A stretch of 64,000 nucleotides of DNA, taken from Planococcus halotolerans. Lineage in GTDB: Bacteria > Bacillota > Bacilli > Bacillales_A > Planococcaceae. The stretch covers positions 62,001-126,000 of the forward strand of contig NZ_QLZR01000002.1 in assembly GCF_003289955.1 (NCBI RefSeq), read 5' to 3'. Positions 1 through 64,000 of the stretch are shown piece by piece. The notes below the pieces were generated by a model, which was given only the letters and a program-made list of their open reading frames with translations, was not told the DNA's origin and made no database searches. Each line of letters starts with the position of its first letter. The first letter of the stretch is position 1. The position numbers and the translations under genes are program-made.

Positions 1-168
1 CATGCCCATAAGGTTACTGGCATCCACTATCTCCAAATAATCATCTTCCTCGAATTCGGCATTTTTCGAAGGCTGTAAGCTGCCTGGATCAGTTGATCCT
101 TGGGTTTGCCCACAACCCGCAAGTATTATTACAGCTAGCGAAACTGCAAACACCGTGCTCCTCTTCAT
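1..168 (-). CDS. Lipoprotein, N-terminal fragment
   Basis: The gene starts at 168 and runs off the left edge, so only the first 56 codons are visible. The N-terminus has two basic residues, a hydrophobic stretch and the lipobox LAGC, so the protein should be lipidated on a cysteine at about residue 19 and anchored outside the membrane. After the cysteine comes a Gln/Ser/Pro-rich linker and an acidic stretch. An AAAGGGGTGG ribosome site lies 8 bases upstream of the ATG. The visible part does not identify a family. Confidence 0.7.
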   Translation of the reverse strand, partial: MKRSTVFAVSLAVIILAGCGQTQGSTDPGSLQPSKNAEFEEDDYLEIVDASNLMGM

Positions 169-262
169 ATAACCATCCACCCCTTTAAGGATTAGACTGT
201 CAATTTTGGCAAAAGTTACAGCGGCAAGCAGATTCTTTAGGAAATGAAATATCTTTGCCAAC

Positions 263-293
263 TAAAAAACCGCACCGGACACATCCGATGCGG
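263..293 (-). terminator. Intrinsic terminator of the 329-1189 stress gene
   Basis: On the minus strand a 10-bp stem (CCGCATCGGA / TCCGGTGCGG, one G-T wobble) with a TGTG loop is followed by TTTTTT. It lies just beyond the stop of the stress-protein gene. Confidence 0.85.
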
Positions 294-328
294 CACCTTG
301 CAGTATTCTATTGTTTTATTCTGATGGC

Positions 329-1189
329 TTATAAGCCTCTTTTATTGTCCTTGTCGTTAAACAAGCCTTTATTGGCATTATTGTCTTCATCGATATCCGC
401 TTCTTCACGGCGGACAGTCTCGCTGACATGTTCTGTATCTTTGACTTTGCGTTTACCGACAACCAATTCCTCGCTGACGACATCGTCTTTGGATACATTT
501 ACGCGTTCTTCATTGACATCGACATGGATGGAGTCGTTGCCATCCAGTCCGTCTCGGCCAGTGAGGCCGGATCCGGACTCTTCGTTTACCGGACGGCGTT
601 CCACGTAAACCTCTTCATGCTCAACAGGCACATCAATCGATTGTTCTTCTTCCACAACATGTTTCCCGACATTTACTTCACCAGTCTGCACACGTTCTTT
701 ATCAACATTCAAGCGTTCTTCATGAAGTTTGAGACTTTCTTCATCAGTGCCAGTGCCAGAGTAATTGTCGCGGCTTAGATCACTGCCTGTATCTGTACCA
801 GTTCTGCTTCCTGTGCCATACGTCCCTGACGAGCCAGCGAAATCCTGGTCAACGTATAAAAGGATACGGCCATTTTCAACCTGGCTGCTGTAATCCGTAT
901 CGCGCGTGTTATCATCGCTGACATTGCGATATGAGCTTCTTTCCGTATCGTCGCTGGAGAATAGATTGGTGAATTTATCTTTCCAATTACTGTCTTTATC
1001 ACCGGAAGTGATATTTGTTCTTGTTTTGTCCTGAAGAGTATCGATATTCGCGCCGTCTTTGGCGACAACATACATATCCTCTTCACGGTAACCTTGTTCT
1101 TTCAGTTGTTCAATTTTCTTGAAGACTTGCGCCTGCAGTTCAAATGTTCCTACCAATTTGTCGTTGTTGTTATTATTATTGTTCACCAT
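329..1189 (-). CDS. GSP17M-YsnF/AvaK fusion stress protein, copy 1
   Basis: About 286 residues. After an Asn run of seven, residues ~9-105 resemble the general stress protein 17M (YflT) domain (KLVGTFELQAQV..KIEQLKEQGY). Residues ~150-285 resemble the YsnF/AvaK DUF2382 domain, with paired strands such as ERVQTGEVNVGKHVVEE. A Gly/Ser/Thr/Asp-rich linker joins them. The reading frame extends further upstream, but that stretch contains the promoter; the ATG at 1189 has GGAGG 7 bases before it (an ATG at 1192 is the alternative). In Bacillus subtilis, YflT and YsnF are SigB-regulon proteins of unclear biochemical function. The gene is a paralogue of the one at 1315-2172 and has its own promoter and terminator. 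Probably cytoplasmic. Confidence 0.85.
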   Translation of the reverse strand: MVNNNNNNNDKLVGTFELQAQVFKKIEQLKEQGYREEDMYVVAKDGANIDTLQDKTRTNITSGDKDSNWKDKFTNLFSSDDTERSSYRNVSDDNTRDTDYSSQVENGRILLYVDQDFAGSSGTYGTGSRTGTDTGSDLSRDNYSGTGTDEESLKLHEERLNVDKERVQTGEVNVGKHVVEEEQSIDVPVEHEEVYVERRPVNEESGSGLTGRDGLDGNDSIHVDVNEERVNVSKDDVVSEELVVGKRKVKDTEHVSETVRREEADIDEDNNANKGLFNDKDNKRGL

Positions 1190-1244
1190 CATAAAACCTC
1201 CAATTAAATTGATGTGTCTTCTTTCTGATGAATCTAGTATTTGT

Positions 1245-1269
1245 GTACCCTTTGGCATTCCTGATAAAC
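1245..1269 (-). promoter_or_regulatory. SigB-type promoter for stress gene copy 1
   Basis: On the minus strand GTTTAT (1264-1269) and GGGTAC (1245-1250) are separated by 13 bases, close to the SigB consensus GTTTAA-N12-15-GGGTAT. The spacer ends in AATGCCAAA, almost the same as at the neighbouring paralogue's promoter. Confidence 0.7.
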
Positions 1270-1314
1270 ATCCAGGCCGCACGAGGCCCTCTCTTATAAG
1301 GTTTCTGCAGAATC

Positions 1315-2172
1315 TTACTTTCTAGTACTGCCGTTCGGCGGCAGGTCACTGTCATCAATATCAACTTCTTCACGGCGGACAGTTTCGGAGATGTGCTCGG
1401 TTTCGTTTATTTTCCGTTTAGTTACCACAATCTCTTCTGTTACCACTTCTTTTTTCGTTACAACCAGCCGTTCCTCAACAACCGGTATATGAAGTTCATC
1501 CCCTACCTGATAGGGCTCTCTTCTAATTTCCTCATCCGGGTTTCCGTTATCCGCAACCGGCCGTCTTTCCACCACGACGTCATCCCGTTCAACCGGAACA
1601 TCCATATGCTGCTGTTCTTCCACTATCCGTTTATTGACATTAATTTCTCCGGTCTGCACACGCTCTTTATGAACTTGCAGTTGTTCTTCATGCAATAATA
1701 AGCTTTCTTCATCTGTACCCGACAGCTTTCTGCGCCGTTCTGTCCGGCTCATTTTTGGAGTTTCTGCGTATTCTCCGGCAGAGTTGTTTGAAACTCCCGC
1801 TGCAGAAATTCCTGCATCCCTATCTGATTCGTCATAAACTTCGTCGTCCGCAAACAGAAAGATTTCACCGTTTTCAATGCGGCGGTTAAAATCTTCAGCC
1901 TCTTCGCTGCTGAAGCCCATTTCTTCAAAGACATTCCTTAACGAATGGTTGCCTGAAAACATTTCTTTGAACTTATCGATCCATTCTCCGTCCTGTTCCG
2001 TACTGAAATGGACTTCCGAGTAAGATCGCAAGGCATTTATCTGTTCATTGTCTTTCGCAATAACATACATATTGTCTGATGGATAACCCTCATTTTTCAA
2101 TTCTTCTATTTTTTCTTGAACCTCCATTTGGCCGCCAAAAAAACCGAATAGCTTATTGCCTTTTTTATCCAT
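1315..2172 (-). CDS. GSP17M-YsnF/AvaK fusion stress protein, copy 2
   Basis: 285 residues with the same two-domain plan as the gene downstream: an N-terminal GSP17M-like domain (residues ~5-95, KIEELKNEGYPSDNMYVIAKD) and a C-terminal YsnF-like DUF2382 domain (from about residue 150, LLLHEEQLQVHKERVQTGE). The C-terminal halves of the two proteins are more alike than the linkers. GGAGG lies 10 bases before the ATG. I see no clear terminator between this gene and copy 1, so read-through is possible, but both have their own SigB-like promoter. A tandem duplication is the likely origin. Confidence 0.85.
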   Translation of the reverse strand: MDKKGNKLFGFFGGQMEVQEKIEELKNEGYPSDNMYVIAKDNEQINALRSYSEVHFSTEQDGEWIDKFKEMFSGNHSLRNVFEEMGFSSEEAEDFNRRIENGEIFLFADDEVYDESDRDAGISAAGVSNNSAGEYAETPKMSRTERRRKLSGTDEESLLLHEEQLQVHKERVQTGEINVNKRIVEEQQHMDVPVERDDVVVERRPVADNGNPDEEIRREPYQVGDELHIPVVEERLVVTKKEVVTEEIVVTKRKINETEHISETVRREEVDIDDSDLPPNGSTRK

Positions 2173-2225
2173 TGAGTAATTACCTCCAACAATCGATTTT
2201 TACTGCATATACCCGTATAGATTCA

Positions 2226-2251
2226 CTACCCTTTGCCATTTCAATCAAAAC
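2226..2251 (-). promoter_or_regulatory. SigB-type promoter for stress gene copy 2
   Basis: On the minus strand GTTTTG (2246-2251), a 14-base spacer and GGGTAG (2226-2231) precede the gene by about 55 bases. The spacer end and -10 (AATGGCAAAGGGTA) parallel the copy 1 promoter, which suggests the promoter was duplicated with the gene. Confidence 0.55.
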
Positions 2252-2273
2252 TACTGTAAGTTGTCCGCACAAT

Positions 2274-2302
2274 CAAAAAAGCCTTCCCGACTAAGGGAAG
2301 GC
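2274..2302 (-). terminator. Intrinsic terminator of the VWA gene
   Basis: An 8-bp perfect stem GCCTTCCC/GGGAAGGC followed on the minus strand by TTTTTT, 15 bases past the VWA stop codon. Confidence 0.88.
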
Positions 2303-2316
2303 TTCGTTCAGCATCA

Positions 2317-2967
2317 CTATTTCTTTGCCCGTGACTTGTAATCTTTCTCAATATCTTTCTTCCAATCGCGGTCGAGGGATTTTCCGGTACGGAATGAAGC
2401 CACAGCTTCGGACAGGACCTGGTAGTTCAGCTGCGTCCCTTCCGCATCTGCATGATATTCCACAGCGAATTCTTCTCCCACGCCGAATTGCTGCGCGGTG
2501 GCGACGGCATCGATATTGGCTCCAAGAAAAATGAATTCCCAGTTGAATTTCTGTTTTTGCCTGCCAATCATTTCAAGGATTTTTTTATAATTGTATTCGC
2601 AGCTCGCGTTCTCCATCCCGTCAGTCGTTATTACGAACATCACTTTGTCCGCCCGCTCCTCTTCAGAAGTCCGTTTTTGTGCATTCCCTATTTTTTGGAT
2701 AGAAGAGCCGATGGCGTCCAGAAGCGCCGTTGTACCGCCCACTTCATAGTCCTCTTCAGTCAGAGGAGAAATCCCTTTCAGGTTGATGCGGTCATGAAGC
2801 AATTCATAGGACTGATTAAACAGCACCGTTGTGACGCGGACATCACCTTCCAGTTTGCGCTGCTTTTCAATCAAAGCATTAAATCCGCCAATAGTGTCTT
2901 TTTCCAGTCCAGCCATCGAACCGCTCTTGTCGAGTATGAACACCAATTCCGTCATTTCATTCTTCAT
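2317..2967 (-). CDS. VWA-domain protein (TerY-like)
   Basis: 216 residues, essentially one von Willebrand A domain. The metal-ion-dependent adhesion site is complete: DKSGS at residues 13-17, the threonine in GGTTALLDA, and the aspartate of TTDGMEN. There is no signal peptide or membrane segment, so it should be cytoplasmic and bind a partner through a divalent metal. GAGGAGG lies upstream of the ATG at 2967. It is the last gene of a probable operon HD hydrolase - macro protein - VWA, 81 bases after the macro gene, with its own terminator. It resembles the small VWA proteins of tellurite/stress (Ter) systems, but no TerD gene is present here. Confidence 0.8.
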   Translation of the reverse strand: MKNEMTELVFILDKSGSMAGLEKDTIGGFNALIEKQRKLEGDVRVTTVLFNQSYELLHDRINLKGISPLTEEDYEVGGTTALLDAIGSSIQKIGNAQKRTSEEERADKVMFVITTDGMENASCEYNYKKILEMIGRQKQKFNWEFIFLGANIDAVATAQQFGVGEEFAVEYHADAEGTQLNYQVLSEAVASFRTGKSLDRDWKKDIEKDYKSRAKK

Positions 2968-3048
2968 TTTAAATTCCTCCTCAAGTTTTATGAACAACTT
3001 AAGGATACGATTTTCATCTAGGCGATTGGTCGCTTTGGAAGCGACATT

Positions 3049-4047
3049 TCAGGAACCGAGCAAAACCTGGTCAAATGCAAATAAAGCCTCGTTGATCTCA
3101 TGGACTTTATAATTTTCCCGTTCGATAAAATACATGATGATCAAATCGAATTTATGGCTGCGCGACAACCTGTAACCCGCTTTTTCAAGCAAGTCTTCTG
3201 TTTCCTGCAAATCCAGTTCAAGTGCCACAGCAAAGGCGATGATCGTTTTTTTCATGGGCGTATAGCCGGGGGAATTGCGTATTTTCGAAAAAAGCTTCCG
3301 GTCGATATTGGCCTTTTTATAGGTTTCTGCATCCGTCATCTCTTTTTCGTCGATATAACGGAAGAGGCGTTCCGAAAAAGATTCGTCCACATTTTTCAAC
3401 ACGTCCTCCAGGCTGAGATCCATGGCGGACTCCAGTTTGAACTCCTGTTCCAGATTCTGCGAAATGATTTCGTCTCTAATAATACGTTTACGGCGCGGAT
3501 ACCGTCTCTCCAGCGCATCCACTTGATGTTCATCGATATAGGCTTCTATCGAATCGAATAATGTACTGCTGATGCTGAAAGATTGTTTATCGAATACGAC
3601 AAGATAAACATCCATTTCATGGTGCATCAGAAATGACTCGATTTCCCCAATTGCCACTTTCAATGCGGCTTCTTTGGGATATCCGTAAATTCCTGTGGAA
3701 ATCAAAGGGAATGCGATTGACTGGCAGCCGAGCGATTCTGCCAGTTCGAGAGAATTCCTGTAACTATTACGGAGCAGCCTTTCTTCATTATGGGAGCCAC
3801 CTTGCCAAACGGGTCCAACGGTATGAATGATGAAATCAGCATTGAGTACAAAAGCCTCTGTGTGAACCGCTTCACCGACAGGACAATAGCCAATCCTGTC
3901 ACACGCCTGCTGCAGCTCGCTTGCCCCAGCAGCTTTGAATATGGCACCACAAACGCCCCCGCCCATTTTCAAGCCCGAGTTGGCCGCATTGACGATGGCA
4001 TCTACAATCATTTTAGTTATATCGTTCCGTACTATTTCCAGTGGCAT
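3049..4047 (-). CDS. Macro-domain protein with C-terminal helical/HTH-like region
   Basis: 332 residues. Residues ~1-165 form a macro domain (ADP-ribose or O-acetyl-ADP-ribose binding/hydrolysis), with NAANSGLKMGGGVCGAIFKAAG (the NAAN and Gly-rich loops) and ISTGIYGYP. Residues ~190-332 form a second, mostly helical region with LFSKIRNSPGYTPMKKTIIAFAVALELDLQETEDLLEKAGY, which looks like a Cro/C1-type helix-turn-helix. The combination suggests an ADP-ribose-sensing regulator or adaptor rather than a stand-alone enzyme, but that is inference. AAAGGGG lies 9 bases before the ATG. It sits 33 bases after the HD gene and before the VWA gene, all on the minus strand. Confidence 0.8.
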   Translation of the reverse strand: MPLEIVRNDITKMIVDAIVNAANSGLKMGGGVCGAIFKAAGASELQQACDRIGYCPVGEAVHTEAFVLNADFIIHTVGPVWQGGSHNEERLLRNSYRNSLELAESLGCQSIAFPLISTGIYGYPKEAALKVAIGEIESFLMHHEMDVYLVVFDKQSFSISSTLFDSIEAYIDEHQVDALERRYPRRKRIIRDEIISQNLEQEFKLESAMDLSLEDVLKNVDESFSERLFRYIDEKEMTDAETYKKANIDRKLFSKIRNSPGYTPMKKTIIAFAVALELDLQETEDLLEKAGYRLSRSHKFDLIIMYFIERENYKVHEINEALFAFDQVLLGS

Positions 4048-4080
4048 GATTTTATCCCCTTTGAGCTTTTTCAGTTTTCT

Positions 4081-4941
4081 TTATTTTCTTTTATAGTACA
4101 GTTTAAAATACTCCAGAAAAGTTTCATCATCCCAACCGAGGCGGAATTTCATTTCATGGTAATAAGAATAGATAAAAAGGTCATCTTCAACATGAGGGGC
4201 CATTTCCATTCCAGCTTCTTTAAGCAGGTTCAGAATGGAATCCGGTGCTTCTTTGTCCAATTGGTCTCCTGCAGCTTGTTGCATTTCTGCGCTGAAATCC
4301 AGAAGATGCGATTCCCGTAAATCTTCCTCTGCAGATGATCTATCCGAATGGATGCTGTCAAAAAGCAAGCGTATATCATGATGTGTCAGCCTTTTTTTGC
4401 CGATAAAGAGCTCGTTCGTCTCTTCTTCCAGCTTTCTTATGAGTGGCACTTCCCTTTTCTTTTCACTCACTGCACGGCTGATGCTCATGTAATACCAGCA
4501 TTGTTCCCGTTTCCCTCTATTGAACCGGCTCCAGATGCTGTCGCCGAACTTCCTCGCATCGACATGAATGGACCGCAGATTATGCAGTTTGTCAGCCAAT
4601 ATCAAATACAATTCGCTTGTCGAGTGATTGGGCAAGTTGGCAATGGTGTGCTGTTTACGCATTTCCCAAGACTGGGATTTATCCTTTTCGGAAGCAGCCT
4701 TTACCAGCATCAAAATTTCTTCGCCGAAGTTCTTGAACAATTCTTCTTCCGTTGTTTCCGTATCTTCCAGCGTATCGTGCAATAATCCCGCAGCAATTGT
4801 CTCTTCAGGCTGTTTTTCTTCCATAAGAATCATGGCCACACCATATGGATGTGTAATATATGGTATGTGGGTCCCTTTCCGGTACTGTCCGTCATGTTTG
4901 ACAGCTGCAAAACAGGCGGCCTTTTCGATCAGCTGATTCAT
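4081..4941 (-). CDS. HD-domain (p)ppGpp-hydrolase-like protein
   Basis: 286 residues. The first ~170 residues match the small alarmone hydrolase (SpoT/MESH1) type of HD domain: H31 in PYITHP, HD at 55-56 in AGLLHDTLEDT, then ADKLHNLRSI with the last metal aspartate. There is no synthetase domain and no TGS or ACT domain. The C-terminal ~110 residues (after ELFIGKKRLTHHD) are an extra helical region I do not recognise. The likely reaction is hydrolysis of a 3'-pyrophosphorylated nucleotide, though other nucleotides are possible. GGAGGGG lies before the ATG. First gene of the probable HD - macro - VWA operon. Confidence 0.75.
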   Translation of the reverse strand: MNQLIEKAACFAAVKHDGQYRKGTHIPYITHPYGVAMILMEEKQPEETIAAGLLHDTLEDTETTEEELFKNFGEEILMLVKAASEKDKSQSWEMRKQHTIANLPNHSTSELYLILADKLHNLRSIHVDARKFGDSIWSRFNRGKREQCWYYMSISRAVSEKKREVPLIRKLEEETNELFIGKKRLTHHDIRLLFDSIHSDRSSAEEDLRESHLLDFSAEMQQAAGDQLDKEAPDSILNLLKEAGMEMAPHVEDDLFIYSYYHEMKFRLGWDDETFLEYFKLYYKRK

Positions 4942-5104
4942 ACTGCCCCTCCATTCTTCTCGCCAGAATACATTTTATTCCTTTAATCTTATCATAATAA
5001 AAGTTCCATATATTAAATAAAGTATCACCTATACAATTATTTACAGACAATTCAATCAAATAAGTTTATACTAAAATTGCAATATATTTGAAAGGGGAAT
5101 GTCC

Positions 5105-5842
5105 ATGAATAAAGCAGCAAAATCATTAGCAGTTATTCTTTTGGCAACATCCATTATTTCACCTGCCGCGTCAGCTAAAAGTGACCAGGCTAAGGAATCG
5201 TTGGTAGCTCTCGGAGATTCGATCCCATTCGGTTATAACCTCGGCCAAACCAACCAGAATCCTTCCAAAGCAGCTTACCCATATTTAATCGGAGCTGAAG
5301 AAGACTTGCGGGTCCGCAATCTGGGAATACCGGGTTGGCAAAGCGAACAGCTGCTGGGTGCCCTGGAAGATGAACAGAAGTACCGCCAGGCCATCAGCCA
5401 TGCAGATTATGTCGTGATTACAATCGGCAATAATGACCTGCTCCAGATTCTTCGCGAAGCTGGCGAAGAAAGTGGAGGCAATCAAGCGCAGTTCCAGCAG
5501 TTGCTGGTGCAAAAGCTCCAAGCGGATGATGTCTTTGCCAATATCGCTGCCGCTATTGCAGAAACCCGCTCTCTGACAGATGCACCGATTGTACTTTATA
5601 ACGTATACAATCCGTTCCAATTAACCGATCAGCTTCATTATGTTGCGGATGCCATCCTGCCTGGCATCAACCAGACCTTTGCAGCTTTGGCCGCTTCCAG
5701 TGAAAATGTTTATCTTGCAGATGCCTATACAGCTTTCGGTGACAACCAGGCGGCTTATGTCATCCAGGGTGATATCCACCCGACTGCTGCTGGACAACAG
5801 GTTCTGGCTGATATCGGAATTACCGCTTTTGGTCTCGAATAA
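5105..5842 (+). CDS. Secreted SGNH/GDSL hydrolase
   Basis: 245 residues with a cleavable signal peptide ending near ASA/KS (residue ~24). The SGNH blocks are all visible: ALGDS (nucleophile serine), GIPGW (block II glycine), TIGNNDLL (block III Asn) and DIHPTAAGQ (block V Asp and His). The protein should be an exported esterase, lipase or deacetylase; the substrate is unknown. The ATG at 5105 is preferred over 5099 because AAAGGGG is 7 bases upstream. It stands alone and is terminated by a strong hairpin. A lipoprotein paralogue lies at 22248-22973, similar over the whole mature length. Confidence 0.87.
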   Translation: MNKAAKSLAVILLATSIISPAASAKSDQAKESLVALGDSIPFGYNLGQTNQNPSKAAYPYLIGAEEDLRVRNLGIPGWQSEQLLGALEDEQKYRQAISHADYVVITIGNNDLLQILREAGEESGGNQAQFQQLLVQKLQADDVFANIAAAIAETRSLTDAPIVLYNVYNPFQLTDQLHYVADAILPGINQTFAALAASSENVYLADAYTAFGDNQAAYVIQGDIHPTAAGQQVLADIGITAFGLE

Positions 5843-5848
5843 TATTAA

Positions 5849-5885
5849 AAGCTCCAATCCCAAGAACGGGATTGGAGCTTTTTTG
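5849..5885. terminator. Bidirectional terminator between SGNH hydrolase and antiporter
   Basis: A 13-bp perfect stem (AAGCTCCAATCCC/GGGATTGGAGCTT) with a 6-base loop is followed by T's on the plus strand. The minus-strand side is also U-rich. The flanking genes are convergent. Confidence 0.88.
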
Positions 5886-5906
5886 CTGTCATTAATAATT
5901 CAGCAA

Positions 5907-7106
5907 TTACTGCAGATTCTTGAGTACTTTCGATAATGGATAAATTCCGACACTCTGGATGACTAACGACAGAAGGATAACGGCAAATGACAGCGATACT
6001 AAAATTTCATCTTTTCCCGATGCCGCTTCCTCAAGCCAAAGCAGTAAAGCAACCGACATAGCCCCTTTTATGCCTGACCATGCTGTAAGGGTGACCGTAG
6101 AAAAATCGTTTTTGAATTCATGGCGCCACGCTGGCACCCCGTAGATAAATATCCCGATAACAATATAGCGGACGATGATGGACAACACAAATACAATAAT
6201 TGCAAACAACCAACCCGAAAATGCAAGATAATCTGCGCCGCGTATACCGATTAAAAGAAACAGTACCGCGAGAAGCACGGGAGTCGCTATATCCCAGAAA
6301 CCATCAAGCGATTTCTTTAAATTATCTTCTTTAATTTCCTTGCTCATTTCGTACGATACAAAAATACCTGCTGCGACCGTAGCCAAAACACCCGATACGC
6401 CAATCGCTTCACCGATGTAAAAAGCACCATAAGCACCAACGACACTTAACATGACCTGATACTTTTTATCTTTCGTATAGCGGATTGTTTTACTCATGAG
6501 CCAACCGATAACAATACCCAGCAGTATGCCGCCTATTGACACCAATAGAAGTTCAGAGACGAATTTGCCGACGGAAAAGCCGCCCCCGGTTTGGAACATC
6601 GTCAGGAAAATTGTAAAAAAGACGATGCTGGTACCGTCATTGATCATCGACTCACCTTCCACTACATCGGCAATCTGCTCTGCCCCGCTGCTTTCCTTCA
6701 AAATTGTTGTAACGGAGACCGGGTCAGTCGGCGCTAATATCGCAGCCAGCAGGAAAGCTGCCGTAAACGATAGCGCCGTAAACATCGTTCCAGCAAAGTA
6801 GATTGATAACCCAAGCAGGAATACGGTAGCAATCATGCCCAGCGTACTTAATGTGATGATAATGCCTGCATTTTCCTTTAATTGTTTTAACGGAAATTGG
6901 TAAGCTGATGTAAACAGGATGGCTGGAAGAAATACATTAAAGATGATATCTTTGGAAATATTAAACCCCTCAAAATAAGGGATGAAGGATAAGCCCAGTC
7001 CTATTGCGACCAAAACTACCGGAACCGGAAAGAAATTCTTTTTGATATCGATTGTGTAGACAATATATCCGATGAACAACAGAATCAGCAATTGATGTGT
7101 ATACAC
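5907..7106 (-). CDS. CPA1-family Na+(K+)/H+ antiporter (NhaP-type)
   Basis: 399 residues, about 12 hydrophobic segments. Family signatures are LAPTDPVSV in the fifth-sixth segment region and VEGESMINDGTSIV, which carries the ND pair expected to bind the cation in electroneutral CPA1 exchangers. The length is that of the membrane domain only, without a C-terminal TrkA or cyclic-nucleotide domain. It starts with GTG, with GGGGAG 4 bases upstream. It stands alone and converges on the SGNH gene. Role inferred: pH and salt homeostasis. Confidence 0.87.
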   Translation of the reverse strand: MYTHQLLILLFIGYIVYTIDIKKNFFPVPVVLVAIGLGLSFIPYFEGFNISKDIIFNVFLPAILFTSAYQFPLKQLKENAGIIITLSTLGMIATVFLLGLSIYFAGTMFTALSFTAAFLLAAILAPTDPVSVTTILKESSGAEQIADVVEGESMINDGTSIVFFTIFLTMFQTGGGFSVGKFVSELLLVSIGGILLGIVIGWLMSKTIRYTKDKKYQVMLSVVGAYGAFYIGEAIGVSGVLATVAAGIFVSYEMSKEIKEDNLKKSLDGFWDIATPVLLAVLFLLIGIRGADYLAFSGWLFAIIVFVLSIIVRYIVIGIFIYGVPAWRHEFKNDFSTVTLTAWSGIKGAMSVALLLWLEEAASGKDEILVSLSFAVILLSLVIQSVGIYPLSKVLKNLQ

Positions 7107-7177
7107 TGTACTCCCCTTCTTCCATATTTGTATAACATCTTTAATTCCTATAGCCTATCCGTTGGAAATAAAACATG

Positions 7178-7221
7178 AAAAAACCGCTTCCTCCACATTT
7201 TAATGAAGGAAAGCGGTTTTC
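7178..7221 (-). terminator. Terminator of the M6 protease gene
   Basis: On the minus strand AACCGCTT..CCTTCA pairs with TGGAGGAAGCGGTT, followed by TTTTTTC. It lies 15 bases after the stop. Confidence 0.82.
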
Positions 7222-7236
7222 GGTTGAACAATCGGG

Positions 7237-9078
7237 TTATTTCTTGCTTGAATTTGAATTGTAGAAGAACTTGGCAGTAATCGAACCGTCTTCGTTTTCC
7301 ACAATATCCGTTACATGGATTCCAGTATCAGCAGGTGTAGCACTCTGCCCTTTCCAGAAGTAATAAGATCCAGTGTGGACATTGCTTGAAACCGGAGTGA
7401 TTTCATCGCCGGACTTGAAGAAATCGGCTGCGTCGCCGCGGTTAAGGTTTTTCTCCAAATCGTATTTGCCGTCAGCCTGCAGCACTGAAAGACCGTAATG
7501 CGTCACTTTTGTGCCGTCAGCAGCTGTTTGGAACTGATTGTACTGGAAGCGTTTGTTCATCCAGTTTTCAACATTATTCGGACGGAATCCAGCTGTCTGG
7601 TAAAGATTGATGATGTTTTCATCCACATGCCAAGCAAGCAGTCCATGCGCATCTTCACCCTGTCTGATCAAGCCCTGGTTGAATCCTTTTTGCTGAACGT
7701 TTTCAAACAGGAAGTATTCAGTGCCGTTTGAACCAGGCACTTCCATCTTCACAATTCCGCTGTCAGCAGATGCTTCATTGACCGGAGGCAATGTAATCGT
7801 CTGTGGCTCATCACCAGGTTTCACGTCAATTGGATCAGCCCATCCAAGGAAAATTTTCGAGAACGGATCAAATAGAGTTGGTGAGTTGCCTGAGTATGCC
7901 GCAGCATCCGGATAACGCATCCACGATCCGCCAGCCATCATTGAATAGTTGCCGACGCCTTCAGAAGAATAAAGTGTGTCATAGAAATCCGGCAAACCTA
8001 AAGCGTGGCCGAATTCATGGGCATATACCCCTGGCTGAGCCGGGAATGGTCCTGTCGCAAGAGACTCATCATAAGAATCCGTCGCTGCATCATAACCCGC
8101 AACGTTACCGCCAATACCTGGCTGGATGTTGTAGTTATTGACGAGCACGCCGTCATATGTCATTTCGTTTTCAATTGTCTGGTCGATCCATTCGTTTTGC
8201 GGAATACCTGCATGGACATCGGCAGGTTGTCCTGTTTCGTAATACTTGCCATAGTACAGTGCACTCAAAAGGCTCCATTTATGAGACCAGAATTGCGCCG
8301 GGTCACGGCTGAATTCTGCGCCGGTTCCTTCATGCACAACAAAGATATTCGGCACTTCGCCGTCAACTGCATATTGGGAGAAGTCAATTTGGTCATCTGC
8401 CGCTTTCAGCAAGTCACGGACAAATTCACCGGTATGCGCATCTCCGTTCGCATTTCCTAGAAGATACTTGCCGTTTTCAGCATAAGTCCCTTCCTGGTCA
8501 AGATAATAGGAAGCGCCTTTTGGCAGCTCGACCCAAGCAAAATCGGTGTTTTCTTTACGCACCAGGTTTACTTTGCCATTGCTCGACTCTTTATAAACAT
8601 TTTGCATGGTGCGGTCGGTTGGGACGGCCACGCCGTTATGTTCTGCATACTGCTTGAACTGTTCCAGTTCATAAGGATTATACTCATCACCAAAAATCAG
8701 GTCTTCATAGTATTCTGCCGGAACCTGGCCGGGCATATCGCCGATTGGTTCATCACCGTCTTTGTATTTCGCCAACAGCACAAGAACCGGTACATCCCCT
8801 TCTGTTACATTATAAGCCGCATGGTTGTCGCCAGGCGCTTCGAATTTCTTGCCATTATTGTTTGCAAGTTTTTCAGCAGGGTCGGCTTTTGAAAGATCGA
8901 TTCCGAGCTCTCTCGCCTTATCTGCAAGCTCCGGTGAAGCCCCGACATAATGGGCCAAGCTTAATTCACTTTTATGGCTGACTTTTTCAACGGCTGAATC
9001 ACCGTGATTTACGCCAGCGAATACTGCGCTGCCCACTAAGGCAAGCGTTATTGCGGATGTAGACAATACTTTCAACAT
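7237..9078 (-). CDS. Secreted M6-family metalloprotease (immune inhibitor A-like)
   Basis: 613 residues. A signal peptide covers the first ~22 residues (ALVGSAVFAG). The catalytic zinc motif HEFGHALGLPD lies near residue 354, and the Met-turn-like GNYSMMAGGSWM follows about 25 residues later, both typical of peptidase family M6. The protein is shorter than full InhA proteins (about 800 residues) and ends soon after the catalytic and beta-rich region, so the C-terminal binding domain seems absent. It should be an extracellular zinc protease. GGGGG lies upstream; ATGs at 9078 and 9081 are both possible, and 9078 has the better spacing. TTGACA is visible on the minus strand about 85 bases upstream, but I see no confident -10. 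Confidence 0.88.
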   Translation of the reverse strand: MLKVLSTSAITLALVGSAVFAGVNHGDSAVEKVSHKSELSLAHYVGASPELADKARELGIDLSKADPAEKLANNNGKKFEAPGDNHAAYNVTEGDVPVLVLLAKYKDGDEPIGDMPGQVPAEYYEDLIFGDEYNPYELEQFKQYAEHNGVAVPTDRTMQNVYKESSNGKVNLVRKENTDFAWVELPKGASYYLDQEGTYAENGKYLLGNANGDAHTGEFVRDLLKAADDQIDFSQYAVDGEVPNIFVVHEGTGAEFSRDPAQFWSHKWSLLSALYYGKYYETGQPADVHAGIPQNEWIDQTIENEMTYDGVLVNNYNIQPGIGGNVAGYDAATDSYDESLATGPFPAQPGVYAHEFGHALGLPDFYDTLYSSEGVGNYSMMAGGSWMRYPDAAAYSGNSPTLFDPFSKIFLGWADPIDVKPGDEPQTITLPPVNEASADSGIVKMEVPGSNGTEYFLFENVQQKGFNQGLIRQGEDAHGLLAWHVDENIINLYQTAGFRPNNVENWMNKRFQYNQFQTAADGTKVTHYGLSVLQADGKYDLEKNLNRGDAADFFKSGDEITPVSSNVHTGSYYFWKGQSATPADTGIHVTDIVENEDGSITAKFFYNSNSSKK

Positions 9079-9380
9079 CATTCGTCCCCCTAAATAATTT
9101 TTTATACTTTTAAATTGTATAAATAATTCAATATATTTTGAATAGGAAGAAAGTGTTGTTTGTCAATTATATACATAGCTCTTTATACTTGTTTTTACTG
9201 ACATAATTAAGAAAACGATGTTGAAATTGGCATATTTGAGCATTTGGAATATATTCTCTTTTTTCAGCCCAGTAATTTTATTATTGAAGCAGGCATAAAA
9301 TAAATGCCCACAGACCAATTTGGTCTGTGCGCTTTACTTTTCTTTAAGTTCTATATTATTTCCGAGTATTTGTATGCCAT
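9079..9380. other. Intergenic region between M6 protease and anti-sigma gene
   Basis: About 300 bases without a gene. It is AT-rich and holds the M6 promoter region (9100-9200) and the anti-sigma terminator at 9296-9340. I see nothing else in it. Confidence 0.6.
9296..9340 (-). terminator. Terminator of the ECF sigma/anti-sigma operon
   Basis: A stem CACAGACCA/TGGTCTGTG with a short ATT loop. U-rich tracts on both strands allow either direction; it lies 40 bases after the anti-sigma stop. Confidence 0.75.
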
Positions 9381-9599
9381 TTATTTTTCGAAAACAAAAT
9401 CCAAAATTTCTTTTATCAACGATCCGGGTACATCCTGGATAGTGAAATCCCGCTGCATCAGTTCGAGTGATTCACAGTATAAATCGATATTTCCCTGACA
9501 CCTTTGACATACATGTAAATGTTCCATTAATCCATTAGCTTCATTTGCTGTACCTTGGTTATTGACATAATCCAATAGATTTTCGCAGTAATTCTCCAT
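9381..9599 (-). CDS. Minimal zinc-finger anti-sigma factor
   Basis: 72 residues. It carries a zinc-binding anti-sigma (ZAS/zf-HC2) pattern: a Cys near the N-terminus (MENYCENLLDYVN) and HVCQRC around residues 29-34. No membrane segment follows, so unlike most ECF anti-sigmas it seems to be a soluble stub; a redox or ligand signal could act on the zinc site directly (inference). GGAG lies 10 bases before the ATG, inside the sigma gene's last codons. The two genes are separated by two bases. Confidence 0.72.
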   Translation of the reverse strand: MENYCENLLDYVNNQGTANEANGLMEHLHVCQRCQGNIDLYCESLELMQRDFTIQDVPGSLIKEILDFVFEK

Positions 9600-9601
9600 A
9601 G

Positions 9602-10156
9602 CTACCGATCTCCATTTCCTATTTGTCTTCGCAATTTCATCAATGATTGATGCAGCCGGCTTTTGATAGTCCCTATCGGTTCCCTTTCAATCTCAGAAAT
9701 CTCCTTGAGTGTATAGCCCTTCCAATAGAAGAGATTGATGGTGCGAAGTTGAGCTTCAGTCAAGTGCTTTTTGGCTTCGTCAATCTCTTGGCTGTCGAGC
9801 AGCTGATCTATTTCAGTGGCATGATTTTCATCTTCCAGCAACCGTTCGTCAGTTAAAGTACGATCATTTCGAAGATGCGCACGTTCTTTTCTGAAATAAT
9901 CGATACAGACATTTCTGGATATCGTCAGCAGCCAGTTGATGAAACTGCCTTTTGACTCATCATAAGAACTGCCAGTCGTCCACAGTTTAAGAAAAATCAG
10001 CTGACTGATTTCCTTTGTTTTCTCGGTATTCTCTCCGCAAAATTTAAATACAAAACTATAGACCAGTTTGATGTAGCGGTCATATAATTCTTCCAAAGCA
10101 GGCCGGTGTTTTTGAGAAACCAGCTCCATCAATTCACTGTCACTTTTACATTTCAT
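9602..10156 (-). CDS. ECF RNA polymerase sigma factor
   Basis: 184 residues with sigma-70 region 2 (LYDRYIKLVYSFVFKF..FLKLWTT..FINWLLTISRNVCIDYFRKER) and region 4 (LTEAQLRTINLFYWKGYTLKEISEIEREPIGTIKSRLHQSLMKLRR). The ATG at 10156 has GGAGAAGGTGG upstream; a TTG 20 codons earlier has no ribosome site. It is followed immediately by a small anti-sigma gene and is divergent from a lipoprotein gene at 10396, a likely target. Confidence 0.9.
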   Translation of the reverse strand: MKCKSDSELMELVSQKHRPALEELYDRYIKLVYSFVFKFCGENTEKTKEISQLIFLKLWTTGSSYDESKGSFINWLLTISRNVCIDYFRKERAHLRNDRTLTDERLLEDENHATEIDQLLDSQEIDEAKKHLTEAQLRTINLFYWKGYTLKEISEIEREPIGTIKSRLHQSLMKLRRQIGNGDR

Positions 10157-10395
10157 TTGAACGGCCACCTTCTCCCGGCTGTGTCTCGTAAAATCAATAA
10201 AAGTCCTAGTTTTCAAAATAAATTTTGTAAATTATAAAACCGTATCAGTTTTTATTGCGTTACCTATAATATAGAGAAAAATTTGAGAAAGGGGAAATTT
10301 TTATAAGCCAGACTATCTTATGCCGCTCATTGTCATCGAACCTGCTGCCTGATCTTCTCCCGCCAATTGGACATTAATCAAAAGGAGTGGCGAAA

Positions 10396-10884
10396 ATGGA
10401 AAAACGGTTGTTTCTTTTCTTTGTAATTTCCATGTTAACGCTATTGACTGCATGCGGCAATGGCCAGGAAGACTCCACGGAAGGATATTCCGCTCCTTCC
10501 GATAAACCAGATGAACCGGTAGTTACGGGGGAAGTACAGGAGCTGCAAGAGTTGGAAAGTGAAGCGACAGGACCATATCTGGCCGATTCGGAAGGAATGG
10601 CATTGTATTATTTTACCGAGGACGAATTGGATACCAGCAACTGCACCGGCGATTGCCTCGTGAACTGGCCAGCGTTTACAGCAGAAGAAGTTGAAGTGCC
10701 GGAAGGTTACGACAGAGAGGTATTCAATACGATCACTCGGGATGACAACGGCGAAGAACAAGTGACGTACAAAGGCTACCCCCTCTATTACTTCATTAAC
10801 GACACGGCTGAAGGTGATGTAAACGGCCAGGGGGTGAACGATGCCTGGTTTACTGTCAATAACATGACGGAGTTTCCCGAATGA
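10396..10884 (+). CDS. YxFWYxxD-repeat lipoprotein
   Basis: 162 residues. Lipobox LTAC at about residue 18 follows a short basic/hydrophobic signal. The mature part has two copies of the secreted-repeat motif, LYYFTEDELDTSNCTGDC and LYYFINDTAEGDVNGQG.NDAWFTV, characteristic of COG4315 lipoproteins of unknown function. The ATG at 10396 is preferred because AAAGGAG overlaps the upstream GTG but lies 8 bases from the ATG. It is divergent from the ECF sigma gene. The two cysteines in the first motif might form a disulfide. Confidence 0.85.
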   Translation: MEKRLFLFFVISMLTLLTACGNGQEDSTEGYSAPSDKPDEPVVTGEVQELQELESEATGPYLADSEGMALYYFTEDELDTSNCTGDCLVNWPAFTAEEVEVPEGYDREVFNTITRDDNGEEQVTYKGYPLYYFINDTAEGDVNGQGVNDAWFTVNNMTEFPE

Positions 10885-10903
10885 GATTAGCTTGAATAGA
10901 GTT

Positions 10904-10935
10904 GCCGCTGTTCAGAAATCGAACAGCGGCTTTTT
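10904..10935 (+). terminator. Terminator of the YxFWYxxD lipoprotein gene
   Basis: A perfect 10-bp stem GCCGCTGTTC/GAACAGCGGC followed by TTTTT. Confidence 0.9.
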
Positions 10936-10974
10936 GCATGCCTTACAGGTTTATAAGCTCTTCTTCCATATAAT

Positions 10975-11003
10975 TTGGTCATTTTGTATACACAGGATAT
11001 AAT
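10975..11003 (+). promoter_or_regulatory. SigA promoter of the Bax-inhibitor-like gene
   Basis: TTGGTC (10975-10980), a 17-base spacer and TATAAT (10998-11003), 37 bases upstream of the start codon. Confidence 0.6.
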
Positions 11004-11040
11004 GGAATATGCTCGTTAGAAAATGAAGAGGTGAAGATTT

Positions 11041-11775
11041 TTGAGAAGCGGAAATCCAAGTTTGAAAAAAGAAGCATTTGAAAAATTCGATACAATCGGC
11101 TCTGGCCAGACAATGACCATCGGGGGAACTGTCAACAAGACATTCATTCTAATACTGCTGGTGTTGGCTACATTCGTCTATTCCTGGAACCAGTTTGTTG
11201 AAAATCCTGGCAGTGTTTTGCCACTGATATTAATAGGTGCAATCGGCGGCCTGATTGTGGCATTGATCACCATCTTTGTGCCGAAGATTTCACCGTTTAC
11301 AGCTCCACTTTATGCCTTGCTCGAAGGGTTATTCCTTGGTGCGATATCCGCGCAATACGAAGCTCAATACGGCGGAATCGTATTTCAGGCTGTGATGCTG
11401 ACAATCGCAGTGCTGCTGAGTTTGCTGCTGCTCTATAAATCCGGCTTGATCAAAGTTACCCAGAACTTCAGAATGGGCGTCGTTGCTGCAACAGGAGCCA
11501 TATTCCTTGTCTATATCATTTCGTTCATCGGCGGATTCTTCGGATTCAATATTCCCTATTTGCACGATTCATCACCGATCGGCATCGCTATCAGCGTTGT
11601 CATCGTCATAGTCGCTGCGTTGAATCTTGTGCTCGATTTCGATTATATCGAAAACGCTGCGGGCAGCCGTGTACCAAAATACTTCGAATGGTACGGAGCG
11701 TTCGGCCTGCTCATCACGTTAGTCTGGCTTTACCTGGAAATACTTCGCTTGCTGTCGAAAATCCGCAGCAGGTAA
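11041..11775 (+). CDS. Bax inhibitor-1/YccA-like membrane protein
   Basis: 244 residues with seven hydrophobic segments and the spacing of the COG4760 branch of Bax inhibitor-1/YccA proteins (an N-terminal ~35-residue soluble stretch with MTIGGTVNKT, then FTAPLYALLEGLFLGAIS and a C-terminal LDFDYIENAAG). The LDFDYIE aspartates match the conserved pair linked to pH-sensitive calcium leak in the family. It starts with TTG, with AGAGGTGA upstream. It stands alone between a promoter and a terminator. Confidence 0.85.
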   Translation: MRSGNPSLKKEAFEKFDTIGSGQTMTIGGTVNKTFILILLVLATFVYSWNQFVENPGSVLPLILIGAIGGLIVALITIFVPKISPFTAPLYALLEGLFLGAISAQYEAQYGGIVFQAVMLTIAVLLSLLLLYKSGLIKVTQNFRMGVVAATGAIFLVYIISFIGGFFGFNIPYLHDSSPIGIAISVVIVIVAALNLVLDFDYIENAAGSRVPKYFEWYGAFGLLITLVWLYLEILRLLSKIRSR

Positions 11776-11795
11776 AGCAACTCAATAAAACAAGC

Positions 11796-11835
11796 AAAAA
11801 AGCCGGTTAGAATTTAAAATTCTAATCGGCTTTTT
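11796..11835. terminator. Bidirectional terminator
   Basis: AAAAAGCCGGTTAGAATT..AATTCTAATCGGCTTTTT is a near-perfect inverted repeat with A/T tracts on both sides. It serves the convergent Bax-inhibitor-like and DUF421 genes. Confidence 0.88.
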
Positions 11836-11839
11836 CTCA

Positions 11840-12373
11840 TTATTTGTCCTGTTTTGGGCTTTTAACATCCACCAGTGTATCTCCGGCTCCTGCTTCGCTT
11901 TTAGGAATGATCGATAATTGGCCGTTCCCCTCCAACACGATTGCTTCGATTTTTTCCATGGTCCCAATACCTTGCTGACGGACGGCATTTCTGATTTCAC
12001 TCTTCAGCACCCGCTCTTTCTCCAGATTTTCTTCGCAATAATCATCGTTATAGTAAAGAAAAGTCGGCGTCGGGTTGATGACTGCTCCAAATTTTTTCGA
12101 CTTCATTTCCATCACTGCAATGAGTAACTGTATAAAAGTCAGCATCCCGAGGACGAATGCCCCTTCTGTAAAAGAGATCTTATCTGTCAGGAGAATGGTT
12201 GCAATCGTTGAACCATAGGCTACCGATATAATTACATCAAACATATTGTATTGGAACATGGTCCGTTTTCCGGAAAGACGCATGATCAAAATAAGATACG
12301 CGTATATAAGGATCGACATGATAACAATCCGTAAAGGAGCTTTCCAGCCATCAAACAATAATGAATCCAGCAA
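11840..12373 (-). CDS. DUF421/YetF-like membrane protein
   Basis: 177 residues with three N-terminal membrane segments followed by a cytosolic domain. The motif MRLSGKRTMFQYNMFDVIISVAYGSTIATILL is typical of DUF421 proteins, and the later LKSEIRNAVRQQGIGTMEKIEAIVLEGNGQLSII is the conserved soluble part. I chose a TTG at 12373 because GGAGGAG lies 8 bases upstream; ATGs at 12415 and 12418 lack a ribosome site. No biochemical function is known to me. Confidence 0.8.
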   Translation of the reverse strand: MLDSLLFDGWKAPLRIVIMSILIYAYLILIMRLSGKRTMFQYNMFDVIISVAYGSTIATILLTDKISFTEGAFVLGMLTFIQLLIAVMEMKSKKFGAVINPTPTFLYYNDDYCEENLEKERVLKSEIRNAVRQQGIGTMEKIEAIVLEGNGQLSIIPKSEAGAGDTLVDVKSPKQDK

Positions 12374-12569
12374 AGTTACCACTCCTCCGGGAACGACATA
12401 GTTGCACTTCGGCATCAAACAGGAATCGACGGCGACTGCTCAGAGCCGCGAACATATTTGTACCATTTAGTTACCCATATTTTAGAAAAAGAAACTTCAT
12501 GTAAGAAAGTGGGTTTCTGCTCGTTGAAGATACTTCATCAATGCGCTGGTTAAGGATGGGGGGGATTTT

Positions 12570-12616
12570 TATTAAAAAATAGAAGCAGCAGCTCTTTGTG
12601 AGCATACTGCTTTTTT
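12570..12616 (-). terminator. Probable terminator of the DUF1643 gene
   Basis: On the minus strand AAGCAG..GCTC pairs imperfectly with GAGC..CTGCTT and is followed by a TTCTATTTTTT tract, about 50 bases after the stop. The rest of 12374-12667 holds only the DUF421 upstream region. Confidence 0.6.
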
Positions 12617-12667
12617 CAACAGTTCATTTCGAATCAGCAAAAACGACCAAGCCATGAAATAAGAAGC

Positions 12668-13336
12668 TCAAACCACTTTCGTTGCTCCTTTCAACTGCTC
12701 TTCCATATCATCCAGCCATTTGATGCATTTTGTTCGGAGCCACGGGAATGGATGATAGTAAAGCGGTTGCTTATTATATGGAATACCCGTAACTTCTCCA
12801 AGTTCTGATAACACGGTATAGGCTTCTTCCGCAGCGCCGGTAATTTCTTGTTTGGTTCCCCAACCTGCAATAATATGGTCTGTACCTTCCACAATGTCTA
12901 ACAATTCAGGATAGCGGTCAATGGAAAAGATGCTGTGGCGGCTGTCGCGATGAGTCCTCATTAACTTCTGGCCATCCAGATACTCATTGAATTTTCCGGT
13001 CCGCAAATCTGTCAGATTGATGATCTGGACATGATTCCACTCCATCCGCTCCATCAGGCGCATCAGCTGAAACATCGTGTTATCAGGTGTGGCCGGCAAG
13101 ATCGGCAGTATATCCACCTCCCCCGTTAAAAAGGGTATGGCATCTTCACCATCGACTGGCAGACTTTTTCCGGGATTCAGCAGAACAAACAATGCATCGG
13201 TTCCATCTGTAAAGGATCCTTTCCTGCGAATGTAAGCGACACTTCTGCAAAAGTGACTTACATTGTTCGTCAATAATCTGTAGAAGACCCCCTCTGTTAA
13301 AAAAATCGTCTCCAATTCCTTTGCTGATTGAAACAT
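12668..13336 (-). CDS. DUF1643-like protein
   Basis: 222 residues. The pattern FVLLNPGKS, NHVQIINLTDLR and DHIIAGWG resembles DUF1643 proteins (LNPS...N...AWG), which are often found beside accessory genes and have unknown function. No signal peptide or membrane segment. AAGGAGG lies 6 bases upstream of the ATG. It is flanked by unrelated genes on both sides. Confidence 0.7.
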   Translation of the reverse strand: MFQSAKELETIFLTEGVFYRLLTNNVSHFCRSVAYIRRKGSFTDGTDALFVLLNPGKSLPVDGEDAIPFLTGEVDILPILPATPDNTMFQLMRLMERMEWNHVQIINLTDLRTGKFNEYLDGQKLMRTHRDSRHSIFSIDRYPELLDIVEGTDHIIAGWGTKQEITGAAEEAYTVLSELGEVTGIPYNKQPLYYHPFPWLRTKCIKWLDDMEEQLKGATKVV

Positions 13337-13502
13337 AAAATTCCTCCTTCAGTTTTTTTAACTTAATTGAAGAAGCATCCGTTGAATGAGCGGCAAAGAA
13401 ATCCGCCATTCCATATCTGAGTAAAAACATCATAACAAATAGAACGTATGTTTGCAAATTATAATTAAACAATTCAGAAAATAAATGCATTAGAACAATT
13501 TA

Positions 13503-13548
13503 AAAAAGAAAAAGCCGGCTTGCGCGTTGTTAACGCCAAGCCAGCTTC
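13503..13548 (-). terminator. Terminator of the fabG-like/SCP2 operon
   Basis: On the minus strand AAGCTGGCTTGGCGTT pairs with AACGCGCAAGCCGGCTT (two mismatches), followed by TTTCTTTTTT, just past the SCP2 stop. Confidence 0.82.
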
Positions 13549-13567
13549 AGTCAACCTGAAAAACTTT

Positions 13568-13906
13568 TTAGATATCCAACTCGTATTTCTTCACAATGCT
13601 TTCAAGCTTTAACGCTTTGGTCATGTCGCCGTCAATCTTCAATTTGCCGGTCATAAACGCCGTCATGCCGTTCAGTTTTCCTGCCAGGAACTTCTGAAAA
13701 TTATCGTACGACATTTTCAGTGTGCAATCCGCATCCACTTCTGCATCCGATAAAAGCTCAGCTTTACCATCTTTCAACTGCAGCTGATATGCTTCCCCGT
13801 CAATCACAAATTTATAAATCGTATCCATGCCTGAAATCGGCTCAGGATTATTATTAATTTCCTTTTCAATTTGCTGCATCGTTTCATTCAACGTAGTCAT
13901 TGCCAT
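13568..13906 (-). CDS. SCP2 sterol-binding-domain protein
   Basis: 112 residues, a single SCP2-fold lipid-binding domain with the typical DCTLKMSYDNFQKFLAGKLNGMTAFMTGKLKIDGDMTKALKL block. In bacteria such small proteins are thought to carry acyl or other lipid ligands and often sit beside beta-oxidation or reductase genes. The gene lies 25 bases after the SDR gene and is probably co-transcribed. The ATG at 13906 has AAGGGG 9 bases upstream; nearby ATGs at 13915 and 13900 are alternatives. Confidence 0.85.
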   Translation of the reverse strand: MAMTTLNETMQQIEKEINNNPEPISGMDTIYKFVIDGEAYQLQLKDGKAELLSDAEVDADCTLKMSYDNFQKFLAGKLNGMTAFMTGKLKIDGDMTKALKLESIVKKYELDI

Positions 13907-13931
13907 TCTCTTCATCCCCTTGTGAAATTTA

Positions 13932-14666
13932 TTAAACCATCAAAAATCCGCCGTTGACCTGGATGCATTCACCATTGACGAAACTGGAATCATCCGAAGC
14001 CAAGAAACGCGCAACAGACGCCACCTCGGATGTATCCCCTAGGCGCCCCGCTGGCGTAAGCATCAAAGCCATCATCTGAATATTCTCCGGCAGATCCTTG
14101 GTCATCTCAGTATCGATTTGTCCAGGCGCAATCGCATTTACCGTAATATTCTTACCGCCATTTTCCTTTGCCAGCGTTTTTGTGAAACCCAGAACACCGG
14201 CTTTCGACGCACTGTAATTGGCCTGGCCGGCATTCCCCCAGCTGGAAACTGAAGAAATGTTGACGATTTTCCCGTACTCCTGTTTCCGCATCGCCGGTAT
14301 AACCGCCTGGCATGTATGGAACATCGAAGTCAAGTTGACATCCATCACCGAATGCCATTGCGCTTCTGTCATCTTATGAAAAATCGCATCACGGGTGATG
14401 CCTGCATTATTAACCAGGATATCAATCTTTTCGAAGCGGCTGTAAATTTCTTCGAAAACCCGTTTCACCAGTTCCCCGTCCGTCACATCACATTCGAAAG
14501 CCACAACCTGATCTCCTGCTGTCTGCCATCTCTCTCTCAGTTTGTCGCCATTGACGTCCAGTGCTGCCACCTTAACGCCCTCTGCAACGAAACGCTCAAC
14601 AATCGCAGCTCCAATTCCTTGAGCTGCACCAGTGACTACTGCAACTTTGCTTTGCAAATAAACCAT
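13932..14666 (-). CDS. SDR-family 3-oxoacyl/acetoacetyl reductase (FabG-like)
   Basis: 244 residues. The NAD(P) motif TGAAQGIG, NNAG, the catalytic serine in NISSV, the YSASK motif (YxxxK) and the C-terminal INGECIQVNGG-like end are all present, as in FabG/PhaB-type reductases. AAAAGGGG directly abuts the ATG at 14666, so the TTG at 14657 (9-base spacing) may be the true start. With the SCP2 gene downstream it may act on acyl-thioester substrates, but it could serve another oxidoreductase role. It is divergent from the GPH symporter gene across a palindromic operator. Confidence 0.85.
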   Translation of the reverse strand: MVYLQSKVAVVTGAAQGIGAAIVERFVAEGVKVAALDVNGDKLRERWQTAGDQVVAFECDVTDGELVKRVFEEIYSRFEKIDILVNNAGITRDAIFHKMTEAQWHSVMDVNLTSMFHTCQAVIPAMRKQEYGKIVNISSVSSWGNAGQANYSASKAGVLGFTKTLAKENGGKNITVNAIAPGQIDTEMTKDLPENIQMMALMLTPAGRLGDTSEVASVARFLASDDSSFVNGECIQVNGGFLMV

Positions 14667-14805
14667 CCCCTTTTTCTCTCTGTGTAACACTAAAAGTAAA
14701 GCCATTAAAAAGGTGCCTCTTACCAATTCTATTCAAAACTGGATGATTCCTCTTCTTTACAGAATTATTGCCTGCAGCCGGATTCTTTTCTTCTAAAATA
14801 AGCGA

Positions 14806-14834
14806 TTGAATTTTCCGAAAATAAAACATACAAT
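14806..14834 (+). promoter_or_regulatory. SigA promoter of the GPH symporter gene
   Basis: TTGAAT (14806-14811), a 17-base spacer and TACAAT (14829-14834). The expected transcription start near 14841 falls at the edge of the adjacent palindrome. Confidence 0.6.
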
Positions 14835-14841
14835 AAATTAT

Positions 14842-14859
14842 ATACTAACCGGTTGGTAT
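14842..14859. promoter_or_regulatory. Palindromic operator candidate
   Basis: ATACTAACCGGTTGGTAT is an 18-bp palindrome with one mismatched pair. The shape (ATACnAACCGGTTnGTAT) is typical of TetR-family operators. It lies at the predicted start site of the symporter gene and upstream of the divergent reductase gene. Confidence 0.55.
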
Positions 14860-14896
14860 GCTGTTGGCAACCATTAGTAAAAAGGGGGAGAGCAGA

Positions 14897-16276
14897 ATGT
14901 TGGCAGAAGAGCAGAAAGTGGTAATTTCAAAATCCATATCAGCCGAAGCACCGGGCCATAAGGAAATGCTGAATTATGGGTTGGGGTTTTTCGGCGTAAT
15001 TTTAGTCTGGACATTAGTGGGGACATTTCTGACCTTTTATTACACGGATGTAGCCGGAATCTCTGCCGGAGTAGTAGGTACACTGATGCTGGTAGCGCGT
15101 CTCTTTGATGGAGTGACAGACATCGGCATGGGAACTTTAGTGGATCGTACAAAATCGAAACATGGCAAAGCCCGTCCCTGGATTCTTTGGATGGGGATTC
15201 CTCTTGGGATTTCAATCATTTTGCTCTTCTCTGTACCGGACATCGGCGGAACCGGGAAAATCATTTATGCATACATTACATATATCCTGTTAATTTTGGT
15301 TTACACTGCAGTATCTATTCCTTATAAGACTTTGCTTGGATTAATGTCCCAGGAACCCAATAAACGGTCCATGCTTAATATCTACACTGGCATTTTCACG
15401 ATGCTCAGCACTTTGCTTATAACGGTGTTGGCTCAGCCTGTGGCAAGTGCTATAGGCGGAACAGCCGGATGGACTTCAGTCGCCGTGTTTTGCGGAATTG
15501 CAATCACTGTAACGAGCTTTTTGGCTTTCCGCTCCACTAAAGAAAGAGTGGGAGTTTCAGCAGCTGAGCAAGCCAAAAAAGATATTCCCCTTAAAATCGC
15601 TTTAAAAGCATTATTCACCAACAAGTACTGGCTGATAATCACGGTTTATTGTGTAATCGCTTACACGTTGAATGCCCTGCTGGCAGGAGCGGGTTTATAC
15701 TATACAACTTATATATTGGGAAATGCCGCCTACTTCTCATTGATCGGAATGCTGTTGTTTTTACCGACAATCATCGGCTTCTTTTTCATACCAAAACTGG
15801 TAAAAAAATTCGGCAAACGCAATATAGCCCTATTTGTTTCGGTTCTGGGGATTTTCGGGCCGCTTGTTAAAATGATCGATCCATTCAGCCTCTATGTATT
15901 TTCTGTCGGTACAGTTATTCAAGGCTTTGGACTGCTTCCCATCATCATGTTTTTATACGCGATGATCAACGATACGGCTGAATATGGTGAATGGAAATTC
16001 GGCATCAGAACACAAGGGCTGGTTAACAGTGCAGCAAGCTTCGGCATGAAGGTTGGCGCCGGTCTCGGGGGAGCATTGATCGGATGGCTATTGGCTTTTG
16101 GAGGTTATGCTGGTGGACTTGAAGTACAAACATCATCTGCAGTATCCATGATCCTGGTGCTTAATATTTATATCCCCCTCATACTGGCTGTTTTGCAGAC
16201 TGTTCTTATGTGGATGTATAAACTTGATAAACAATACCCGCAGATTCTGGCAGATTTAAATGAACGAAAGCCATAA
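14897..16276 (+). CDS. GPH-family sugar:cation symporter
   Basis: 459 residues with 12 hydrophobic segments. The N-terminus (LNYGLGFFGVILVWTLVGTFLTFYYTDVAGISAGVVGTLMLVARLFDGVTDIGMGTLVDRTKSKHGKARPWILW) is characteristic of glycoside-pentoside-hexuronide:cation symporters (MelB/YicJ type). GGGGGAG lies 6 bases before the ATG at 14897. It is followed by two sugar oxidoreductases and a ThuA protein, so it probably imports the glycoside that they process. It has its own promoter and palindromic operator. Confidence 0.88.
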   Translation: MLAEEQKVVISKSISAEAPGHKEMLNYGLGFFGVILVWTLVGTFLTFYYTDVAGISAGVVGTLMLVARLFDGVTDIGMGTLVDRTKSKHGKARPWILWMGIPLGISIILLFSVPDIGGTGKIIYAYITYILLILVYTAVSIPYKTLLGLMSQEPNKRSMLNIYTGIFTMLSTLLITVLAQPVASAIGGTAGWTSVAVFCGIAITVTSFLAFRSTKERVGVSAAEQAKKDIPLKIALKALFTNKYWLIITVYCVIAYTLNALLAGAGLYYTTYILGNAAYFSLIGMLLFLPTIIGFFFIPKLVKKFGKRNIALFVSVLGIFGPLVKMIDPFSLYVFSVGTVIQGFGLLPIIMFLYAMINDTAEYGEWKFGIRTQGLVNSAASFGMKVGAGLGGALIGWLLAFGGYAGGLEVQTSSAVSMILVLNIYIPLILAVLQTVLMWMYKLDKQYPQILADLNERKP

Positions 16277-16308
16277 TATTTATTTGGGATGAAATGCTCC
16301 CAACAAAA

Positions 16309-16355
16309 AGAAGGTACTGTCCTCTCCCTGCCAGGAGAAGGCGGTTCCTTTTTCT
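16309..16355 (+). terminator. Probable terminator of the symporter gene
   Basis: An imperfect hairpin (AAGGTAC..CTCTCC pairing with GGAGA..GTTCCTT) ends in TTTTTCT. It separates the symporter from the next gene, which has its own promoter. Confidence 0.6.
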
Positions 16356-16386
16356 GTTTAAATACTTTTCAGATGAATTCTTAAGT

Positions 16387-16415
16387 TTGACAGAATTTTA
16401 AATATTCGAGAAAAT
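16387..16415 (+). promoter_or_regulatory. Promoter of the oxidoreductase-ThuA operon
   Basis: A perfect -35 TTGACA (16387-16392) and, after 17 bases, a weaker -10 GAAAAT (16410-16415). A repressor-type inverted repeat follows just downstream. Confidence 0.5.
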
Positions 16416-16424
16416 GAAAACAAG

Positions 16425-16445
16425 TTTGTTTATCAAGTAAACAAA
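16425..16445. promoter_or_regulatory. Operator-like inverted repeat
   Basis: TTTGTTTA (16425-16432) and TAAACAAA (16438-16445) are perfect 8-bp arms around TCAAG. They lie just after the predicted transcription start and 16 bases before the start codon, a good position for a repressor. Confidence 0.55.
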
Positions 16446-16461
16446 GATTGGGGATGAGTTG

Positions 16462-17622
16462 ATGACTAGATTAAATATCGGCATGGTTGGCTATAAATTC
16501 ATGGGTAAAGCTCACAGCAATGGCTACCGAGCGCTGCCGATGTTCTTCCCGGACCGCAAAAAGCCGGATATGAAAGTAATTTGCGGCCGAAATACTGAAG
16601 CTGTGGCTGCTGCCGCAACACAATTCGGCTGGGAAGAACATACTTCCGATTGGAAAGAGCTCGTATCCCGGGACGATATCGACTTGATCGATATCAACGC
16701 CCCGAGCAACGCCCATAAGGAAATTGCAATTGCGGCGGCTGGTGCCGGCAAACATCTCTACTGTGAAAAACCGCTGGCACTTTCTTTGAAGGATTCGCGT
16801 GACATGCTGGAAGCGGCGGAAAAAGCAGGCGTGAAGCATATGGTCGGCTTCAATTACCGTTTTGCCCCTGCCGTTTTGCTGGCTAAAAAGTTGATTGACG
16901 ATGGCCGGTTGGGCGACATCCATCATTTTCGGGCCTGGTTTTTGCAGGACTGGCTGGTCGACCCTGACTTTCCCCTCGCCTGGCGTCTTCAGAAAGAAAT
17001 TGCCGGTTCGGGTGCTCATGGTGATTTAGGAGCGCATCTGATCGACATGGCCCATTTTCTTATCGGAGATATTGCTGATGTCATCGGCATGAGTGAAACG
17101 TTCATCAAAGAACGGCCGCTTCCGGAAGAAACGGCCGGTTTATCGGCAACGAGCGGACAGGCAGCCAAAACCGGTCCTGTTACTGTTGACGACGCGACAT
17201 TATTCATGGCCCGCTTTACAAACTGCGCACTAGGCAGTTTTGAAGCCACCCGTTTCGCAACAGGACACCGCAGCACAAACTCTTTTGAAATCAACGGCAG
17301 CAAAGGCAGTGTCATTTTTGACTTTGAACGGATGAACGAACTGCAGGTTTACTTTACCGACGACAAAGATGATGTCCAGGGATTCCGCCGCGTACTCGCA
17401 ACCGATCCTGCGCATGCCTATTCTGGCGCTTGGTGGCCTGCTGGACATCCGATCGGCTATGAACATACGTTTACCCATGCTTTCGTAGAATTCATGGACG
17501 CACTTCAGGAAGACCGCCAGCCGGTCCCCAATTTCAATGATGGCGTCAAATGCCAGCAAGTACTTGAAGCTGTTGAATTATCGGTTAAGGAAAGAAAATG
17601 GATTACTGTATCCAGCCTTTAG
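16462..17622 (+). CDS. Gfo/Idh/MocA-family sugar oxidoreductase
   Basis: 386 residues. An N-terminal Rossmann fold (IGMVGYKFMGKAHSNGYR) precedes the family EKP motif (YCEKPLALS), and the C-terminal alpha/beta domain has GAHGDLGAHLIDMAHFLIGD with the probable catalytic His. The enzymes oxidise or reduce sugar hydroxyls with NAD(P). It is followed 32 bases later by thuA-like and then a second Gfo/Idh/MocA gene. Pairs of such dehydrogenases with ThuA suggest processing through 3-keto-glycosides (inference from trehalose-utilisation ThuA/ThuB). GGGG lies 8 bases before the ATG; a TTG one codon earlier is less likely. Confidence 0.88.
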   Translation: MTRLNIGMVGYKFMGKAHSNGYRALPMFFPDRKKPDMKVICGRNTEAVAAAATQFGWEEHTSDWKELVSRDDIDLIDINAPSNAHKEIAIAAAGAGKHLYCEKPLALSLKDSRDMLEAAEKAGVKHMVGFNYRFAPAVLLAKKLIDDGRLGDIHHFRAWFLQDWLVDPDFPLAWRLQKEIAGSGAHGDLGAHLIDMAHFLIGDIADVIGMSETFIKERPLPEETAGLSATSGQAAKTGPVTVDDATLFMARFTNCALGSFEATRFATGHRSTNSFEINGSKGSVIFDFERMNELQVYFTDDKDDVQGFRRVLATDPAHAYSGAWWPAGHPIGYEHTFTHAFVEFMDALQEDRQPVPNFNDGVKCQQVLEAVELSVKERKWITVSSL

Positions 17623-17654
17623 TAAAAATTTGAACCGACAGGAGTGTTGAGCCC

Positions 17655-18398
17655 GTGAATAAAAAAGCATTGATCGTCCAAGGCGGTTGGGACGGCCATG
17701 AGCCGGAACAAGTCGCTGAAATTTATAAAGAGCTGCTCGTTGCCGAAAACTTCGACGTAGAAATCTCGAATACACTTGACGCTTACGCAGATGCTGAAAA
17801 ATTAAAAACGCTTGATTTGATCGTCCCCCACTGGACGATGGGAGAAATCGATCCACAATACGTGCGCAATGTCTCGGAAGCTGTGATCAGCGGTGTTGGA
17901 CTGGCGGGCAGCCACGGCGGAATGTGCGACTCTTTCAGAAAAAATGTGGACTGGCAATTTATGACTGGCGGCAATTGGGTCGCGCATCCAGGCAATGACG
18001 GAATAGAATATATGGTCAATATCAAACATTCTTCGAGCCCCCTTTTAGAAGGATTGAACGATTTCAAAGTTGTCAGCGAACAATACTATCTGCATATCGA
18101 TCCGGCAGTAGAAGTGCTGGCCACCACCCGCTTCCCTGTTGCAGAAGGGCCGCATACCTTAAACAAAGCCGTCGACATGCCGGTTGTCTGGACAAAACGC
18201 TGGGGCGCCGGGCGCGTGTTCTACAATTCACTGGGGCACGTTGCGGATATCATAGCGATGCCTGAAGTTTCGTTGATTATGAAAAGAGGATTTTTATGGG
18301 CGGCTGAAGGAAAAATACTCTACGGAGATTCAAACAATCACGGCTATGCAGCTTCTGGAAATGCCCGGAACTACACTGGCATGGGCGACAGCCAATAA
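17655..18398 (+). CDS. ThuA-like trehalose-utilisation protein
   Basis: 247 residues, a ThuA domain (class-I glutamine-amidotransferase-like fold): ALIVQGGWDGHEP, LIVPHWTMGEI, GLAGSHGGMCDSF, and GRVFYNSLGHVADI near the C-terminus. In Sinorhizobium ThuA works with the dehydrogenase ThuB in trehalose and related disaccharide catabolism. The gene starts with GTG with AGGAG 10 bases upstream and sits between two Gfo/Idh/MocA genes in one operon. Substrate is not determinable from the sequence. Confidence 0.88.
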   Translation: MNKKALIVQGGWDGHEPEQVAEIYKELLVAENFDVEISNTLDAYADAEKLKTLDLIVPHWTMGEIDPQYVRNVSEAVISGVGLAGSHGGMCDSFRKNVDWQFMTGGNWVAHPGNDGIEYMVNIKHSSSPLLEGLNDFKVVSEQYYLHIDPAVEVLATTRFPVAEGPHTLNKAVDMPVVWTKRWGAGRVFYNSLGHVADIIAMPEVSLIMKRGFLWAAEGKILYGDSNNHGYAASGNARNYTGMGDSQ

Positions 18399-18410
18399 AG
18401 GAGGAGTAGG

Positions 18411-19508
18411 ATGAGAACTATAAAGATCGGCATCATCGGCTGCGGCTACATCAGTTCTATTTACATGGAGAACATTCCTGCCTACAACCATTTAACGCTT
18501 ACAGCTTGTGCAGATTTGGATTTCGAACGCGCACGCGCACAAGCGGATCAATTCGGAATTCCAAAAGCCTGCACCGTACAGGAATTGCTGGCTGATCCGG
18601 AAATCGATCTGGTCATCAATTTAACGCTTCCGAAAGTGCATGCTGAAGTTTGCCTTCAAATATTGGAAGCCGGCAAACATGTCTATGTGGAAAAACCGCT
18701 GGCGATCAGCCTGCAAGAAGCCAAGCAGGTGTTGGACAAAGCGCAAGAAAAAGGCTTATTAGTCGGCGGCGCCCCTGACACATTCCTGGGGGCAGGCGTA
18801 CAAACCGCACTTCGTCTGATAGAAAGCGGCGAAATCGGTGTCCCAATCGGGGCTTCAGCTTTTGTAATCAGCCGTGGACATGAGCATTGGCACCCAAATC
18901 CTGCTTTCTATTATGAAAAAGGCGGCGGTCCGCTGTTTGACATGGGACCCTATTATTTAACTGCTTTAATCGCATTACTCGGTCCCATCCAACGCATTGC
19001 CGGATCAGCGCGCATCAGTTATGCTGAACGGACCATCCTAAGTGAACCGAACGCCGGACAGAAAATCACCGTCTCTACTGAAACACACATATCCGGAACG
19101 ATCGATTTCGCCTCTGGTGCGATCGGTACCCTAACTGCAAGTTTCGATGCTTTCGGAGGTTCCACGCTCCCGCCGATTGAAATTTACGGAAGCGAAGGTA
19201 CTTTGCTCGTTCCAGATCCGAATAACTTCGGCGGACCGGTTCGGCTGCGCAAAAAAGATGAAGAAAACTTCACCGACATCCCTTTGATATCCGATTTCCA
19301 GGAAAACGGACGCGGCATTGGCGTCGCTGACATGGCATATTCCCTACTGAACGGCAAAACGCACCGCGCGAATGGCCAACTCGCTTATCATGTATTGGAA
19401 GCGATGCACGGCTTCTTAACTTCATCACGGGATGGCGTGTATCATCATATGGATAGCACTTGTTCGAAGCCTGAAGCATTTCTGCGTAACGAGCAAATTT
19501 TCAGCTAG
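18411..19508 (+). CDS. Gfo/Idh/MocA-family oxidoreductase, second copy
   Basis: 365 residues. Rossmann motif IGIIGCGYISSIYMENI, dinucleotide-domain motif VYVEKPLAIS, and DMGPYYLTALIALLGP in the substrate domain. It is only distantly related to the oxidoreductase two genes upstream. AAAGGAGGAG lies close before the ATG, 12 bases after the ThuA stop, so the three genes form one operon ending at a strong terminator. Confidence 0.88.
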   Translation: MRTIKIGIIGCGYISSIYMENIPAYNHLTLTACADLDFERARAQADQFGIPKACTVQELLADPEIDLVINLTLPKVHAEVCLQILEAGKHVYVEKPLAISLQEAKQVLDKAQEKGLLVGGAPDTFLGAGVQTALRLIESGEIGVPIGASAFVISRGHEHWHPNPAFYYEKGGGPLFDMGPYYLTALIALLGPIQRIAGSARISYAERTILSEPNAGQKITVSTETHISGTIDFASGAIGTLTASFDAFGGSTLPPIEIYGSEGTLLVPDPNNFGGPVRLRKKDEENFTDIPLISDFQENGRGIGVADMAYSLLNGKTHRANGQLAYHVLEAMHGFLTSSRDGVYHHMDSTCSKPEAFLRNEQIFS

Positions 19509-19555
19509 TGTATATAGTTTACTTTTTTCATTTGAAACACTCCCACAAATAAAAT

Positions 19556-19599
19556 ATGGAGAAGTTCATCCTTAAAGGATTTACTTCTCCATTTTTTTT
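19556..19599. terminator. Bidirectional terminator, sugar operon / symporter
   Basis: TGGAGAAGT pairs perfectly with ACTTCTCCA, enclosing AAATCC/GGATTT-type inner pairing, followed by TTTTTTTT on the plus strand. The last bases overlap the stop of the convergent symporter gene. Confidence 0.85.
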
Positions 19600-21262
19600 A
19601 TTCTTTCTTCGAATCATCCATCCAGACTTCACCGTCTTTATAAGACATGCCTTCCGGATAACGGAGATCCATTACTTCATCCTGTGTTTCCTGAGATGGA
19701 GCTTTCGTCGCCAGGGACACAATGACAATGGCAAGTATTGCCGCTGCCGCACCGAACACGCCGGCACCTGTATCGATTATCCCTAAAATACTGAACCCAC
19801 CGAATCTGGAAGCGAAAATATAGGTAAGTGTCACCACCAGACCAGTTAACATGCCTGCGATGACCCCCGGTCCATTTGCACGTTTCCACCAAACACCTAA
19901 AATCAGCGCCGGGAAGAAAGTACCGGATGCCAACGCAAACGCCCATGCGACAATTTGTGTAATCGCACCTGGCGGATCAAGTGCTACGATCCCTGCTGAA
20001 ACTGTCGCAATGATGATTGACCAGCGGCCAACCAATAAACGTTTTCTTTCGCTCGCTTGCGGGTTGATAGATCTATAGTAAATATCCTGTGACAGAGCTG
20101 CAGAAATTGCAATCATCAATCCGCCAGCCGTTGATAGCGCGGCAGCCATTGCGCCCGCTGCCATTAATCCGACGACAAAAACACCAAGATTGGCGATTTC
20201 CGGAGTTGCCATAACTACAATATCGTTGCTGATCACGAGTTCTTCCCATTGTAAAAAGCCGTCACCATTAGCATCTGCCAACGAAAGCGATCCGGTATTG
20301 ACCCAGGAAGTTGTCCAAGCTGGTAAATCTGCAATTGAAGAGCCTGCCACTTGTGTCATTAAGATGAAACGGGAAAATGCAGCGTAAGCAGGTGCCGATA
20401 AATAAAGCAATCCTATGAAAAGCAATGCCCAGGCGCCGCTCCAGCGAGCAGCTTTCATTGTCGGCACCGTATAGAAACGGACGATGACATGAGGCAGACC
20501 GGCTGTCCCGGCCATTAAGGTAAACATCAGAGCCAGAAACTGCCATCTCGTTGCCTCAGTGAAAGGAACTACATATTCAGAAATACCAAGCTGAGCATCC
20601 AATACTTGAAGCTCACTGACAATCTGTCCATAAGAAAGCCATGGCAGCGGATTATTGGTCAATTGAAGTGACATAAAAATGACTGGTATCAGATAAGCTG
20701 TGATCAACACAAGATATTGCGCAACTTGTGTCCAAGTGATTCCTTTCATCCCCCCTACAGCAGAGTAAAAGGCGATTAGAGCCACCCCGACCATTGTCCC
20801 AATAGCCGTATCAACTTCCAGCAAACGGCCAATAACAACACCCGAGCCTGACAGCTGTCCGATTGAATATGTAAAACTGATGATGATGGTTGCTACAGCG
20901 GCTATTAACCGCGCGGTGCTGCTCTTATAACGATCTCCGATAAACTCAGGAACCGTATAACGGCCGGACTTTCTTAATTGTGGAGCAAGTAAAAATGTCA
21001 GCAACAGATAGCCGCCTGTCCACCCCATAATATAAGCAAGGCCATCGTAGCCCAAAAGCATGACCGTCCCCGCCAGCCCGATAAAAGAAGCGGCACTCAT
21101 CCAGTCTGCGCCAATTGCCATACCATTAAAGATCGCCGGCACGTTTCTCCCTGCCACGTAGAAATCAGAAGTCACACGTGCCGTATTATAAAAGGCTATT
21201 CCTATATATAATCCAAAAGTTCCCAAAATCAGGACAAGTGATACGATAAATTGTGAATCCAC
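19598..21262 (-). CDS. Sodium:solute symporter, large subunit (acetate-permease-like)
   Basis: 554 residues with about 13 hydrophobic segments. NMAIGADWMSAASFIGLAG and GLMAAGAMAAALSTAGGLMIAISAALSQDIYYRSINP are typical of the SSS (ActP-like) family. The partner DUF4212 small subunit upstream points to the two-component branch that imports acetate or other short carboxylates. It starts with GTG and has GGGGGAG 5 bases upstream. An EF-hand-like loop (LADANGDGFLQWEELVI) sits between two membrane segments, which is unusual. The cre box in the leader suggests carbon-catabolite control. Confidence 0.87.
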   Translation of the reverse strand: MDSQFIVSLVLILGTFGLYIGIAFYNTARVTSDFYVAGRNVPAIFNGMAIGADWMSAASFIGLAGTVMLLGYDGLAYIMGWTGGYLLLTFLLAPQLRKSGRYTVPEFIGDRYKSSTARLIAAVATIIISFTYSIGQLSGSGVVIGRLLEVDTAIGTMVGVALIAFYSAVGGMKGITWTQVAQYLVLITAYLIPVIFMSLQLTNNPLPWLSYGQIVSELQVLDAQLGISEYVVPFTEATRWQFLALMFTLMAGTAGLPHVIVRFYTVPTMKAARWSGAWALLFIGLLYLSAPAYAAFSRFILMTQVAGSSIADLPAWTTSWVNTGSLSLADANGDGFLQWEELVISNDIVVMATPEIANLGVFVVGLMAAGAMAAALSTAGGLMIAISAALSQDIYYRSINPQASERKRLLVGRWSIIIATVSAGIVALDPPGAITQIVAWAFALASGTFFPALILGVWWKRANGPGVIAGMLTGLVVTLTYIFASRFGGFSILGIIDTGAGVFGAAAAILAIVIVSLATKAPSQETQDEVMDLRYPEGMSYKDGEVWMDDSKKE

Positions 21263-21289
21263 CAGTTCTCCCCCTTTTTAAAAAGCATT

Positions 21290-21309
21290 CAACACCGGTC
21301 AACACCGGT
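21290..21309. repeat. Tandem 10-bp repeat in the symporter operon
   Basis: CAACACCGGT occurs twice without a gap (21290-21299, 21300-21309), followed by TGTTGTT, so the second copy can also pair as a small hairpin. It lies between the DUF4212 and SSS genes. Confidence 0.7.
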
Positions 21310-21354
21310 TGTTGTTAAACAGTATTTCCTGCATGTCAATGCAGCGAATTGATG

Positions 21355-21627
21355 TCATCTTTTCTTTTGCTGGGTAAGGCCGAACTTTTTGTCGATTTGA
21401 TCATTCACGATAGCATTGATGAACAATAGGATTATAAAGATCAGAACCGCACCTTGAGCCCCCATGAAATAATGAAAAGGAAATCCGTTGACGGTAAAGC
21501 CGGATAATTCCTCCGCAAAAAATACGACGACAAAAGAAGCGGTAAACCCTATTGCCAAATAAATTATAATTAAAGTGGTACGAAGACGAAAATAAGCATC
21601 TGCTTCTTTTTTATCAATCTTCCTCAA
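21355..21627 (-). CDS. DUF4212 symporter small subunit
   Basis: 90 residues, two hydrophobic segments flanked by an N-terminal acidic/basic stretch (KEADAYFRLRTTLIIIYLAIGFTASFVVVFFAEEL) that matches the small subunit of DUF4212/SSS solute symporters. It precedes the large subunit by 92 bases. The TTG at 21627 has GGGGTGA upstream; a GTG at 21636 overlaps that site. Confidence 0.85.
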   Translation of the reverse strand: MRKIDKKEADAYFRLRTTLIIIYLAIGFTASFVVVFFAEELSGFTVNGFPFHYFMGAQGAVLIFIILLFINAIVNDQIDKKFGLTQQKKR

Positions 21628-21687
21628 ATTCTTCACCCCATTATTTTTGATAAAATCAAAATCAACCTGTTACAATGAGTTCTTTGT

Positions 21688-21873
21688 TCATCCACTCAAG
21701 CTGAATATGAAACGGACCGTGTCAGTAAAAGGAAGAGGAACCATAATGATTTTCACTAACACGAATGTGAAGATGGATGCAACTGGGACCAGCAAATATA
21801 ACGCCCTCTTCTTTTTAAGCCCCAATACTACCGATGCTATTGTCACCAGCCCGAAAGCTATAACCCAAATCAT
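21688..21873 (-). CDS. Small two-helix membrane protein in symporter operon
   Basis: 61 residues: an N-terminal membrane helix (MIWVIAFGLVTIASVVLGL), a KKKR turn, and a second helix (ALYLLVPVASIFTFVLVKIIMV). GGGGG lies 5 bases before the ATG at 21873. It is the first gene downstream of a well-formed promoter and a cre box and ends 60 bases before the DUF4212 gene. I do not recognise a family. It could be an accessory symporter subunit, but only its position suggests so. Confidence 0.6.
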   Translation of the reverse strand: MIWVIAFGLVTIASVVLGLKKKRALYLLVPVASIFTFVLVKIIMVPLPFTDTVRFIFSLSG

Positions 21874-21886
21874 ATAAACCCCCTTC

Positions 21887-21900
21887 TGCAAGCGCTGTCA
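21887..21900 (-). promoter_or_regulatory. cre box (CcpA-HPr site)
   Basis: On the minus strand TGACAGCGCTTGCA fits the cre consensus TGWNANCGNTNNCA at every fixed position. It lies about 75-90 bases after the predicted transcription start, where CcpA can act as a roadblock, and immediately before the ribosome site. Confidence 0.75.
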
Positions 21901-21980
21901 ATCCTGCTTTTAATACTCCTATTCTTATAATCTTGACCTTTTCCCTCCTTCTCAATGAAAACTTTAATTAATACTTTTTA

Positions 21981-22009
21981 ATTATTCTAAAAATTGTAAA
22001 TCTTGTCAA
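21981..22009 (-). promoter_or_regulatory. SigA promoter of the symporter operon
   Basis: On the minus strand a perfect TTGACA (22004-22009), a 17-base spacer and AATAAT (21981-21986). It gives a leader of about 100 bases that contains the cre box. Confidence 0.7.
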
Positions 22010-22029
22010 CATAAATTAAAATAAAGTGT

Positions 22030-22068
22030 AAAAAACGCCTGAAGATAGTTCTTCAGCCGTTTCGTTTT
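22030..22068. terminator. Orphan terminator-like hairpin
   Basis: AACGCCTGAAGA and TCTTCAGCCGTT pair with one mismatch around TAGT, with U-rich tracts on both sides. No gene ends nearby: the symporter operon starts to the left and the lipoprotein gene starts to the right. Confidence 0.5.
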
Positions 22069-22247
22069 ATTTGGTATTTGCTATTTTTCTTTATGCCATT
22101 GTGATGAATTGTCAAAATTCTAGACGATTGTTACTTTCAAAAGGATGCTCTTTTATATTGGGAAAAGATTAATATGCCTTTGTTAAAGAGTACATTTAAT
22201 AATATTTTCATGATATTATAGACAAAAAATATTATAGGAGCTGGGAA

Positions 22248-22973
22248 ATGTCAAAAATCAGAATGGCTATACCCATGGCCTTTATCATCTTCTCTCTCAT
22301 TTTTCTGAGCGCGTGTGCGGAAGAAGACCTTGAGCCGATGACACTTGTTGCTTTAGGTGATTCCATAACCGCCAGTGCCAATCTTGTAAACAGCGAGCAG
22401 TCTGGCTATCCCTATTTAATCGGTGAAGAAGCAGGTTTAGAAGTACACAACCTGGCTGTTTCAGGCTGGCAAACCGGACAGGTCACTGAAGCCCTTCGAG
22501 AAGATGAAACATACCAGACTCTAGTTAAAGACGCGGACTATATCGCCATGACAATCGGAGGCAACGATTTACTGCGGATTCTCCGAAATGCCCAAACTGA
22601 AAGCGCAGGAGATCCAATGATAATGACCGAAATCATTCTTCAGGAACTCAGCAGCAATAATGTTTCCGCAGAGTTAGGCGAACTTATTGAAGAAATCCGG
22701 TCACTTACAGACGCAAAAATCCTTCTATATAATATATACAACCCCTTACCTCCCTCCAGCAACCTGCATGGAATCGGCGAATCCCTCTTGCCCCAGATAA
22801 ACGCCGCCTATGCGGAGATTGCCGAAAACCACGAGAATGTCTTTCTCGCAGATGCCTTTTTAGCTTATCAGGAAAAACAGGCTGACTATATCATCGAGGG
22901 TGACATCCATCCGACTGAAGAAGGCCAGGCTGCATTGGCGGAAATTGGGTTGGAGGCTTTGGGATTGGAATAA
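22248..22973 (+). CDS. SGNH hydrolase lipoprotein
   Basis: 241 residues. Lipobox LSAC at about residue 22, then the SGNH blocks ALGDS, AVSGWQ, TIGGNDLL and DIHPTEEGQ. The mature sequence aligns along its full length with the secreted enzyme at 5105-5842 and shares the ending ALGLE/AFGLE. The products are therefore a free and a membrane-anchored version of the same hydrolase, with unknown ester or acetyl substrate. TAGGAG lies 7 bases before the ATG. Confidence 0.88.
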   Translation: MSKIRMAIPMAFIIFSLIFLSACAEEDLEPMTLVALGDSITASANLVNSEQSGYPYLIGEEAGLEVHNLAVSGWQTGQVTEALREDETYQTLVKDADYIAMTIGGNDLLRILRNAQTESAGDPMIMTEIILQELSSNNVSAELGELIEEIRSLTDAKILLYNIYNPLPPSSNLHGIGESLLPQINAAYAEIAENHENVFLADAFLAYQEKQADYIIEGDIHPTEEGQAALAEIGLEALGLE

Positions 22974-23025
22974 ACAAAAAAAGTAACCGCCCTCTCCCTG
23001 TAAGGGGGGAGGGGGTTACTCTTTG
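22974..23025. terminator. Terminator after the SGNH lipoprotein gene
   Basis: GTAACCGCCCTCTCCC pairs with GGGGAGGGGGTTAC (few mismatches). The T tract is short on the plus strand and longer on the minus strand, so it may work in both directions. Confidence 0.7.
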
Positions 23026-23247
23026 GTGTAAACATATATATTATGGCTAGGCACTTTTTTCGGGATGTACTGTATCGATTAGGCGTTATTAGTAATCGAT
23101 CTTTTTTGTCTCCACTATGGCATAGGTTTTTTTCGGTTCTTTTAATTAATATTGTAAATTATCCTATTAAGTCGAAGGCTTAGAAAATAAAAGTAACTTA
23201 TATAGATACACAGTAGTTAACGTAAATCAACTAAGGAGTGCCCCTAA

Positions 23248-23313
23248 TTGAGCTATACCCATATCCTAACACTATTTTACTCACTATTATGTTATTACAA
23301 TTGTGTTTTATAG
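23248..23313 (+). CDS. Possible 21-residue hydrophobic peptide
   Basis: AAGGAG lies 9 bases before a TTG that opens 21 codons, giving MSYTHILTLFYSLLCYYNCVL, a hydrophobic, aromatic- and cysteine-containing peptide. It is in a 420-base region that otherwise has only terminators. It may be a small membrane peptide, a degraded gene, or chance. The rest of 23026-23340 shows nothing I can name. Confidence 0.2.
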   Translation: MSYTHILTLFYSLLCYYNCVL

Positions 23314-23342
23314 GATAATATCACTTATAAAAGAGCAAATAG

Positions 23343-23383
23343 AAAAAGCAACAAGCTCATAACAAGTTCATTGCTTTTATATT
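23343..23383 (-). terminator. Terminator of the first IDEAL gene
   Basis: On the minus strand AAAAGCAA pairs with TTGCTTTT around a partly paired CTTGTT/AACAAG middle, followed by a CTATTT tract. Confidence 0.65.
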
Positions 23384-23395
23384 GTCTATTAATTA

Positions 23396-23716
23396 TTAAA
23401 CCGTTTCCCTCTTCCCGTTCAACTCACCAGTCAACTCTTCAAACCACTTTCTATCACCAGTCTGCAAAGCCAGGTCAATCAGATCCTCAAGCTGAGCTGT
23501 ATCTTTCGGTGCAATTTCTGGCAAACTCTCGACCTGCTGGACTGCAAGTGGAATCGTTAATCCTACAATTTCAGCGTTATCGCTTTCGGCAACCGTTACA
23601 TATACAGCGCCTTGGACCATGCTCAGCGAATCGATAAATCCTATAACTATTTCACCTTTAATCGAAGTCCCTTTAACCCAATCAGTTGTTTTTAAAATCG
23701 TAGTCTCTTCATTCAT
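23396..23716 (-). CDS. IDEAL-domain protein, copy 1
   Basis: 106 residues. The C-terminal ~35 residues contain LEDLIDLALQTGDRKWFEELTGEL, the IDEAL-domain signature (I-D-E/x-A-L ... F-x-E-L). The N-terminal ~70 residues form a beta-rich segment (TTDWVKGTSIKGEIVIGFIDSLS) shared with the neighbouring paralogue. IDEAL domains occur in small cytoplasmic Bacillales proteins thought to mediate protein contacts. AGGTG lies 7 bases before the ATG. Confidence 0.75.
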   Translation of the reverse strand: MNEETTILKTTDWVKGTSIKGEIVIGFIDSLSMVQGAVYVTVAESDNAEIVGLTIPLAVQQVESLPEIAPKDTAQLEDLIDLALQTGDRKWFEELTGELNGKRETV

Positions 23717-23860
23717 ATCTCAACACCTGCTTTGTCATTTATTTTTTTGATAATTAAATCTTGATTATTTCACTATAATCTTCAATACCCTCTTTTAATT
23801 CCCTTACGCATTAATATGAAAATATTACTCTTATTTGCTTTAGGGCTTAGACTATCAAAC

Positions 23861-23895
23861 AAAAAGAACAGCGGCTCTATTATGCCGCTGCTCTT
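23861..23895 (-). terminator. Terminator of the second IDEAL gene
   Basis: On the minus strand CAGCGGC/GCCGCTG around ATAATAGA is followed by TTCTTTTTG, about 30 bases after the stop. Confidence 0.8.
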
Positions 23896-23923
23896 TCTTA
23901 TATCATTATCTTTTCTGTTTATC

Positions 23924-24250
23924 TTAATTGACCGCTTGCTTCTTCTCATTCAATTCAGCAGAAAGCTCTTCAAACCAGTCTTTATCACCTGTCGCCAAAG
24001 CCAGATCGATCAAAAACTCAAGCTCGCCGGCATTTTTGGTTGCGGCCGTCGGAATGACTTCTACTTGAGTGAAATGCATCGGAATCGTTTTGCCGATCAG
24101 CTCTTCATTGTCGCTTTCGGCCACAACTACATGCACTGCCTCTTGTTCCAAACTCATCGAGTCAACAAAACCGATAATCATTTCGCCGTGTCGGGAAATG
24201 CCTTTTACCCAGTCGTTATTCTTTAAAATCGCTTTATTGTTAATCGTCAT
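23924..24250 (-). CDS. IDEAL-domain protein, copy 2
   Basis: 108 residues, clearly paralogous to the gene at 23396-23716 across its length: NNDWVKGISRHGEMIIGFVDSMSLEQ and LEFLIDLALATGDKDWFEELSAEL. AGGTG lies upstream. The gap between the paralogues has its own terminator, so each is probably transcribed separately. It is 24 bases downstream of the DsbA-like gene and may share its transcript. Confidence 0.75.
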   Translation of the reverse strand: MTINNKAILKNNDWVKGISRHGEMIIGFVDSMSLEQEAVHVVVAESDNEELIGKTIPMHFTQVEVIPTAATKNAGELEFLIDLALATGDKDWFEELSAELNEKKQAVN

Positions 24251-24274
24251 AGGTTTACACCTCTTCTAGTAGTA

Positions 24275-24925
24275 TTAGCAGAAACCGTCTGGTCCACAAG
24301 CCATTCCTTCAAACAAGACTTTAGGCTTTTGTTTCTGCAGTTCTTCGTCGATCAGCTGTTCGATTGTCTCTTTCGTATGGATGCCGGCTATTTTAGTATC
24401 GCCGATCACGAATGTCGGTACAGCCGTTATTCCAGCCTCTTCATATGAGTGTACAAGTGCCTGCTGGTGAGCTTCTTTGTACTTACGGGACTCAAGTGCA
24501 TCACGGTATTCTTTTTCATCCAAACCGACTTCCCCTGCCAGTTTCGTCAATACATCGACATCACCGATATCCTGGCTCTCCTGGAAAAAAGCTTTTAGCA
24601 TGCGTTCATTGTATGCAGTACCTTTCCCTTTTTCCTTGGCATATTGAAACCCTTCAAATGCCAAATGGGTATGAGGCTGCGGTGACACATCCGGAAGAAC
24701 TATCTCGATTCCCATCTGTTCAGCCATCGGGTAAACCGACTGCGACCAAGTTGTTTGGAGATAATCATCTTCTGGGCGCAATGTTGCATTGGGAGCTGGA
24801 CGCAATTCGAAAGGCATCCACTCAACTTCCACATCTTTTCCTTTAATCGCTTCCTCTAACGGCTTTTCTGCCAGGAAACAAAACGGACAAACATAATCCG
24901 AATATACTTTTACTTTTACTGTCAT
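24275..24925 (-). CDS. DsbA-family (FrnE-like) thiol oxidoreductase
   Basis: 216 residues. A thioredoxin-fold CPFC motif lies near residue 13 (KVYSDYVCPFCFLAEKPLEEA), and the cis-Pro loop is AVPTFVIGDTKIAGIH, typical of FrnE/DsbA-like 2-hydroxychromene isomerase relatives. There is no signal peptide, so it should be cytoplasmic. The C-terminus carries two more cysteines (ACGPDGFC). The ATG at 24925 has GGATGG 8 bases before it; an ATG at 24937 is also in frame. Confidence 0.85.
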   Translation of the reverse strand: MTVKVKVYSDYVCPFCFLAEKPLEEAIKGKDVEVEWMPFELRPAPNATLRPEDDYLQTTWSQSVYPMAEQMGIEIVLPDVSPQPHTHLAFEGFQYAKEKGKGTAYNERMLKAFFQESQDIGDVDVLTKLAGEVGLDEKEYRDALESRKYKEAHQQALVHSYEEAGITAVPTFVIGDTKIAGIHTKETIEQLIDEELQKQKPKVLFEGMACGPDGFC

Positions 24926-25149
24926 ATCAAAAACCATCCTTTCTGCTAACCAGATAGTTATATAGTTTAAATCAATCGATTTTCATCTTCTTATCTTTTC
25001 AATAAAGCCCCAATAAATTTGGTGACTAATGGGAATTTTACGCCGGTTTATGCATGAACACAATAAATATGCTCTGATTTCGAGATAAATGGATTTTCCC
25101 ATTTATTTTCATTTAATACTTCCTCTATTGAGTTAGTAATTATTTAAAT

Positions 25150-25233
25150 GATATGTAGCAAAACGGCGCAGACGCCCAGGGGACCAAGCTCAGCCCAAGC
25201 CCCCCATGCAAGCAAGCTGTTTTGCGGAATATC
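25150..25233 (+). repeat. Mosaic repeat, copy R1 (core only)
   Basis: 84 bp bounded by imperfect 18-bp inverted repeats: GATATGTAGCAAAACGGC on the left and GCTGTTTTGCGGAATATC on the right (14 of 18 pair). This is the shortest plus-oriented copy of a five-member family and has no flanking module. It lies just upstream of the thiamine riboswitch. Confidence 0.8.
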
Positions 25234-25324
25234 ATGTTTACAAAATACCCTTTACTTCCCCCCTCCCTTCATTTACACTAGAGCCATCGGGACAACCCGA
25301 ACACAAAAACCGCATACCGTTTTC

Positions 25325-25414
25325 TGCACTGGGGGTGCTTATTTAGCTGAGATGCGAGCGAAAGCTCCGATCCCTTATGACTCGATCAGGTTAGGACCTG
25401 CGTGAGGAAGTGCG
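25325..25414 (+). promoter_or_regulatory. TPP riboswitch
   Basis: The conserved THI-box elements occur in order: GGGGGTGC, GCTGAGA, ATCCCTT, GATCAGGTTAGGACCTGCGTGAGGAAG. TGCACT at the start can pair with AGTGCG at the end to form P1. It stands about 120 bases before ykoF, whose product family binds thiamine, and controls a thiamine-precursor transporter, as known for ykoFEDC. Confidence 0.92.
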
Positions 25415-25474
25415 GTGACTTTCCGCAAAACGAACTTTTCAGGAGCTAGTATCTCCTTTTAATTTGCATGGAAC

Positions 25475-25509
25475 AGTGGCTGCATCTTCACGGATGCGGC
25501 TATTTTTGT
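25475..25509 (+). terminator. TPP riboswitch terminator
   Basis: GTGGCTGCATC and GGATGCGGCTAT form a hairpin followed by TTTTTG, between the aptamer and ykoF. A smaller GGAG/CTCC hairpin at 25442-25456 may belong to the antiterminator. Thiamine pyrophosphate binding should favour termination. Confidence 0.8.
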
Positions 25510-25535
25510 GCACATTTTTAAGGAGGAATATTGTT

Positions 25536-26147
25536 ATGGAACCATTGCAATGCGGCACGAGCCCGATTGTCGGATTTCGCTTCACGCTCAATCCGATGTC
25601 CGGCGATTTCATCAAAATCATCAAAGGGGCGCTGAACGACACCGACACCTCGAATGTTTGGATGCACACCGATGACGTATCCACTGTCATCCGCGGAAAA
25701 CAGATTCACGTCTTCAATGTGGCGAAAGCATTGACTTTGCATGCAGCGAAAACAGGAGAACATGTAGCATTGAATGGTACGTTTTCCATCGGCTGCCCGG
25801 GAGATACTTCAGGAGATGTCTACCTCGACAAAGATGATGAGTTGTTGAATACGGATAACACAAAGCAGTATGTATCGTCGCAGTTTGCTCTTTATCCGAT
25901 GAACAATCCCGATTATATGAGCGTCATTTACCGTGAAGTGGAACGGGCAAAAGAACACGGCGTCTGGAACGATTCGATGCATTACGCCAGCGGCATCCAC
26001 GGCGATATACATGATGTCTTCGCCTTTTTTGAAGAATCATTCACTCATGCACGTTCTGATGAACATCGCCATCTCGTCATGACGGTCTCCATGAGCATCA
26101 ACAGCCCTTCTCATGCCAAAGCTGATGGAGGAAAAGCCGATGCTTAA
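25536..26147 (+). CDS. ykoF: YkoF, thiamine/HMP-binding protein
   Basis: 203 residues. The start PLQCGTSPIVGFRFTLNPMSGDFIKII and the two repeated halves (residues ~5-95 and ~105-195, each with GxxF/ALYPMxNPxYM-type strands) match YkoF, a duplicated thiamine-binding fold. AAGGAGG lies 9 bases before the ATG. It is first in the TPP-riboswitch-controlled ykoFEDC operon and probably binds the hydroxymethylpyrimidine moiety or thiamine for the transporter. Its last codons overlap ykoE by 8 bases. Confidence 0.9.
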   Translation: MEPLQCGTSPIVGFRFTLNPMSGDFIKIIKGALNDTDTSNVWMHTDDVSTVIRGKQIHVFNVAKALTLHAAKTGEHVALNGTFSIGCPGDTSGDVYLDKDDELLNTDNTKQYVSSQFALYPMNNPDYMSVIYREVERAKEHGVWNDSMHYASGIHGDIHDVFAFFEESFTHARSDEHRHLVMTVSMSINSPSHAKADGGKADA

Positions 26148-26721
26148 ATCGTGGAAACTGAAGGAAATCGTATTGATGTCACTGTTCGGAGTCGTGTTTG
26201 GTATCGTCTACCTGTTATTCATCCACCTCGGCAATATCTGGGCAGGGCTGATCGGCCCCATCGCCTATGAATGGATGTTCGGCATCTGGTTTATCGTTTC
26301 AATCATCTGTATGCACATTATCCGTAAGCCAGGCGCTGCCTTAATTCCCGAAACCATGGCCGCAATCATCGAAGTGATGCTCGGTAATGCGGTCGGTCCG
26401 CGCCTTATCCTTTCCGGGATTGTTCAAGGGCTCGGCGCTGAAGCAGCTTTTGCTGTGACGCGTTACCGCTACTTTAATATTTTCGTCTTTATGCTTGCAG
26501 GTATCGGTGCTGCAGTATTCAGCTTCATCTACGGTTATTTCGTATCCGGCTATGCGGCACTGGATCCTTCGTTCGTTGCGCTGATGTTCACGCTGCGCGT
26601 ATTGAGCGGAGCAATCATCGCAGGCATCGGCGGCAAATACATCGGCGATGCGCTGCTTGCGACCGGTTCACTGCGCGGCTACGCCATTGCCCGGACACAA
26701 CCGCGTGATGCCAATGCCTGA
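26140..26721 (+). CDS. ykoE: YkoE, ECF transporter substrate-binding membrane subunit
   Basis: 193 residues, five or six hydrophobic segments, beginning SWKLKEIVLMSLFGVVFGIVYLLF as in the S component of the thiamine-precursor ECF transporter. AALIPETMAAIIEVMLGNAVG is a family-typical loop. GGAGG lies 8 bases before the ATG inside ykoF. It pairs with the ATPase YkoD and the membrane coupler YkoC. Confidence 0.9.
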   Translation: MLKSWKLKEIVLMSLFGVVFGIVYLLFIHLGNIWAGLIGPIAYEWMFGIWFIVSIICMHIIRKPGAALIPETMAAIIEVMLGNAVGPRLILSGIVQGLGAEAAFAVTRYRYFNIFVFMLAGIGAAVFSFIYGYFVSGYAALDPSFVALMFTLRVLSGAIIAGIGGKYIGDALLATGSLRGYAIARTQPRDANA

Positions 26722-28144
26722 CACTATCTTTGAAATGAATAATGTCAGCTTCCGTTTTCCGGATGACCAATCACCGACATTATCATCTATTTCTTTTACC
26801 ATCGAGCGCGGCGAACGGGTCGCCATTTCCGGTCCCAGCGGTTCCGGCAAGTCGACTTTGCTGTATTTATTGAACCGGCTCTATCCTGCCAATTGCGACG
26901 GCATCGTGGATGGCGAAATTCACTCTTTCGGCAAACCGGCAGATTCTTATGCACCTGGAGAAATCAACCACCGAGTGGCTACCGTTTTTCAGGATCCGGA
27001 TTCGCAGTTCTGCATGCCAACGGTCGAAGAAGAACTTGCCTTCACTCTTGAAAATTTAAATACCCCGGCAAGCGAAATGGCGGAACGTATCCGTCATGTC
27101 CTGGACATAACCGGTCTGTCCCACCTTCGCCATGTTTCGATCCAAACACTTTCTGGCGGAATGAAACAGCGGGTTGCCACTTCCTGTGCATTGGTCATGA
27201 ATCCCGAAGTCCTGTTGCTTGATGAACCGATTTCGCATCTCGATCCATATACCGGGAAAGAATTTGTCCTTTGGCTCGATCAATTGCAAAGGACGTTCAA
27301 TCTGACAGTCATCGCTGTTGAACATAGGCTTGATTATTGGGGAACATTTTTTGAGCGTGAAATTAAGATAACAAGCGATGGCAGAATTTCAGAAGATGCC
27401 ACCTTCGAGCCGCACGAGATTTTGCGTTACCCGCTCCGGCTCCATTCAATACTGGATGAGACTGCTTTATCCGCGACGGGTCTTTCAGTAAAGATGAAAG
27501 GAAATACTCTGCTCCAGCCGGTTTCATTCCATGCGCAAAAAGGAGAATGCATCGTCATAGCGGGACCAAATGGCAGCGGGAAATCGACATTGGTGAAAGC
27601 GATCTGTGGCACCTATAAAAAAGAAGCCGTGAAATTTGCATCAGACCCGTGTGGCTATGTACCACAATCACCAGAATTTTTGTTTTTAACTTCAACAGTC
27701 CTTGACGAAATGGCTTTTGGCGGAATGTCTTCCAAACTGGAACTGGATGATCTGATGAAGTCTCTCCGGTTAACGGAAATCAAAGAACAAAATCCATTTT
27801 CCGTCAGCCATGGCCAAAAACGCCGGGTGGCGATCGGGGCGATGCTTGCGGATAAACGAAATATACTGTTTCTCGACGAACCGACTTCAGGGCAGGATGA
27901 AGGAGCTTTATTGAAACTGTTCCGTCTTATCGACAGCCGATTGGACCAGGGAGATACCGTTTTTATCGTGACACATGATATGGAGTTTGCCGCCGCTGTC
28001 GCTGATTCTATTGTGCTGTTGAAGGACGGCAGAATGACAGGGAAATTCCTTGCCGATAGAGTGTGGCAGGATCCGGAACTGCTAGCAGCCCATAACCTAT
28101 TGCCGCCGAAAGGAATGATGCGCCGTGCAGAATCTTTTGCATGA
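26714..28144 (+). CDS. ykoD: YkoD, duplicated ECF-transporter ATPase
   Basis: 476 residues with two ABC ATPase domains fused. Domain 1 has Walker A GPSGSGKST, signature LSGGMKQR and VLLLDEPISHLD. Domain 2 has GPNGSGKST, a variant signature VSHGQKRR and ILFLDEPTSGQD. The duplication provides both ATPase halves of an ECF transporter. The ATG at 26714 overlaps the ykoE stop; translation is probably coupled, as no strong ribosome site is visible. ATG 26708 is an alternative. Confidence 0.9.
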   Translation: MPDTIFEMNNVSFRFPDDQSPTLSSISFTIERGERVAISGPSGSGKSTLLYLLNRLYPANCDGIVDGEIHSFGKPADSYAPGEINHRVATVFQDPDSQFCMPTVEEELAFTLENLNTPASEMAERIRHVLDITGLSHLRHVSIQTLSGGMKQRVATSCALVMNPEVLLLDEPISHLDPYTGKEFVLWLDQLQRTFNLTVIAVEHRLDYWGTFFEREIKITSDGRISEDATFEPHEILRYPLRLHSILDETALSATGLSVKMKGNTLLQPVSFHAQKGECIVIAGPNGSGKSTLVKAICGTYKKEAVKFASDPCGYVPQSPEFLFLTSTVLDEMAFGGMSSKLELDDLMKSLRLTEIKEQNPFSVSHGQKRRVAIGAMLADKRNILFLDEPTSGQDEGALLKLFRLIDSRLDQGDTVFIVTHDMEFAAAVADSIVLLKDGRMTGKFLADRVWQDPELLAAHNLLPPKGMMRRAESFA

Positions 28145-28883
28145 TATGAATCCTTCTTTAAAGTTCATCACGGTGACAATTGCGATGCTTGGTCTCGCAT
28201 TTTTCTTCAATCCATGGACGCCGTTGCTGTTCTTTTTCAGTATCCTCGTCCTTCAGCTCATTTTCAGCAGAATCAACTGGAAACTTTGGAGCTTGTTCAT
28301 GCTTCCTTTTGTGATCGGCGCATTCGGCTATTTGTGGACGACGATTGTCTTTGGTGCTGAAACGGGAGGCACTGTTATCTGGTCACTGTTCGGCTTTGAT
28401 GTGACGGATGAACAGTTAGCATTAGCCTTATCACTGTCGTTCCGTGTTCTGGCATTTTCCTCCCTGTCTCTGCTGTTCGCTTTGACGACGGATCCCGTGA
28501 AATTCGTTATGAGTCTGATGCAGCAGCTCAAGCTGTCGCCAAAACTCGCTTACGGTGTACTTGTCGGCTATCAATTTCTCCCTGTGCTGAAAGATGAATT
28601 CTTTCAGATCCAACAGGCCCATCGCCTGCGCGGAGCCGCCGTTGAAAAATTCTGGTGGCAGCGGGTTCTTGGCGTTCGCAGAATCATTATCCCGATGCTT
28701 GCCGGAGCTGTAAGAAAAGCGGAACGCTCCGCTTTTGCGATGGAAGCGCGGGGATTTACCGGTGAAATGCGCAAAGAGTTTTTCCAGCCTGTGTCCATAA
28801 AGCCGAAAGATTTTGCTTTGTCTGCTGCTATACTGTTGATTTTTATTTCGACATCAATTTTAGGTTCTTTTTTGTCATTATAA
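28125..28883 (+). CDS. ykoC: YkoC, ECF transporter transmembrane coupling subunit
   Basis: 252 residues with five hydrophobic segments. The coupling helices characteristic of EcfT proteins are present (AHRLRGA and AFAMEARGFTG, two Ala-Arg-Gly-type motifs that dock on the ATPases). It starts with GTG inside ykoD (AAAGGA 10 bases upstream); an ATG at 28146 is possible. It completes the ykoFEDC operon. Confidence 0.9.
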   Translation: MQNLLHDMNPSLKFITVTIAMLGLAFFFNPWTPLLFFFSILVLQLIFSRINWKLWSLFMLPFVIGAFGYLWTTIVFGAETGGTVIWSLFGFDVTDEQLALALSLSFRVLAFSSLSLLFALTTDPVKFVMSLMQQLKLSPKLAYGVLVGYQFLPVLKDEFFQIQQAHRLRGAAVEKFWWQRVLGVRRIIIPMLAGAVRKAERSAFAMEARGFTGEMRKEFFQPVSIKPKDFALSAAILLIFISTSILGSFLSL

Positions 28884-29020
28884 TTGAGTCTAAATAGCGT
28901 TTAACTTGTAAATAAATACAATAAATAAGTTCCTATTACCCTACCTATTTTTATATTATTCTATTAAACTAAGGTAGCAATAATATTCTGTTTACTTCGT
29001 ATGAGCTAAACAAAATATTT

Positions 29021-29121
29021 ATTCGCATCTTGTATAAAGGCAAAGCAGTCGAAAGGCTGTGACGCAAAGTTTCAGGCCTGTGGCTCCGGCTAAGGCGGCT
29101 GGGCTGCCGGGAATGGCGAAT
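29021..29121 (+). promoter_or_regulatory. Cyclic di-GMP-I riboswitch (GEMM)
   Basis: The conserved GEMM-I core is visible: AAGGCAAAGC, CGAAAGG, GTGACGCAAAG, GGCCTGTGG, then GGCGGCTGGGCTGCCGG, which forms the second helix with its loop. The outer stem ATTCGC (29021-29026) pairs with GCGAAT (29116-29121). A T tract (TTTTTTT) follows at once, so the expression platform may be transcriptional. It ends 65 bases before an exported protein gene. Alignment by eye to the Vibrio Vc2 aptamer supports this. Confidence 0.85.
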
Positions 29122-29185
29122 GATACTTTTTTTAGTAGAGTTCAATATTCTTTTGCAATGAAAATAAGAACTCGGGGGTAATGGA

Positions 29186-30424
29186 ATGTTGTCAGAACAC
29201 AAAAAAGAACAAGTTTCCAAACAGATCAAGCGTTATTTTGCAGTGGGAATTATGGCATCAGCAGGATTCCTGTCTTTTAATGCAGTTTCTGCTTCTGCTG
29301 ATGAGAATGAAGAACAGGTTCAAAACACCACATCTGAAATTGAAGTTGCTGAAGAGCCGGATTTGGTACCAGGCGATTTCTTTTATTTCCTGAAGCAATT
29401 ACAGGAAAAATTACAGCTGGCTGTGACGTTCGACAACACAGCTGAAGCCGAATTGTTTGCTGAGTATGCAGAACAGCGGATTCTGGAAGCTGAAGCGTTA
29501 ATGGCTGAGGGCAATGAGGAGTTGGCTGTGGAAGCTCTTGAGAAAGCATTGGAGTTGTATGAAGAAGGTCTGGAGCAATTGACTGATGTTGAGGAAGAAG
29601 AGACTTCTGATGAGGCAAGTGACGAAGAAATAAACGTTGGAGACGTTTCTGAGACAGCTGACGATTTGACAGAAGAAGATGCCCGTGCTGCTTTGGAAGA
29701 GAAATTCAACTCTAACTTATTGGCTCTGCAGACGGCCATGGAGAAAGTGACCAATCCGAAAGCGAAAGAAGCGCTCGCTAAAAATGTCGCCAAGGCGATG
29801 GAACGCTTGGAGAGTAAAATTGAAAAAGAACTTGCCAAGTTAGATGAGCCGGAAGAAGAAAGTGAAGCAGATGAAGAAACAGATGCTCCTGTAGAAGACG
29901 AGACTGCAGATGAAACGACAGAAAATGAAGACAGTGCTGAAGAGCAGGCTGAAGTATCCGAAGAAACTGAGGAAGATACGGATGAAGCAACTGATGAAGA
30001 TGAAACAGTACCCGCTCCCCCATCTGATGAAGATTCCGATTCTGATGAGGAGCGTACAGAAGAAGAAAAGACTGCCGCAAAAGCTGTGAAAGCCGAAGAA
30101 AAAGCGACGGTCAAAGATGCAAAAGCTGCCGAAAAAGCGGATGCTGAAGCGAAGCGCGAAGCTGAAAAAGCTGCCGCTGAGTTGAAACGTGAGCAGGAAA
30201 AGGCTGCGGCTGAAGCAAAACGTGAAGCCGAAAAGGCTGCAGCTGAAGCAAAACGTGAAGCTGAAAAAGCTGCCGCTGAGGCAAAACGTGAAGCTGAAAA
30301 AGCTGCCGCTGAGGCAAAACGTGAAGCTGAAAAAGCTGCCGCTGAAGCAAAACGTGAAGCTGAAAAAGCTGCTAAAGAAGAAAAAGGCAAACCAGAAAAG
30401 GCTGACGAGAAATCTAAACCATAA
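29186..30424 (+). CDS. Exported DUF5667-like protein with acidic and EAEKAAAEAKR repeats
   Basis: 412 residues. A signal peptide (ASAGFLSFNAVSASA) ends near residue 38. Residues ~60-130 (DLVPGDFFYFLKQLQEKLQLAVTF..EAEALMAEGN) match DUF5667. A Glu/Asp/Thr-rich low-complexity stretch (~140-290) leads into seven 11-residue repeats of EAEKAAAEAKR type (residues ~325-400), expected to be a long charged alpha helix. There is no LPXTG or C-terminal membrane segment, so cell-wall contact would be non-covalent. GGGGG lies 7 bases before the ATG. The leader has a c-di-GMP riboswitch. It may be a secreted or cell-wall-associated matrix protein (inference). Confidence 0.8.
   Translation: MLSEHKKEQVSKQIKRYFAVGIMASAGFLSFNAVSASADENEEQVQNTTSEIEVAEEPDLVPGDFFYFLKQLQEKLQLAVTFDNTAEAELFAEYAEQRILEAEALMAEGNEELAVEALEKALELYEEGLEQLTDVEEEETSDEASDEEINVGDVSETADDLTEEDARAALEEKFNSNLLALQTAMEKVTNPKAKEALAKNVAKAMERLESKIEKELAKLDEPEEESEADEETDAPVEDETADETTENEDSAEEQAEVSEETEEDTDEATDEDETVPAPPSDEDSDSDEERTEEEKTAAKAVKAEEKATVKDAKAAEKADAEAKREAEKAAAELKREQEKAAAEAKREAEKAAAEAKREAEKAAAEAKREAEKAAAEAKREAEKAAAEAKREAEKAAKEEKGKPEKADEKSKP
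30158..30374 (+). repeat. 33-bp tandem repeat within the KEA-repeat gene
   Basis: Six units of 33 bp and a divergent seventh, coding EAEKAAAEAKR. Three middle units are nearly identical at the DNA level (GAAGCTGAAAAAGCTGCCGC...), which indicates recent expansion or gene conversion. Confidence 0.9.
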
Positions 30425-30475
30425 GATAGAAAAGGTAAAAACAATTGATGCAGTCCATAATTCATTAGCAGTTAA

Positions 30476-30520
30476 AAAGGCAGATCGGATACCTTGTATC
30501 CGGTCTGCCTTTAACATTTT
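30476..30520. terminator. Bidirectional terminator
   Basis: AAGGCAGATCGGATAC pairs with GTATCCGGTCTGCCTT (one mismatch), followed by TTAACATTTT. It ends the riboswitch-controlled gene and may also serve the convergent DUF4362 gene. Confidence 0.8.
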
Positions 30521-30592
30521 ATTAATCATTATCTACATAGAATAATAGAAAACCTTCATAGCCCTCAAATTGGATTGTAATTCATCATACTT

Positions 30593-31084
30593 TTATGATT
30601 TCGGTATTAAAAAGTAAAATGTGCTGCCAACATCCGAAGATGAACATTCTTTCAAACTATACATTGTTCCTTCGTCTGTATTTTCAGATGTAATTTCAGA
30701 ACAAGATGTACTTTGTGCTCCTCTGTCAGCACCCGCATATCCATCTTGCGAGTCATCGTAGGTGTAATTTATTTTATCGCCGTCGAAATTCAGATTATAA
30801 AAAACCGGATCGCCTTCTACCGTATACAATGTAATGCGGATTTCATCTTCAATTCCGGCTTCGAAATTCTCGATAAATTCTTCAAACTTATCCAAGTTGG
30901 TAATTTCACCAAAAATATCAACAACATCCCCATTTTCAATCGCCTCTTCACGAGGATAAGGGCTTTCAGGATTGTCGACTGCAATCGTTGTAGTATCAGC
31001 ACCAGTCGATTGTTGGCATCCGATTAAAAACATTGTGCTAAGCAACGCACCTAACAGGATTGAAAAACTTTTCAATAAAACCAT
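30593..31084 (-). CDS. DUF4362-type lipoprotein
   Basis: 163 residues. Lipobox LIGC at about residue 23. The mature domain NGDVVDIFGEITNLDKFEEFIENFEAGIEDEIRITLYTVEGDPVFYNLNFDGDKINYTYDDS matches DUF4362 (lipoproteins of unknown function). A hydrophobic tail (STFYFLIPKS) closes it. AAAGGA lies 6 bases before the ATG. It is convergent with the riboswitch-controlled gene. Confidence 0.8.
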   Translation of the reverse strand: MVLLKSFSILLGALLSTMFLIGCQQSTGADTTTIAVDNPESPYPREEAIENGDVVDIFGEITNLDKFEEFIENFEAGIEDEIRITLYTVEGDPVFYNLNFDGDKINYTYDDSQDGYAGADRGAQSTSCSEITSENTDEGTMYSLKECSSSDVGSTFYFLIPKS

Positions 31085-31229
31085 CTCCCTTCCTTTAAAA
31101 TATAATTTTCTCTTCTATTATAAATCTTAACATAGGAGCCGAAATATATTCCCTTTTTTTCCCTTCTCAACTTAACTCCACTTTTTGAGTGTTCTTTTTG
31201 GCGACTATCATCTGTATAAATTTTAAAAG

Positions 31230-31255
31230 CAAAAAAAAAAGGCTTTTCAGCCTTC
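31230..31255 (-). terminator. Terminator overlapping the Spo0M-like stop codon
   Basis: On the minus strand AAGGCTGAAAAGCC forms a short hairpin followed by ten T's. The hairpin includes the TGA at 31247-31249. Confidence 0.85.
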
Positions 31256-31666
31256 AATTTTCCCATATGTAATCTCGTCTTCATCGCGTACATCCACGCC
31301 TTCACGGATATGCACAATCGTCCTCAGGATCAGGCGCGATTTATCGGTTTCCACCAGCCATCGCTCATCCGGAACGATTTCGAATTGCTGCATCACCGTA
31401 TCCTTTGATTTGACAGAACCTGCAAACTCCATGGATTGCTTGGATACAACGGTTTCAATGATATTAAAATCACTGTCTTCACGGTAATCATCGATTAATT
31501 TGATGACGTGCAATTCCACATAATCAACTTCCTGGTCGGAGTCTCCCCCTTCGAAATAGATGGTGCCGTTCAAGGTCTCGCCTTCTTCCAAATGCGGCCT
31601 CTCCACTACTGTTTCGACTTTCATCGATCCAAAGCCGATTGATGATAAAAAATCTTTGAATTTCAT
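31247..31666 (-). CDS. Short Spo0M-like (arrestin-like) protein
   Basis: 139 residues resembling the N-terminal half of SpoOM proteins (MKFKDFLSSIGFGSMKVETVVERPHLEEGETLNGTIYFEGGDSDQEVDYVELHVIK). Full Spo0M has two such beta-sandwich domains (about 258 residues); here the gene stops after one. The stop is followed by a clean terminator, so it looks like a genuine single-domain form rather than a frameshift. GGAGG lies before the ATG. Confidence 0.8.
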   Translation of the reverse strand: MKFKDFLSSIGFGSMKVETVVERPHLEEGETLNGTIYFEGGDSDQEVDYVELHVIKLIDDYREDSDFNIIETVVSKQSMEFAGSVKSKDTVMQQFEIVPDERWLVETDKSRLILRTIVHIREGVDVRDEDEITYGKIEG

Positions 31667-31727
31667 TTTAGGAAACCTCCAAATTTTTGTATTACCACTT
31701 TACCACTTCTGGTCTTACCGTAAACGT

Positions 31728-32918
31728 TTAATGCAATTCTGTATAATCGTAATGGTTATCAAGTGCAGGCTCATATTTATTATACCGGCGTTTGAACAGC
31801 TTGAATATATGGGAAACCAGAACACGCAGGATTGCGTAAGCTGGAATTCCGAGAATCACCCCTGCCACTCCGAATAAGGAACCGGCTGTCAATAGGACGA
31901 AGATGATGGTGACCGGATGGATATACAGCGTTTTCCCCATGACCTGCGGTGAAATCACATTTCCCTCCACCAATTGCACCACTGTCCAGACAATCGCCAG
32001 CTTCACCAGCATGAATGGCGAAGTTACTAAAGCGATAATGACTGCCGGTGTTATTGCGATTGCAGGCCCGATATAAGGCACAACACTTGTGAACATTGCC
32101 AGCACTCCGAGCAGAAGCGCATACTTCATGCCGATGATCAGGAAACCGATATAAACCATAACGCCGATCAGGAAGGCAACGATCAATTGACCCTGGATAT
32201 AAGCACTTAACTGCTTATCCGCTTCACCAAATACCTCACGTGTATCGTCGCGCAGCCGCGGCGGCAAAAGTTTCAAAATATATTCCGGAAGCTTTTCGCC
32301 GTCTTTCAGCAAATAAAACAAGATAAACGGAACGACGACAATCGACAGCACAAAGCTGGTGATCGTGGACAGGAAACCTGTAACTCCGGTGATGATGGTC
32401 GTCACCGTATCCTGAAGGATGCCTGCCAGATTATCCGGCAACGTTTCCATCAATTGATCGATATCAAAATTGGATCCGGTATAGTAATCCCCTATATATG
32501 AGGTACGAAGAAACGCATCAATATCCGTCATTAATTGCATGAAGTACTGCGGAAACTCATCAATCAACATTTGGAGCTGCTCCCGCAGGAAAGGCAGGAT
32601 CAAAAATGTGACGAGTGTCAGCAAACCGACGACGCCAAGAAAGATGATCAATATGCCCCAGATTCTTTTGACGCGGAACCGTTCAAGAAGCCTCAGTACT
32701 GGGCGCAGCAGATAATACAAAATCATCGCTAAGGTCACAGGCAATACAACCGTCTGCATAAAGACGCTAAGCGGATTAAATATGAACGAAACTTCCCTGA
32801 ATATGAAAACGATCAAGCCAACCAACAGTAACGCAATTAAAGTAAATAAAGTGTTTCTGCCTCCCAGGAACTGAATGTAGTTCGTTGTAAAAAAGGATGG
32901 CTTTTCTTCAGGTTCCAT
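31728..32918 (-). CDS. AI-2E/PerM-family membrane permease
   Basis: 396 residues, seven or eight hydrophobic segments, with the family's extended soluble loop (YFMQLMTDIDAFLRTSYIGD..) and the conserved GNVISPQVMGKTLYIHPVTIIFVLL near the C-terminus. Family members export autoinducer-2 or small solutes, or act as antiporters; the substrate is not clear. AGGAAG lies before the ATG. It is 60 bases downstream of the LCP gene and may be co-transcribed. Confidence 0.85.
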   Translation of the reverse strand: MEPEEKPSFFTTNYIQFLGGRNTLFTLIALLLVGLIVFIFREVSFIFNPLSVFMQTVVLPVTLAMILYYLLRPVLRLLERFRVKRIWGILIIFLGVVGLLTLVTFLILPFLREQLQMLIDEFPQYFMQLMTDIDAFLRTSYIGDYYTGSNFDIDQLMETLPDNLAGILQDTVTTIITGVTGFLSTITSFVLSIVVVPFILFYLLKDGEKLPEYILKLLPPRLRDDTREVFGEADKQLSAYIQGQLIVAFLIGVMVYIGFLIIGMKYALLLGVLAMFTSVVPYIGPAIAITPAVIIALVTSPFMLVKLAIVWTVVQLVEGNVISPQVMGKTLYIHPVTIIFVLLTAGSLFGVAGVILGIPAYAILRVLVSHIFKLFKRRYNKYEPALDNHYDYTELH

Positions 32919-32978
32919 GGCGCTTCCTACTTTCCCTTTGGACTAATCATTTCTATTTTAGCATATATTCTGATTTAT

Positions 32979-33923
32979 TTACTGCAGGGGCTGGCCTAAA
33001 AATTCACTCAAGGCCTGCCGGTTCTGCTCCAAATTGATTTCGAGCACTGATCCGGCCTGTGCATAATTACCGTAGCTATGGCTGCCTTCAACCGGAATCG
33101 TCAGCCTCTCAATGCCTTCTGTTCCGCCGGTCGCCATATCAGTCGCCAGCTTCACCTGGTCCAGTGCCGGCATATCGGTTTGGACATAGCCTTGTGCAGC
33201 TCCTGCCAGTTTCGGGAACTTGGGAATGGCGGAAACGCTGACCATTTCTTCCTTCAGCGCTGCAAGAACCTGCTGCTGGCGGCGTACACGACCGAAATCT
33301 CCTTCATTATCTGCACGGAAACGGGCATAGCCGAGCAACTCCTTGCCATTCAAACGCTGTTGGCCCTGAGTCAGTGATACACCGATATTCTCAGACATGT
33401 CTTTTTCGACATCTACTTCGACGCCATTAGGCGCAGCAATATCCACTAATTTCTCAAAACTGGAGAAGTCGACTAAAGCATAATGCTGAATTTCCACACC
33501 GAACATATTGCGCAGTGTATCAGCTAACAAATCTACTCCGCCCAGGTAATAAGCTGTATTCAATTTATAGGATTGATATCCTGGAATCTCCGCGTAGATA
33601 TCACGCATGAACGACACAACTTTCACATCATTCGATTCTTTGTTGTGCGAAACGAGCATCATCGTATCCGTACGGGATTTTTCTTCACCGCGGGAGTCGA
33701 CACCCAGTACCAATATATTTTCATAGCCTTCATTTTCTTCATCATTATTAAATTCAACTTCGGGTAAATCCGATTCTTCGGCCAGTTTCTTGCCGCTTTG
33801 ATATTGCATAAAAAAGTAGGCGCCGGCTGCAAGCAGAATAATCAATAGCATGAACAGGATTCCCCGTTTACGGACTCTTCTCTTTTTGCGGCGTCTTCCT
33901 CTAAGTTGGCGTTCTTCTTCCAT
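32979..33923 (-). CDS. LytR-CpsA-Psr (LCP) family protein
   Basis: 314 residues. A strongly basic N-terminus (RGRRRKKRRVRKRG) precedes one membrane anchor. The LCP domain has NILVLGVDSRGEEKSRTDTMMLVSHN, VVSFMRDIYAEIPGYQSYKLNTAYYLGG and LLGYARFRADNEGDFGRVRRQQQVL, with the Arg and Asp residues that bind the prenyl-phosphate substrate. LCP enzymes attach teichoic acids or capsule to peptidoglycan. The ATG at 33923 has AAAGGA upstream; an upstream ATG at 33950 has none. Confidence 0.88.
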   Translation of the reverse strand: MEEERQLRGRRRKKRRVRKRGILFMLLIILLAAGAYFFMQYQSGKKLAEESDLPEVEFNNDEENEGYENILVLGVDSRGEEKSRTDTMMLVSHNKESNDVKVVSFMRDIYAEIPGYQSYKLNTAYYLGGVDLLADTLRNMFGVEIQHYALVDFSSFEKLVDIAAPNGVEVDVEKDMSENIGVSLTQGQQRLNGKELLGYARFRADNEGDFGRVRRQQQVLAALKEEMVSVSAIPKFPKLAGAAQGYVQTDMPALDQVKLATDMATGGTEGIERLTIPVEGSHSYGNYAQAGSVLEINLEQNRQALSEFLGQPLQ

Positions 33924-34108
33924 TAATGACACATTCCTTTCTATATCCATGCCAAATATGACGCATGGGCGATGCAGAAGTTTCCACTTTAAAGTATCGA
34001 CATATCAGTGTAATACAACTCTATATTCATACAGTATAAACAATTTTATTGTCTGTAAACAGTTGCAGTGGTACTATTTCTTTTATGAACGACAGGAGGA
34101 GATGTGTT

Positions 34109-34645
34109 ATGGCAGAGAAAGCGACATTTGCAGGCGGCTGTTTCTGGTGTATGGTTAAGCCGTTTGACCAATTTGATGGAATAGAAAAAGTGGTTTCGGG
34201 TTATTCCGGCGGCCACGTGGAAAATCCTACTTATGAACAAGTAAAGACTGGCACAACCGGCCATCTTGAAGTGGTCGAAATCACATTCGATCCGGAAGTT
34301 TTCCCTTACGAGCAATTGCTTGATATCTTCTGGCAGCAGATTGACCCTACTGACAATGAAGGGCAGTTCCAGGATCGCGGCGATCAATACAAGCCGGCCA
34401 TCTTTGTCCATAACGACAGACAACGTGAAATTGCTGAAAAGTCAAAGCAGGAACTGGATGCAAGCGGCCGATACAATAAACCGGTAAACACGCCGATTCT
34501 TGACGCTGCACCGTTTTATGCAGCAGAAGATTACCACCAGGATTATTACAAGAAAAACTCTGAACATTACCATGAAGACCGTGCACAATCCGGCCGGGAT
34601 GAATTCCTTGATGCCGTTTGGACACAGGAACAAATCGAAAAATAA
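34109..34645 (+). CDS. msrA: Peptide methionine sulfoxide reductase A
   Basis: 178 residues. The catalytic motif GGCFWCM (Cys 11), [23 protein letters not shown] and the C-terminal [10 protein letters not shown] are those of MsrA, which reduces methionine-S-sulfoxide with thioredoxin. The ATG at 34109 has GGAGGAG upstream. It stands alone, ends at a strong terminator and is followed by a mosaic repeat. Confidence 0.93.
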
Positions 34646-34650
34646 TATTG

Positions 34651-34687
34651 ACGGACGCTCCAGAAATGGAAGCGTCCGTTTTTTTAT
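34651..34687 (+). terminator. Terminator of msrA
   Basis: ACGGACGCT and AGCGTCCGT pair around CCAGAAATGGA, with a small inner TCCA/TGGA stem, followed by TTTTTTT. Confidence 0.9.
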
Positions 34688-34729
34688 TTATCTATCTATA
34701 CAAGTTGAACTTAAGAAATAGAACAAATA

Positions 34730-35063
34730 CCGCTTCGGCGCTATGGACAGTGCAAAGATTATGCTCCTGCGCACTGCTCGTGGCAAAGGAGGCGCTAAAG
34801 CGCTCCTTGCCTCCCGCAATAAGGCGAGAAGACTACTCGTCTTCTGTCCTGTCGGCATTCGCCTGCTCCGGAGAGGCGCCTTTGCTGAAAGAAATCTCTA
34901 AAGATATGGAGCAAAACAGCGAAGACTCCCAGGGGATTAGAAACACAGTTGGCTTCCAACTGTGTTTCGAGCGAAGTGCTGAGATCCACTCGGGCGAAGT
35001 GAAACGAGCACGAGTTAGCTTAGCGCAAGCCCCCAGGAACGCGGAGCTGTTTTGCGTAATATC
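34730..35063 (+). repeat. Mosaic repeat, copy R2 (flank module plus core)
   Basis: A left module (34730-34902, opening CCGCTTCGGCGC) is followed by a 161-bp core (34903-35063) bounded by GATATGGAGCAAAACAGC and GCTGTTTTGCGTAATATC. Inside the core is a perfect 12-bp hairpin AAACACAGTTGG/CCAACTGTGTTT (34941-34967). The copy fills the convergent gap between msrA and the GNAT gene. It is plus-oriented and longer than R1. No convincing gene crosses it. Confidence 0.85.
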
Positions 35064-35087
35064 GTTTCTAAGAAGACTTAAATACCA

Positions 35088-35585
35088 TCACCCAAGCAGC
35101 TTCGCCATATAATACTCATCTATGTATTCCCCGTTGACTTTCAACGAATTCTTTTTGATTCCTTCTATTTTAAAGCCCGCCTTCTGATATAAAGCGACAC
35201 CGGCGCGATTATGAATCATCACAGTAAGTTCCAGCCGGCGGATTCCCTTTTCGATCGCCCAAGCATCCAATTGTTCGAACAATCTGGTGCCGACGCCTTT
35301 CCCTCGGCTCGATTCCCCAATGCCGATGGCCAAATACACACTATGGCTCCTCCGCTGTGGACTGTTGCCGATGATGAACAGATACCCCTTCAGTTCCCCA
35401 TCGTCATCCGCCAACAGTATCGCCGATTTTTCATCCTGTTCCATTGCCTCTATTCTTTTGCTTAACTGCTCCGGTGATATTTGGCGTTCACCCGGTTCGA
35501 ACATCATGAAACCCGATTTTTCTGCATCTGCAATCAAGTTCACCAATCGTGCGGCGTCAGCCCTTTCTGCATTTCTGATAATCAC
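35088..35585 (-). CDS. GNAT-family acetyltransferase
   Basis: 165 residues. The acetyl-CoA loop reads IGESSRGKGVGTRLFEQL, and the C-terminal part has NRAGVALYQKAGFKIEGIKKNSLKVNGEYIDEYYMAKLL, as in RimJ/RimL-like and speG-like GNATs. The substrate is unknown. It starts with GTG, with AGGAG just upstream, and overlaps the HAD gene by 4 bases, so translation is coupled. It ends an MFS - HAD - GNAT operon. Confidence 0.85.
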   Translation of the reverse strand: MIIRNAERADAARLVNLIADAEKSGFMMFEPGERQISPEQLSKRIEAMEQDEKSAILLADDDGELKGYLFIIGNSPQRRSHSVYLAIGIGESSRGKGVGTRLFEQLDAWAIEKGIRRLELTVMIHNRAGVALYQKAGFKIEGIKKNSLKVNGEYIDEYYMAKLLG

Positions 35586-36307
35586 TTGTCTCCTTCCTTT
35601 CTGTTGCCAATACTTCCGTTGACAATATCTATGACTTCCAGCAGATCCTGTATTTCATATGTCGGCTGGATTTCGCTGTCATTCTTTTTGCCGTTTGGAT
35701 TGAACCACACCGTATCAATGCCGTAATTTATACCTCCTTGAATATCTGAGGTCAATGAGTCCCCCACAATAATCGTCTTCGTTTTCGCTTCGATTCCTAT
35801 TTTGGAAAAAGCATAATCGAAAATCCCGGAATCCGGTTTTTGATAGCCTGCCTCTTCCGATATGACGATGTGTTCAAAGTGACTGCCAAGTTCTGAATTT
35901 TGAAGTCTCGATTTCTGTACTTCGCCGAAGCCGTTTGTCATAATCACAAGCCGGCAATGCGATAACTCTTCCAAAACTTCAAGGGCACCAGCCATCAGAT
36001 GGGCTTCCTTCCCCAAATAACCCAGATATGTGTTGCTGAACGCAACCGGATCTTTATCTGTCTGATGTTCCAGGAACAAGCGCCGGAACCGCTCCACTCC
36101 AAGTTCCCGCAGCGCAATATTCCCTTGTTCCAGGTCATTCCACAGTACTTTGCTGATTGCCCTGTAACTGTCATGCATGTCGACAAAGCCATTTGGAATC
36201 TTAAAATCCATAAATGTATTATGTAATGCTGCGTGTTCTGATAATGCAAAATCCATTAATGTATCGTCAATATCAAAGATGACGGTCGTGTAAATCTGCT
36301 CTTTCAA
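35582..36307 (-). CDS. HAD-family nucleotidase (YjjG-like)
   Basis: 241 residues. HAD motif I FDIDDTLMDF, motif II MTNGF, the lysine in YQKPDSGIF and motif IV VGDSLTSDIQGG. Length and motif context match YjjG-like noncanonical pyrimidine nucleotidases that clear abnormal (d)NMPs. The TTG at 36307 has AAGGGG 9 bases upstream; a TTG at 36343 overlaps the MFS stop but lacks a ribosome site. Middle gene of the operon. Confidence 0.83.
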   Translation of the reverse strand: MKEQIYTTVIFDIDDTLMDFALSEHAALHNTFMDFKIPNGFVDMHDSYRAISKVLWNDLEQGNIALRELGVERFRRLFLEHQTDKDPVAFSNTYLGYLGKEAHLMAGALEVLEELSHCRLVIMTNGFGEVQKSRLQNSELGSHFEHIVISEEAGYQKPDSGIFDYAFSKIGIEAKTKTIIVGDSLTSDIQGGINYGIDTVWFNPNGKKNDSEIQPTYEIQDLLEVIDIVNGSIGNRKEGDK

Positions 36308-36339
36308 GTCGGATTTCCCCTTTTTAATTCGTATTGATT

Positions 36340-37518
36340 TCAATCAGTTGCAGGTTTTTCTTTCAATAAAAAAGCGAACACCATTAACATGGCAATAAAC
36401 CCAAGAAACAGGCTCAATGAGATCATATGGTTTTGGAATCGGTCATAGAATAAGCCGATGGCAAAAGGCGTAAGCGCGGAAATGATATATCCTCCGGACT
36501 GGATCATCGCAGTCCAGCTGTTGACGTCGTCCGGCGTAGAGTTTTCATCCAACGGCATCATTAATGCCAATGGGAACAAACCTCCGAGTGTGATACCCAG
36601 GCAAATCGCTGCAGGCCAGATAAAGGCAATGCCCGCAAACATCAGCAATAGAACACCAACCGCTCCGAATCCAAGACTGATCATAATCCATAAATGGCGG
36701 CTGGGCCATTTTTCAAGCAGCAGTGGAATCGACAGGTTGCAGGCGATCTGAACTGTCGACATGACAGTCAGGACCGCACCGGCAACCAGGATCGACATCC
36801 CTTTTTCGATGGCAATCGGTGCAAGCCAGGTAATGATGGAAAAGAACAACGCCGACTGGAAACCGAAAAACAGAAGCATATACCACGCACGCCTGTTTTT
36901 CCATGGTGAAACGACAGCAATGCCTTCCAGCGGTATTTCATCTACTTCGGCTGCCGGCTCCTTAACGCGAAGCCATAAAATAATCGCTGCTACCGACAGC
37001 AGCCCCCAGCTCGCCAATGCAAAAGGCCATCCCGCGACCGCATAAAAGACGCCCGTTAATCCCGCTGCCAATGTTGCCCCGAGCCCCATTCCGAATGAAT
37101 AGACGCCGATCAACGAAGCTGTACGCGTCGGGAAATTTCTTTTGATCATCGCAGACAGCAACGGGCTGATGATGGCTATCGATAAACCGATAAAAAATGC
37201 ACTGGCAAGCAGAATTGGATAGGTTGGCAAAAAGCCGCGCAGCAATGTGAATGCCCCTATCGCCGTCAATAGAATTGCGATGGATTTTTTCAGTCCCAGC
37301 TTCTTATTGAAAACGACTGCCAGCGGCGCAAACAAACCCATGCAGAAAACCGGCACCGAGGTAAGCAGGCTTACCTGGCTGCTGGTCAGTGAAAGATCTG
37401 CCCGTATCGTATCCAGCAGCGGGCCGATTGAAGATATTGCCGGACGCAAATTGATGGAGACAAAAAGAATCGCCAGAACCATTATGCCAAGCGCGGATTT
37501 TTTTTGCTTGTCTGTCAA
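36340..37518 (-). CDS. MFS transporter (CynX/NimT-like)
   Basis: 392 residues with 12 hydrophobic segments. NLRPAISSIGPLLDTIRADLSLTSSQVSLLTSVPVFCMGLFAPLAV is characteristic of the CynX/NimT cyanate/nitroimidazole branch. First gene of the operon. The TTG at 37518 has AAAGGGG 10 bases upstream; other start choices lack a ribosome site. The substrate is not known. Confidence 0.83.
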   Translation of the reverse strand: MTDKQKKSALGIMVLAILFVSINLRPAISSIGPLLDTIRADLSLTSSQVSLLTSVPVFCMGLFAPLAVVFNKKLGLKKSIAILLTAIGAFTLLRGFLPTYPILLASAFFIGLSIAIISPLLSAMIKRNFPTRTASLIGVYSFGMGLGATLAAGLTGVFYAVAGWPFALASWGLLSVAAIILWLRVKEPAAEVDEIPLEGIAVVSPWKNRRAWYMLLFFGFQSALFFSIITWLAPIAIEKGMSILVAGAVLTVMSTVQIACNLSIPLLLEKWPSRHLWIMISLGFGAVGVLLLMFAGIAFIWPAAICLGITLGGLFPLALMMPLDENSTPDDVNSWTAMIQSGGYIISALTPFAIGLFYDRFQNHMISLSLFLGFIAMLMVFAFLLKEKPATD

Positions 37519-37606
37519 AATGTAAACACCCCTTTCCGACGCCAATCAAACTTGTGTTCGCCACAAAAATTTATTAAAATAAAAGCAGTGAAAGGCGGTT
37601 ACATCT

Positions 37607-37843
37607 ATGAAAATCGTAAATTGGAGCTATGCTAAACGCTATAATATAAAAGCCATTTTTGATGAATTCCCGCATGTGGTTGTCTGGTTCCGCCAAATAG
37701 GCGGCTATTATTTCATATTCACCATGAAAGGCCTGACCCCGGAACACATTCCGACACGGCGCGATTATGTTAAAATGGAGTATTTACTCAACAAAGACCT
37801 CGGTATGCTTGAAGCTTATAAGGAACGAAAGTATAAGGTTTAG
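37607..37843 (+). CDS. Conserved-looking small protein, unknown
   Basis: 78 residues: a basic N-terminus (KIVNWSYAKRYNIKAIFDEFPHVVVWFRQIGGYYFIF), two beta-rich lines with aromatic residues and a charged C-terminal helix (DLGMLEAYKERKYKV). There is no signal peptide. AAAGGCGG lies 8 bases before the ATG and codon use looks normal, so I regard it as real. I do not recognise a family. Confidence 0.6.
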   Translation: MKIVNWSYAKRYNIKAIFDEFPHVVVWFRQIGGYYFIFTMKGLTPEHIPTRRDYVKMEYLLNKDLGMLEAYKERKYKV

Positions 37844-37880
37844 CAATTTTATAATATGTAAGTAAGAATCTTTGGTAAAC

Positions 37881-38124
37881 GATGTTCCGCAAAACAGCTC
37901 CGAAGACATTAGCCGACGCCTGCGAGGCTAAGTCTTTGCGACGAAGCAGCGCAGCGATGCAGGAGCACGGGGTTTAACCTTGCTCCCCAAGGCGTCTTCG
38001 CTGTTGTACTCCACATCTCTAGAAAGTTTTCTCAGCAAAGGCGCGGCTCAGGACTGGGCGGAGCAATAAGACGAGTGGTCTTCTCGGCTTATTGTGGGAG
38101 CCTTGTCCAAAGCGCCGAAGCGGC
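37881..38124 (-). repeat. Mosaic repeat, copy R3 (minus-oriented)
   Basis: The core (37881-38017, 137 bp) is bounded by GATGTTCCGCAAAACAGC and GCTGTTGTACTCCACATC. The flank module (38018-38124) ends at the CCGCTTCGGCGC-type sequence and lacks the middle part present in R2 and R5. An internal submodule (37934-37971) also occurs in R5 but in the opposite orientation relative to the core. It fills most of the 410-base gap before ykpA. Confidence 0.82.
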
Positions 38125-38255
38125 ATGATTAGAATTTCTCTTTTCGAACCACACTCTTCCCTTTTAGTTTAACGAACACCGCGTTCAGATGCTATCTGTT
38201 TTTGACCATTTCATGGTATACTAATGGCATTGTGAAATTTAGGAGGTACGTATTA

Positions 38256-39863
38256 ATGATAGCAGTAAATGATGTAAGTTTACGTTTCGGTGACCGTAAA
38301 TTATTCGAGGACGTGAACATCCAATTCAACCCGGGAAATTGCTACGGACTGATCGGAGCCAATGGTGCCGGTAAATCGACGTTCATTAAAATTCTTTCCG
38401 GTGATCTTGAAGCACAATCCGGCAATGTCTACATGGGATCAGGCGAACGCCTCGCTGTGTTGAAGCAGGACCACTTCGAATACGAGGAAAAACAAGTTCT
38501 TGATACAGTAATGATGGGCTATAAGAAATTGTATGATGTCATGACTGAGAAAAATGCCATCTATATGAAAGAAGATTTTTCTGATGAAGACGGCATGCGC
38601 GCTGCTGAGCTTGAAGGCGAATTTGCCGAGCTGAACGGCTGGGAAGCAGAATCTGAAGCTGCAATCCTTTTGCAGGGTCTTGGAATTTCAGATAATCTCC
38701 ACGACAAGAAAATGGCGGAACTTTCCGGTTCCGATAAAGTGAAAGTGCTATTGGCACAGGCGCTTTTCGGCAAACCTGATGTTCTTCTTCTGGATGAGCC
38801 TACCAACCACCTGGACCTTAAAGCGATTCAATGGCTGGAAGATTTCCTCATGAACTTTGAAAACACTGTCATCGTCGTATCGCATGACCGTCACTTTTTG
38901 AATAAAGTCTGCACACATATTGCGGATTTGGATTTCGGTAAAATCCAACTTTATGTAGGAAACTACGATTTCTGGTACGAATCAAGCCAATTGGCGACTC
39001 GCCTGGCATCTGACCAGAACTCCAAAAAAGAAGAAAAGATCAAAGAATTGCAGGCCTTTATCGCCCGCTTCTCAGCCAACGCTTCCAAATCGAAGCAAGC
39101 TACGTCGCGGAAAAAAATGCTTGATAAAATCGAGTTGGACGATATTCGCCCTTCTTCACGAAAATATCCGTTCGTCAACTTTACGATCGGCCGCGAAATC
39201 GGCAATGACGTTTTGACGGTTAAAGACTTGAGCCAGACAGTGGATGGCAATAAACTGCTGAGCGGCGTCAGCTTCAATATGAACAAAGACGATAAAATTG
39301 TATTGATCGGTGACCCTCTCGCTAAGTCTGCCCTGCTTCGCATATTGGCAGAAGAAGACGAGCCCGAAGAAGGCTATGCACGCTGGGGAGTTACAACTTC
39401 ACGCGCCTACCTTCCGATTGACAACACAGCCTATTTTGAAGGCAGCGAGTTGTCGCTAGTCGATTGGCTGCGCCAGTATTCACCTGAAGACGAAAGTGAA
39501 ACATTCCTTCGCGGCTTCCTTGGAAGAATGCTGTTCTCCGGCGAAGAAGTGAAAAAGAAACCGTCTGTATTATCAGGTGGCGAAAAAGTCCGTTGCATGC
39601 TTTCTAAAATGATGCTGTCCCACGCCAATGTCCTGTTGTTGGATGAACCAACCAACCACTTGGACTTGGAGTCAATCCAGGCATTGAACAACGGCATGAT
39701 CGCTTTCAAAGGCGCGATGGTCTTCACATCACATGACCATCAGTTCATCCAGACAGTTGCCAATCGTGTAATTGAAATCCGTGAAGACGGTACAATCCTC
39801 GACAAACAATTGACTTACGATGAATTTCTTGAATGGAAAGAATCACAAGGCATCACTAACTAA
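38256..39863 (+). CDS. ykpA: ABC-F ATPase YkpA/YbiT-like
   Basis: 535 residues, two ABC domains and no membrane segment. Domain 1 has Walker A GANGAGKST (residues 34-42), LLLDEPTNHLD and SHDRHF, but its signature reads LSGSDK (156-161). Domain 2 has signature LSGGEK (439-444) and LLLDEPTNHLD, but the P-loop is GDPLAKSA (352-359) without the usual GxGKS/T. ABC-F proteins act on the ribosome. AGGAGG lies 9 bases before the ATG. The gene is flanked on both sides by same-orientation mosaic repeats. Confidence 0.88.
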   Translation: MIAVNDVSLRFGDRKLFEDVNIQFNPGNCYGLIGANGAGKSTFIKILSGDLEAQSGNVYMGSGERLAVLKQDHFEYEEKQVLDTVMMGYKKLYDVMTEKNAIYMKEDFSDEDGMRAAELEGEFAELNGWEAESEAAILLQGLGISDNLHDKKMAELSGSDKVKVLLAQALFGKPDVLLLDEPTNHLDLKAIQWLEDFLMNFENTVIVVSHDRHFLNKVCTHIADLDFGKIQLYVGNYDFWYESSQLATRLASDQNSKKEEKIKELQAFIARFSANASKSKQATSRKKMLDKIELDDIRPSSRKYPFVNFTIGREIGNDVLTVKDLSQTVDGNKLLSGVSFNMNKDDKIVLIGDPLAKSALLRILAEEDEPEEGYARWGVTTSRAYLPIDNTAYFEGSELSLVDWLRQYSPEDESETFLRGFLGRMLFSGEEVKKKPSVLSGGEKVRCMLSKMMLSHANVLLLDEPTNHLDLESIQALNNGMIAFKGAMVFTSHDHQFIQTVANRVIEIREDGTILDKQLTYDEFLEWKESQGITN

Positions 39864-39870
39864 GCCAAAA

Positions 39871-39915
39871 GAAATCCCGCCACACATTCCTCTGGAGTGT
39901 GTCGCGGGATTTTTA
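39871..39915 (+). terminator. Terminator of ykpA
   Basis: AAATCCCGC..CACACATTCC pairs with GGAGTGTGTCGCGGGATTT, followed by TTTT. The left arm shares 15 bases (GAAATCCCGCCACAC) with the hairpin at 40221. Confidence 0.87.
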
Positions 39916-39935
39916 GCTTGTTATACTAATTAACC

Positions 39936-40017
39936 GATATTGCGCAAAACAGCTTCGCTTTCCTTGGGGCTCGCACTGAGCTGATCCCTTGGGAGTCTCA
40001 CTATTTTGCTCCATATC
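39936..40017 (-). repeat. Mosaic repeat, copy R4 (core)
   Basis: 82 bp bounded by GATATTGCGCAAAACAGC and ACTATTTTGCTCCATATC, minus orientation. Past the core, 40140-40163 repeats a segment of at least 22 bases that is found (reverse complemented) inside R5. The flank CCGCTTCGG module is missing. Confidence 0.78.
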
Positions 40018-40220
40018 TCAGAATCGCTTTCTATAAAGAAGTAATCTAACAAGTTTGGTTTTCCGAGAAAAATATTTATATGTTTCTACAGATATAAAAT
40101 GCAGCAGCAGGCAGCTCCCTGCGGAACGCGTCCGTCTGTCTCTGCATCGCTGCGCTAGCTTCGAGACATTAAAAGATATGCAGCGAAATGATTGAAGAAG
40201 TTTATGTTTCTCGACAGACT

Positions 40221-40259
40221 GAAATCCCGCCACACTTTAAAAGTGTAGCGGGATTTTTC
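40221..40259 (+). terminator. Hairpin between R4 and ykvA-like gene
   Basis: AAATCCCGC..CACACTTT pairs with AAAGTGTAGCGGGATTT, followed by TTCTGATTT. It repeats the ykpA terminator's left arm. On the minus strand, where the YkvA-like gene ends, the T tract is weak. Confidence 0.72.
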
Positions 40260-40263
40260 TGAT

Positions 40264-40740
40264 TTATTTAAGGAAACGTTTCACCATTTTACCCGCTGGC
40301 AAACGAGATGCCCATTTGTTTCCAGTGCTGGCTAATCTGCTGACTACCATAAGCAGATCTTCGTCACCAGCCCAATGGGATGTTACAACTTCCTTCGGAT
40401 ACTTGTTCAACAATGAGTTTACAATATAAACTGCCACAACCACATCATCGGCAAAACCGGCAGGCCCCATGATAGCTTCAGGCAGTAAATCGACCGGTGC
40501 AAAGAAATAAAGGATCCCCGCTCCGATCATCGACTTGCTTTTGCTGTCGATGCGACTGTCAAGCATCATTTTCATCAGTAAATGGAAAAAATCCGGAGCA
40601 AACAATACGTACTTCAGGAATTTGCTTCCCTTGCCGTTTTTACTATCTACCCAGTTTTGAATCTTGTATCGCAGCTTCTGATAAAAATCACGTTGATCTT
40701 CTTCGCTTGGAAGTGGTTTTTTCAGATTTTCGTTCGTCAT
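40264..40740 (-). CDS. YkvA-family (DUF1232) protein
   Basis: 158 residues. The DUF1232 core (MIGAGILYFFAPVDLLPEAIMGPAGFADDVVVAVYIVNSLL) is plain, with DLLP and DDVVVA motifs and one or two membrane helices. GGGGGAG lies 5 bases before the ATG at 40740. Function unknown; in some bacteria such proteins cluster with envelope functions. Confidence 0.83.
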   Translation of the reverse strand: MTNENLKKPLPSEEDQRDFYQKLRYKIQNWVDSKNGKGSKFLKYVLFAPDFFHLLMKMMLDSRIDSKSKSMIGAGILYFFAPVDLLPEAIMGPAGFADDVVVAVYIVNSLLNKYPKEVVTSHWAGDEDLLMVVSRLASTGNKWASRLPAGKMVKRFLK

Positions 40741-40818
40741 TGGTTCTCCCCCTATATCCGTAATTGTCCTTATTATAACCATATGTGTCCTAAGAAAAAG
40801 CTTTAATGCAGTAAAACT

Positions 40819-41043
40819 TTAAAATTTCATGGTCACATTCGTAGCAACTCGTTCTCTTTCCGGATTTCCTTCAATAATATTGAATTTAACTTCTTGCCCT
40901 GGCATCAATACACCCAGATCCATATTGATAGAAATCGTTTCGACGAAAAATTCCTCACCTGTCTCAGCGACGATATAGCCGTATCCTTTATCTTCATCAA
41001 ACCATTTCACTTTTCCTTCGCCCCAAATTACTTCATCAGCCAT
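40819..41043 (-). CDS. Divergent cold-shock-domain protein
   Basis: 74 residues. The N-terminal half has the cold-shock RNP1-like KVKWFDEDKGYGYI, but RNP2 reads EEFFVETIS in place of DVFVHFSAI, and MDLGVLMPGQEVKFNIIEGNPERERVATNVTMKF completes the fold. The missing aromatic-His RNP2 suggests altered nucleic-acid binding. AGGAGG lies 9 bases before the ATG. A SigB-like promoter lies 41 bases upstream, unusual for a cold-shock gene. Confidence 0.78.
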   Translation of the reverse strand: MADEVIWGEGKVKWFDEDKGYGYIVAETGEEFFVETISINMDLGVLMPGQEVKFNIIEGNPERERVATNVTMKF

Positions 41044-41083
41044 AAAAAGAAACCTCCTAATTTCATATCCTCGATACTTTTTT

Positions 41084-41110
41084 ATACCCTCCCAAGCCAA
41101 CCGTTTAAAC
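41084..41110 (-). promoter_or_regulatory. SigB-type promoter of the divergent cold-shock gene
   Basis: On the minus strand a perfect GTTTAA (41105-41110), a 15-base spacer and a perfect GGGTAT (41084-41089). Confidence 0.7.
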
Positions 41111-41138
41111 TTCTTCTATAATAGGCTGTCTGCTTCCA

Positions 41139-41168
41139 TTAAAAAGAGGCCCACAATCGTGGACCTCC
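41139..41168 (-). terminator. Terminator of the neutral protease gene
   Basis: On the minus strand GAGGTCCAC/GTGGGCCTC (one mismatch) is followed by TTTTTAAT, about 30 bases after the stop. Confidence 0.85.
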
Positions 41169-41199
41169 AACGTGCCAATTAAAGTTCAGACTTAAATGG

Positions 41200-43298
<2,099 letters not shown>

Positions 43299-43718
43299 AT
43301 GTCAGCATTATTCACAACATCTGCAACAGCCACTGGTGGTCGTAAAGGAAGAGTCGCTTCCGATGACAAGGTATTGGATCTTCAATTGGTTTCTCCAAAA
43401 GAATTGGGTGGACCCGGAGGTGAAGGCACAACTCCTGAACAGTTATTCGCAGCAGGATATTCCGCCTGTTTTGATGGAGCATTGGATGTAATCATATTAA
43501 AAGAAAAAGCGGAAGTCTCCAGCACTTCCGTCAAAGCCGATGTTCATTTCCTCAAAGATGAAAGTGATGACGGCTACAAGATTGCTGTTACGATAAACGC
43601 CCACCTGGAAGGCGTGGATGAAGAAACTGCCAAAGACCTCGTAGATAAAGCGCATGCATTCTGCCCCTACTCAAAAGCGACCAATGGCAATATCGACGTT
43701 GAATTGAACATAATTTAA
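43299..43718 (+). CDS. Organic hydroperoxide resistance protein (Ohr)
   Basis: 139 residues of the OsmC/Ohr family with both redox cysteines: GYSACFDGAL and AHAFCPYSKATNGNIDVELN. Ohr reduces organic and lipid hydroperoxides with lipoyl-dependent reductants. AAAGGGG lies 8 bases before the ATG. No ohrR-type regulator gene is adjacent, unlike in many Bacillales. It stands alone with a terminator. Confidence 0.9.
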   Translation: MSALFTTSATATGGRKGRVASDDKVLDLQLVSPKELGGPGGEGTTPEQLFAAGYSACFDGALDVIILKEKAEVSSTSVKADVHFLKDESDDGYKIAVTINAHLEGVDEETAKDLVDKAHAFCPYSKATNGNIDVELNII

Positions 43719-43750
43719 AAATGAGCATAGTTTCCTTATCAATTTAAATA

Positions 43751-43793
43751 AAGCTGATGGAGAAAAATCATTGATTTTTCTCCATCAGCTTTT
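43751..43793 (+). terminator. Terminator of ohr
   Basis: AGCTGATGGAGAAAAATCA pairs perfectly with TGATTTTTCTCCATCAGCT (TTGA loop region), followed by TTTTGATATT. Confidence 0.85.
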
Positions 43794-43852
43794 GATATTG
43801 GAAAACATTTAACGAAACTTCCTTTGATGTCCGCTCCTTTAAGCTTTAAGAC

Positions 43853-43883
43853 CAAAAAAAGAGCCGCTCACAATGAGCAGCCC
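43853..43883 (-). terminator. Terminator of the cold-shock gene
   Basis: On the minus strand GGGCTGCTCA/TGAGCGGCTC around TTG is followed by TTTTTTT. Confidence 0.82.
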
Positions 43884-43890
43884 TTGGAGA

Positions 43891-44091
43891 TTACACTTTA
43901 GTTACGTTTGTAGCTTGAGGTCCGCGGTTGCCTTCCTCTACTTCAAATTCAACTTTTTGTCCTTCGTCAAGCGTTTTAAAGCCTTCGCCTTGGATCGCTG
44001 AGAAGTGTACGAATACGTCATCTCCGCCTTCAACTTCGATGAAGCCGAAACCTTTTTCTGAGTTAAACCATTTTACTGTACCTTCTTGCAT
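43891..44091 (-). CDS. Cold-shock protein (CspA family)
   Basis: 66 residues, canonical: [15 protein letters not shown] (RNP1) and [10 protein letters not shown] (RNP2), ending PQATNVTKV. It binds single-stranded nucleic acid as an RNA chaperone. AGGAGG lies before the ATG at 44091. The gene has a ~100-base leader with a striking perfect hairpin (44148-44202). It contrasts with the divergent paralogue at 40819-41043. Confidence 0.94.
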
Positions 44092-44147
44092 GTTAAAAAA
44101 CCTCCTGATAATAAAAAAATTTTCAATATGGAATTTCAATAAAAAAA

Positions 44148-44202
44148 TTCACATATTCCAAAAAGTACCATCACTTGCTGATCACTTTTTGGAATATGTG
44201 AA
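44148..44202 (-). promoter_or_regulatory. Perfect 19-bp hairpin in the cold-shock leader
   Basis: Arms 44148-44166 (TTCACATATTCCAAAAAGT) and 44184-44202 are fully complementary over 19 bp, with a 17-base loop, and the minus strand continues TTTTTTTATT. It thus has the form of an intrinsic terminator inside the leader, about 60 bases before the start codon. Confidence 0.7.
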
Positions 44203-44514
44203 TAGCTGTTTGTGGTGAAGATAGTATTTATTTCCTTAATAATACCTAAATTGCGTGTAAGTGTCAAACAAATCTAAATATTTATAATTATTTTTTTAGA
44301 AACTGTTTCTTTCCGTTGCATTTCAATTTCTCTAATTGCATTTTGCCAAATCGTTTGGCATCTGTCCAGTAAAAAGCCTCTGCAGCCTGGTCAAATTCCG
44401 AAGTTTGTATTGCCTCTGCCTTTCCCGTAAAATGGGGATAAAGAAACTCAGGACGAAACTTTTCAGACATTCAATCGTATATATAAGGAATAGCATTGAA
44501 GGAGTGACTTTCGC

Positions 44515-45213
44515 ATGAAGCGAGTCCAAAACTTTATAAGACGCCAGTCGGTCAGCCTTCCGATTACGGGAGTGATGTTCCCCATCCTATACCTGGGTGC
44601 GGAAATCGGATTGCTCGCTTCAGGAGCAGTGGCAGCCGGAACCTATCTTGCCAGTAATTCAACGATCAAACAAGTACAATTCTCTTCCACTTCCAAGGAA
44701 TTGGGGATGACGAGAAGTGAATATAAACATGTACTCAAACAAGTCCAGGAAGCCAAGACAAAAACAAAACGGCTGCAAGGACATTACTACCGTGTACGCT
44801 CCATCTCTTCCTTCAGGCAATTGATGGAGATGACAAAGCTTGCGAACAAAATCATTACTGTCGTTCAGCAAAACCCGAGAAAATTTTATCTGGCTGAGTC
44901 CTTTTTTTATTCGCATCTGGATACTGCGATGGAATTGACCGAAAAATACACTTTGCTGGTCGGACAGCCTGTGAAAGACCGCGACATCAAAATCGCCTTA
45001 CAGGACACACGAGATACCCTGCAGTCGATGAATCGTGTTATGGAAAATGATTTGAAGAAAGTACTGTCTTCCGATGTGGAACAGCTTCGGATGGAACTTG
45101 ACTATGCCCGCCTGGCGGTCGACAAACAGCAAAATCAGAAACTATTGGTTCAACCCCCGGCCGATGACGAAGGAGACGTGGAAAATGAACGAAAATCAAT
45201 CGACTCGAAGTGA
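44515..45213 (+). CDS. xpaC: XpaC-like membrane protein
   Basis: 232 residues. Two N-terminal hydrophobic segments ([33 protein letters not shown]) precede a long charged coiled-coil region and a Gln/Pro/Asp-rich tail. This matches XpaC, annotated as 5-bromo-4-chloroindolyl phosphate hydrolysis protein, which is always paired with TelA. AAGGAG lies before the ATG. The telA frame begins 29 bases before the xpaC stop. Confidence 0.85.
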
Positions 45214-46366
45214 ATTGGATGATTTGCTGGAATCGCCATTCGGCATCCAGATGGAAAAAGAGCAATCCCCTGCCGAACAGCAATCCGGCCGTCCCGTACT
45301 GTTAATGGACAAATTATCAAATGAGGACAAGAAAAAAGCGCAGGAGCTGGCGAAACAGATTCCAGCCGGCAACCACGAAGCGATTTTGACATACGGCGCA
45401 AATGCCCAAAGCCAGCTGGGCAATTTCTCTCACAAGATGCTCGACCATGTGCAGCAGAAAGATATCGGCCCCGTTGGCGACGTGTTGCATGACTTGATGA
45501 AGAAATTGCAGGAATTGAATCCGGAGGAATTGACGGAGACGAAAAAGTCCGGCATCCGGAAACTGTTTGCGAAAGCTAAATATTCTGTTCAGGAAATCAT
45601 GACCAAATACCAGAAACTGAGCACGCAAGTCGACCGCATCAGCATCCAGCTGGACCATTCGAAACGCGGCCTGCTGGAAGATGTTCAAATGCTCGAAGAA
45701 TTGTACGATCAGAACAAAATGTATTTCCAGGCACTCAATGTCTACATCGCCGCCGCTGAACTGAAACGCGATGAAATCCTGAATGAGACCATACCTGCAC
45801 TCCGCAAAAAAGCGGAGGCATCCGATGACCAGATGGCTTATCAGGAAGTCAACGATATGGTGCAATTTGTCGACCGACTGGACAAGCGTTTATATGATCT
45901 CCAGTTGTCCCGGCAAATCACCATCCAGAGCGCACCGCAAATCCGGATGATCCAGCAGACCAACCAGACTTTGGCTGAGAAGATCCAGTCGTCAATCATG
46001 ACTTCGATTCCGCTCTGGAAAAACCAGATTGCAATCGCTTTGACGCTCAATAAACAGATGAAAGCCGTGGAAGCTCAGAAACAGGTTACTTCCACCACCA
46101 ACGATCTTTTATTGAAAAACTCCGAAATGCTGAAAATGAATTCAATTGAGACCGCCAAGGAAAATGAGCGCGGCATCATCGAAATTGAAACATTGAAAAA
46201 AACTCAGGAAAATCTGCTTACCACTATTGAAGAGACTTTGCAGATCCAAAGCGAAGGACGCAAAAATCGCCGCGCCGCTGAAATGGAAATCGGCAAAATG
46301 GAAGTGGAACTCAAACAGCGCCTGCTGGCCATCCACGAAGGCGAAAATTCCAGAAATCAACAATAG
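45185..46366 (+). CDS. telA: TelA/YceH-like toxic-anion-resistance protein
   Basis: 393 residues, almost entirely helical, with long coiled coils ([63 protein letters not shown]), as in TelA. No membrane segment. AAGGAG lies 10 bases before the ATG at 45185; the overlap with xpaC points to coupled translation. Known roles are resistance to toxic anions and cell-envelope antimicrobials; the mechanism is unclear. Confidence 0.88.
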
Positions 46367-46367
46367 A

Positions 46368-46406
46368 AAATCCCGTGAAGCTTATCTGCTTCACGGGATT
46401 TTTTCG
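46368..46406 (+). terminator. Terminator of xpaC-telA
   Basis: AATCCCGTGAAGC pairs perfectly with GCTTCACGGGATT around TTATCT, followed by TTTTC. Confidence 0.92.
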
Positions 46407-46425
46407 CTTGTTGAGAATAAATGCC

Positions 46426-46586
46426 TTTTCCACTTTAAATTTTCAATTCTATATTTTTACTCCGGACAGTATTTGTGCTGCTCCGGACAGTATTTTTCTT
46501 CTGAAGACAGTATTCCCTTTTAAATGGAAAAAAACTCATGAAAAACTCGATTAATTCGGCGATTTCCCATAGTTTAAATGGAAAAA
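46426..46586. repeat. Phased short repeats between telA and yojO
   Basis: GACAGTATT-type units stand at 46465, 46486 and 46506 (CTCCGGACAG at the first two), 20-21 bp apart, so on the same DNA face. A 14-bp direct repeat TTTAAATGGAAAAA occurs at 46519-46532 and 46573-46586, and a near-reverse copy at 46426-46439. The region lies between convergent 3' ends, not at a known promoter. Confidence 0.7.
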
Positions 46587-46611
46587 CAAAGCTCAAAACG
46601 AAAATCCATAC

Positions 46612-48465
46612 TTAACCCGACTGGATAACCAGATGCAAGGTCCGTTTCAGCAAACGCAGCGTCTGGTCAACGAAATGTTCGAGCGAGTCGGCACTCACGG
46701 ATTTATTGCCATACATCATGCGGTAGAAAGCAGCCTGCTCTTCTGTGATCGGTTCACTGCTGAGAAAGAGGTGCAGCAGCTCTACCCCTTCTTTCTTCGC
46801 TTCCGCCACAGAATTCGCTGTATCGACCACTCCGTTTTCCGCGTAATTATATGCCGACGGCTCACCATCCGAGAATACCAGCAGGAAGCGGTGTTTCTCG
46901 CGCCGGCGCTTGACCCGGTCGGTCATCCAGCGGATTGCAAAGCCGTCCCGGTTATCTTCATGCGCCTCGAATGATACAATCTCCTGCGCATGGTCGCGCA
47001 TGCCGTCTTCGAATTTATGCATCCACTCAAAATAATTCGGCTGTTCAGTGTCGCTTGCTTCATATGCATCTTCATAAAACAGCACAATTTCATGTGGTAT
47101 GCCGAGTCCGCGAAGCACATCGTGGAACAGCAGCACAGCCTGTTTGGTTTCGTCCAATTTATCAACCATCGAAGCAGAACCGTCAATCAGCAGGCAGAAT
47201 ACTGCGTCTAATTCCTTGGAAGGCGCAGATTTTCGGTAAAACGGCTTCGGACGCTCTTCAAGTGCAAGCGGCAGCAGGTTTTTAGACAGCCTTCCGGCAT
47301 TTAAATTGGCGCGGTAATCCTGATGGCGCTGTGTAATGCGCTTTTTCAATTCCTTCAGCAGGGCCCGCACATATGGCGCCTGCTTCCTGCGCCAATCGGC
47401 TATTTGCCGGCTATGGTCAACATGCGCCAACAGCCGCTGTTCGTGGTAAACGACCTGTTCATTGGCGCGGCCGAATTTGCCGCCTGCTTTTTTCGGTCCG
47501 CTTTCCATCTCCCTGTCTTCTTCATCGTTATCTTCCAAATGATCACCGCTTGAATCTCCCCTGCCGGTCTGCTTCACTTCATCCGCGCCAGCTTCCTCCC
47601 GCCCGCCTGTAGCCAGCTGCGAATCACCGCGTTCGAGTTCAAATTCCATGGCAGGCGTATCAGTCATTTCATTTTCGCGGTGCCAGGTATTAAACCATTC
47701 CTCGATTGTTTCAATTTCTTCCTGTTCTTCCGTTTTTTCAGCTTCAATGCCTTCATGGTAATGAAACGGAGGAGCTTTATCCGCTGCGTCACCGAAAGTG
47801 TAATAAGTATGAACCATATCGTTTTTCAGCAAATATTCGAGCCGTCCTGTCATCTGCTCCACAATTGCAGCTGAATCGGCAGTCGACCTTGCATCAAACA
47901 ATCCTTTCCAAATCAGCAGTACAGCGCCCCACTCGTTATCCATTTCAGTTTCGATATCGCGCAGGCTCAGGTATGCCGCATTTAGAAAAGCGTCCGCCAG
48001 AAAGCCTTTTTTCAGGTTCTGATTGAACTGATCCTGATGATATTCGCGGTAAACCTGTTCACGAACAGCAAACGCTGCTGCTGTTCCTGGCCGTTCTTTG
48101 ATTATCTTCTCTGACAGCCTGAATTCTTCCGCACACAGCAGCAGCTGTCTCCTCAATGAGGATACTGGGGATTGTTCAGCTATTAAGTCCTTCCATGCCG
48201 ACAAACCGAAATTTCTCCAAAAGCCGGCACTAAGCAAATAGACATCCGAAAGATAGCCTTGCTGCTCTGTGTATTTTGTGCGATGCCTCCAGAACACACT
48301 GACAGAAACCGACGACTCGGTTGGCCGAAATTCGATCAATTTACGGGTCGTTACCTTCAGGTAAGGGGCATCGGCCAATGCGCCAGCAAGCATTTCCATC
48401 CGGTAGAGCATTTTCGTATCGATTGTTTCATTATTAAATTGGATAAAGCGATTGACTGACGCCAT
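46612..48465 (-). CDS. yojO: VWA/CobT-like protein YojO
   Basis: 617 residues. The C-terminal ~190 residues form a VWA domain with MIDAS motif CLLIDGSASM and FSDGEPSAYN; the N-terminal ~400 residues are helical with an acidic Asp/Glu/Gly region. This matches the CobT-like partner of MoxR-type AAA ATPases. It follows yojN by 9 bases, and both are separated from odhAB only by two small genes, as in Bacillus, where yojO lies beside odhAB. The ATG at 48465 is preferred over the GTG at 48474, which overlaps the AGGTG site. Confidence 0.88.
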   Translation of the reverse strand: MASVNRFIQFNNETIDTKMLYRMEMLAGALADAPYLKVTTRKLIEFRPTESSVSVSVFWRHRTKYTEQQGYLSDVYLLSAGFWRNFGLSAWKDLIAEQSPVSSLRRQLLLCAEEFRLSEKIIKERPGTAAAFAVREQVYREYHQDQFNQNLKKGFLADAFLNAAYLSLRDIETEMDNEWGAVLLIWKGLFDARSTADSAAIVEQMTGRLEYLLKNDMVHTYYTFGDAADKAPPFHYHEGIEAEKTEEQEEIETIEEWFNTWHRENEMTDTPAMEFELERGDSQLATGGREEAGADEVKQTGRGDSSGDHLEDNDEEDREMESGPKKAGGKFGRANEQVVYHEQRLLAHVDHSRQIADWRRKQAPYVRALLKELKKRITQRHQDYRANLNAGRLSKNLLPLALEERPKPFYRKSAPSKELDAVFCLLIDGSASMVDKLDETKQAVLLFHDVLRGLGIPHEIVLFYEDAYEASDTEQPNYFEWMHKFEDGMRDHAQEIVSFEAHEDNRDGFAIRWMTDRVKRRREKHRFLLVFSDGEPSAYNYAENGVVDTANSVAEAKKEGVELLHLFLSSEPITEEQAAFYRMMYGNKSVSADSLEHFVDQTLRLLKRTLHLVIQSG

Positions 48466-48474
48466 CCCATTCAC

Positions 48475-49332
48475 CTACTTTTTCCAAGTATTGGCCAAGT
48501 CCATGAACAGTTCCCGTTCACTTTCATCTTCCAGCTTTTGTGCAATGGCATAATTGACGGCACGGATCGGATCCATATGTTCAGCCAGCGCGGTCGCATC
48601 CAGTAAACTGCGGATTGACGCTGCTTCTTCTGACAGCAACCCATTTTCGACCTGCTTCATCAGATCCTCAGCCAAATTCAGCATGAATCCCTTTAATTTT
48701 GGTTCAGCCTGTGGAAATTCACGGTCCCATAATTCAGAAAGCTGCTGACCGGTAAGATAAGGGATCGGGTAAGCAATAAAGCGGTTTTTCAACGCTTCGT
48801 TCATGGGCGCCGTACCGATATAGCCTTCATTGATTGCCGCAATTACACCGAAGTCGGGATGGGCTTCAATCACTTCTCCCGTAAACGGATTCGTCATCAT
48901 GCGGCGATGGTCAAGCGCTGAATGCAGGATCGGTAAAGTCTCCGCTTTCGCCATATTGATTTCATCGATATAAAGCAAATGCCCTTTTTTCATGGCTGTC
49001 ACTACAGGACCTTCGATAAATTCGATTTGGCTTTGGCCATCGCGCTGCACCAAGGTCTTAAAACCAAGCAGCGCCTCAGCGTCAAGGTCCACGGAACTGT
49101 TGATGCTTTGCATCGGCTGACCAAAAACAGCTGAAATCGATTCAGCCATCCGAGTCTTCCCCGCTCCTGTCGGCCCTTTTAACAGAACAGGCTTGCGCAG
49201 GACGACTGCTGCCATAACATCTTCCCAAAGATTGGCGTCTGGCGAAATATAGCCTCCTGTGCCGATTAATTTCTCGTAGCCTTCATGTTTTCTGTTTTTC
49301 CGTTCGCTTATTTCCTTCTCGATAAAATCCAT
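48475..49332 (-). CDS. yojN: MoxR/NorQ-type AAA ATPase YojN
   Basis: 285 residues, one AAA+ domain: Walker A GPTGAGKT (residues 53-60), Walker B LLYIDEIN, sensor-type NPFTGEVIEAHPDFGVIAAIN, and the arginine region after. MoxR-family ATPases load metals or remodel complexes with a VWA partner, here yojO immediately downstream. GAGAGGG lies before the ATG at 49332. The upstream DUF6501 gene ends at a terminator only 20 bases from the start, so expression may rely on read-through. Confidence 0.88.
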   Translation of the reverse strand: MDFIEKEISERKNRKHEGYEKLIGTGGYISPDANLWEDVMAAVVLRKPVLLKGPTGAGKTRMAESISAVFGQPMQSINSSVDLDAEALLGFKTLVQRDGQSQIEFIEGPVVTAMKKGHLLYIDEINMAKAETLPILHSALDHRRMMTNPFTGEVIEAHPDFGVIAAINEGYIGTAPMNEALKNRFIAYPIPYLTGQQLSELWDREFPQAEPKLKGFMLNLAEDLMKQVENGLLSEEAASIRSLLDATALAEHMDPIRAVNYAIAQKLEDESERELFMDLANTWKK

Positions 49333-49352
49333 AAAACAACCCTCTCTCCATA

Positions 49353-49378
49353 GAAAAAACCGATGTGCATGCATCGGC
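49353..49378 (-). terminator. Terminator between DUF6501 and yojN
   Basis: On the minus strand CCGATG/CATCGG around CATGCA is followed by TTTTTTC. It lies 20 bases before the yojN start, leaving no room for a separate promoter. Confidence 0.75.
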
Positions 49379-49397
49379 TCTTGTCATTTTTCAAAGT

Positions 49398-49595
49398 TTA
49401 TTCGAAATAAGTTTTATAGAACCCGCCAATTTTACCTGTATTGTCCACAACAAAGATAAATTCATCGGTTTCGTTTTTCACTTCATATGTTTTACCGGCA
49501 GTCAGTACGTTCGATACCAGGAATTTCGCCGCGTCTGTATGCGTGCAAGTTACCGTACGGATCGTTTCTTTTGTTAGCCATTCGTTATGAATCAC
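49398..49595 (-). CDS. DUF6501-like small protein
   Basis: 65 residues: MIHNEWLTKETIRTVTCTHTDAAKFLVSNVLTAGKTYEVKNETDEFIFVVDNTGKIGGFYKTYFE, matching small Bacillales DUF6501 proteins of unknown function. The GTG at 49595 follows an AAAGG-AGG site; the longer frame overlaps the promoter. Its SigA promoter and a terminator bracket it. Confidence 0.8.
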   Translation of the reverse strand: MIHNEWLTKETIRTVTCTHTDAAKFLVSNVLTAGKTYEVKNETDEFIFVVDNTGKIGGFYKTYFE

Positions 49596-49629
49596 AGTCC
49601 TCATCCTTTTCTGTATGTCTATGTATTCT

Positions 49630-49658
49630 AGTATAAGGAAAACAGCAGCTATTTTCAA
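49630..49658 (-). promoter_or_regulatory. SigA promoter of the DUF6501 gene
   Basis: On the minus strand TTGAAA (49653-49658), a 17-base spacer and TATACT (49630-49635), 34 bases before the start codon. It probably also drives yojNO by read-through. Confidence 0.65.
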
Positions 49659-49678
49659 ATAAGCATTGCTTCAAAGCA

Positions 49679-50269
49679 TTACTTCCGCATTTTTCTCTCT
49701 TTGTATATATACCTTCCCAGCAGCAACGCAAGAATCGCCACCGACAGCAATGTTAAAAATCCCTGCAAGTGATTCAGTATTGAATTATAGGCATAAGGGA
49801 AAGTACGTCCCAGATTAAAATAGACCATCATCCACACAAAGCCTGCCGTATAGGCATAAAGCATGTATTTAACAAATGGATACTTATTGGCGCCTACAAC
49901 ATACGGCATCGCCCAGCGGATGCCTGGCAGGAAAAAACTGAAGGAAATAGCGATTTCACCGTGTTTTTGCAAGAAGCCGGAAAAATTGTCAATCGGCTTT
50001 TTCAGCCATGTCCTGCTCAAACGGTCCAGCAGCTTTTGGCCAAAAAAACGTCCGATAAGATAGGCAAATGTATTGCTGGTGATCAAGCCAAGGTACGCTG
50101 AAATGAAAGCGTAAATAGGCTTGAAATAACTGATTTCGGTCAGGACACCGGAAAAAGCGGCGGCGACTTCGTTAGGAATCGGCATGCCGAATAATAACAG
50201 CCAATTGAAGATGAACATGCTGATATAGCCGTATTCTTTCACAATCTCCATAAAAAATGACAAATCCAT
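49679..50269 (-). CDS. DedA/SNARE-associated family membrane protein
   Basis: 196 residues with about five membrane helices. The DedA motifs FGMPIPNEVAAAFSGVLTE, TWLKKPIDNFSGFLQKHGEIAISFSFFLPGIRWAMPYVVG and NKYPFVKYMLYAYTAGFVWM are clear (the F-x-R-x-(P)G type loop reads FFLPGIRWAMP). DedA proteins are lipid scramblases or transporters needed for membrane homeostasis. GGCGG lies 9 bases before the ATG. Confidence 0.85.
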   Translation of the reverse strand: MDLSFFMEIVKEYGYISMFIFNWLLLFGMPIPNEVAAAFSGVLTEISYFKPIYAFISAYLGLITSNTFAYLIGRFFGQKLLDRLSRTWLKKPIDNFSGFLQKHGEIAISFSFFLPGIRWAMPYVVGANKYPFVKYMLYAYTAGFVWMMVYFNLGRTFPYAYNSILNHLQGFLTLLSVAILALLLGRYIYKERKMRK

Positions 50270-50483
50270 CCCATTCGACCGCCTTTTGGCTCTTCTTACC
50301 TAATCATGACAAAAAAATGGAACCTCTGCAACGCAGAACTACCAGAAGCTAAAATTTATCAAAGCTCGGACAGGAAATTGTTAATGTGTAAGTTACAGTG
50401 AGTTTATCGAACAAATACTAATAAAGAACTACCATGAATTTCAGCGGAATATCGACTACCTAGTTTATCTTAATTATCAATAT

Positions 50484-50520
50484 AAAAAACCGCCCACCAG
50501 CATCAAGCCGGTGGGCGGTT
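50484..50520 (-). terminator. Terminator of odhAB
   Basis: On the minus strand AACCGCCCACCGGC/GCTGGTGGGCGGTT around TTGAT is followed by TTTTTT. The rest of 50270-50483 shows nothing I recognise. Confidence 0.9.
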
Positions 50521-50532
50521 GAATTGATTTTA

Positions 50533-51810
50533 TTAGCCTTGAAGCAATAGATCTTCCGGATTTTCGATCAAGTCTTTGACCATTTTCAGGAATCCTACAG
50601 AATCGCTTCCGTCGATTACACGGTGGTCATAAGAAAGCGCCACGTACATCATCGGACGAATTTCGATATTGTCTCCAACGGCAATCGGACGTTTTTGGAT
50701 TGTGTGCATTCCAAGAATACCGACTTGAGTACCGTTAAGGATTGGTGTCGACATCAATGAGCCGAAGACGCCACCGTTAGTGATAGTGAATGAACCGCCT
50801 GTCATATCAGCGATTGAGAGTTTCTTATCGCGTGCTTTTGTTGCAAGCTCGCCGATTGAAGCTTCGATTTCCGCGAAGTTCTTCTTGTCAGTATCGCGGA
50901 CGATAGGAACGACAAGTCCTTCTTCTGTAGAAACGGCAATCCCGACATCATAGAATTGTTTCAGCAATACATCAGTGCCATCAAGTTCAGCATTCACGTA
51001 AGGATATTTTTTCAATGCAGCAGTTACTGCTTTCGTGAAGAATGACATAAAGCCAAGTTTCACATCATTGTTTTTAAGGAAATCATCTTTTTTACGGCTG
51101 CGAAGAGCCATAACGTTTGTCATATCGATTTCGTTGAAAGTAGTCAGCATCGCTGTAGACTGCTTAACTTCAAGCAAACGTTTAGCGATTGTCTGACGGC
51201 GTCTCGACATTTTTTCACGGACAATACGGCCGCTTTCTTCGTCAGATGATGCACCAGATGCAGCAGCTTTTGGCGCTTCCGCTTTAGCCGGTGCGCTGGC
51301 AGCCGGTTTAGATGAATGGGCTTCAACGTCCTGAACACGTACACGGCCCATTGGGTCTACTGGTGAAATCGCTGCAAGGTCGATGCCTTTTTCGCGTGCC
51401 AGTTTGCGCGCGGCAGGGCTGGCGATTGTGCGGTCAGAAGAAGATTGCTCTTCAGCAGCCGGTGCTTCTTCAACAGCTTCCTGTGTTGCCGGAGCAGATG
51501 TTTCAGCTGGTACGCCAGTCGATTTGGTTTCTTCCTCTTTTTGTTCAGCTGGCTCAGATGCTGCAGCTTCGCCGGAACCTTCTCCGACAATTGCAATTAC
51601 CTGGCCGACTTCAACTGTGTCGCCTTCAGCAGCCATAAGCTCCTGGACAACTCCAGCTTCTTCGGAAATAACTTCAACGTTTACTTTATCTGTTTCAAGC
51701 TCAACGATGAATTCACCTTTTTCAACTGTATCGCCTGGCTGTTTCAGCCATTGTGCGATCGTTCCTTCTGTAATCGATTCTGCTAATTCTGGTACTTTGA
51801 TTTCTGCCAC
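50533..51810 (-). CDS. odhB: 2-oxoglutarate dehydrogenase E2 (dihydrolipoyl succinyltransferase)
   Basis: 425 residues. Residues ~1-78 form the lipoyl domain ([17 protein letters not shown], lipoyl Lys in DKV), then an Ala/Pro/Glu linker, the E1/E3-binding domain ([18 protein letters not shown]), and the catalytic domain with [14 protein letters not shown], where the His and Asp are active. It transfers succinyl to CoA in the citric acid cycle. It starts with GTG, with AAGGAGG upstream, 24 bases after odhA. Confidence 0.95.
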
Positions 51811-51834
51811 AAAAAATTCCTCCTTAGATTATGC

Positions 51835-54645
51835 TCAAGATTTAGCTAATGCTTCATCAATGATGCGTGCCTGTTCCACTTTATGCATTTCCCCGTCGCC
51901 TTCAGCCGGGCTCGAACGGACAACGCGGCCATAATAATTTATATCAATGCCATCTGCAATTTCACGAAGATTCGGTTCTGCAAATGACCATGATCCCATA
52001 TTTTTCGGTTCTTCCTGTACCCATGCGAGTTCTTTAAGTTTCGGATAGCGCTTAATGATCGCCTGAATTTTTTCGGAAGGGAAAGGATACAGCTGTTCGA
52101 CACGGACAATATGCGTATCCGGATATTCAGAGCCGTCTTTTACGCGGTCTGCAAGGTCGATTGCCATCTTGCCGCTGGCGAATAGAAGGCGTTCCACTTT
52201 TTTCGTGTTCTGCCCCATGCCTGGCTGCTCGATGATAGTCTGGAAGTTTCCTTCTGTCAGATCTTCAACATCTGCACCTACCAAAGGATGGCGCAATAGG
52301 GATTTAGGTGTAACGATGATCAGCGGGCGGATCGACTCTTCACCAAGCATCTTCGCTTGTCTGCGAAGAATATGGAAGTAGTTAGCCGCACTTGAAAGAT
52401 TTGCTACTGTCCAGTTGTTTTCTCCGGCATTTTGCAGGTAGCGCTCCAAACGCGCACTCGAATGCTCAGGTCCCTGTCCTTCATAAGCATGCGGAAGCAG
52501 CATTACCAATCCGGATTTCTGGCCCCATTTGGCGCGGGCTGCAGAAATGAACTGATCGAACATCATCTGTGCCATGTTGGCGAAATCGCCGTATTGGGCT
52601 TCCCAGATAACCAGTGCTTTATCGTTTTCAACATTATAGCCATATTCAAAGCCGACAACGGATGCTTCGCTCAATGGGCTGTTGTATACAACGAAAGATG
52701 CTTTTGCATCAGAAATATGATGAAGCGGCACAAGTTCGTTGCCATTCTTTTCATCATGCAGTACCAGATGGCGGTGAGCAAATGTTCCGCGCTGCGCATC
52801 CTGGCCTGACAGGCGAATCGGATTGCCTTCCTGAAGAATCGAACCGAATGCCAATGTCTCGGCATGTGCCCAGTCGATTTTGCCTTTGCCGTTGAATGGA
52901 TCTTCGCGGCGTTTCAGGATTCGGGCAAGTTTGCCGAATGCAGAGAAATCACTTGGCCAGGACAGCAGGTCTTCATTCATTTTCGTTAGAACATCTTTAT
53001 CGACACCTGTTGGAACTTCAGGGAATCCTTGCATAACGGCTTCAGGTATTACTACCTCATGCGCATCATCCGATTTGTTTTCTTTAACATGATCGTATGC
53101 TTTTTGCATTTCAGAAAGAATATCGCTGTCGAGTTTTTTCACATCGTCTTCTGAAAGCACCTTGCCGGAAGCCAATTTTTCACCATAGATTTCGCGTACT
53201 GTGCCATGTTCATGAATGCCGTGATACATCGTAGGGTTTGTAACGAGCGGCTCATCCATTTCGTTATGGCCATAACGGCGGTAGCCGATCAGGTCGATCA
53301 GAATGTCCTTGCCGAATTTTTGGCGATATTCAAATGCCAAACGTGCTACAGCAATTACTTCTTCCGGTTCATCCGCATTGACGTGGATGACAGGTACTTC
53401 GTAGCCTTTTGCAGGGTCGGAAGAATAATGAGTCGATCTTGAATCATATTGCTCAGTTGTAAAGCCGATCAGGTTATTTGCGATGATGTGGATTGAACCG
53501 CCAGTTTGATATCCGCGGATACGGCTGAAGTTCAATGTTTCAGTAACGACTCCCTGTCCTGGGAACGCTGCATCACCGTGCACCATGATGGCATACGCTT
53601 TATTGACATCGATTGGCGCCAGTCCGCTCTGCTGAGTGAGTTCCTGTGCAGCACGGGTCTGTCCGGCAACTACCGGGCTCACAATTTCAAGGTGGGATGG
53701 GTTATAAGCCAATTTGATATTGGTACCTTTTGGTGATGTATACGCAGCACCCATATGGTACTTAACATCGCCGAACCAGCCTTTTGTGATCTGCAATGAA
53801 CCGTCTTCAGGCAGGAATGCTTCATCGCTGACATGCGCAAATCCGGCGAACATCATTTCATATGGTTTGTTCAAAATATGTGTAAGCACATTTAAACGAC
53901 CGCGATGTGCCATCCCGATCATGATATTTTCTGTGCCGGCTGTTTCGGATAGACGGACAAGTTCATCCATCAATACGACCAGTGTATCGACACCTTCAAT
54001 TGAAAAGCGTTTTTGGCCGACGAACGTGCGGTGAACGAATTTTTCAAAACCTTCAACACGCGTTAAAAGTTCAAGAACTTGTTTTTTCTTATCAGCATCA
54101 AGCGACGGTTTAACTTCGCCTGCCTCGATTTTGGATTGCAGCCAGCTGCGCTCCTGCGGCTGAACAATATGAGAAAACTCAAAAGCCACTTTTTCCGTGT
54201 AAAGGGATTTCAAATAATTGATAGCTGCCAGTCCGTCTTTAATATCGGCTGGTGCATTTTCCAATAACAATGAAACCGGTACTTCTTTTAAATCCTGTTC
54301 CGTCAATCCGTATGTTGAAGGTTCAAGACGCTCTGTATCACGGGGTTGATCTTTTAAAGGATAAATATCCGATGCAAGATGTCCGTGTGCGCGGATTGCT
54401 TCAGCCAAATGGATTGCGCCGAGGACTTTGCCGAATTTATCGGATTTCACTTCAGCCGTTGCGGCAGGCTGTTGTTCAGCGCCTGGCTCAACAGGAGGTC
54501 CGTATTGCTTGAATAGCTCAGCGAATTCCGGATCGATGGATTCCGGAGATTCCTGATAAATGTCATACATTTCCATAACATACCCAAGGTTTGGACCTGT
54601 AATGGAACTCCATGGGGATTTCGAATCTGAATAATTGCTAGACAT
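51835..54645 (-). CDS. odhA: 2-oxoglutarate dehydrogenase E1
   Basis: 936 residues. The N-terminus SSNYSDSKSPWSSITGPNLGYVMEMYDIYQ is that of E1o proteins; MIGMAHRGRLNVLTHILNKP, VMVHGDAAFPGQGVVTETLNFSRIRGYQTGGSIHIIANNLIGFTT and LIDLIGYRRYGHNEMDEP form the thiamine pyrophosphate site. It decarboxylates 2-oxoglutarate and passes succinyl to odhB. GGAGG lies before the ATG. A palindrome TGCCTTAAAGGCA (54666-54678) stands just upstream in the leader. Confidence 0.96.
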   Translation of the reverse strand: MSSNYSDSKSPWSSITGPNLGYVMEMYDIYQESPESIDPEFAELFKQYGPPVEPGAEQQPAATAEVKSDKFGKVLGAIHLAEAIRAHGHLASDIYPLKDQPRDTERLEPSTYGLTEQDLKEVPVSLLLENAPADIKDGLAAINYLKSLYTEKVAFEFSHIVQPQERSWLQSKIEAGEVKPSLDADKKKQVLELLTRVEGFEKFVHRTFVGQKRFSIEGVDTLVVLMDELVRLSETAGTENIMIGMAHRGRLNVLTHILNKPYEMMFAGFAHVSDEAFLPEDGSLQITKGWFGDVKYHMGAAYTSPKGTNIKLAYNPSHLEIVSPVVAGQTRAAQELTQQSGLAPIDVNKAYAIMVHGDAAFPGQGVVTETLNFSRIRGYQTGGSIHIIANNLIGFTTEQYDSRSTHYSSDPAKGYEVPVIHVNADEPEEVIAVARLAFEYRQKFGKDILIDLIGYRRYGHNEMDEPLVTNPTMYHGIHEHGTVREIYGEKLASGKVLSEDDVKKLDSDILSEMQKAYDHVKENKSDDAHEVVIPEAVMQGFPEVPTGVDKDVLTKMNEDLLSWPSDFSAFGKLARILKRREDPFNGKGKIDWAHAETLAFGSILQEGNPIRLSGQDAQRGTFAHRHLVLHDEKNGNELVPLHHISDAKASFVVYNSPLSEASVVGFEYGYNVENDKALVIWEAQYGDFANMAQMMFDQFISAARAKWGQKSGLVMLLPHAYEGQGPEHSSARLERYLQNAGENNWTVANLSSAANYFHILRRQAKMLGEESIRPLIIVTPKSLLRHPLVGADVEDLTEGNFQTIIEQPGMGQNTKKVERLLFASGKMAIDLADRVKDGSEYPDTHIVRVEQLYPFPSEKIQAIIKRYPKLKELAWVQEEPKNMGSWSFAEPNLREIADGIDINYYGRVVRSSPAEGDGEMHKVEQARIIDEALAKS

Positions 54646-54877
54646 AAAAAAACCTCCAACTATTTTGCCTTAAAGGCAGTCCTATAAATAAATATGTCTT
54701 CCATATTTTATCACGCAAACCGCTATACACAAAGCAGAAGGCGTTTAACCCATTGAAGAACAATTTTCCATATCAATCTTACTACTTCCGTTGGAAAAAA
54801 CAATGCTTTTGAGTGAAATTATTCACATAGGCAAATGTTAAGCGCTTTCATTGAGAATATTGTAAGAGAAATGGAAA

Positions 54878-56539
54878 TTAATGTGTGCTGTCTTCTTCGT
54901 TACGGTAAAAACGGACTTGGTTTCTTCCGGCTTTTTTTGATTCATAGAGTGCCGAATCTGCCATTTTCACAAGATCCTCGAAATTATTTGCATCCTTGGG
55001 ATAGAAAGCTATGCCGACAGAAGCAGTCGGTGAAAAGTAGTGGCCCTCTATCGTCCATCCTACTGCCAGCTTTTCATGGATTCTGTTAATCAAGTTCTTA
55101 ATCTGCATTCCCGATTTTTTAGGATTTATGCCTGCCGCAGCGATAACGAACTCATCGCCTCCAATTCTGGCGGCCATATCTCCTGATCTGATGCTTTTTG
55201 TCAAAGCCTGTCCGAAACAAGCTATAAATTCATCTCCAATATTATGGCCGAAGTTATCGTTGATTGATTTAAAGTCGTCGCCATCAATATAAAGCAAAGC
55301 GATCAAGCTGTCCTGTTCATCAGCATCTCTCTCAAGCAGCTCGAATTCCTGCATCATCAACCGCCTGTTCGGTAATTGTGTCAGGCTGTCATGATAAGCC
55401 ATGAAATGCAGTTTCTCTTCGAGTTGCTTCCGGTCGGTAATGTCGAACATGATTGCCAGAACCTGATAAATGATGCCTTCTTCGTTTTTCAGCGGGATGA
55501 TTGTCGTATCTACCCAAAAGAAATCTCCGTTCTTCTTCAGGCTTTTCATTTCCCCGCGCCAGATTGTTCCCCTGAAAATGATATCCCGAATACTGTCATA
55601 AAAAGCATCCGGTATAACCGCTCTGCCAATCACTGATATTTGCATCCCCAAAAGTTCATCTTTTTCATAACCTGTGGTTCCTTTGAAATTATCATTTGCA
55701 AAAAGAATTGTACCTGCCGGTTCCCATATCGTCACCATGGCGGCATAATTCAATGCATCTTTATAACTGTCGAGCACATTTTCGGTTTTCTTCAACTCTT
55801 CCTTCAACTGGACTTCATCCGTCAGTTCACGGAAAACGATTTGGTAAGCCCGTATGTCTTCCCCTATTTTGACAGGAGAAAAGCTGACCGAAAATTTTCC
55901 GTTTTCACTTTCACTCGTTTTGGGGCTTGTTATGAATGAAGAGCTCCCTTTACCGAATTCTTCTTTGCCCAGTACAGAAATGACTTTGTTTAAAAACTTT
56001 TCACTGTTTGACGGAAGTGCCATGAAAGACTTCCCGATCCATTGTTGTTTCAGCACACCGAATACACTCTCGTAAGCTGGATTCATACCGATAACCATAA
56101 AATCGGAAGAAATCATGATCATCGGATCCACTGAATTCTGCACAAGCGATTGGTAGAAAAGATAATCTTCTTCCACTTTTTTCTGTTTACTTACATTTCT
56201 CGAAATAGCCAATAAATACAATTGTCCCTCAAAGGAAATCTTGGTGACTTCTGTTTCATTGGCCGCTTTTTTTTTGCTGAAAAGATTATAATCCCGGTAG
56301 CGATGTACACCGTCAATGGATTCTGCGATACGGTACTGCTTTTTAATTTCTTCTGCAACTGAAGCAGGCATGCTGTCATCAACGGTGGTTCCGACCAGCT
56401 CCTGTTCGAATGTGCTGTTGCAGCGGTCATTAACATACTCATATACATAATCATCTTCTGCTTTGCGCATGAAAAAAATCAGGTCTTCGGCGTTTCCATA
56501 TAATAGATCTAATTGTTCCTTCGTAAAAGGGCTGCGCAT
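54878..56539 (-). CDS. PAS-PAS-PAS-GGDEF diguanylate cyclase
   Basis: 553 residues, no membrane segments. Three PAS-like regions (residues ~5-120, ~122-240 and ~263-375, the last with the typical C-terminal DITDRKQLEEKL) precede a GGDEF domain whose active site is exactly GGDEF (460-464), with the product-inhibition site RxxD (RSGD) five residues upstream. It should make cyclic di-GMP in response to a redox, light or small-molecule cue. The ATG at 56539 lies four bases after the dapF stop, so it is co-translated in a murG-dapF operon, an unusual place for it. Confidence 0.9.
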   Translation of the reverse strand: MRSPFTKEQLDLLYGNAEDLIFFMRKAEDDYVYEYVNDRCNSTFEQELVGTTVDDSMPASVAEEIKKQYRIAESIDGVHRYRDYNLFSKKKAANETEVTKISFEGQLYLLAISRNVSKQKKVEEDYLFYQSLVQNSVDPMIMISSDFMVIGMNPAYESVFGVLKQQWIGKSFMALPSNSEKFLNKVISVLGKEEFGKGSSSFITSPKTSESENGKFSVSFSPVKIGEDIRAYQIVFRELTDEVQLKEELKKTENVLDSYKDALNYAAMVTIWEPAGTILFANDNFKGTTGYEKDELLGMQISVIGRAVIPDAFYDSIRDIIFRGTIWRGEMKSLKKNGDFFWVDTTIIPLKNEEGIIYQVLAIMFDITDRKQLEEKLHFMAYHDSLTQLPNRRLMMQEFELLERDADEQDSLIALLYIDGDDFKSINDNFGHNIGDEFIACFGQALTKSIRSGDMAARIGGDEFVIAAAGINPKKSGMQIKNLINRIHEKLAVGWTIEGHYFSPTASVGIAFYPKDANNFEDLVKMADSALYESKKAGRNQVRFYRNEEDSTH

Positions 56540-56543
56540 TAAA

Positions 56544-57509
56544 TCACTCTTTTCTTTTGGCAAATTGCTCAACAACTACAGAAATCTCCTCAATGAATTT
56601 CTCATATTGCCGTTGTTCATCCAGGATTTCGAAAGCTGTAAATTCACTGTCCACTTGTTCTTCTTCCCATTGGAATTCGTGTACAGAAAGCCTGGTCGCA
56701 TTCCCGGTCAGCAACAATTCAAAAGTATCCCCGCTTTTATTGACGGTGCATTTCACCATTCCTCCCGGATTATAGACAGCCACTTCGCCAAAAGGCACCA
56801 TATCCGACATGCAGCTGATGAGGGCTGAAGCAGTCATAGCGGTTCCACAGGCATTGGTGAAGCCGACGCCGCGTTCATAAGTGCGAACAAAAATGCCTTG
56901 CCCGACCTTAGTCACATAGCTGACATTCACGCCGTCTGAGAAATAATTATTCTGCCCATTGAATTTTTCAGCCCATTTCTTCTGATGTTCGGGAGACTTT
57001 TGAATTTCTTCCGGAACAATGCCAATTAAATGAGGATTAGGCACCGCAACTGCAGAAAACATGATTTCTTCGGATATTTCAGGAATCGCCTGCTGTATCA
57101 ATGTTGTTTGATTGTCATATTCCATCGGCAAATCCTTCAACTGAAATGAAACCGGCGAAATTTGAACGGAGTAAGTTTCGATTCCGTCCATTAATGTTTC
57201 TTCTCGTCTGACTGCCAAATCGGCTTTCATCGTTTCGATAACCGCTTCGTCCACACCTTCTTTTTCACAAACATAGCGCGCTACACAACGGAGGCCGTTG
57301 CCGCACATCGATGCTTCTGACCCGTCACGGTTGAACACCCGCATTTTGGCATGGGCGGAATTGGAGGGAAGAATCACCAAAAGACCATCAACTCCCTGAT
57401 CCTTCGCACAAAGCTGAAGGGCAAGGTTGGCATAATCGTCTCTTTCTTCCCCATCCACCATGTAAAATGTATTCATCGATCCATGGACTTTTTCCAAAGT
57501 TATTTTCAT
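56544..57509 (-). CDS. dapF: Diaminopimelate epimerase
   Basis: 321 residues. The catalytic cysteines are in ASMCGNGLRC and TNACGTAMTA. It converts LL- to meso-diaminopimelate for lysine and peptidoglycan. Compared with typical DapF (about 275-285 residues), it carries an extra ~40-residue C-terminal tail (FQWEEEQVDSEFTAFEILDEQRQYEKFIEEISVVVEQFAKRKE). The ATG at 57509 has GGAG 8 bases upstream. It lies 16 bases after murG and overlaps closely with the diguanylate cyclase gene. Confidence 0.93.
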   Translation of the reverse strand: MKITLEKVHGSMNTFYMVDGEERDDYANLALQLCAKDQGVDGLLVILPSNSAHAKMRVFNRDGSEASMCGNGLRCVARYVCEKEGVDEAVIETMKADLAVRREETLMDGIETYSVQISPVSFQLKDLPMEYDNQTTLIQQAIPEISEEIMFSAVAVPNPHLIGIVPEEIQKSPEHQKKWAEKFNGQNNYFSDGVNVSYVTKVGQGIFVRTYERGVGFTNACGTAMTASALISCMSDMVPFGEVAVYNPGGMVKCTVNKSGDTFELLLTGNATRLSVHEFQWEEEQVDSEFTAFEILDEQRQYEKFIEEISVVVEQFAKRKE

Positions 57510-57525
57510 ATCACTCACTCCATTA

Positions 57526-58608
57526 TCAGCGTTTCTTTGTGTGCGCTACGACTAGTTTTGCCATTTCATAGGCAGTTTTGGGAGGCTCTGCATCTGTCAT
57601 TTTTTCGATTAGCAATTCTTCATCAGCCTTCAGTTGTTCCAAAGCTTTCAAAAATCGTTCAGGGGTAGCTTCTTCTTCTTCAAGCACAAGAGCAAAGCCG
57701 TTTTTCCGGAACAATTCTGCATTTAGGATCTGGTCTCCCCTGCTTTTTTGTCTGGATAATGGAATCAGCAGCATCGGCTTTTTCAAAGCCAAAAATTCAA
57801 ATATCGAATTGGATCCTGCGCGTGAAACCACAAAATCAGTCATATGAAGAAGATGGGACAATTCATGGGTGACATATTCAAATTGGCAGTATTGATCCAT
57901 GCCTTCCAATTTTTCATCGATATTGCCTTTTCCGCAAAGATGGATGACGTTGAAGGTTTCCAGTATAACTTGCAGATTTGACCGGATGGCCGTATTGATC
58001 ACTTCGGACCCCTGGCTTCCTCCCATTATCATCAGCACCGGGAGATCATTATCGAAATGACAGATTTCCCGACCTTTCGCAGCAGATCCATCCATTAATT
58101 CACTGCGGATGACTGAACCTGTACAAGTGGATTTCTCTTTTGGCACATGCTGCATCGTCTCTTTAAAAACAGTGAAGATGTGATCCGCAAAAGGCATAGC
58201 AATCTTGTTGGCAAGACCGGGTGTTACATCCGATTCATGGATAATGACTGGAATACCCATCAGTTTTCCTGCCATAGCCACCGGAACCGAGACAAAACCG
58301 CCCTTTGAAAATATGGCAGCGGGTTTCGTCTTCCGTATTATGTTCATCGATTGCCCAAGACCGGCAACCACCTTGAACGGATCTGTAAAATTCTTCATTG
58401 AGAAATATCTTCTTAATTTACCGCTTGAGATAGCGTGGTATTTTATGTCGGGAAAGGAGTCGACTATCAATTCTTTTTCAATCCCGTCTTTTGAACCGAT
58501 GTATTCGACATCATAGTCCATGCCGGTAATTTCAGGTATTAAGGCCTGATTGAGTGAAACATGGCCGGCAGTTCCACCGCCAGTCAGTATAATCGTGCGT
58601 TTATGCAT
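57526..58608 (-). CDS. murG: UDP-GlcNAc lipid-I transferase (MurG)
   Basis: 360 residues, GT28 glycosyltransferase: TGGGTAGHVSLNQALIPEI, AIFSKGGFVSVPVAMAGKLMGIPVIIHESDVTPGLANKIA, GGSQGSEVIN and SRAGSNSIFEFLALKKPMLLIPL. It adds GlcNAc to lipid I to make lipid II. It is placed outside the usual dcw cluster and directly before dapF, so it may be a second MurG-type gene in this genome, which I cannot check here. AGGATTTTAGC precedes the ATG. Confidence 0.92.
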   Translation of the reverse strand: MHKRTIILTGGGTAGHVSLNQALIPEITGMDYDVEYIGSKDGIEKELIVDSFPDIKYHAISSGKLRRYFSMKNFTDPFKVVAGLGQSMNIIRKTKPAAIFSKGGFVSVPVAMAGKLMGIPVIIHESDVTPGLANKIAMPFADHIFTVFKETMQHVPKEKSTCTGSVIRSELMDGSAAKGREICHFDNDLPVLMIMGGSQGSEVINTAIRSNLQVILETFNVIHLCGKGNIDEKLEGMDQYCQFEYVTHELSHLLHMTDFVVSRAGSNSIFEFLALKKPMLLIPLSRQKSRGDQILNAELFRKNGFALVLEEEEATPERFLKALEQLKADEELLIEKMTDAEPPKTAYEMAKLVVAHTKKR

Positions 58609-58678
58609 GCTAAAATCCTACTTTCATCTTTTGATTTGTCCTAAATTGAAGTTGAAGACCAAAATTATCTTATATATA

Positions 58679-59060
58679 CCGCTTCGTCGCTTTGGACAGT
58701 GCAAAGATTATGCTCCTGCGCACAGCTCGTCGCAAAGGAAGCGCTAAAGCGTTCCTTGCCTCCCGTAATAAGCCGAGAAGACCACTCGTCTTATTACTCC
58801 GGTCGGCATTCGCCTGCTCCTGAGCCGCGCCGGCGCTGGAGATCTCTCTAGAGATATGAAGCAAAACAGCGAAGACGCCTTGGGGAGCAGGCGAATGCCG
58901 ACGAAGTGCAAGATCCACTCGGGCGAAGTTCAACGAGAACGAGTTAGCTTAGCGCGAGCCAAGAGTTGGCCGCAGCCTGCAAGGCCGGCTCTTTGCGACG
59001 AAGCTAGCGCAGCGATGCAGGAGCACGGGTTTTGGCAAGCGAGCTGTTTTGCGGAATATC
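58679..59060 (+). repeat. Mosaic repeat, copy R5 (longest)
   Basis: Flank module 58679-58852 (CCGCTTCGTCGC start) and a 208-bp core 58853-59060 bounded by GATATGAAGCAAAACAGC and GCTGTTTTGCGGAATATC. It contains the submodule 58991-59029 shared with R3 and R4 and a segment shared with R2 (GATCCACTCGGGCGAAGT...). It occupies the divergent gap between murG and the MATE gene. Confidence 0.85.
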
Positions 59061-59180
59061 GGTTACTAAGAGTCTTAGGTTAACTTATAGAGACACTTTA
59101 ATTAGAATTTATAAGAAACGGTTCTATGCTATACTTGTCTTAATTTGCCCTAAGGCTATTGTATTTCAGGAGGATGGACG

Positions 59181-60539
59181 ATGTACGAAACAAAGACCAA
59201 AGCTGAGAAATTAAAATTATTGGTGAAAATTGTATTTCCAATATTAGTTACACAAGTTGCTATGTATCTTGTTACTTTTTTTGATATCTATATGACCGCC
59301 CGGTATGGCACGGATGACCTGGCCGGAGTTTCAATCGGATCATCATTCTGGGTTCCGGTGTATATCGGACTTGCCGGAATTTTAATGTCCATTACTCCAA
59401 TTGTAGCACAATTGATGGGGGCCAAGAAAAAAGAAAGTGTTAAAGAAGCCGTACAGCAAGGGATTTATCTTGCGATTCTGCTGGCAACAATTGTCTTTCT
59501 GTTCTTTTTCATTTTTATCGATACCTTACTCGGCTTCATGGAACTGGAGCCGGCCGTCGCAGATGTTGCCAGCAGATACATATTTGCCATGAGCCTCGGG
59601 CTTATACCGCTGTTTGTCTATAATGCTCTACGTTCCTATATTGATGCTTTGGGTGCTACACGAGTAACGATGGTTATTACGTTGTTATCCGCACCAATCA
59701 ATGTATTTTTCAATTATCTATTCATCTTCGGCAATTTTGGCTTCCCCGAACTTGGTGGTGCAGGAGCAGGACTTGCATCGGCTATTACTTACTGGCTGGT
59801 GCTGTTGATTGCCTCAGTGATCATCCATACACAAAACCCTTTTTCAAGCTACCAAATATTCCGGAAGTGGGAAAGAGTTTCTATTACACGCTGGAAGGAA
59901 ATTAGCCGTATCGGTGTACCAATCGGAATTTCGATTTTTGCTGAGACAAGTATTTTCTCCGCAGTTACTTTCATGCTAGCTGTTTATGGGACCATTACAA
60001 TTGCCGCCCATCAGATTGCTTTAAACTTTACGTCACTGCTCTATATGCTGCCACTCAGTATTTCCATGGGTGCCACAATTCTTGTAGGCTATGAAGTTGG
60101 AGCGGCACGTTATAAGGATGCGCGCCAATACAGCTGGCTGAGCGTAGGAACAGCCATAGTAATCAGCTTTGTATCAGCCGCCATTTTATACTTCCTGCGC
60201 GAACCGATAGCTGAATTGTATTCATCTGACCCTGCTGTTATCGAACTGGCTGTGCAATTTTTAGTATTTGCTGCATTGTTCCAGCTATCAGATGCTATCC
60301 AGGCGCCTGTACAAGGTGCACTTCGGGGTTATAAGGACGTTAACATCACTTTCATCATGGCTTTGATCTCATACTGGGTAATCGGCCTGCCTGTCGGTTA
60401 CCTATTGGCACGGTTCACGGATTTCGGCGCTTTCGGCTACTGGATCGGATTGATAGCAGGGCTGACTGCAGGAGCTGTCACTCTGTCCTTAAGATTATTG
60501 CTTATACAAAAGAAATTCAGCAAGAATCAGCCAAATTAA
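59181..60539 (+). CDS. MATE-family multidrug exporter
   Basis: 452 residues with 12 hydrophobic segments in two halves. KIVFPILVTQVAMYLVTFFDIYMTARYGTDDLAGVSIGSSFWVPVYIGLAGILMSITPIVAQLMGAKK is the MATE N-terminal signature. It should extrude cationic compounds against Na+ or H+. AGGAGG lies 8 bases before the ATG. An extended -10 (TGCTATACT, 59127-59135) stands upstream, after repeat R5. Confidence 0.87.
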   Translation: MYETKTKAEKLKLLVKIVFPILVTQVAMYLVTFFDIYMTARYGTDDLAGVSIGSSFWVPVYIGLAGILMSITPIVAQLMGAKKKESVKEAVQQGIYLAILLATIVFLFFFIFIDTLLGFMELEPAVADVASRYIFAMSLGLIPLFVYNALRSYIDALGATRVTMVITLLSAPINVFFNYLFIFGNFGFPELGGAGAGLASAITYWLVLLIASVIIHTQNPFSSYQIFRKWERVSITRWKEISRIGVPIGISIFAETSIFSAVTFMLAVYGTITIAAHQIALNFTSLLYMLPLSISMGATILVGYEVGAARYKDARQYSWLSVGTAIVISFVSAAILYFLREPIAELYSSDPAVIELAVQFLVFAALFQLSDAIQAPVQGALRGYKDVNITFIMALISYWVIGLPVGYLLARFTDFGAFGYWIGLIAGLTAGAVTLSLRLLLIQKKFSKNQPN

Positions 60540-60571
60540 ACAGGCAAGGATTTTGAATTACCGGTTAAGAC

Positions 60572-60602
60572 AAAAAATAACCGCCAGCAGATGCCGGCGG
60601 TC
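60572..60602 (-). terminator. Terminator of the CobW operon
   Basis: On the minus strand ACCGCCGGCATCTGCTGGCGGT forms an 8-9-bp stem followed by TATTTTTTG. Confidence 0.82.
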
Positions 60603-60613
60603 CTGTTAGCAGC

Positions 60614-60865
60614 TCAGTCCAACTGGGCTGCTATTTTTTTATATTCATTGATCAGCTGCTGCTTCTCCTGTTGCTCCAGCGGTGTGTCATTGATCCGCTC
60701 AATCGCAAGTTCAAGCTTCTGCTGCTTTGTTTTACGGACCCGCGGGTGAGTCAGTTCATCCTTTAATTCTATGACAATGTAGCGCTTCATATCCTCTTCC
60801 GATTCTATGTTTGCTGTCGCCTGGCGCTGCGGCCATACTTTACGGAAAGCTTCCAAATTACTCAT
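60614..60865 (-). CDS. Small charged protein, unknown, coupled to CobW
   Basis: 83 residues, highly charged and helical (ESEEDMKRYIVIELKDELTHPRVRKTKQQKLELAIERINDTPLEQQEKQQLINEYKKIAAQLD). It begins ATGA, overlapping the CobW stop by 4 bases, so translation is coupled. No cysteines or obvious metal motif. I do not recognise a family; position suggests a helper of the GTPase. Confidence 0.6.
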   Translation of the reverse strand: MSNLEAFRKVWPQRQATANIESEEDMKRYIVIELKDELTHPRVRKTKQQKLELAIERINDTPLEQQEKQQLINEYKKIAAQLD

Positions 60866-61743
60866 GGCAATTCAACTCCGTCGATGCCTTCTCCTATCAC
60901 GACTATCTGCGGCTGCATTTTCATATACTCCGGGAGCCACTGAGCCATACCGTATGCATATTGAAAAGCATGCGGGTACTTATCACCATCCAGTGGTACA
61001 TATCCTTTTATCCGGTAGACCGTTTCGGGCAAAGTTCTTAGCCAGTCTTCAAATCTCTCCCTGTTAACAGGCTGTTCAAACCGAAGGACTTTTGTGTTTA
61101 AATTCAATTTGCCAATCTCAGCTTTTTCCACAGTCCCTTTTGTACCGGCTGACAGGTTCTGCAAAAGTTTATATGGTATTTTCGAATTGGCTGTTTGAAC
61201 AATCTGAGCTTTTGAGTTCAGTGACTGCATGCCAAAAACCGCATCCCCCTGCTCCTTCTCATCCAGCAAATCCATCTTATTGGCCAATATCAAATCAGCA
61301 TGCCGGATCTGTTCAAGGAATAAGGAACGGATTTGAGGCGACATACGGTCTCTGTCCAACCACCGCTTGCTGTCAGCCACCGTCACTATCCCTCTGAAAT
61401 TCAATTTCTCAGCGAAAAGCGGAGAAAAAATTGCGTCGAGTGCTTCCACCGGATGTGCAGCACCCGTAGTTTCGATCAGCAGGACATCAAATGTTTCTTC
61501 TGCAAGCAAAGTCTGAATCTGTGCTTCGGACTTTTCTGAACCTGTACAGCAAATACAGCCGTCCAGTAATTCCTTCAAAGGCACACCATCTTCCACTTCA
61601 TCAGAATCGATAGCAAGTTCCCCCAGCTCATTCATAAAGACAGCCGGCTTCAAACCAGCCTCTTTTATCTGGATCAGCATATTCTTCAGGAGCGTCGTTT
61701 TGCCGCTCCCTAAAAATCCGCTGAATAAATAAACATCAATCAT
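60862..61743 (-). CDS. CobW-family GTPase (metallochaperone-like)
   Basis: 293 residues. Walker A GFLGSGKTTLL, the CxCC-type metal motif GCICC in LLDGCICCTGSE, and the guanine motif ANKMDLL. The C-terminal ~100 residues form the CobW_C domain (RFEDWLRTLPETVYRIKGYV). Members insert or deliver Zn2+ or Co2+; no zinc-uptake neighbours are present to identify the target. GAGGAGGG lies before the ATG. It overlaps the small gene downstream. Confidence 0.87.
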   Translation of the reverse strand: MIDVYLFSGFLGSGKTTLLKNMLIQIKEAGLKPAVFMNELGELAIDSDEVEDGVPLKELLDGCICCTGSEKSEAQIQTLLAEETFDVLLIETTGAAHPVEALDAIFSPLFAEKLNFRGIVTVADSKRWLDRDRMSPQIRSLFLEQIRHADLILANKMDLLDEKEQGDAVFGMQSLNSKAQIVQTANSKIPYKLLQNLSAGTKGTVEKAEIGKLNLNTKVLRFEQPVNRERFEDWLRTLPETVYRIKGYVPLDGDKYPHAFQYAYGMAQWLPEYMKMQPQIVVIGEGIDGVELP

Positions 61744-61791
61744 GTTAGCCCTCCTCTATATGCTTAAATTCTATCATATAACACAAAAACA

Positions 61792-61817
61792 AAAGGCCCG
61801 CTTCCGCGGACCTTTGC
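61792..61817 (-). terminator. Terminator of the S41 protease gene
   Basis: On the minus strand AAAGGTCCGC/GCGGGCCTTT around GGAA is followed by TGTTTTTG, just after the stop. Confidence 0.8.
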
Positions 61818-61820
61818 AAT

Positions 61821-63365
61821 TTACTCTGCAGATTCTTCCTCGGCCTCTTCCGCTTCTTCATCCGTTTCCGGAGCTGAAGCTTCAATGCCGGCTTCTTCCA
61901 TCACTAATTTCTTAGCTTCAAGAAGCATAGGATCCTCTTCTTCAATTTTTGCACGCAGTTCATCCATTAAGGCGTAAATGCTGTCGCCTGTCAGAATGCC
62001 AGTCACTTCGAGTTCCTGGTCTTCCTGGAACGCCTCAACTGCCTGCGTCATTTCTTCTTCAAATACACCATCTACTTCGCCTACTTCATACTCAAGGGCC
62101 TCCAGCATTTTTTCAGCTGTACGGACCTGTTCTGAAATGGTGCCGTCCTTCAGTTCAAGGGAAGCATCGATAAATGGCAGAGAAGCGTATTCAGGATATT
62201 CAACTGCCACATCCGGTTCGATTCCTTTTTCGTGAATCCAGTTACCGTCCGGCGTCAGCCATTTGGCAGTTGTAAATTTAAGGTTTGAGCCATCGGCAAG
62301 ATCATTTGCCGTCTGAACCGTACCTTTGCCAAACGTTTTTTCGCCAACAAGCTGGATACCCGCAGATTCACTCATAGCACCTGCAAGAATCTCAGAAGCA
62401 GAAGCACTTCCACCGTCAATCAATAGAGTCACTGGTATGTCGACTTTATCGGCGTCGCTGGCCAGATAAATTTCTGGCTCCTGTCCTTTTGCCTGGACTT
62501 CGAACATTTCTGCCCCTTCTTCGATAAAGAGGTTTGAAATATCGAGAGCAGATTGCAACAGGCCGCCAGGATTCTGGCGAACATCGATTACCATCGCTTC
62601 CATGCCCTCTTCTTTCATATCAGCAATGGCTGTTTCCAGTTCACTGAAAGTCTCCTGAGAAAAGCTCGTGATTTGAATATGTGCGACATTGTCTCCAATC
62701 ATTTCGGAATAAACAGTCTCAATCGGAATTTCATCACGGACAATTGTTACTTCGATCGGGTCCTGCATGTCGCCGCGCATTATCGTCAAAGTGACTTCCG
62801 TCCCTTTTTCGCCACGGATCAGCATAACGGCTTCTGTTGTACTGAATCCCTGAATGTTTTCACCGTCGACTGCGATTACCTGGTCATTGGGCTGGATGCC
62901 CGCTTTTTCAGCAGGAGAGTTCTTTATCGGCGATACGATTGTAATGTAGCCGTTTCGTTCCTGGACTTCTGCTCCGATTCCTTCAAAGCTTGAAGAAATC
63001 CCTTCCAGGAATTGCGAAGCTTCTTCTTCGTTCATGTAATCGGAATATGGATCTCCCAATGAATCGACCATGCCATTAATGGCACCGTTGATCAATTCTT
63101 CCCGGTCGACATCTTCAAAATAATTGTTTTGTATCTCATCATAGGCAGTGTAAAGTTTCTGGAACTCCCGCCGTTCAGGAGAATTCACTTCCACCGCTTT
63201 CTCATCGCCGAAGGTCAGCGCAAAAACTGTCAATCCTGCAGTAGCCAGTATGAGTACAACCACCAGCATGATGAAGGAGAAAGTTTTCAGGCGTATATAA
63301 TGGCCACGCGACTCCTCTGCAGGAGGCAATTGCTCATTTCCCTCTTCTGGACGTCTTTCATCCAT
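61821..63365 (-). CDS. C-terminal processing protease (S41, PDZ, PG-binding)
   Basis: 514 residues. A cytoplasmic N-terminus, one membrane anchor (residues ~28-50), a PDZ domain (~105-185, GIGAEVQERNGYITIVSPIKNSPAEKAGIQPNDQVIAVDG), the S41 catalytic core with DGGSASASEILAGAM (Ser) and GEKTFGKGTVQ (Lys), and a C-terminal peptidoglycan-binding domain (LEALEYEVGEVDGVFEEEMTQAVEAFQEDQELEVTG). An acidic tail of ~40 residues follows, longer than usual. Acts outside the membrane on tailed or unfolded proteins. GGTGA precedes the ATG. Confidence 0.92.
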   Translation of the reverse strand: MDERRPEEGNEQLPPAEESRGHYIRLKTFSFIMLVVVLILATAGLTVFALTFGDEKAVEVNSPERREFQKLYTAYDEIQNNYFEDVDREELINGAINGMVDSLGDPYSDYMNEEEASQFLEGISSSFEGIGAEVQERNGYITIVSPIKNSPAEKAGIQPNDQVIAVDGENIQGFSTTEAVMLIRGEKGTEVTLTIMRGDMQDPIEVTIVRDEIPIETVYSEMIGDNVAHIQITSFSQETFSELETAIADMKEEGMEAMVIDVRQNPGGLLQSALDISNLFIEEGAEMFEVQAKGQEPEIYLASDADKVDIPVTLLIDGGSASASEILAGAMSESAGIQLVGEKTFGKGTVQTANDLADGSNLKFTTAKWLTPDGNWIHEKGIEPDVAVEYPEYASLPFIDASLELKDGTISEQVRTAEKMLEALEYEVGEVDGVFEEEMTQAVEAFQEDQELEVTGILTGDSIYALMDELRAKIEEEDPMLLEAKKLVMEEAGIEASAPETDEEAEEAEEESAE

Positions 63366-63427
63366 CTATTTCACCACTTTCATATTTTCCGGCAGCCAGC
63401 AACGCTTCGGCCAGACTTCAATATTCG

Positions 63428-63460
63428 AAAAAAAGACTGTTTTGAACAGTCTCTTTTTTT
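63428..63460 (-). terminator. Terminator of deoD (bidirectional)
   Basis: GACTGTT/AACAGTC around TTG, with A's on the left and T's on the right: on the minus strand GACTGTTCAAAACAGTC is followed by TTTTTTT. It lies between deoD and the S41 protease gene. Confidence 0.85.
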
Positions 63461-63476
63461 ATTGCAAAGATATAGG

Positions 63477-64000
63477 TTATTCCTGGATTGCCGCTTCTAG
63501 TGCAACGATGATCATATCGTTGAAAGTCGTTTGGCGTTCTTCAGCAGTAGTCACTTCACCAGTCAATAGATGGTCGCTTACTGTAAGGATCGACAATGCC
63601 TGTGCACCGAATTTGGCAGCCAGTGTATAAAGAGCCGAAGATTCCATTTCAAGAGCAAGCACACCGTATTGCGCCCATTTTTCATGCTCGGCGTGGTCGT
63701 TATAGAACACGTCTTCTGTGAATACGTTACCAACGCGCAGGTTCAAGCCTTTTTCAATGCCTGCGTTATAAGCGTTAAGCAATAAACCGAAATGAGCAGT
63801 CGGAGCGTAAGACACATTACCAAAAATGATTGAATTCATATTTGAATCTGTAGAAGCGCTCTGCGCCAAAATTACGTCGCGGACTTTAACATCCTTGTGG
63901 ATCGAACCGCAAGTGCCGACACGGATCAGTTTCTTGACATCGTACTCGTTCATCAATTCTGTTGTGTAGATAGAAATTGAAGGAACGCCCATTCCTGTAC
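63477..64000 (-). CDS. deoD: Purine-nucleoside phosphorylase DeoD, C-terminal part
   Basis: The gene runs past the right edge, leaving about 174 codons of the C-terminal part. [54 protein letters not shown] and [12 protein letters not shown] (the ExxxSA-type base- and ribose-binding strand) are those of hexameric DeoD, which phosphorolyses purine nucleosides. It ends at a terminator. Confidence 0.93.

Follow-up and report, generated by a model that had tools for sequence, protein, structure and literature searches.

Intergenic repeats of Planococcus with a predicted rod-like cassette shared between two probable MITE-like shells

Five intergenic repeats with the same ends and different interiors lie in a stretch of 64,000 nucleotides of Planococcus halotolerans (contig NZ_QLZR01000002.1, positions 62,001 to 126,000; hereafter the window), and they raise the question of what is moved and what is conserved in such an element. 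We consider it very probable that the repeats are non-autonomous, MITE-like DNA transposons, of two shells, which carry a shared and structure-conserved cassette. Small Gram-positive repeats are usually filed singly, as MITEs of one insertion sequence (IS). When one folded cassette occurs in two shells whose target rules differ, the mover becomes separable from the conserved content, and the question of what is conserved in the element becomes testable.

The preliminary description placed five cores, R1 to R5, in the window, and their coordinates, lengths and orientations (R1, R2 and R5 plus, R3 and R4 minus) are all borne out by the window sequence (Table 1). A search of the window for the half-site GATATnnnGCAAAACAGC at up to three mismatches gives 13 occurrences, ten of these being the ten ends of the five cores, while shuffled controls gave a mean of 2.68 (sd 1.51) and none of 100 reached 13. 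R3 has three mismatches in one of its two end repeats. At its left end the core mostly reads GATATG(G/A)A, at its right end mostly GATATT(C/G/A)C, and since these consensus sequences differ the element is polar; conservation extends one base beyond the core at either end (A 92%, G 88%). The cores had further been described as intergenic and non-coding. Among ORFs of at least 110 aa within 23500-42000 and 57000-61000, R1, R3, R4 and R5 do lie between ORFs, and the single core overlapped is R2, by a mechanical frame of 164 aa that begins with TTG.

The repeats extend past the cores in R2 to R5, and most cores are nested in larger elements of two kinds, form A and form B. The outer ends of form A (R2, R3, R5), TATAAGTTGAACT...AGTTCAACTTATA, are common to IS630-family insertion sequences of two congeners, and those of form B (R4), GGCTGTCGAGAAAC...TTTCTCAACAAGCTG, to IS1182-family insertion sequences of three congeners. 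A transposase with matching ends, which the preliminary description had proposed to look for, was thus found in congeners, at the shell ends of both forms; the ends shared among the cores are not the transposase sites they had been taken for. R1 has no recognisable outer shell, and by the criteria used here 55 of 177 copies, R1 included, have neither shell. R2 and R5 are 80% identical over 307 bp in the region of the form-A left hairpin module, the typed form of which has 43 genome matches, whole or partial.

Table 1. Repeats and adjoining features in the window, numbered from its first nucleotide
Feature	Positions	Strand	Remarks
R1 core	25150..25233	+	84 bp, internally deleted rod; covariance model R2 67.2 bits
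R2 full element, form A	34699..35084	+	left outer end TACAAGTTGAACT; right end decayed, limit approximate
R2 core	34903..35063	+	rod with extra hairpin GAAACACAGTTGG/CCAACTGTGTTTC; covariance model R2 104.5 bits
R3 full element, form A	37838..38140	-	ends decayed, limits approximate
R3 core	37881..38017	-	covariance model R2 35 bits
R4 full element, form B	39915..40221	-	right end GCTTGTTATAC at 39915; left end ..TTTCTCGACAGACTG to 40221
R4 core	39936..40017	-	82 bp, internally deleted rod; covariance model R2 64.7 bits
Terminator copy 1 beside R4	39872..39914	.	stem same as copy 2, loop different
Terminator copy 2 beside R4	40222..40258	.	single copy here in G005, G036, G042
R5 full element, form A	58640..59089	+	right end TTAACTTATA at 59080-59089; left limit approximate
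R5 core	58853..59060	+	rod and additional hairpin module; covariance model R2 47.4 bits
Form-A left hairpin module, R5	58680..58852	+	also ~34730-34902 (R2) and 38018-38122, minus (R3)

Three distinct copies of a partner IS with form-A ends (L288, L289, L294/L295) were found among eight DDE_3 loci; form-B ends, with up to two mismatches allowed, were found at 3 of 26 DUF772 loci (L262, L263, L264). The frames of L262 and L263 match PF05598/PF13751, and in these two scanned loci NF033551 (IS1182) is the best NCBIfam match of both frames (E 3e-60 to 5e-73), each single frame scoring below the whole-protein cut-off of 270 bits. The repeats are short, non-coding and multi-copy, with inverted ends, and have ends in common with autonomous elements (form A with L288, L289 and L294; form B with L262-L264). 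The window's own genome has no autonomous element with matching ends, and a domain search found neither PF05598 nor PF13358 in it or in G005. Most copy-rich genomes likewise have no matching IS, the exception being G036 for form B. These absences weigh against the preferred reading, in which mobilisation in trans is inferred; since neither of the searched transposase domains was found in the window's genome the elements are probably stranded there.

The cassette recurs independently of its shell. Two copies in Planococcus koreensis, L221 of form A and L156 of form B, have a 124-bp core in common at 97% identity and nothing recognisable in common outside it, and the core borders are exact and alike in both shells. 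The 18-bp repeats had been described as the bounds of a mobile unit; they bound an internal cassette, and were rejected as transposon ends because clean junctions fall outside them.

The repeats are far more numerous than the five copies first described. Genome-wide, 150 half-sites at up to two mismatches were found, against 8 for the reversed control; in the fetched stretches of this genome 59 facing pairs occur at up to four mismatches, some of them doubtful, and 55 paired copies under a stricter rule. The prospect that only these loci would be found, with no empty sites, did not materialise. Of the 46 genomes of the genus, 44 have exact half-sites, with counts per genome from 0 to 191, and the covariance model described below matches all 46. 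At family level the model has matches in 169 of 250 genomes, and a class sample of 299 contributed 26 genomes from beyond the family; it links repeats across 16 of 118 genera of the class-wide sample. Confinement to the genus was therefore considered and rejected, the exact half-site being nearly so confined and the fold not. Carriage on plasmids or phages was also set aside, since the R2 element had no match in either collection at blastn sensitivity. Among 115 cores, 36 have a nearest neighbour from their own species, where shuffling gives 16.9; some homogenisation among the cores is indicated by their sequences, too weak to be the whole story. Ten of the nearest pairs have a common left flank and may be orthologues.

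Comparison of orthologous gaps, as had been suggested, revealed presence/absence differences for R2 to R5. R3, R4 and R5 are absent from the closest relative, G005, and the R2 site is empty in G043/L142; the R1 site of G005 is filled, with a different interior. In G005 the junction at R3 is 37837/38125 and that at R5 is 58639/59106, with 22 other bases there, and neither site is letter-exact. R4 is the clean case, its junction falling at the shell ends: the window's genome has two terminators where three relatives (G005, G036, G042) have one, two being present in G000, G043 and G025. The elements at this site in G000 and G025 have opposite orientations. An apparent insertion in G005 opposite window position 50444 proved to be a deletion scar in the window's genome, and some differences between genomes are therefore losses.

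Judging from its flanks, form B has a tendency to lie between duplicates of a single Rho-independent terminator. In 13 of the 19 form-B copies with both ends recognised the two flanks have a hairpin in common, with match scores of 12-37, whereas the highest score among 342 mismatched pairings was 10. In clear cases this hairpin is a whole Rho-independent terminator. L183, one of the 13, matches over only 12 bases and without a stem. Six of the 19 failed the test, at least one of these (G000 C10:132209) because its left end had been misplaced. Two of the three form-B partner IS behave alike, L262 and L263 each being flanked by copies of one terminator, while the two hairpins flanking L264 differ from each other. 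A test blind to the ends, on the 164 of 177 copies with enough flank, found a flanking direct repeat scoring at least 14, with a stem of at least 7 bp inside, in 18 copies, against 0.06% of mismatched flanks. By these flank tests the target of form B is a hairpin or terminator. Form A, on similar grounds, tends to sit at TA: the dinucleotide stands outside both ends in all three distinct partner IS copies. Of the 17 form-A copies with both ends, 14 have it on the left, 9 on the right and just 7 on both sides, so that a TA duplication is not proven.

The core itself is a conserved imperfect hairpin, a cassette GATAT...ATATC of mostly 122-162 bp. Covariance model R2 was built from 34 genus cores, after a first model, R1, spoiled by three sequences with another interior, had been dropped and these sequences left out. 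In the genus alignment 96.3% of cells are paired, and two-sided changes affect 11 of 40 pairs and 46 cells, against 4.9 and 11.0 in shuffles (0 of 500). For 16 mostly distant matches the values are 34 of 40 pairs and 184 cells against 55.7, in an alignment (A3) that is fitted to the model and so favours structure, and most members of which differ in the inner part. As read from these alignments, the cassette, which lies in two unrelated shells, is predicted to fold as an imperfect rod with covarying stems. Where MITE-like elements or a structured RNA had been offered as alternatives, both halves are supported together, the elements being MITE-like and their fold covarying; the fold may act as RNA.

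Such covariation could also arise through quasipalindrome correction, in which template switching during replication copies one arm to the other and the fold is not selected. Long imperfect hairpins are prone to this correction, and the outer stems do change wholesale from genus to genus. Yet the mismatched internal loops, ATCC opposite TAG and G-AGAC opposite AAGCG, vary little or not at all among the 34 genus cores, and the ATCC/TAG loop recurs in three of 13 distant loci read (L350, L320, L325); correction would erase such mismatches, and we regard this explanation as improbable. Conserved fold and loops would equally be expected of a single expressed small RNA family that works in trans and whose spread as DNA is incidental, and the distant member L350 resembles tsr24 of S. 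aureus at 40.2 bits, below the cut-off of 50. However, the part of the window that includes R2, R3 and R4 (34600-40300) had no Rfam match at E up to 0.5, and the repeats use both orientations and several kinds of gap, so that this account too seems unlikely. In the whole window only TPP and c-di-GMP-I riboswitches exceeded the gathering cut-off, the cores being unmatched.

It is very improbable, in our view, that the core moves by itself, its transposase acting on the 18-bp repeats and the shells being older or chance neighbours. The exact borders common to both shells, the conserved flanking bases and the many copies with neither shell would suit that idea, but no site lacking the core alone was seen in 12 site comparisons read of 132 candidates, no neighbouring facing half-sites lie 450-3500 bp apart in the fetched sequence, and the clean junction at R4 falls at shell ends. 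A transposase between neighbouring facing half-sites was looked for in the fetched sequence and rejected, none being found.

On the preferred reading, that of shells moving a cassette, IS630- and IS1182-type DDE transposases, supplied elsewhere in the population, would cleave at the shell ends and bring about insertion. Cuts by the IS1182-type enzyme would probably be staggered at both feet of a hairpin, so that repair would copy the whole terminator and each neighbouring gene would keep one. An insertion of this kind would do almost no harm, which could account for the high copy number. Duplication of a whole terminator means insertion beside genes with neither left without a stop signal, and it points to a transposase recognising an extruded hairpin. 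The rod most likely acts as a folded nucleic acid; our first guess, held tentatively, is an RNA-level insulator or small RNA, and a second, rather less likely, is a DNA-level aid to transposition. One may speculate, with somewhat less than even confidence, that the rod is a structure-conserved cassette found across the class Bacilli, a "parasite of transposons" taken up by at least two unrelated DDE families with its exact borders kept in both, and an undescribed structured nucleic-acid family with tsr24 as a distant relative, one carrier of which duplicates entire terminators so that host genes stay terminated.

No published description of the Planococcus repeats was found among the papers listed from the open-licence literature, nor a common name there for the covariance-linked repeats of the 16 genera. 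We know of no name for the widespread Bacillales repeat GACTCCTGCGGGA...CCGCGGAAAGCG, sequences of which type are distant covariance-model matches in other genera (L317, L324); it differs in its outer stems and mostly in its inner part. The form-B left module scores 35.9 bits with model R2 in L158. Distant members (L350) have the arrangement GACUCC..GGGA..CCC..GGAAAGCGAAG in common with the S. aureus small RNA tsr24 (RF02577), from which the family differs in scoring below the gathering cut-off and in the lack of a match in window 34600-40300. REP/RAYT elements, defined by a 20-40 bp palindrome and a Y1 transposase, fit poorly with the size and the paired ends seen here. As far as descriptions of them go, bcr1 and other repeats of the Bacillus cereus group are similar in being intergenic, foldable Bacillales repeats with mobile-element traits. 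BOX elements are modular, and RUP is linked to IS630-Spn1. According to a review (PMC10969869; see also PMC3049150), BOX, RUP and SPRITE of Streptococcus pneumoniae are non-coding, folded and intergenic and nest in one another, an analogy by description only; unlike them, the present repeats have one core common to shells that belong with two transposase families, and they involve duplication of a terminator. The nearest parallel to form B in transposase family and in hairpin or terminator target is IS1272 / TnSha1 of staphylococci (IS1182 family), which, in the passages cited, insert into hairpins, often transcription terminators, and leave the hairpin partly deleted or replaced without target duplication (PMC4923244; PMC5678879). 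Replacement of that kind is not what form B displays, its clear cases keeping the whole hairpin on both sides. The combination of a MITE-like element with a conserved structure is new.

The repeat family is real and widespread. The preliminary description had placed five repeat cores, R1 to R5, in the window, and the coordinates of all five were borne out (table). The half-site GATATnnnGCAAAACAGC occurs at 13 places in the window (at most 3 mismatches) against 2.68 expected, and at 150 places in the whole P. halotolerans genome (at most 2 mismatches) against 8 for the reversed pattern used as control. Pairing of facing half-sites in the stretches around matches gave at least 59 pairs, and a stricter rule at least 55 facing pairs in this genome; these 55, with at least 122 from loci in other genomes, form the working set of at least 177 non-redundant copies.

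Coordinates of repeat cores and associated features (positions in the window unless a locus is named)
Feature	Locus	Position	Shell form	Observation
R1 core	window	25150-25233	neither	
R2 core	window	34903-35063	A	
R3 core	window	37881-38017	A	
R4 core	window	39936-40017	B	
R5 core	window	58853-59060	A	
Site of a copy in the closest relative	window	19599		P. halotolerans without copy
TPP riboswitch	window	25321-25425		just downstream of R1; above Rfam cut-off
c-di-GMP-I riboswitch	window	29029-29111		exceeds Rfam cut-off
R2 gap	window	34685-35085		
Counterpart of R2 gap in the closest relative	L139	12122-12421		element in opposite orientation
Scar	window	50425-50470		
Second form-B left end and rod match	L262	2800-2975	B	36.1 bits
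Bacillaceae-1 RNA (RF01690)	L316	2069-2135		above cut-off, near rod copy in another genus; chance association possible
Bacillaceae-1 RNA (RF01690)	L324	1165-1231		as L316, in a second other genus

The core is a cassette bounded by GATAT...ATATC that folds into an imperfect hairpin, the rod. Alignment of 34 cores from other genomes, mostly Planococcus, yielded a 40-pair imperfect rod with 96.3% of cells paired. Two-sided changes were seen at 11 pairs (shuffled mean 4.9) and in 46 cells (11.0), values reached in 0 of 500 shuffles, and the covariation signal vanished once the partner was shifted by 1-3 columns; further pair types alone were unexceptional (73 of 500 shuffles). The mismatched loops of this alignment, notably ATCC opposite TAG, are invariant or nearly so. 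The derived covariance model (model R2, distinct from the copy R2) recovers all five window cores with 35-104.5 bits. With at most 13 candidates scored per genome, it matched 46 of 46 genus genomes and at least 169 of 250 family genomes (14 of 19 genera) at E ≤0.001; in a class sample, 44 of 299 genomes matched at E ≤0.0001, including 26 that do not belong to the family. Two genomes of the same genus (G013 and G030) have zero exact half-sites yet 11 rod matches each, as if the fold persisted longer than the terminal sequence.

Thirteen loci from other genera were examined, 12 within the family and one, L350, from one of the 26 genomes outside it (G498). GACTCC is present in all 13 and GGAAAGCG in 11; only L350, L320 and L325 have the ATCC...TAG loop together with the stem beside it. 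The Planococcus outer stem is retained in L349 (Paenisporosarcina), the other 12 having a different one, and the inner part differs in most. Across the 16 matches in these loci, 34 of the 40 pairs and 184 cells (55.7 in shuffles) have changes on both sides. Because this alignment had been fitted to the model, the sliding control, with 40 cells at most, gives the fairer comparison. These alignments show a core conserved at the level of structure. Some of the covariation could stem from quasipalindrome correction, a process that ought, however, to have erased the conserved mismatches.

Three hints, none decisive, allow speculation about an RNA role of the rod. The fold is polar rather than a plain palindrome. 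In two of the three IS1182-type partner insertion sequences discussed below, L262 and L264 (not L263), a hairpin module separates the left end from the first frame of the transposase; these modules match the S. aureus small RNA tsr24 (RF02577) at 28.0 and 30.9 bits, below the cut-off of 50, and the covariance model at E ≤0.5 gave no match in these stretches. The distant member L350 likewise resembles tsr24, with 40.2 bits against the same cut-off.

The cores lie within larger elements. By BLAST, R2, R5 and R3 have a long left part in common (R2/R5, 80% identity over 307 bp), and the flanks of the copies reveal two outer shells, forms A and B, with ends as in certain IS630- and IS1182-family insertion sequences, respectively. 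In form A, TATAAGTTGAACT is followed by a left module rich in hairpins (ACCGCTTCGGCGC...GCTGAGAGAAATCTCTAGA), then by the core, a stretch of about 30 bp and AGTTCAACTTATA. In form B, the order is GGCTGTCGAGAAAC, a left module containing CTTTCCGCGGGGAGCGG...CCCGCAGGAGTC, frequently a TTTATAGAAAGTGATTCTAA-like stretch, the core, about 30 bp and TTTCTCAACAAGCTG. Under a motif rule, the at least 177 copies divide into 79 of form A, 41 of form B, 2 with both labels and 55 with neither label, the rule's false positives at 2000 random places being 20 for the A end, 20 for the A module, 4 for the B end and 78 for the B module.

The closest A/B core pair among securely labelled copies, L221 and L156, both from Planococcus koreensis, is 97% identical over 124 bp, and beyond GATAT and ATATC similarity is not recognisable. 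Nearest-core relationships likewise cross between shells: of 28 B cores, 14 had an A core as nearest, and of 54 A cores, 22 had a B core. The cassette may have been captured repeatedly; alternatively, its uptake by both shells was a single event each, followed by homogenisation through gene conversion between copies as far as homology extends. No capture event of the cassette by a shell was found; nearest neighbours were of the same species for 36 of 115 cores versus 16.9, a weak excess which allows some gene conversion between copies.

Both form-B ends were found within 4 mismatches in 19 of the at least 177 copies, and the flanks outside them match in 13 of these (score 12-37), the top score among 342 mismatched-flank pairings being 10. 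Twelve of the 13 are hairpins of 23-37 bp, such as AAAAAACGTCCATCAATTTCTTGATGGACGTTTTTGC in L253; the thirteenth (L183) comprises 12 bases only. This ends-based test found no flank match in the other six, one of which (C10:132209 of P. halotolerans) proved to have a duplicated terminator in an ends-blind test, where 18 of 164 copies had a flanking repeat scoring at least 14 and holding a stem of at least 7 bp (0.06% of mismatched flanks pass). In some pairs, as in L156 and L203, the flanking copies differ by compensated stem changes, as expected if both duplicates remain in use. These flanks show the terminator duplicated in the clear form-B cases.

Candidate partners were found for both shells. 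DUF772 (PF05598) was detected 26 times, in 12 of the 46 genus genomes, but neither in P. halotolerans nor in its closest compared relative, G005. At three of these loci (L262, L263, L264) form-B ends (at most 2 mismatches) lie 1.5-1.65 kb apart around two frames of 190-196 and 249-255 aa. L262 and L263 are each flanked by one terminator in two copies; the two hairpins flanking L264 differ. In L262 and L263, the frames hit PF05598 and PF13751 as well as both halves of NF033551 (IS1182 transposase), single frames falling below the whole-protein cut-off. Directly after the second terminator copy of the L262 element, another form-B left end and a rod match follow (table), perhaps by serial insertion at one terminator. 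DDE_3 (PF13358), which we take to be an IS630-type domain, was found 8 times, in 6 of the 46 genomes, again neither in P. halotolerans nor in G005. In three distinct insertion sequence copies from two genomes (L288, L289, L294/L295), form-A ends are spaced by about 1.12 kb, and each is bordered by TA on its outer side. Of the 17 copies (of at least 177) that have both form-A ends, 14 are flanked by TA on the left, 9 on the right and 7 on both sides, and a TA target duplication is likely. Matching insertion sequences are few, and among copy-rich genomes were seen in G036 only; this scarcity makes the P. halotolerans copies look stranded.

G005 is 93-96% identical to P. halotolerans in the best syntenic pieces. 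R3, R4 and R5 are absent from it, and its R1 site is occupied by another copy. The opposite orientations at the R2 gap reflect either independent insertions or an inversion; the R2-site element is absent from G043. An element that is intact at the orthologous G005 site (L140) has a right end like the scar ...CAGCGGAATATCGACTACC, so P. halotolerans has lost this copy by deletion. R4 offers the cleanest case of mobility: its site holds a single terminator between two convergent genes in G005, G036 and G042, and an element between two copies of the terminator stem in P. halotolerans, G043 and G025. The orientation in G025 is opposite to that in P. halotolerans, and this terminator was therefore probably hit at least twice.

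By structure, distribution, partner insertion sequences and target duplication, the family is MITE-like. Movement would depend on transposases acting in trans and cutting at the feet of an extruded hairpin, and harmless insertion may be one reason for its success.

The window copies matched no family in Rfam 15, and a description of this repeat was not found among the literature matches listed. A widespread Bacillales repeat with GACTCCTGCGGGA exists, which was not found in print. New are the single folded cassette common to IS630-type and IS1182-type shells and the duplication of a whole terminator. For IS1182, long direct repeats are on record in ISfinder; if that is right, whole-hairpin duplication may be less novel than it appears. 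According to PMC4923244 and PMC5678879, IS1272 and TnSha1 of the IS1182 family insert in hairpins and terminators with partial deletion and no duplication, and a review cited in the former has some IS1182 members targeting palindromes. Further papers in this context are PMC2267715 and PMC4666352. The nearest systems in style are BOX, RUP and SPRITE of the pneumococcus (PMC10969869).
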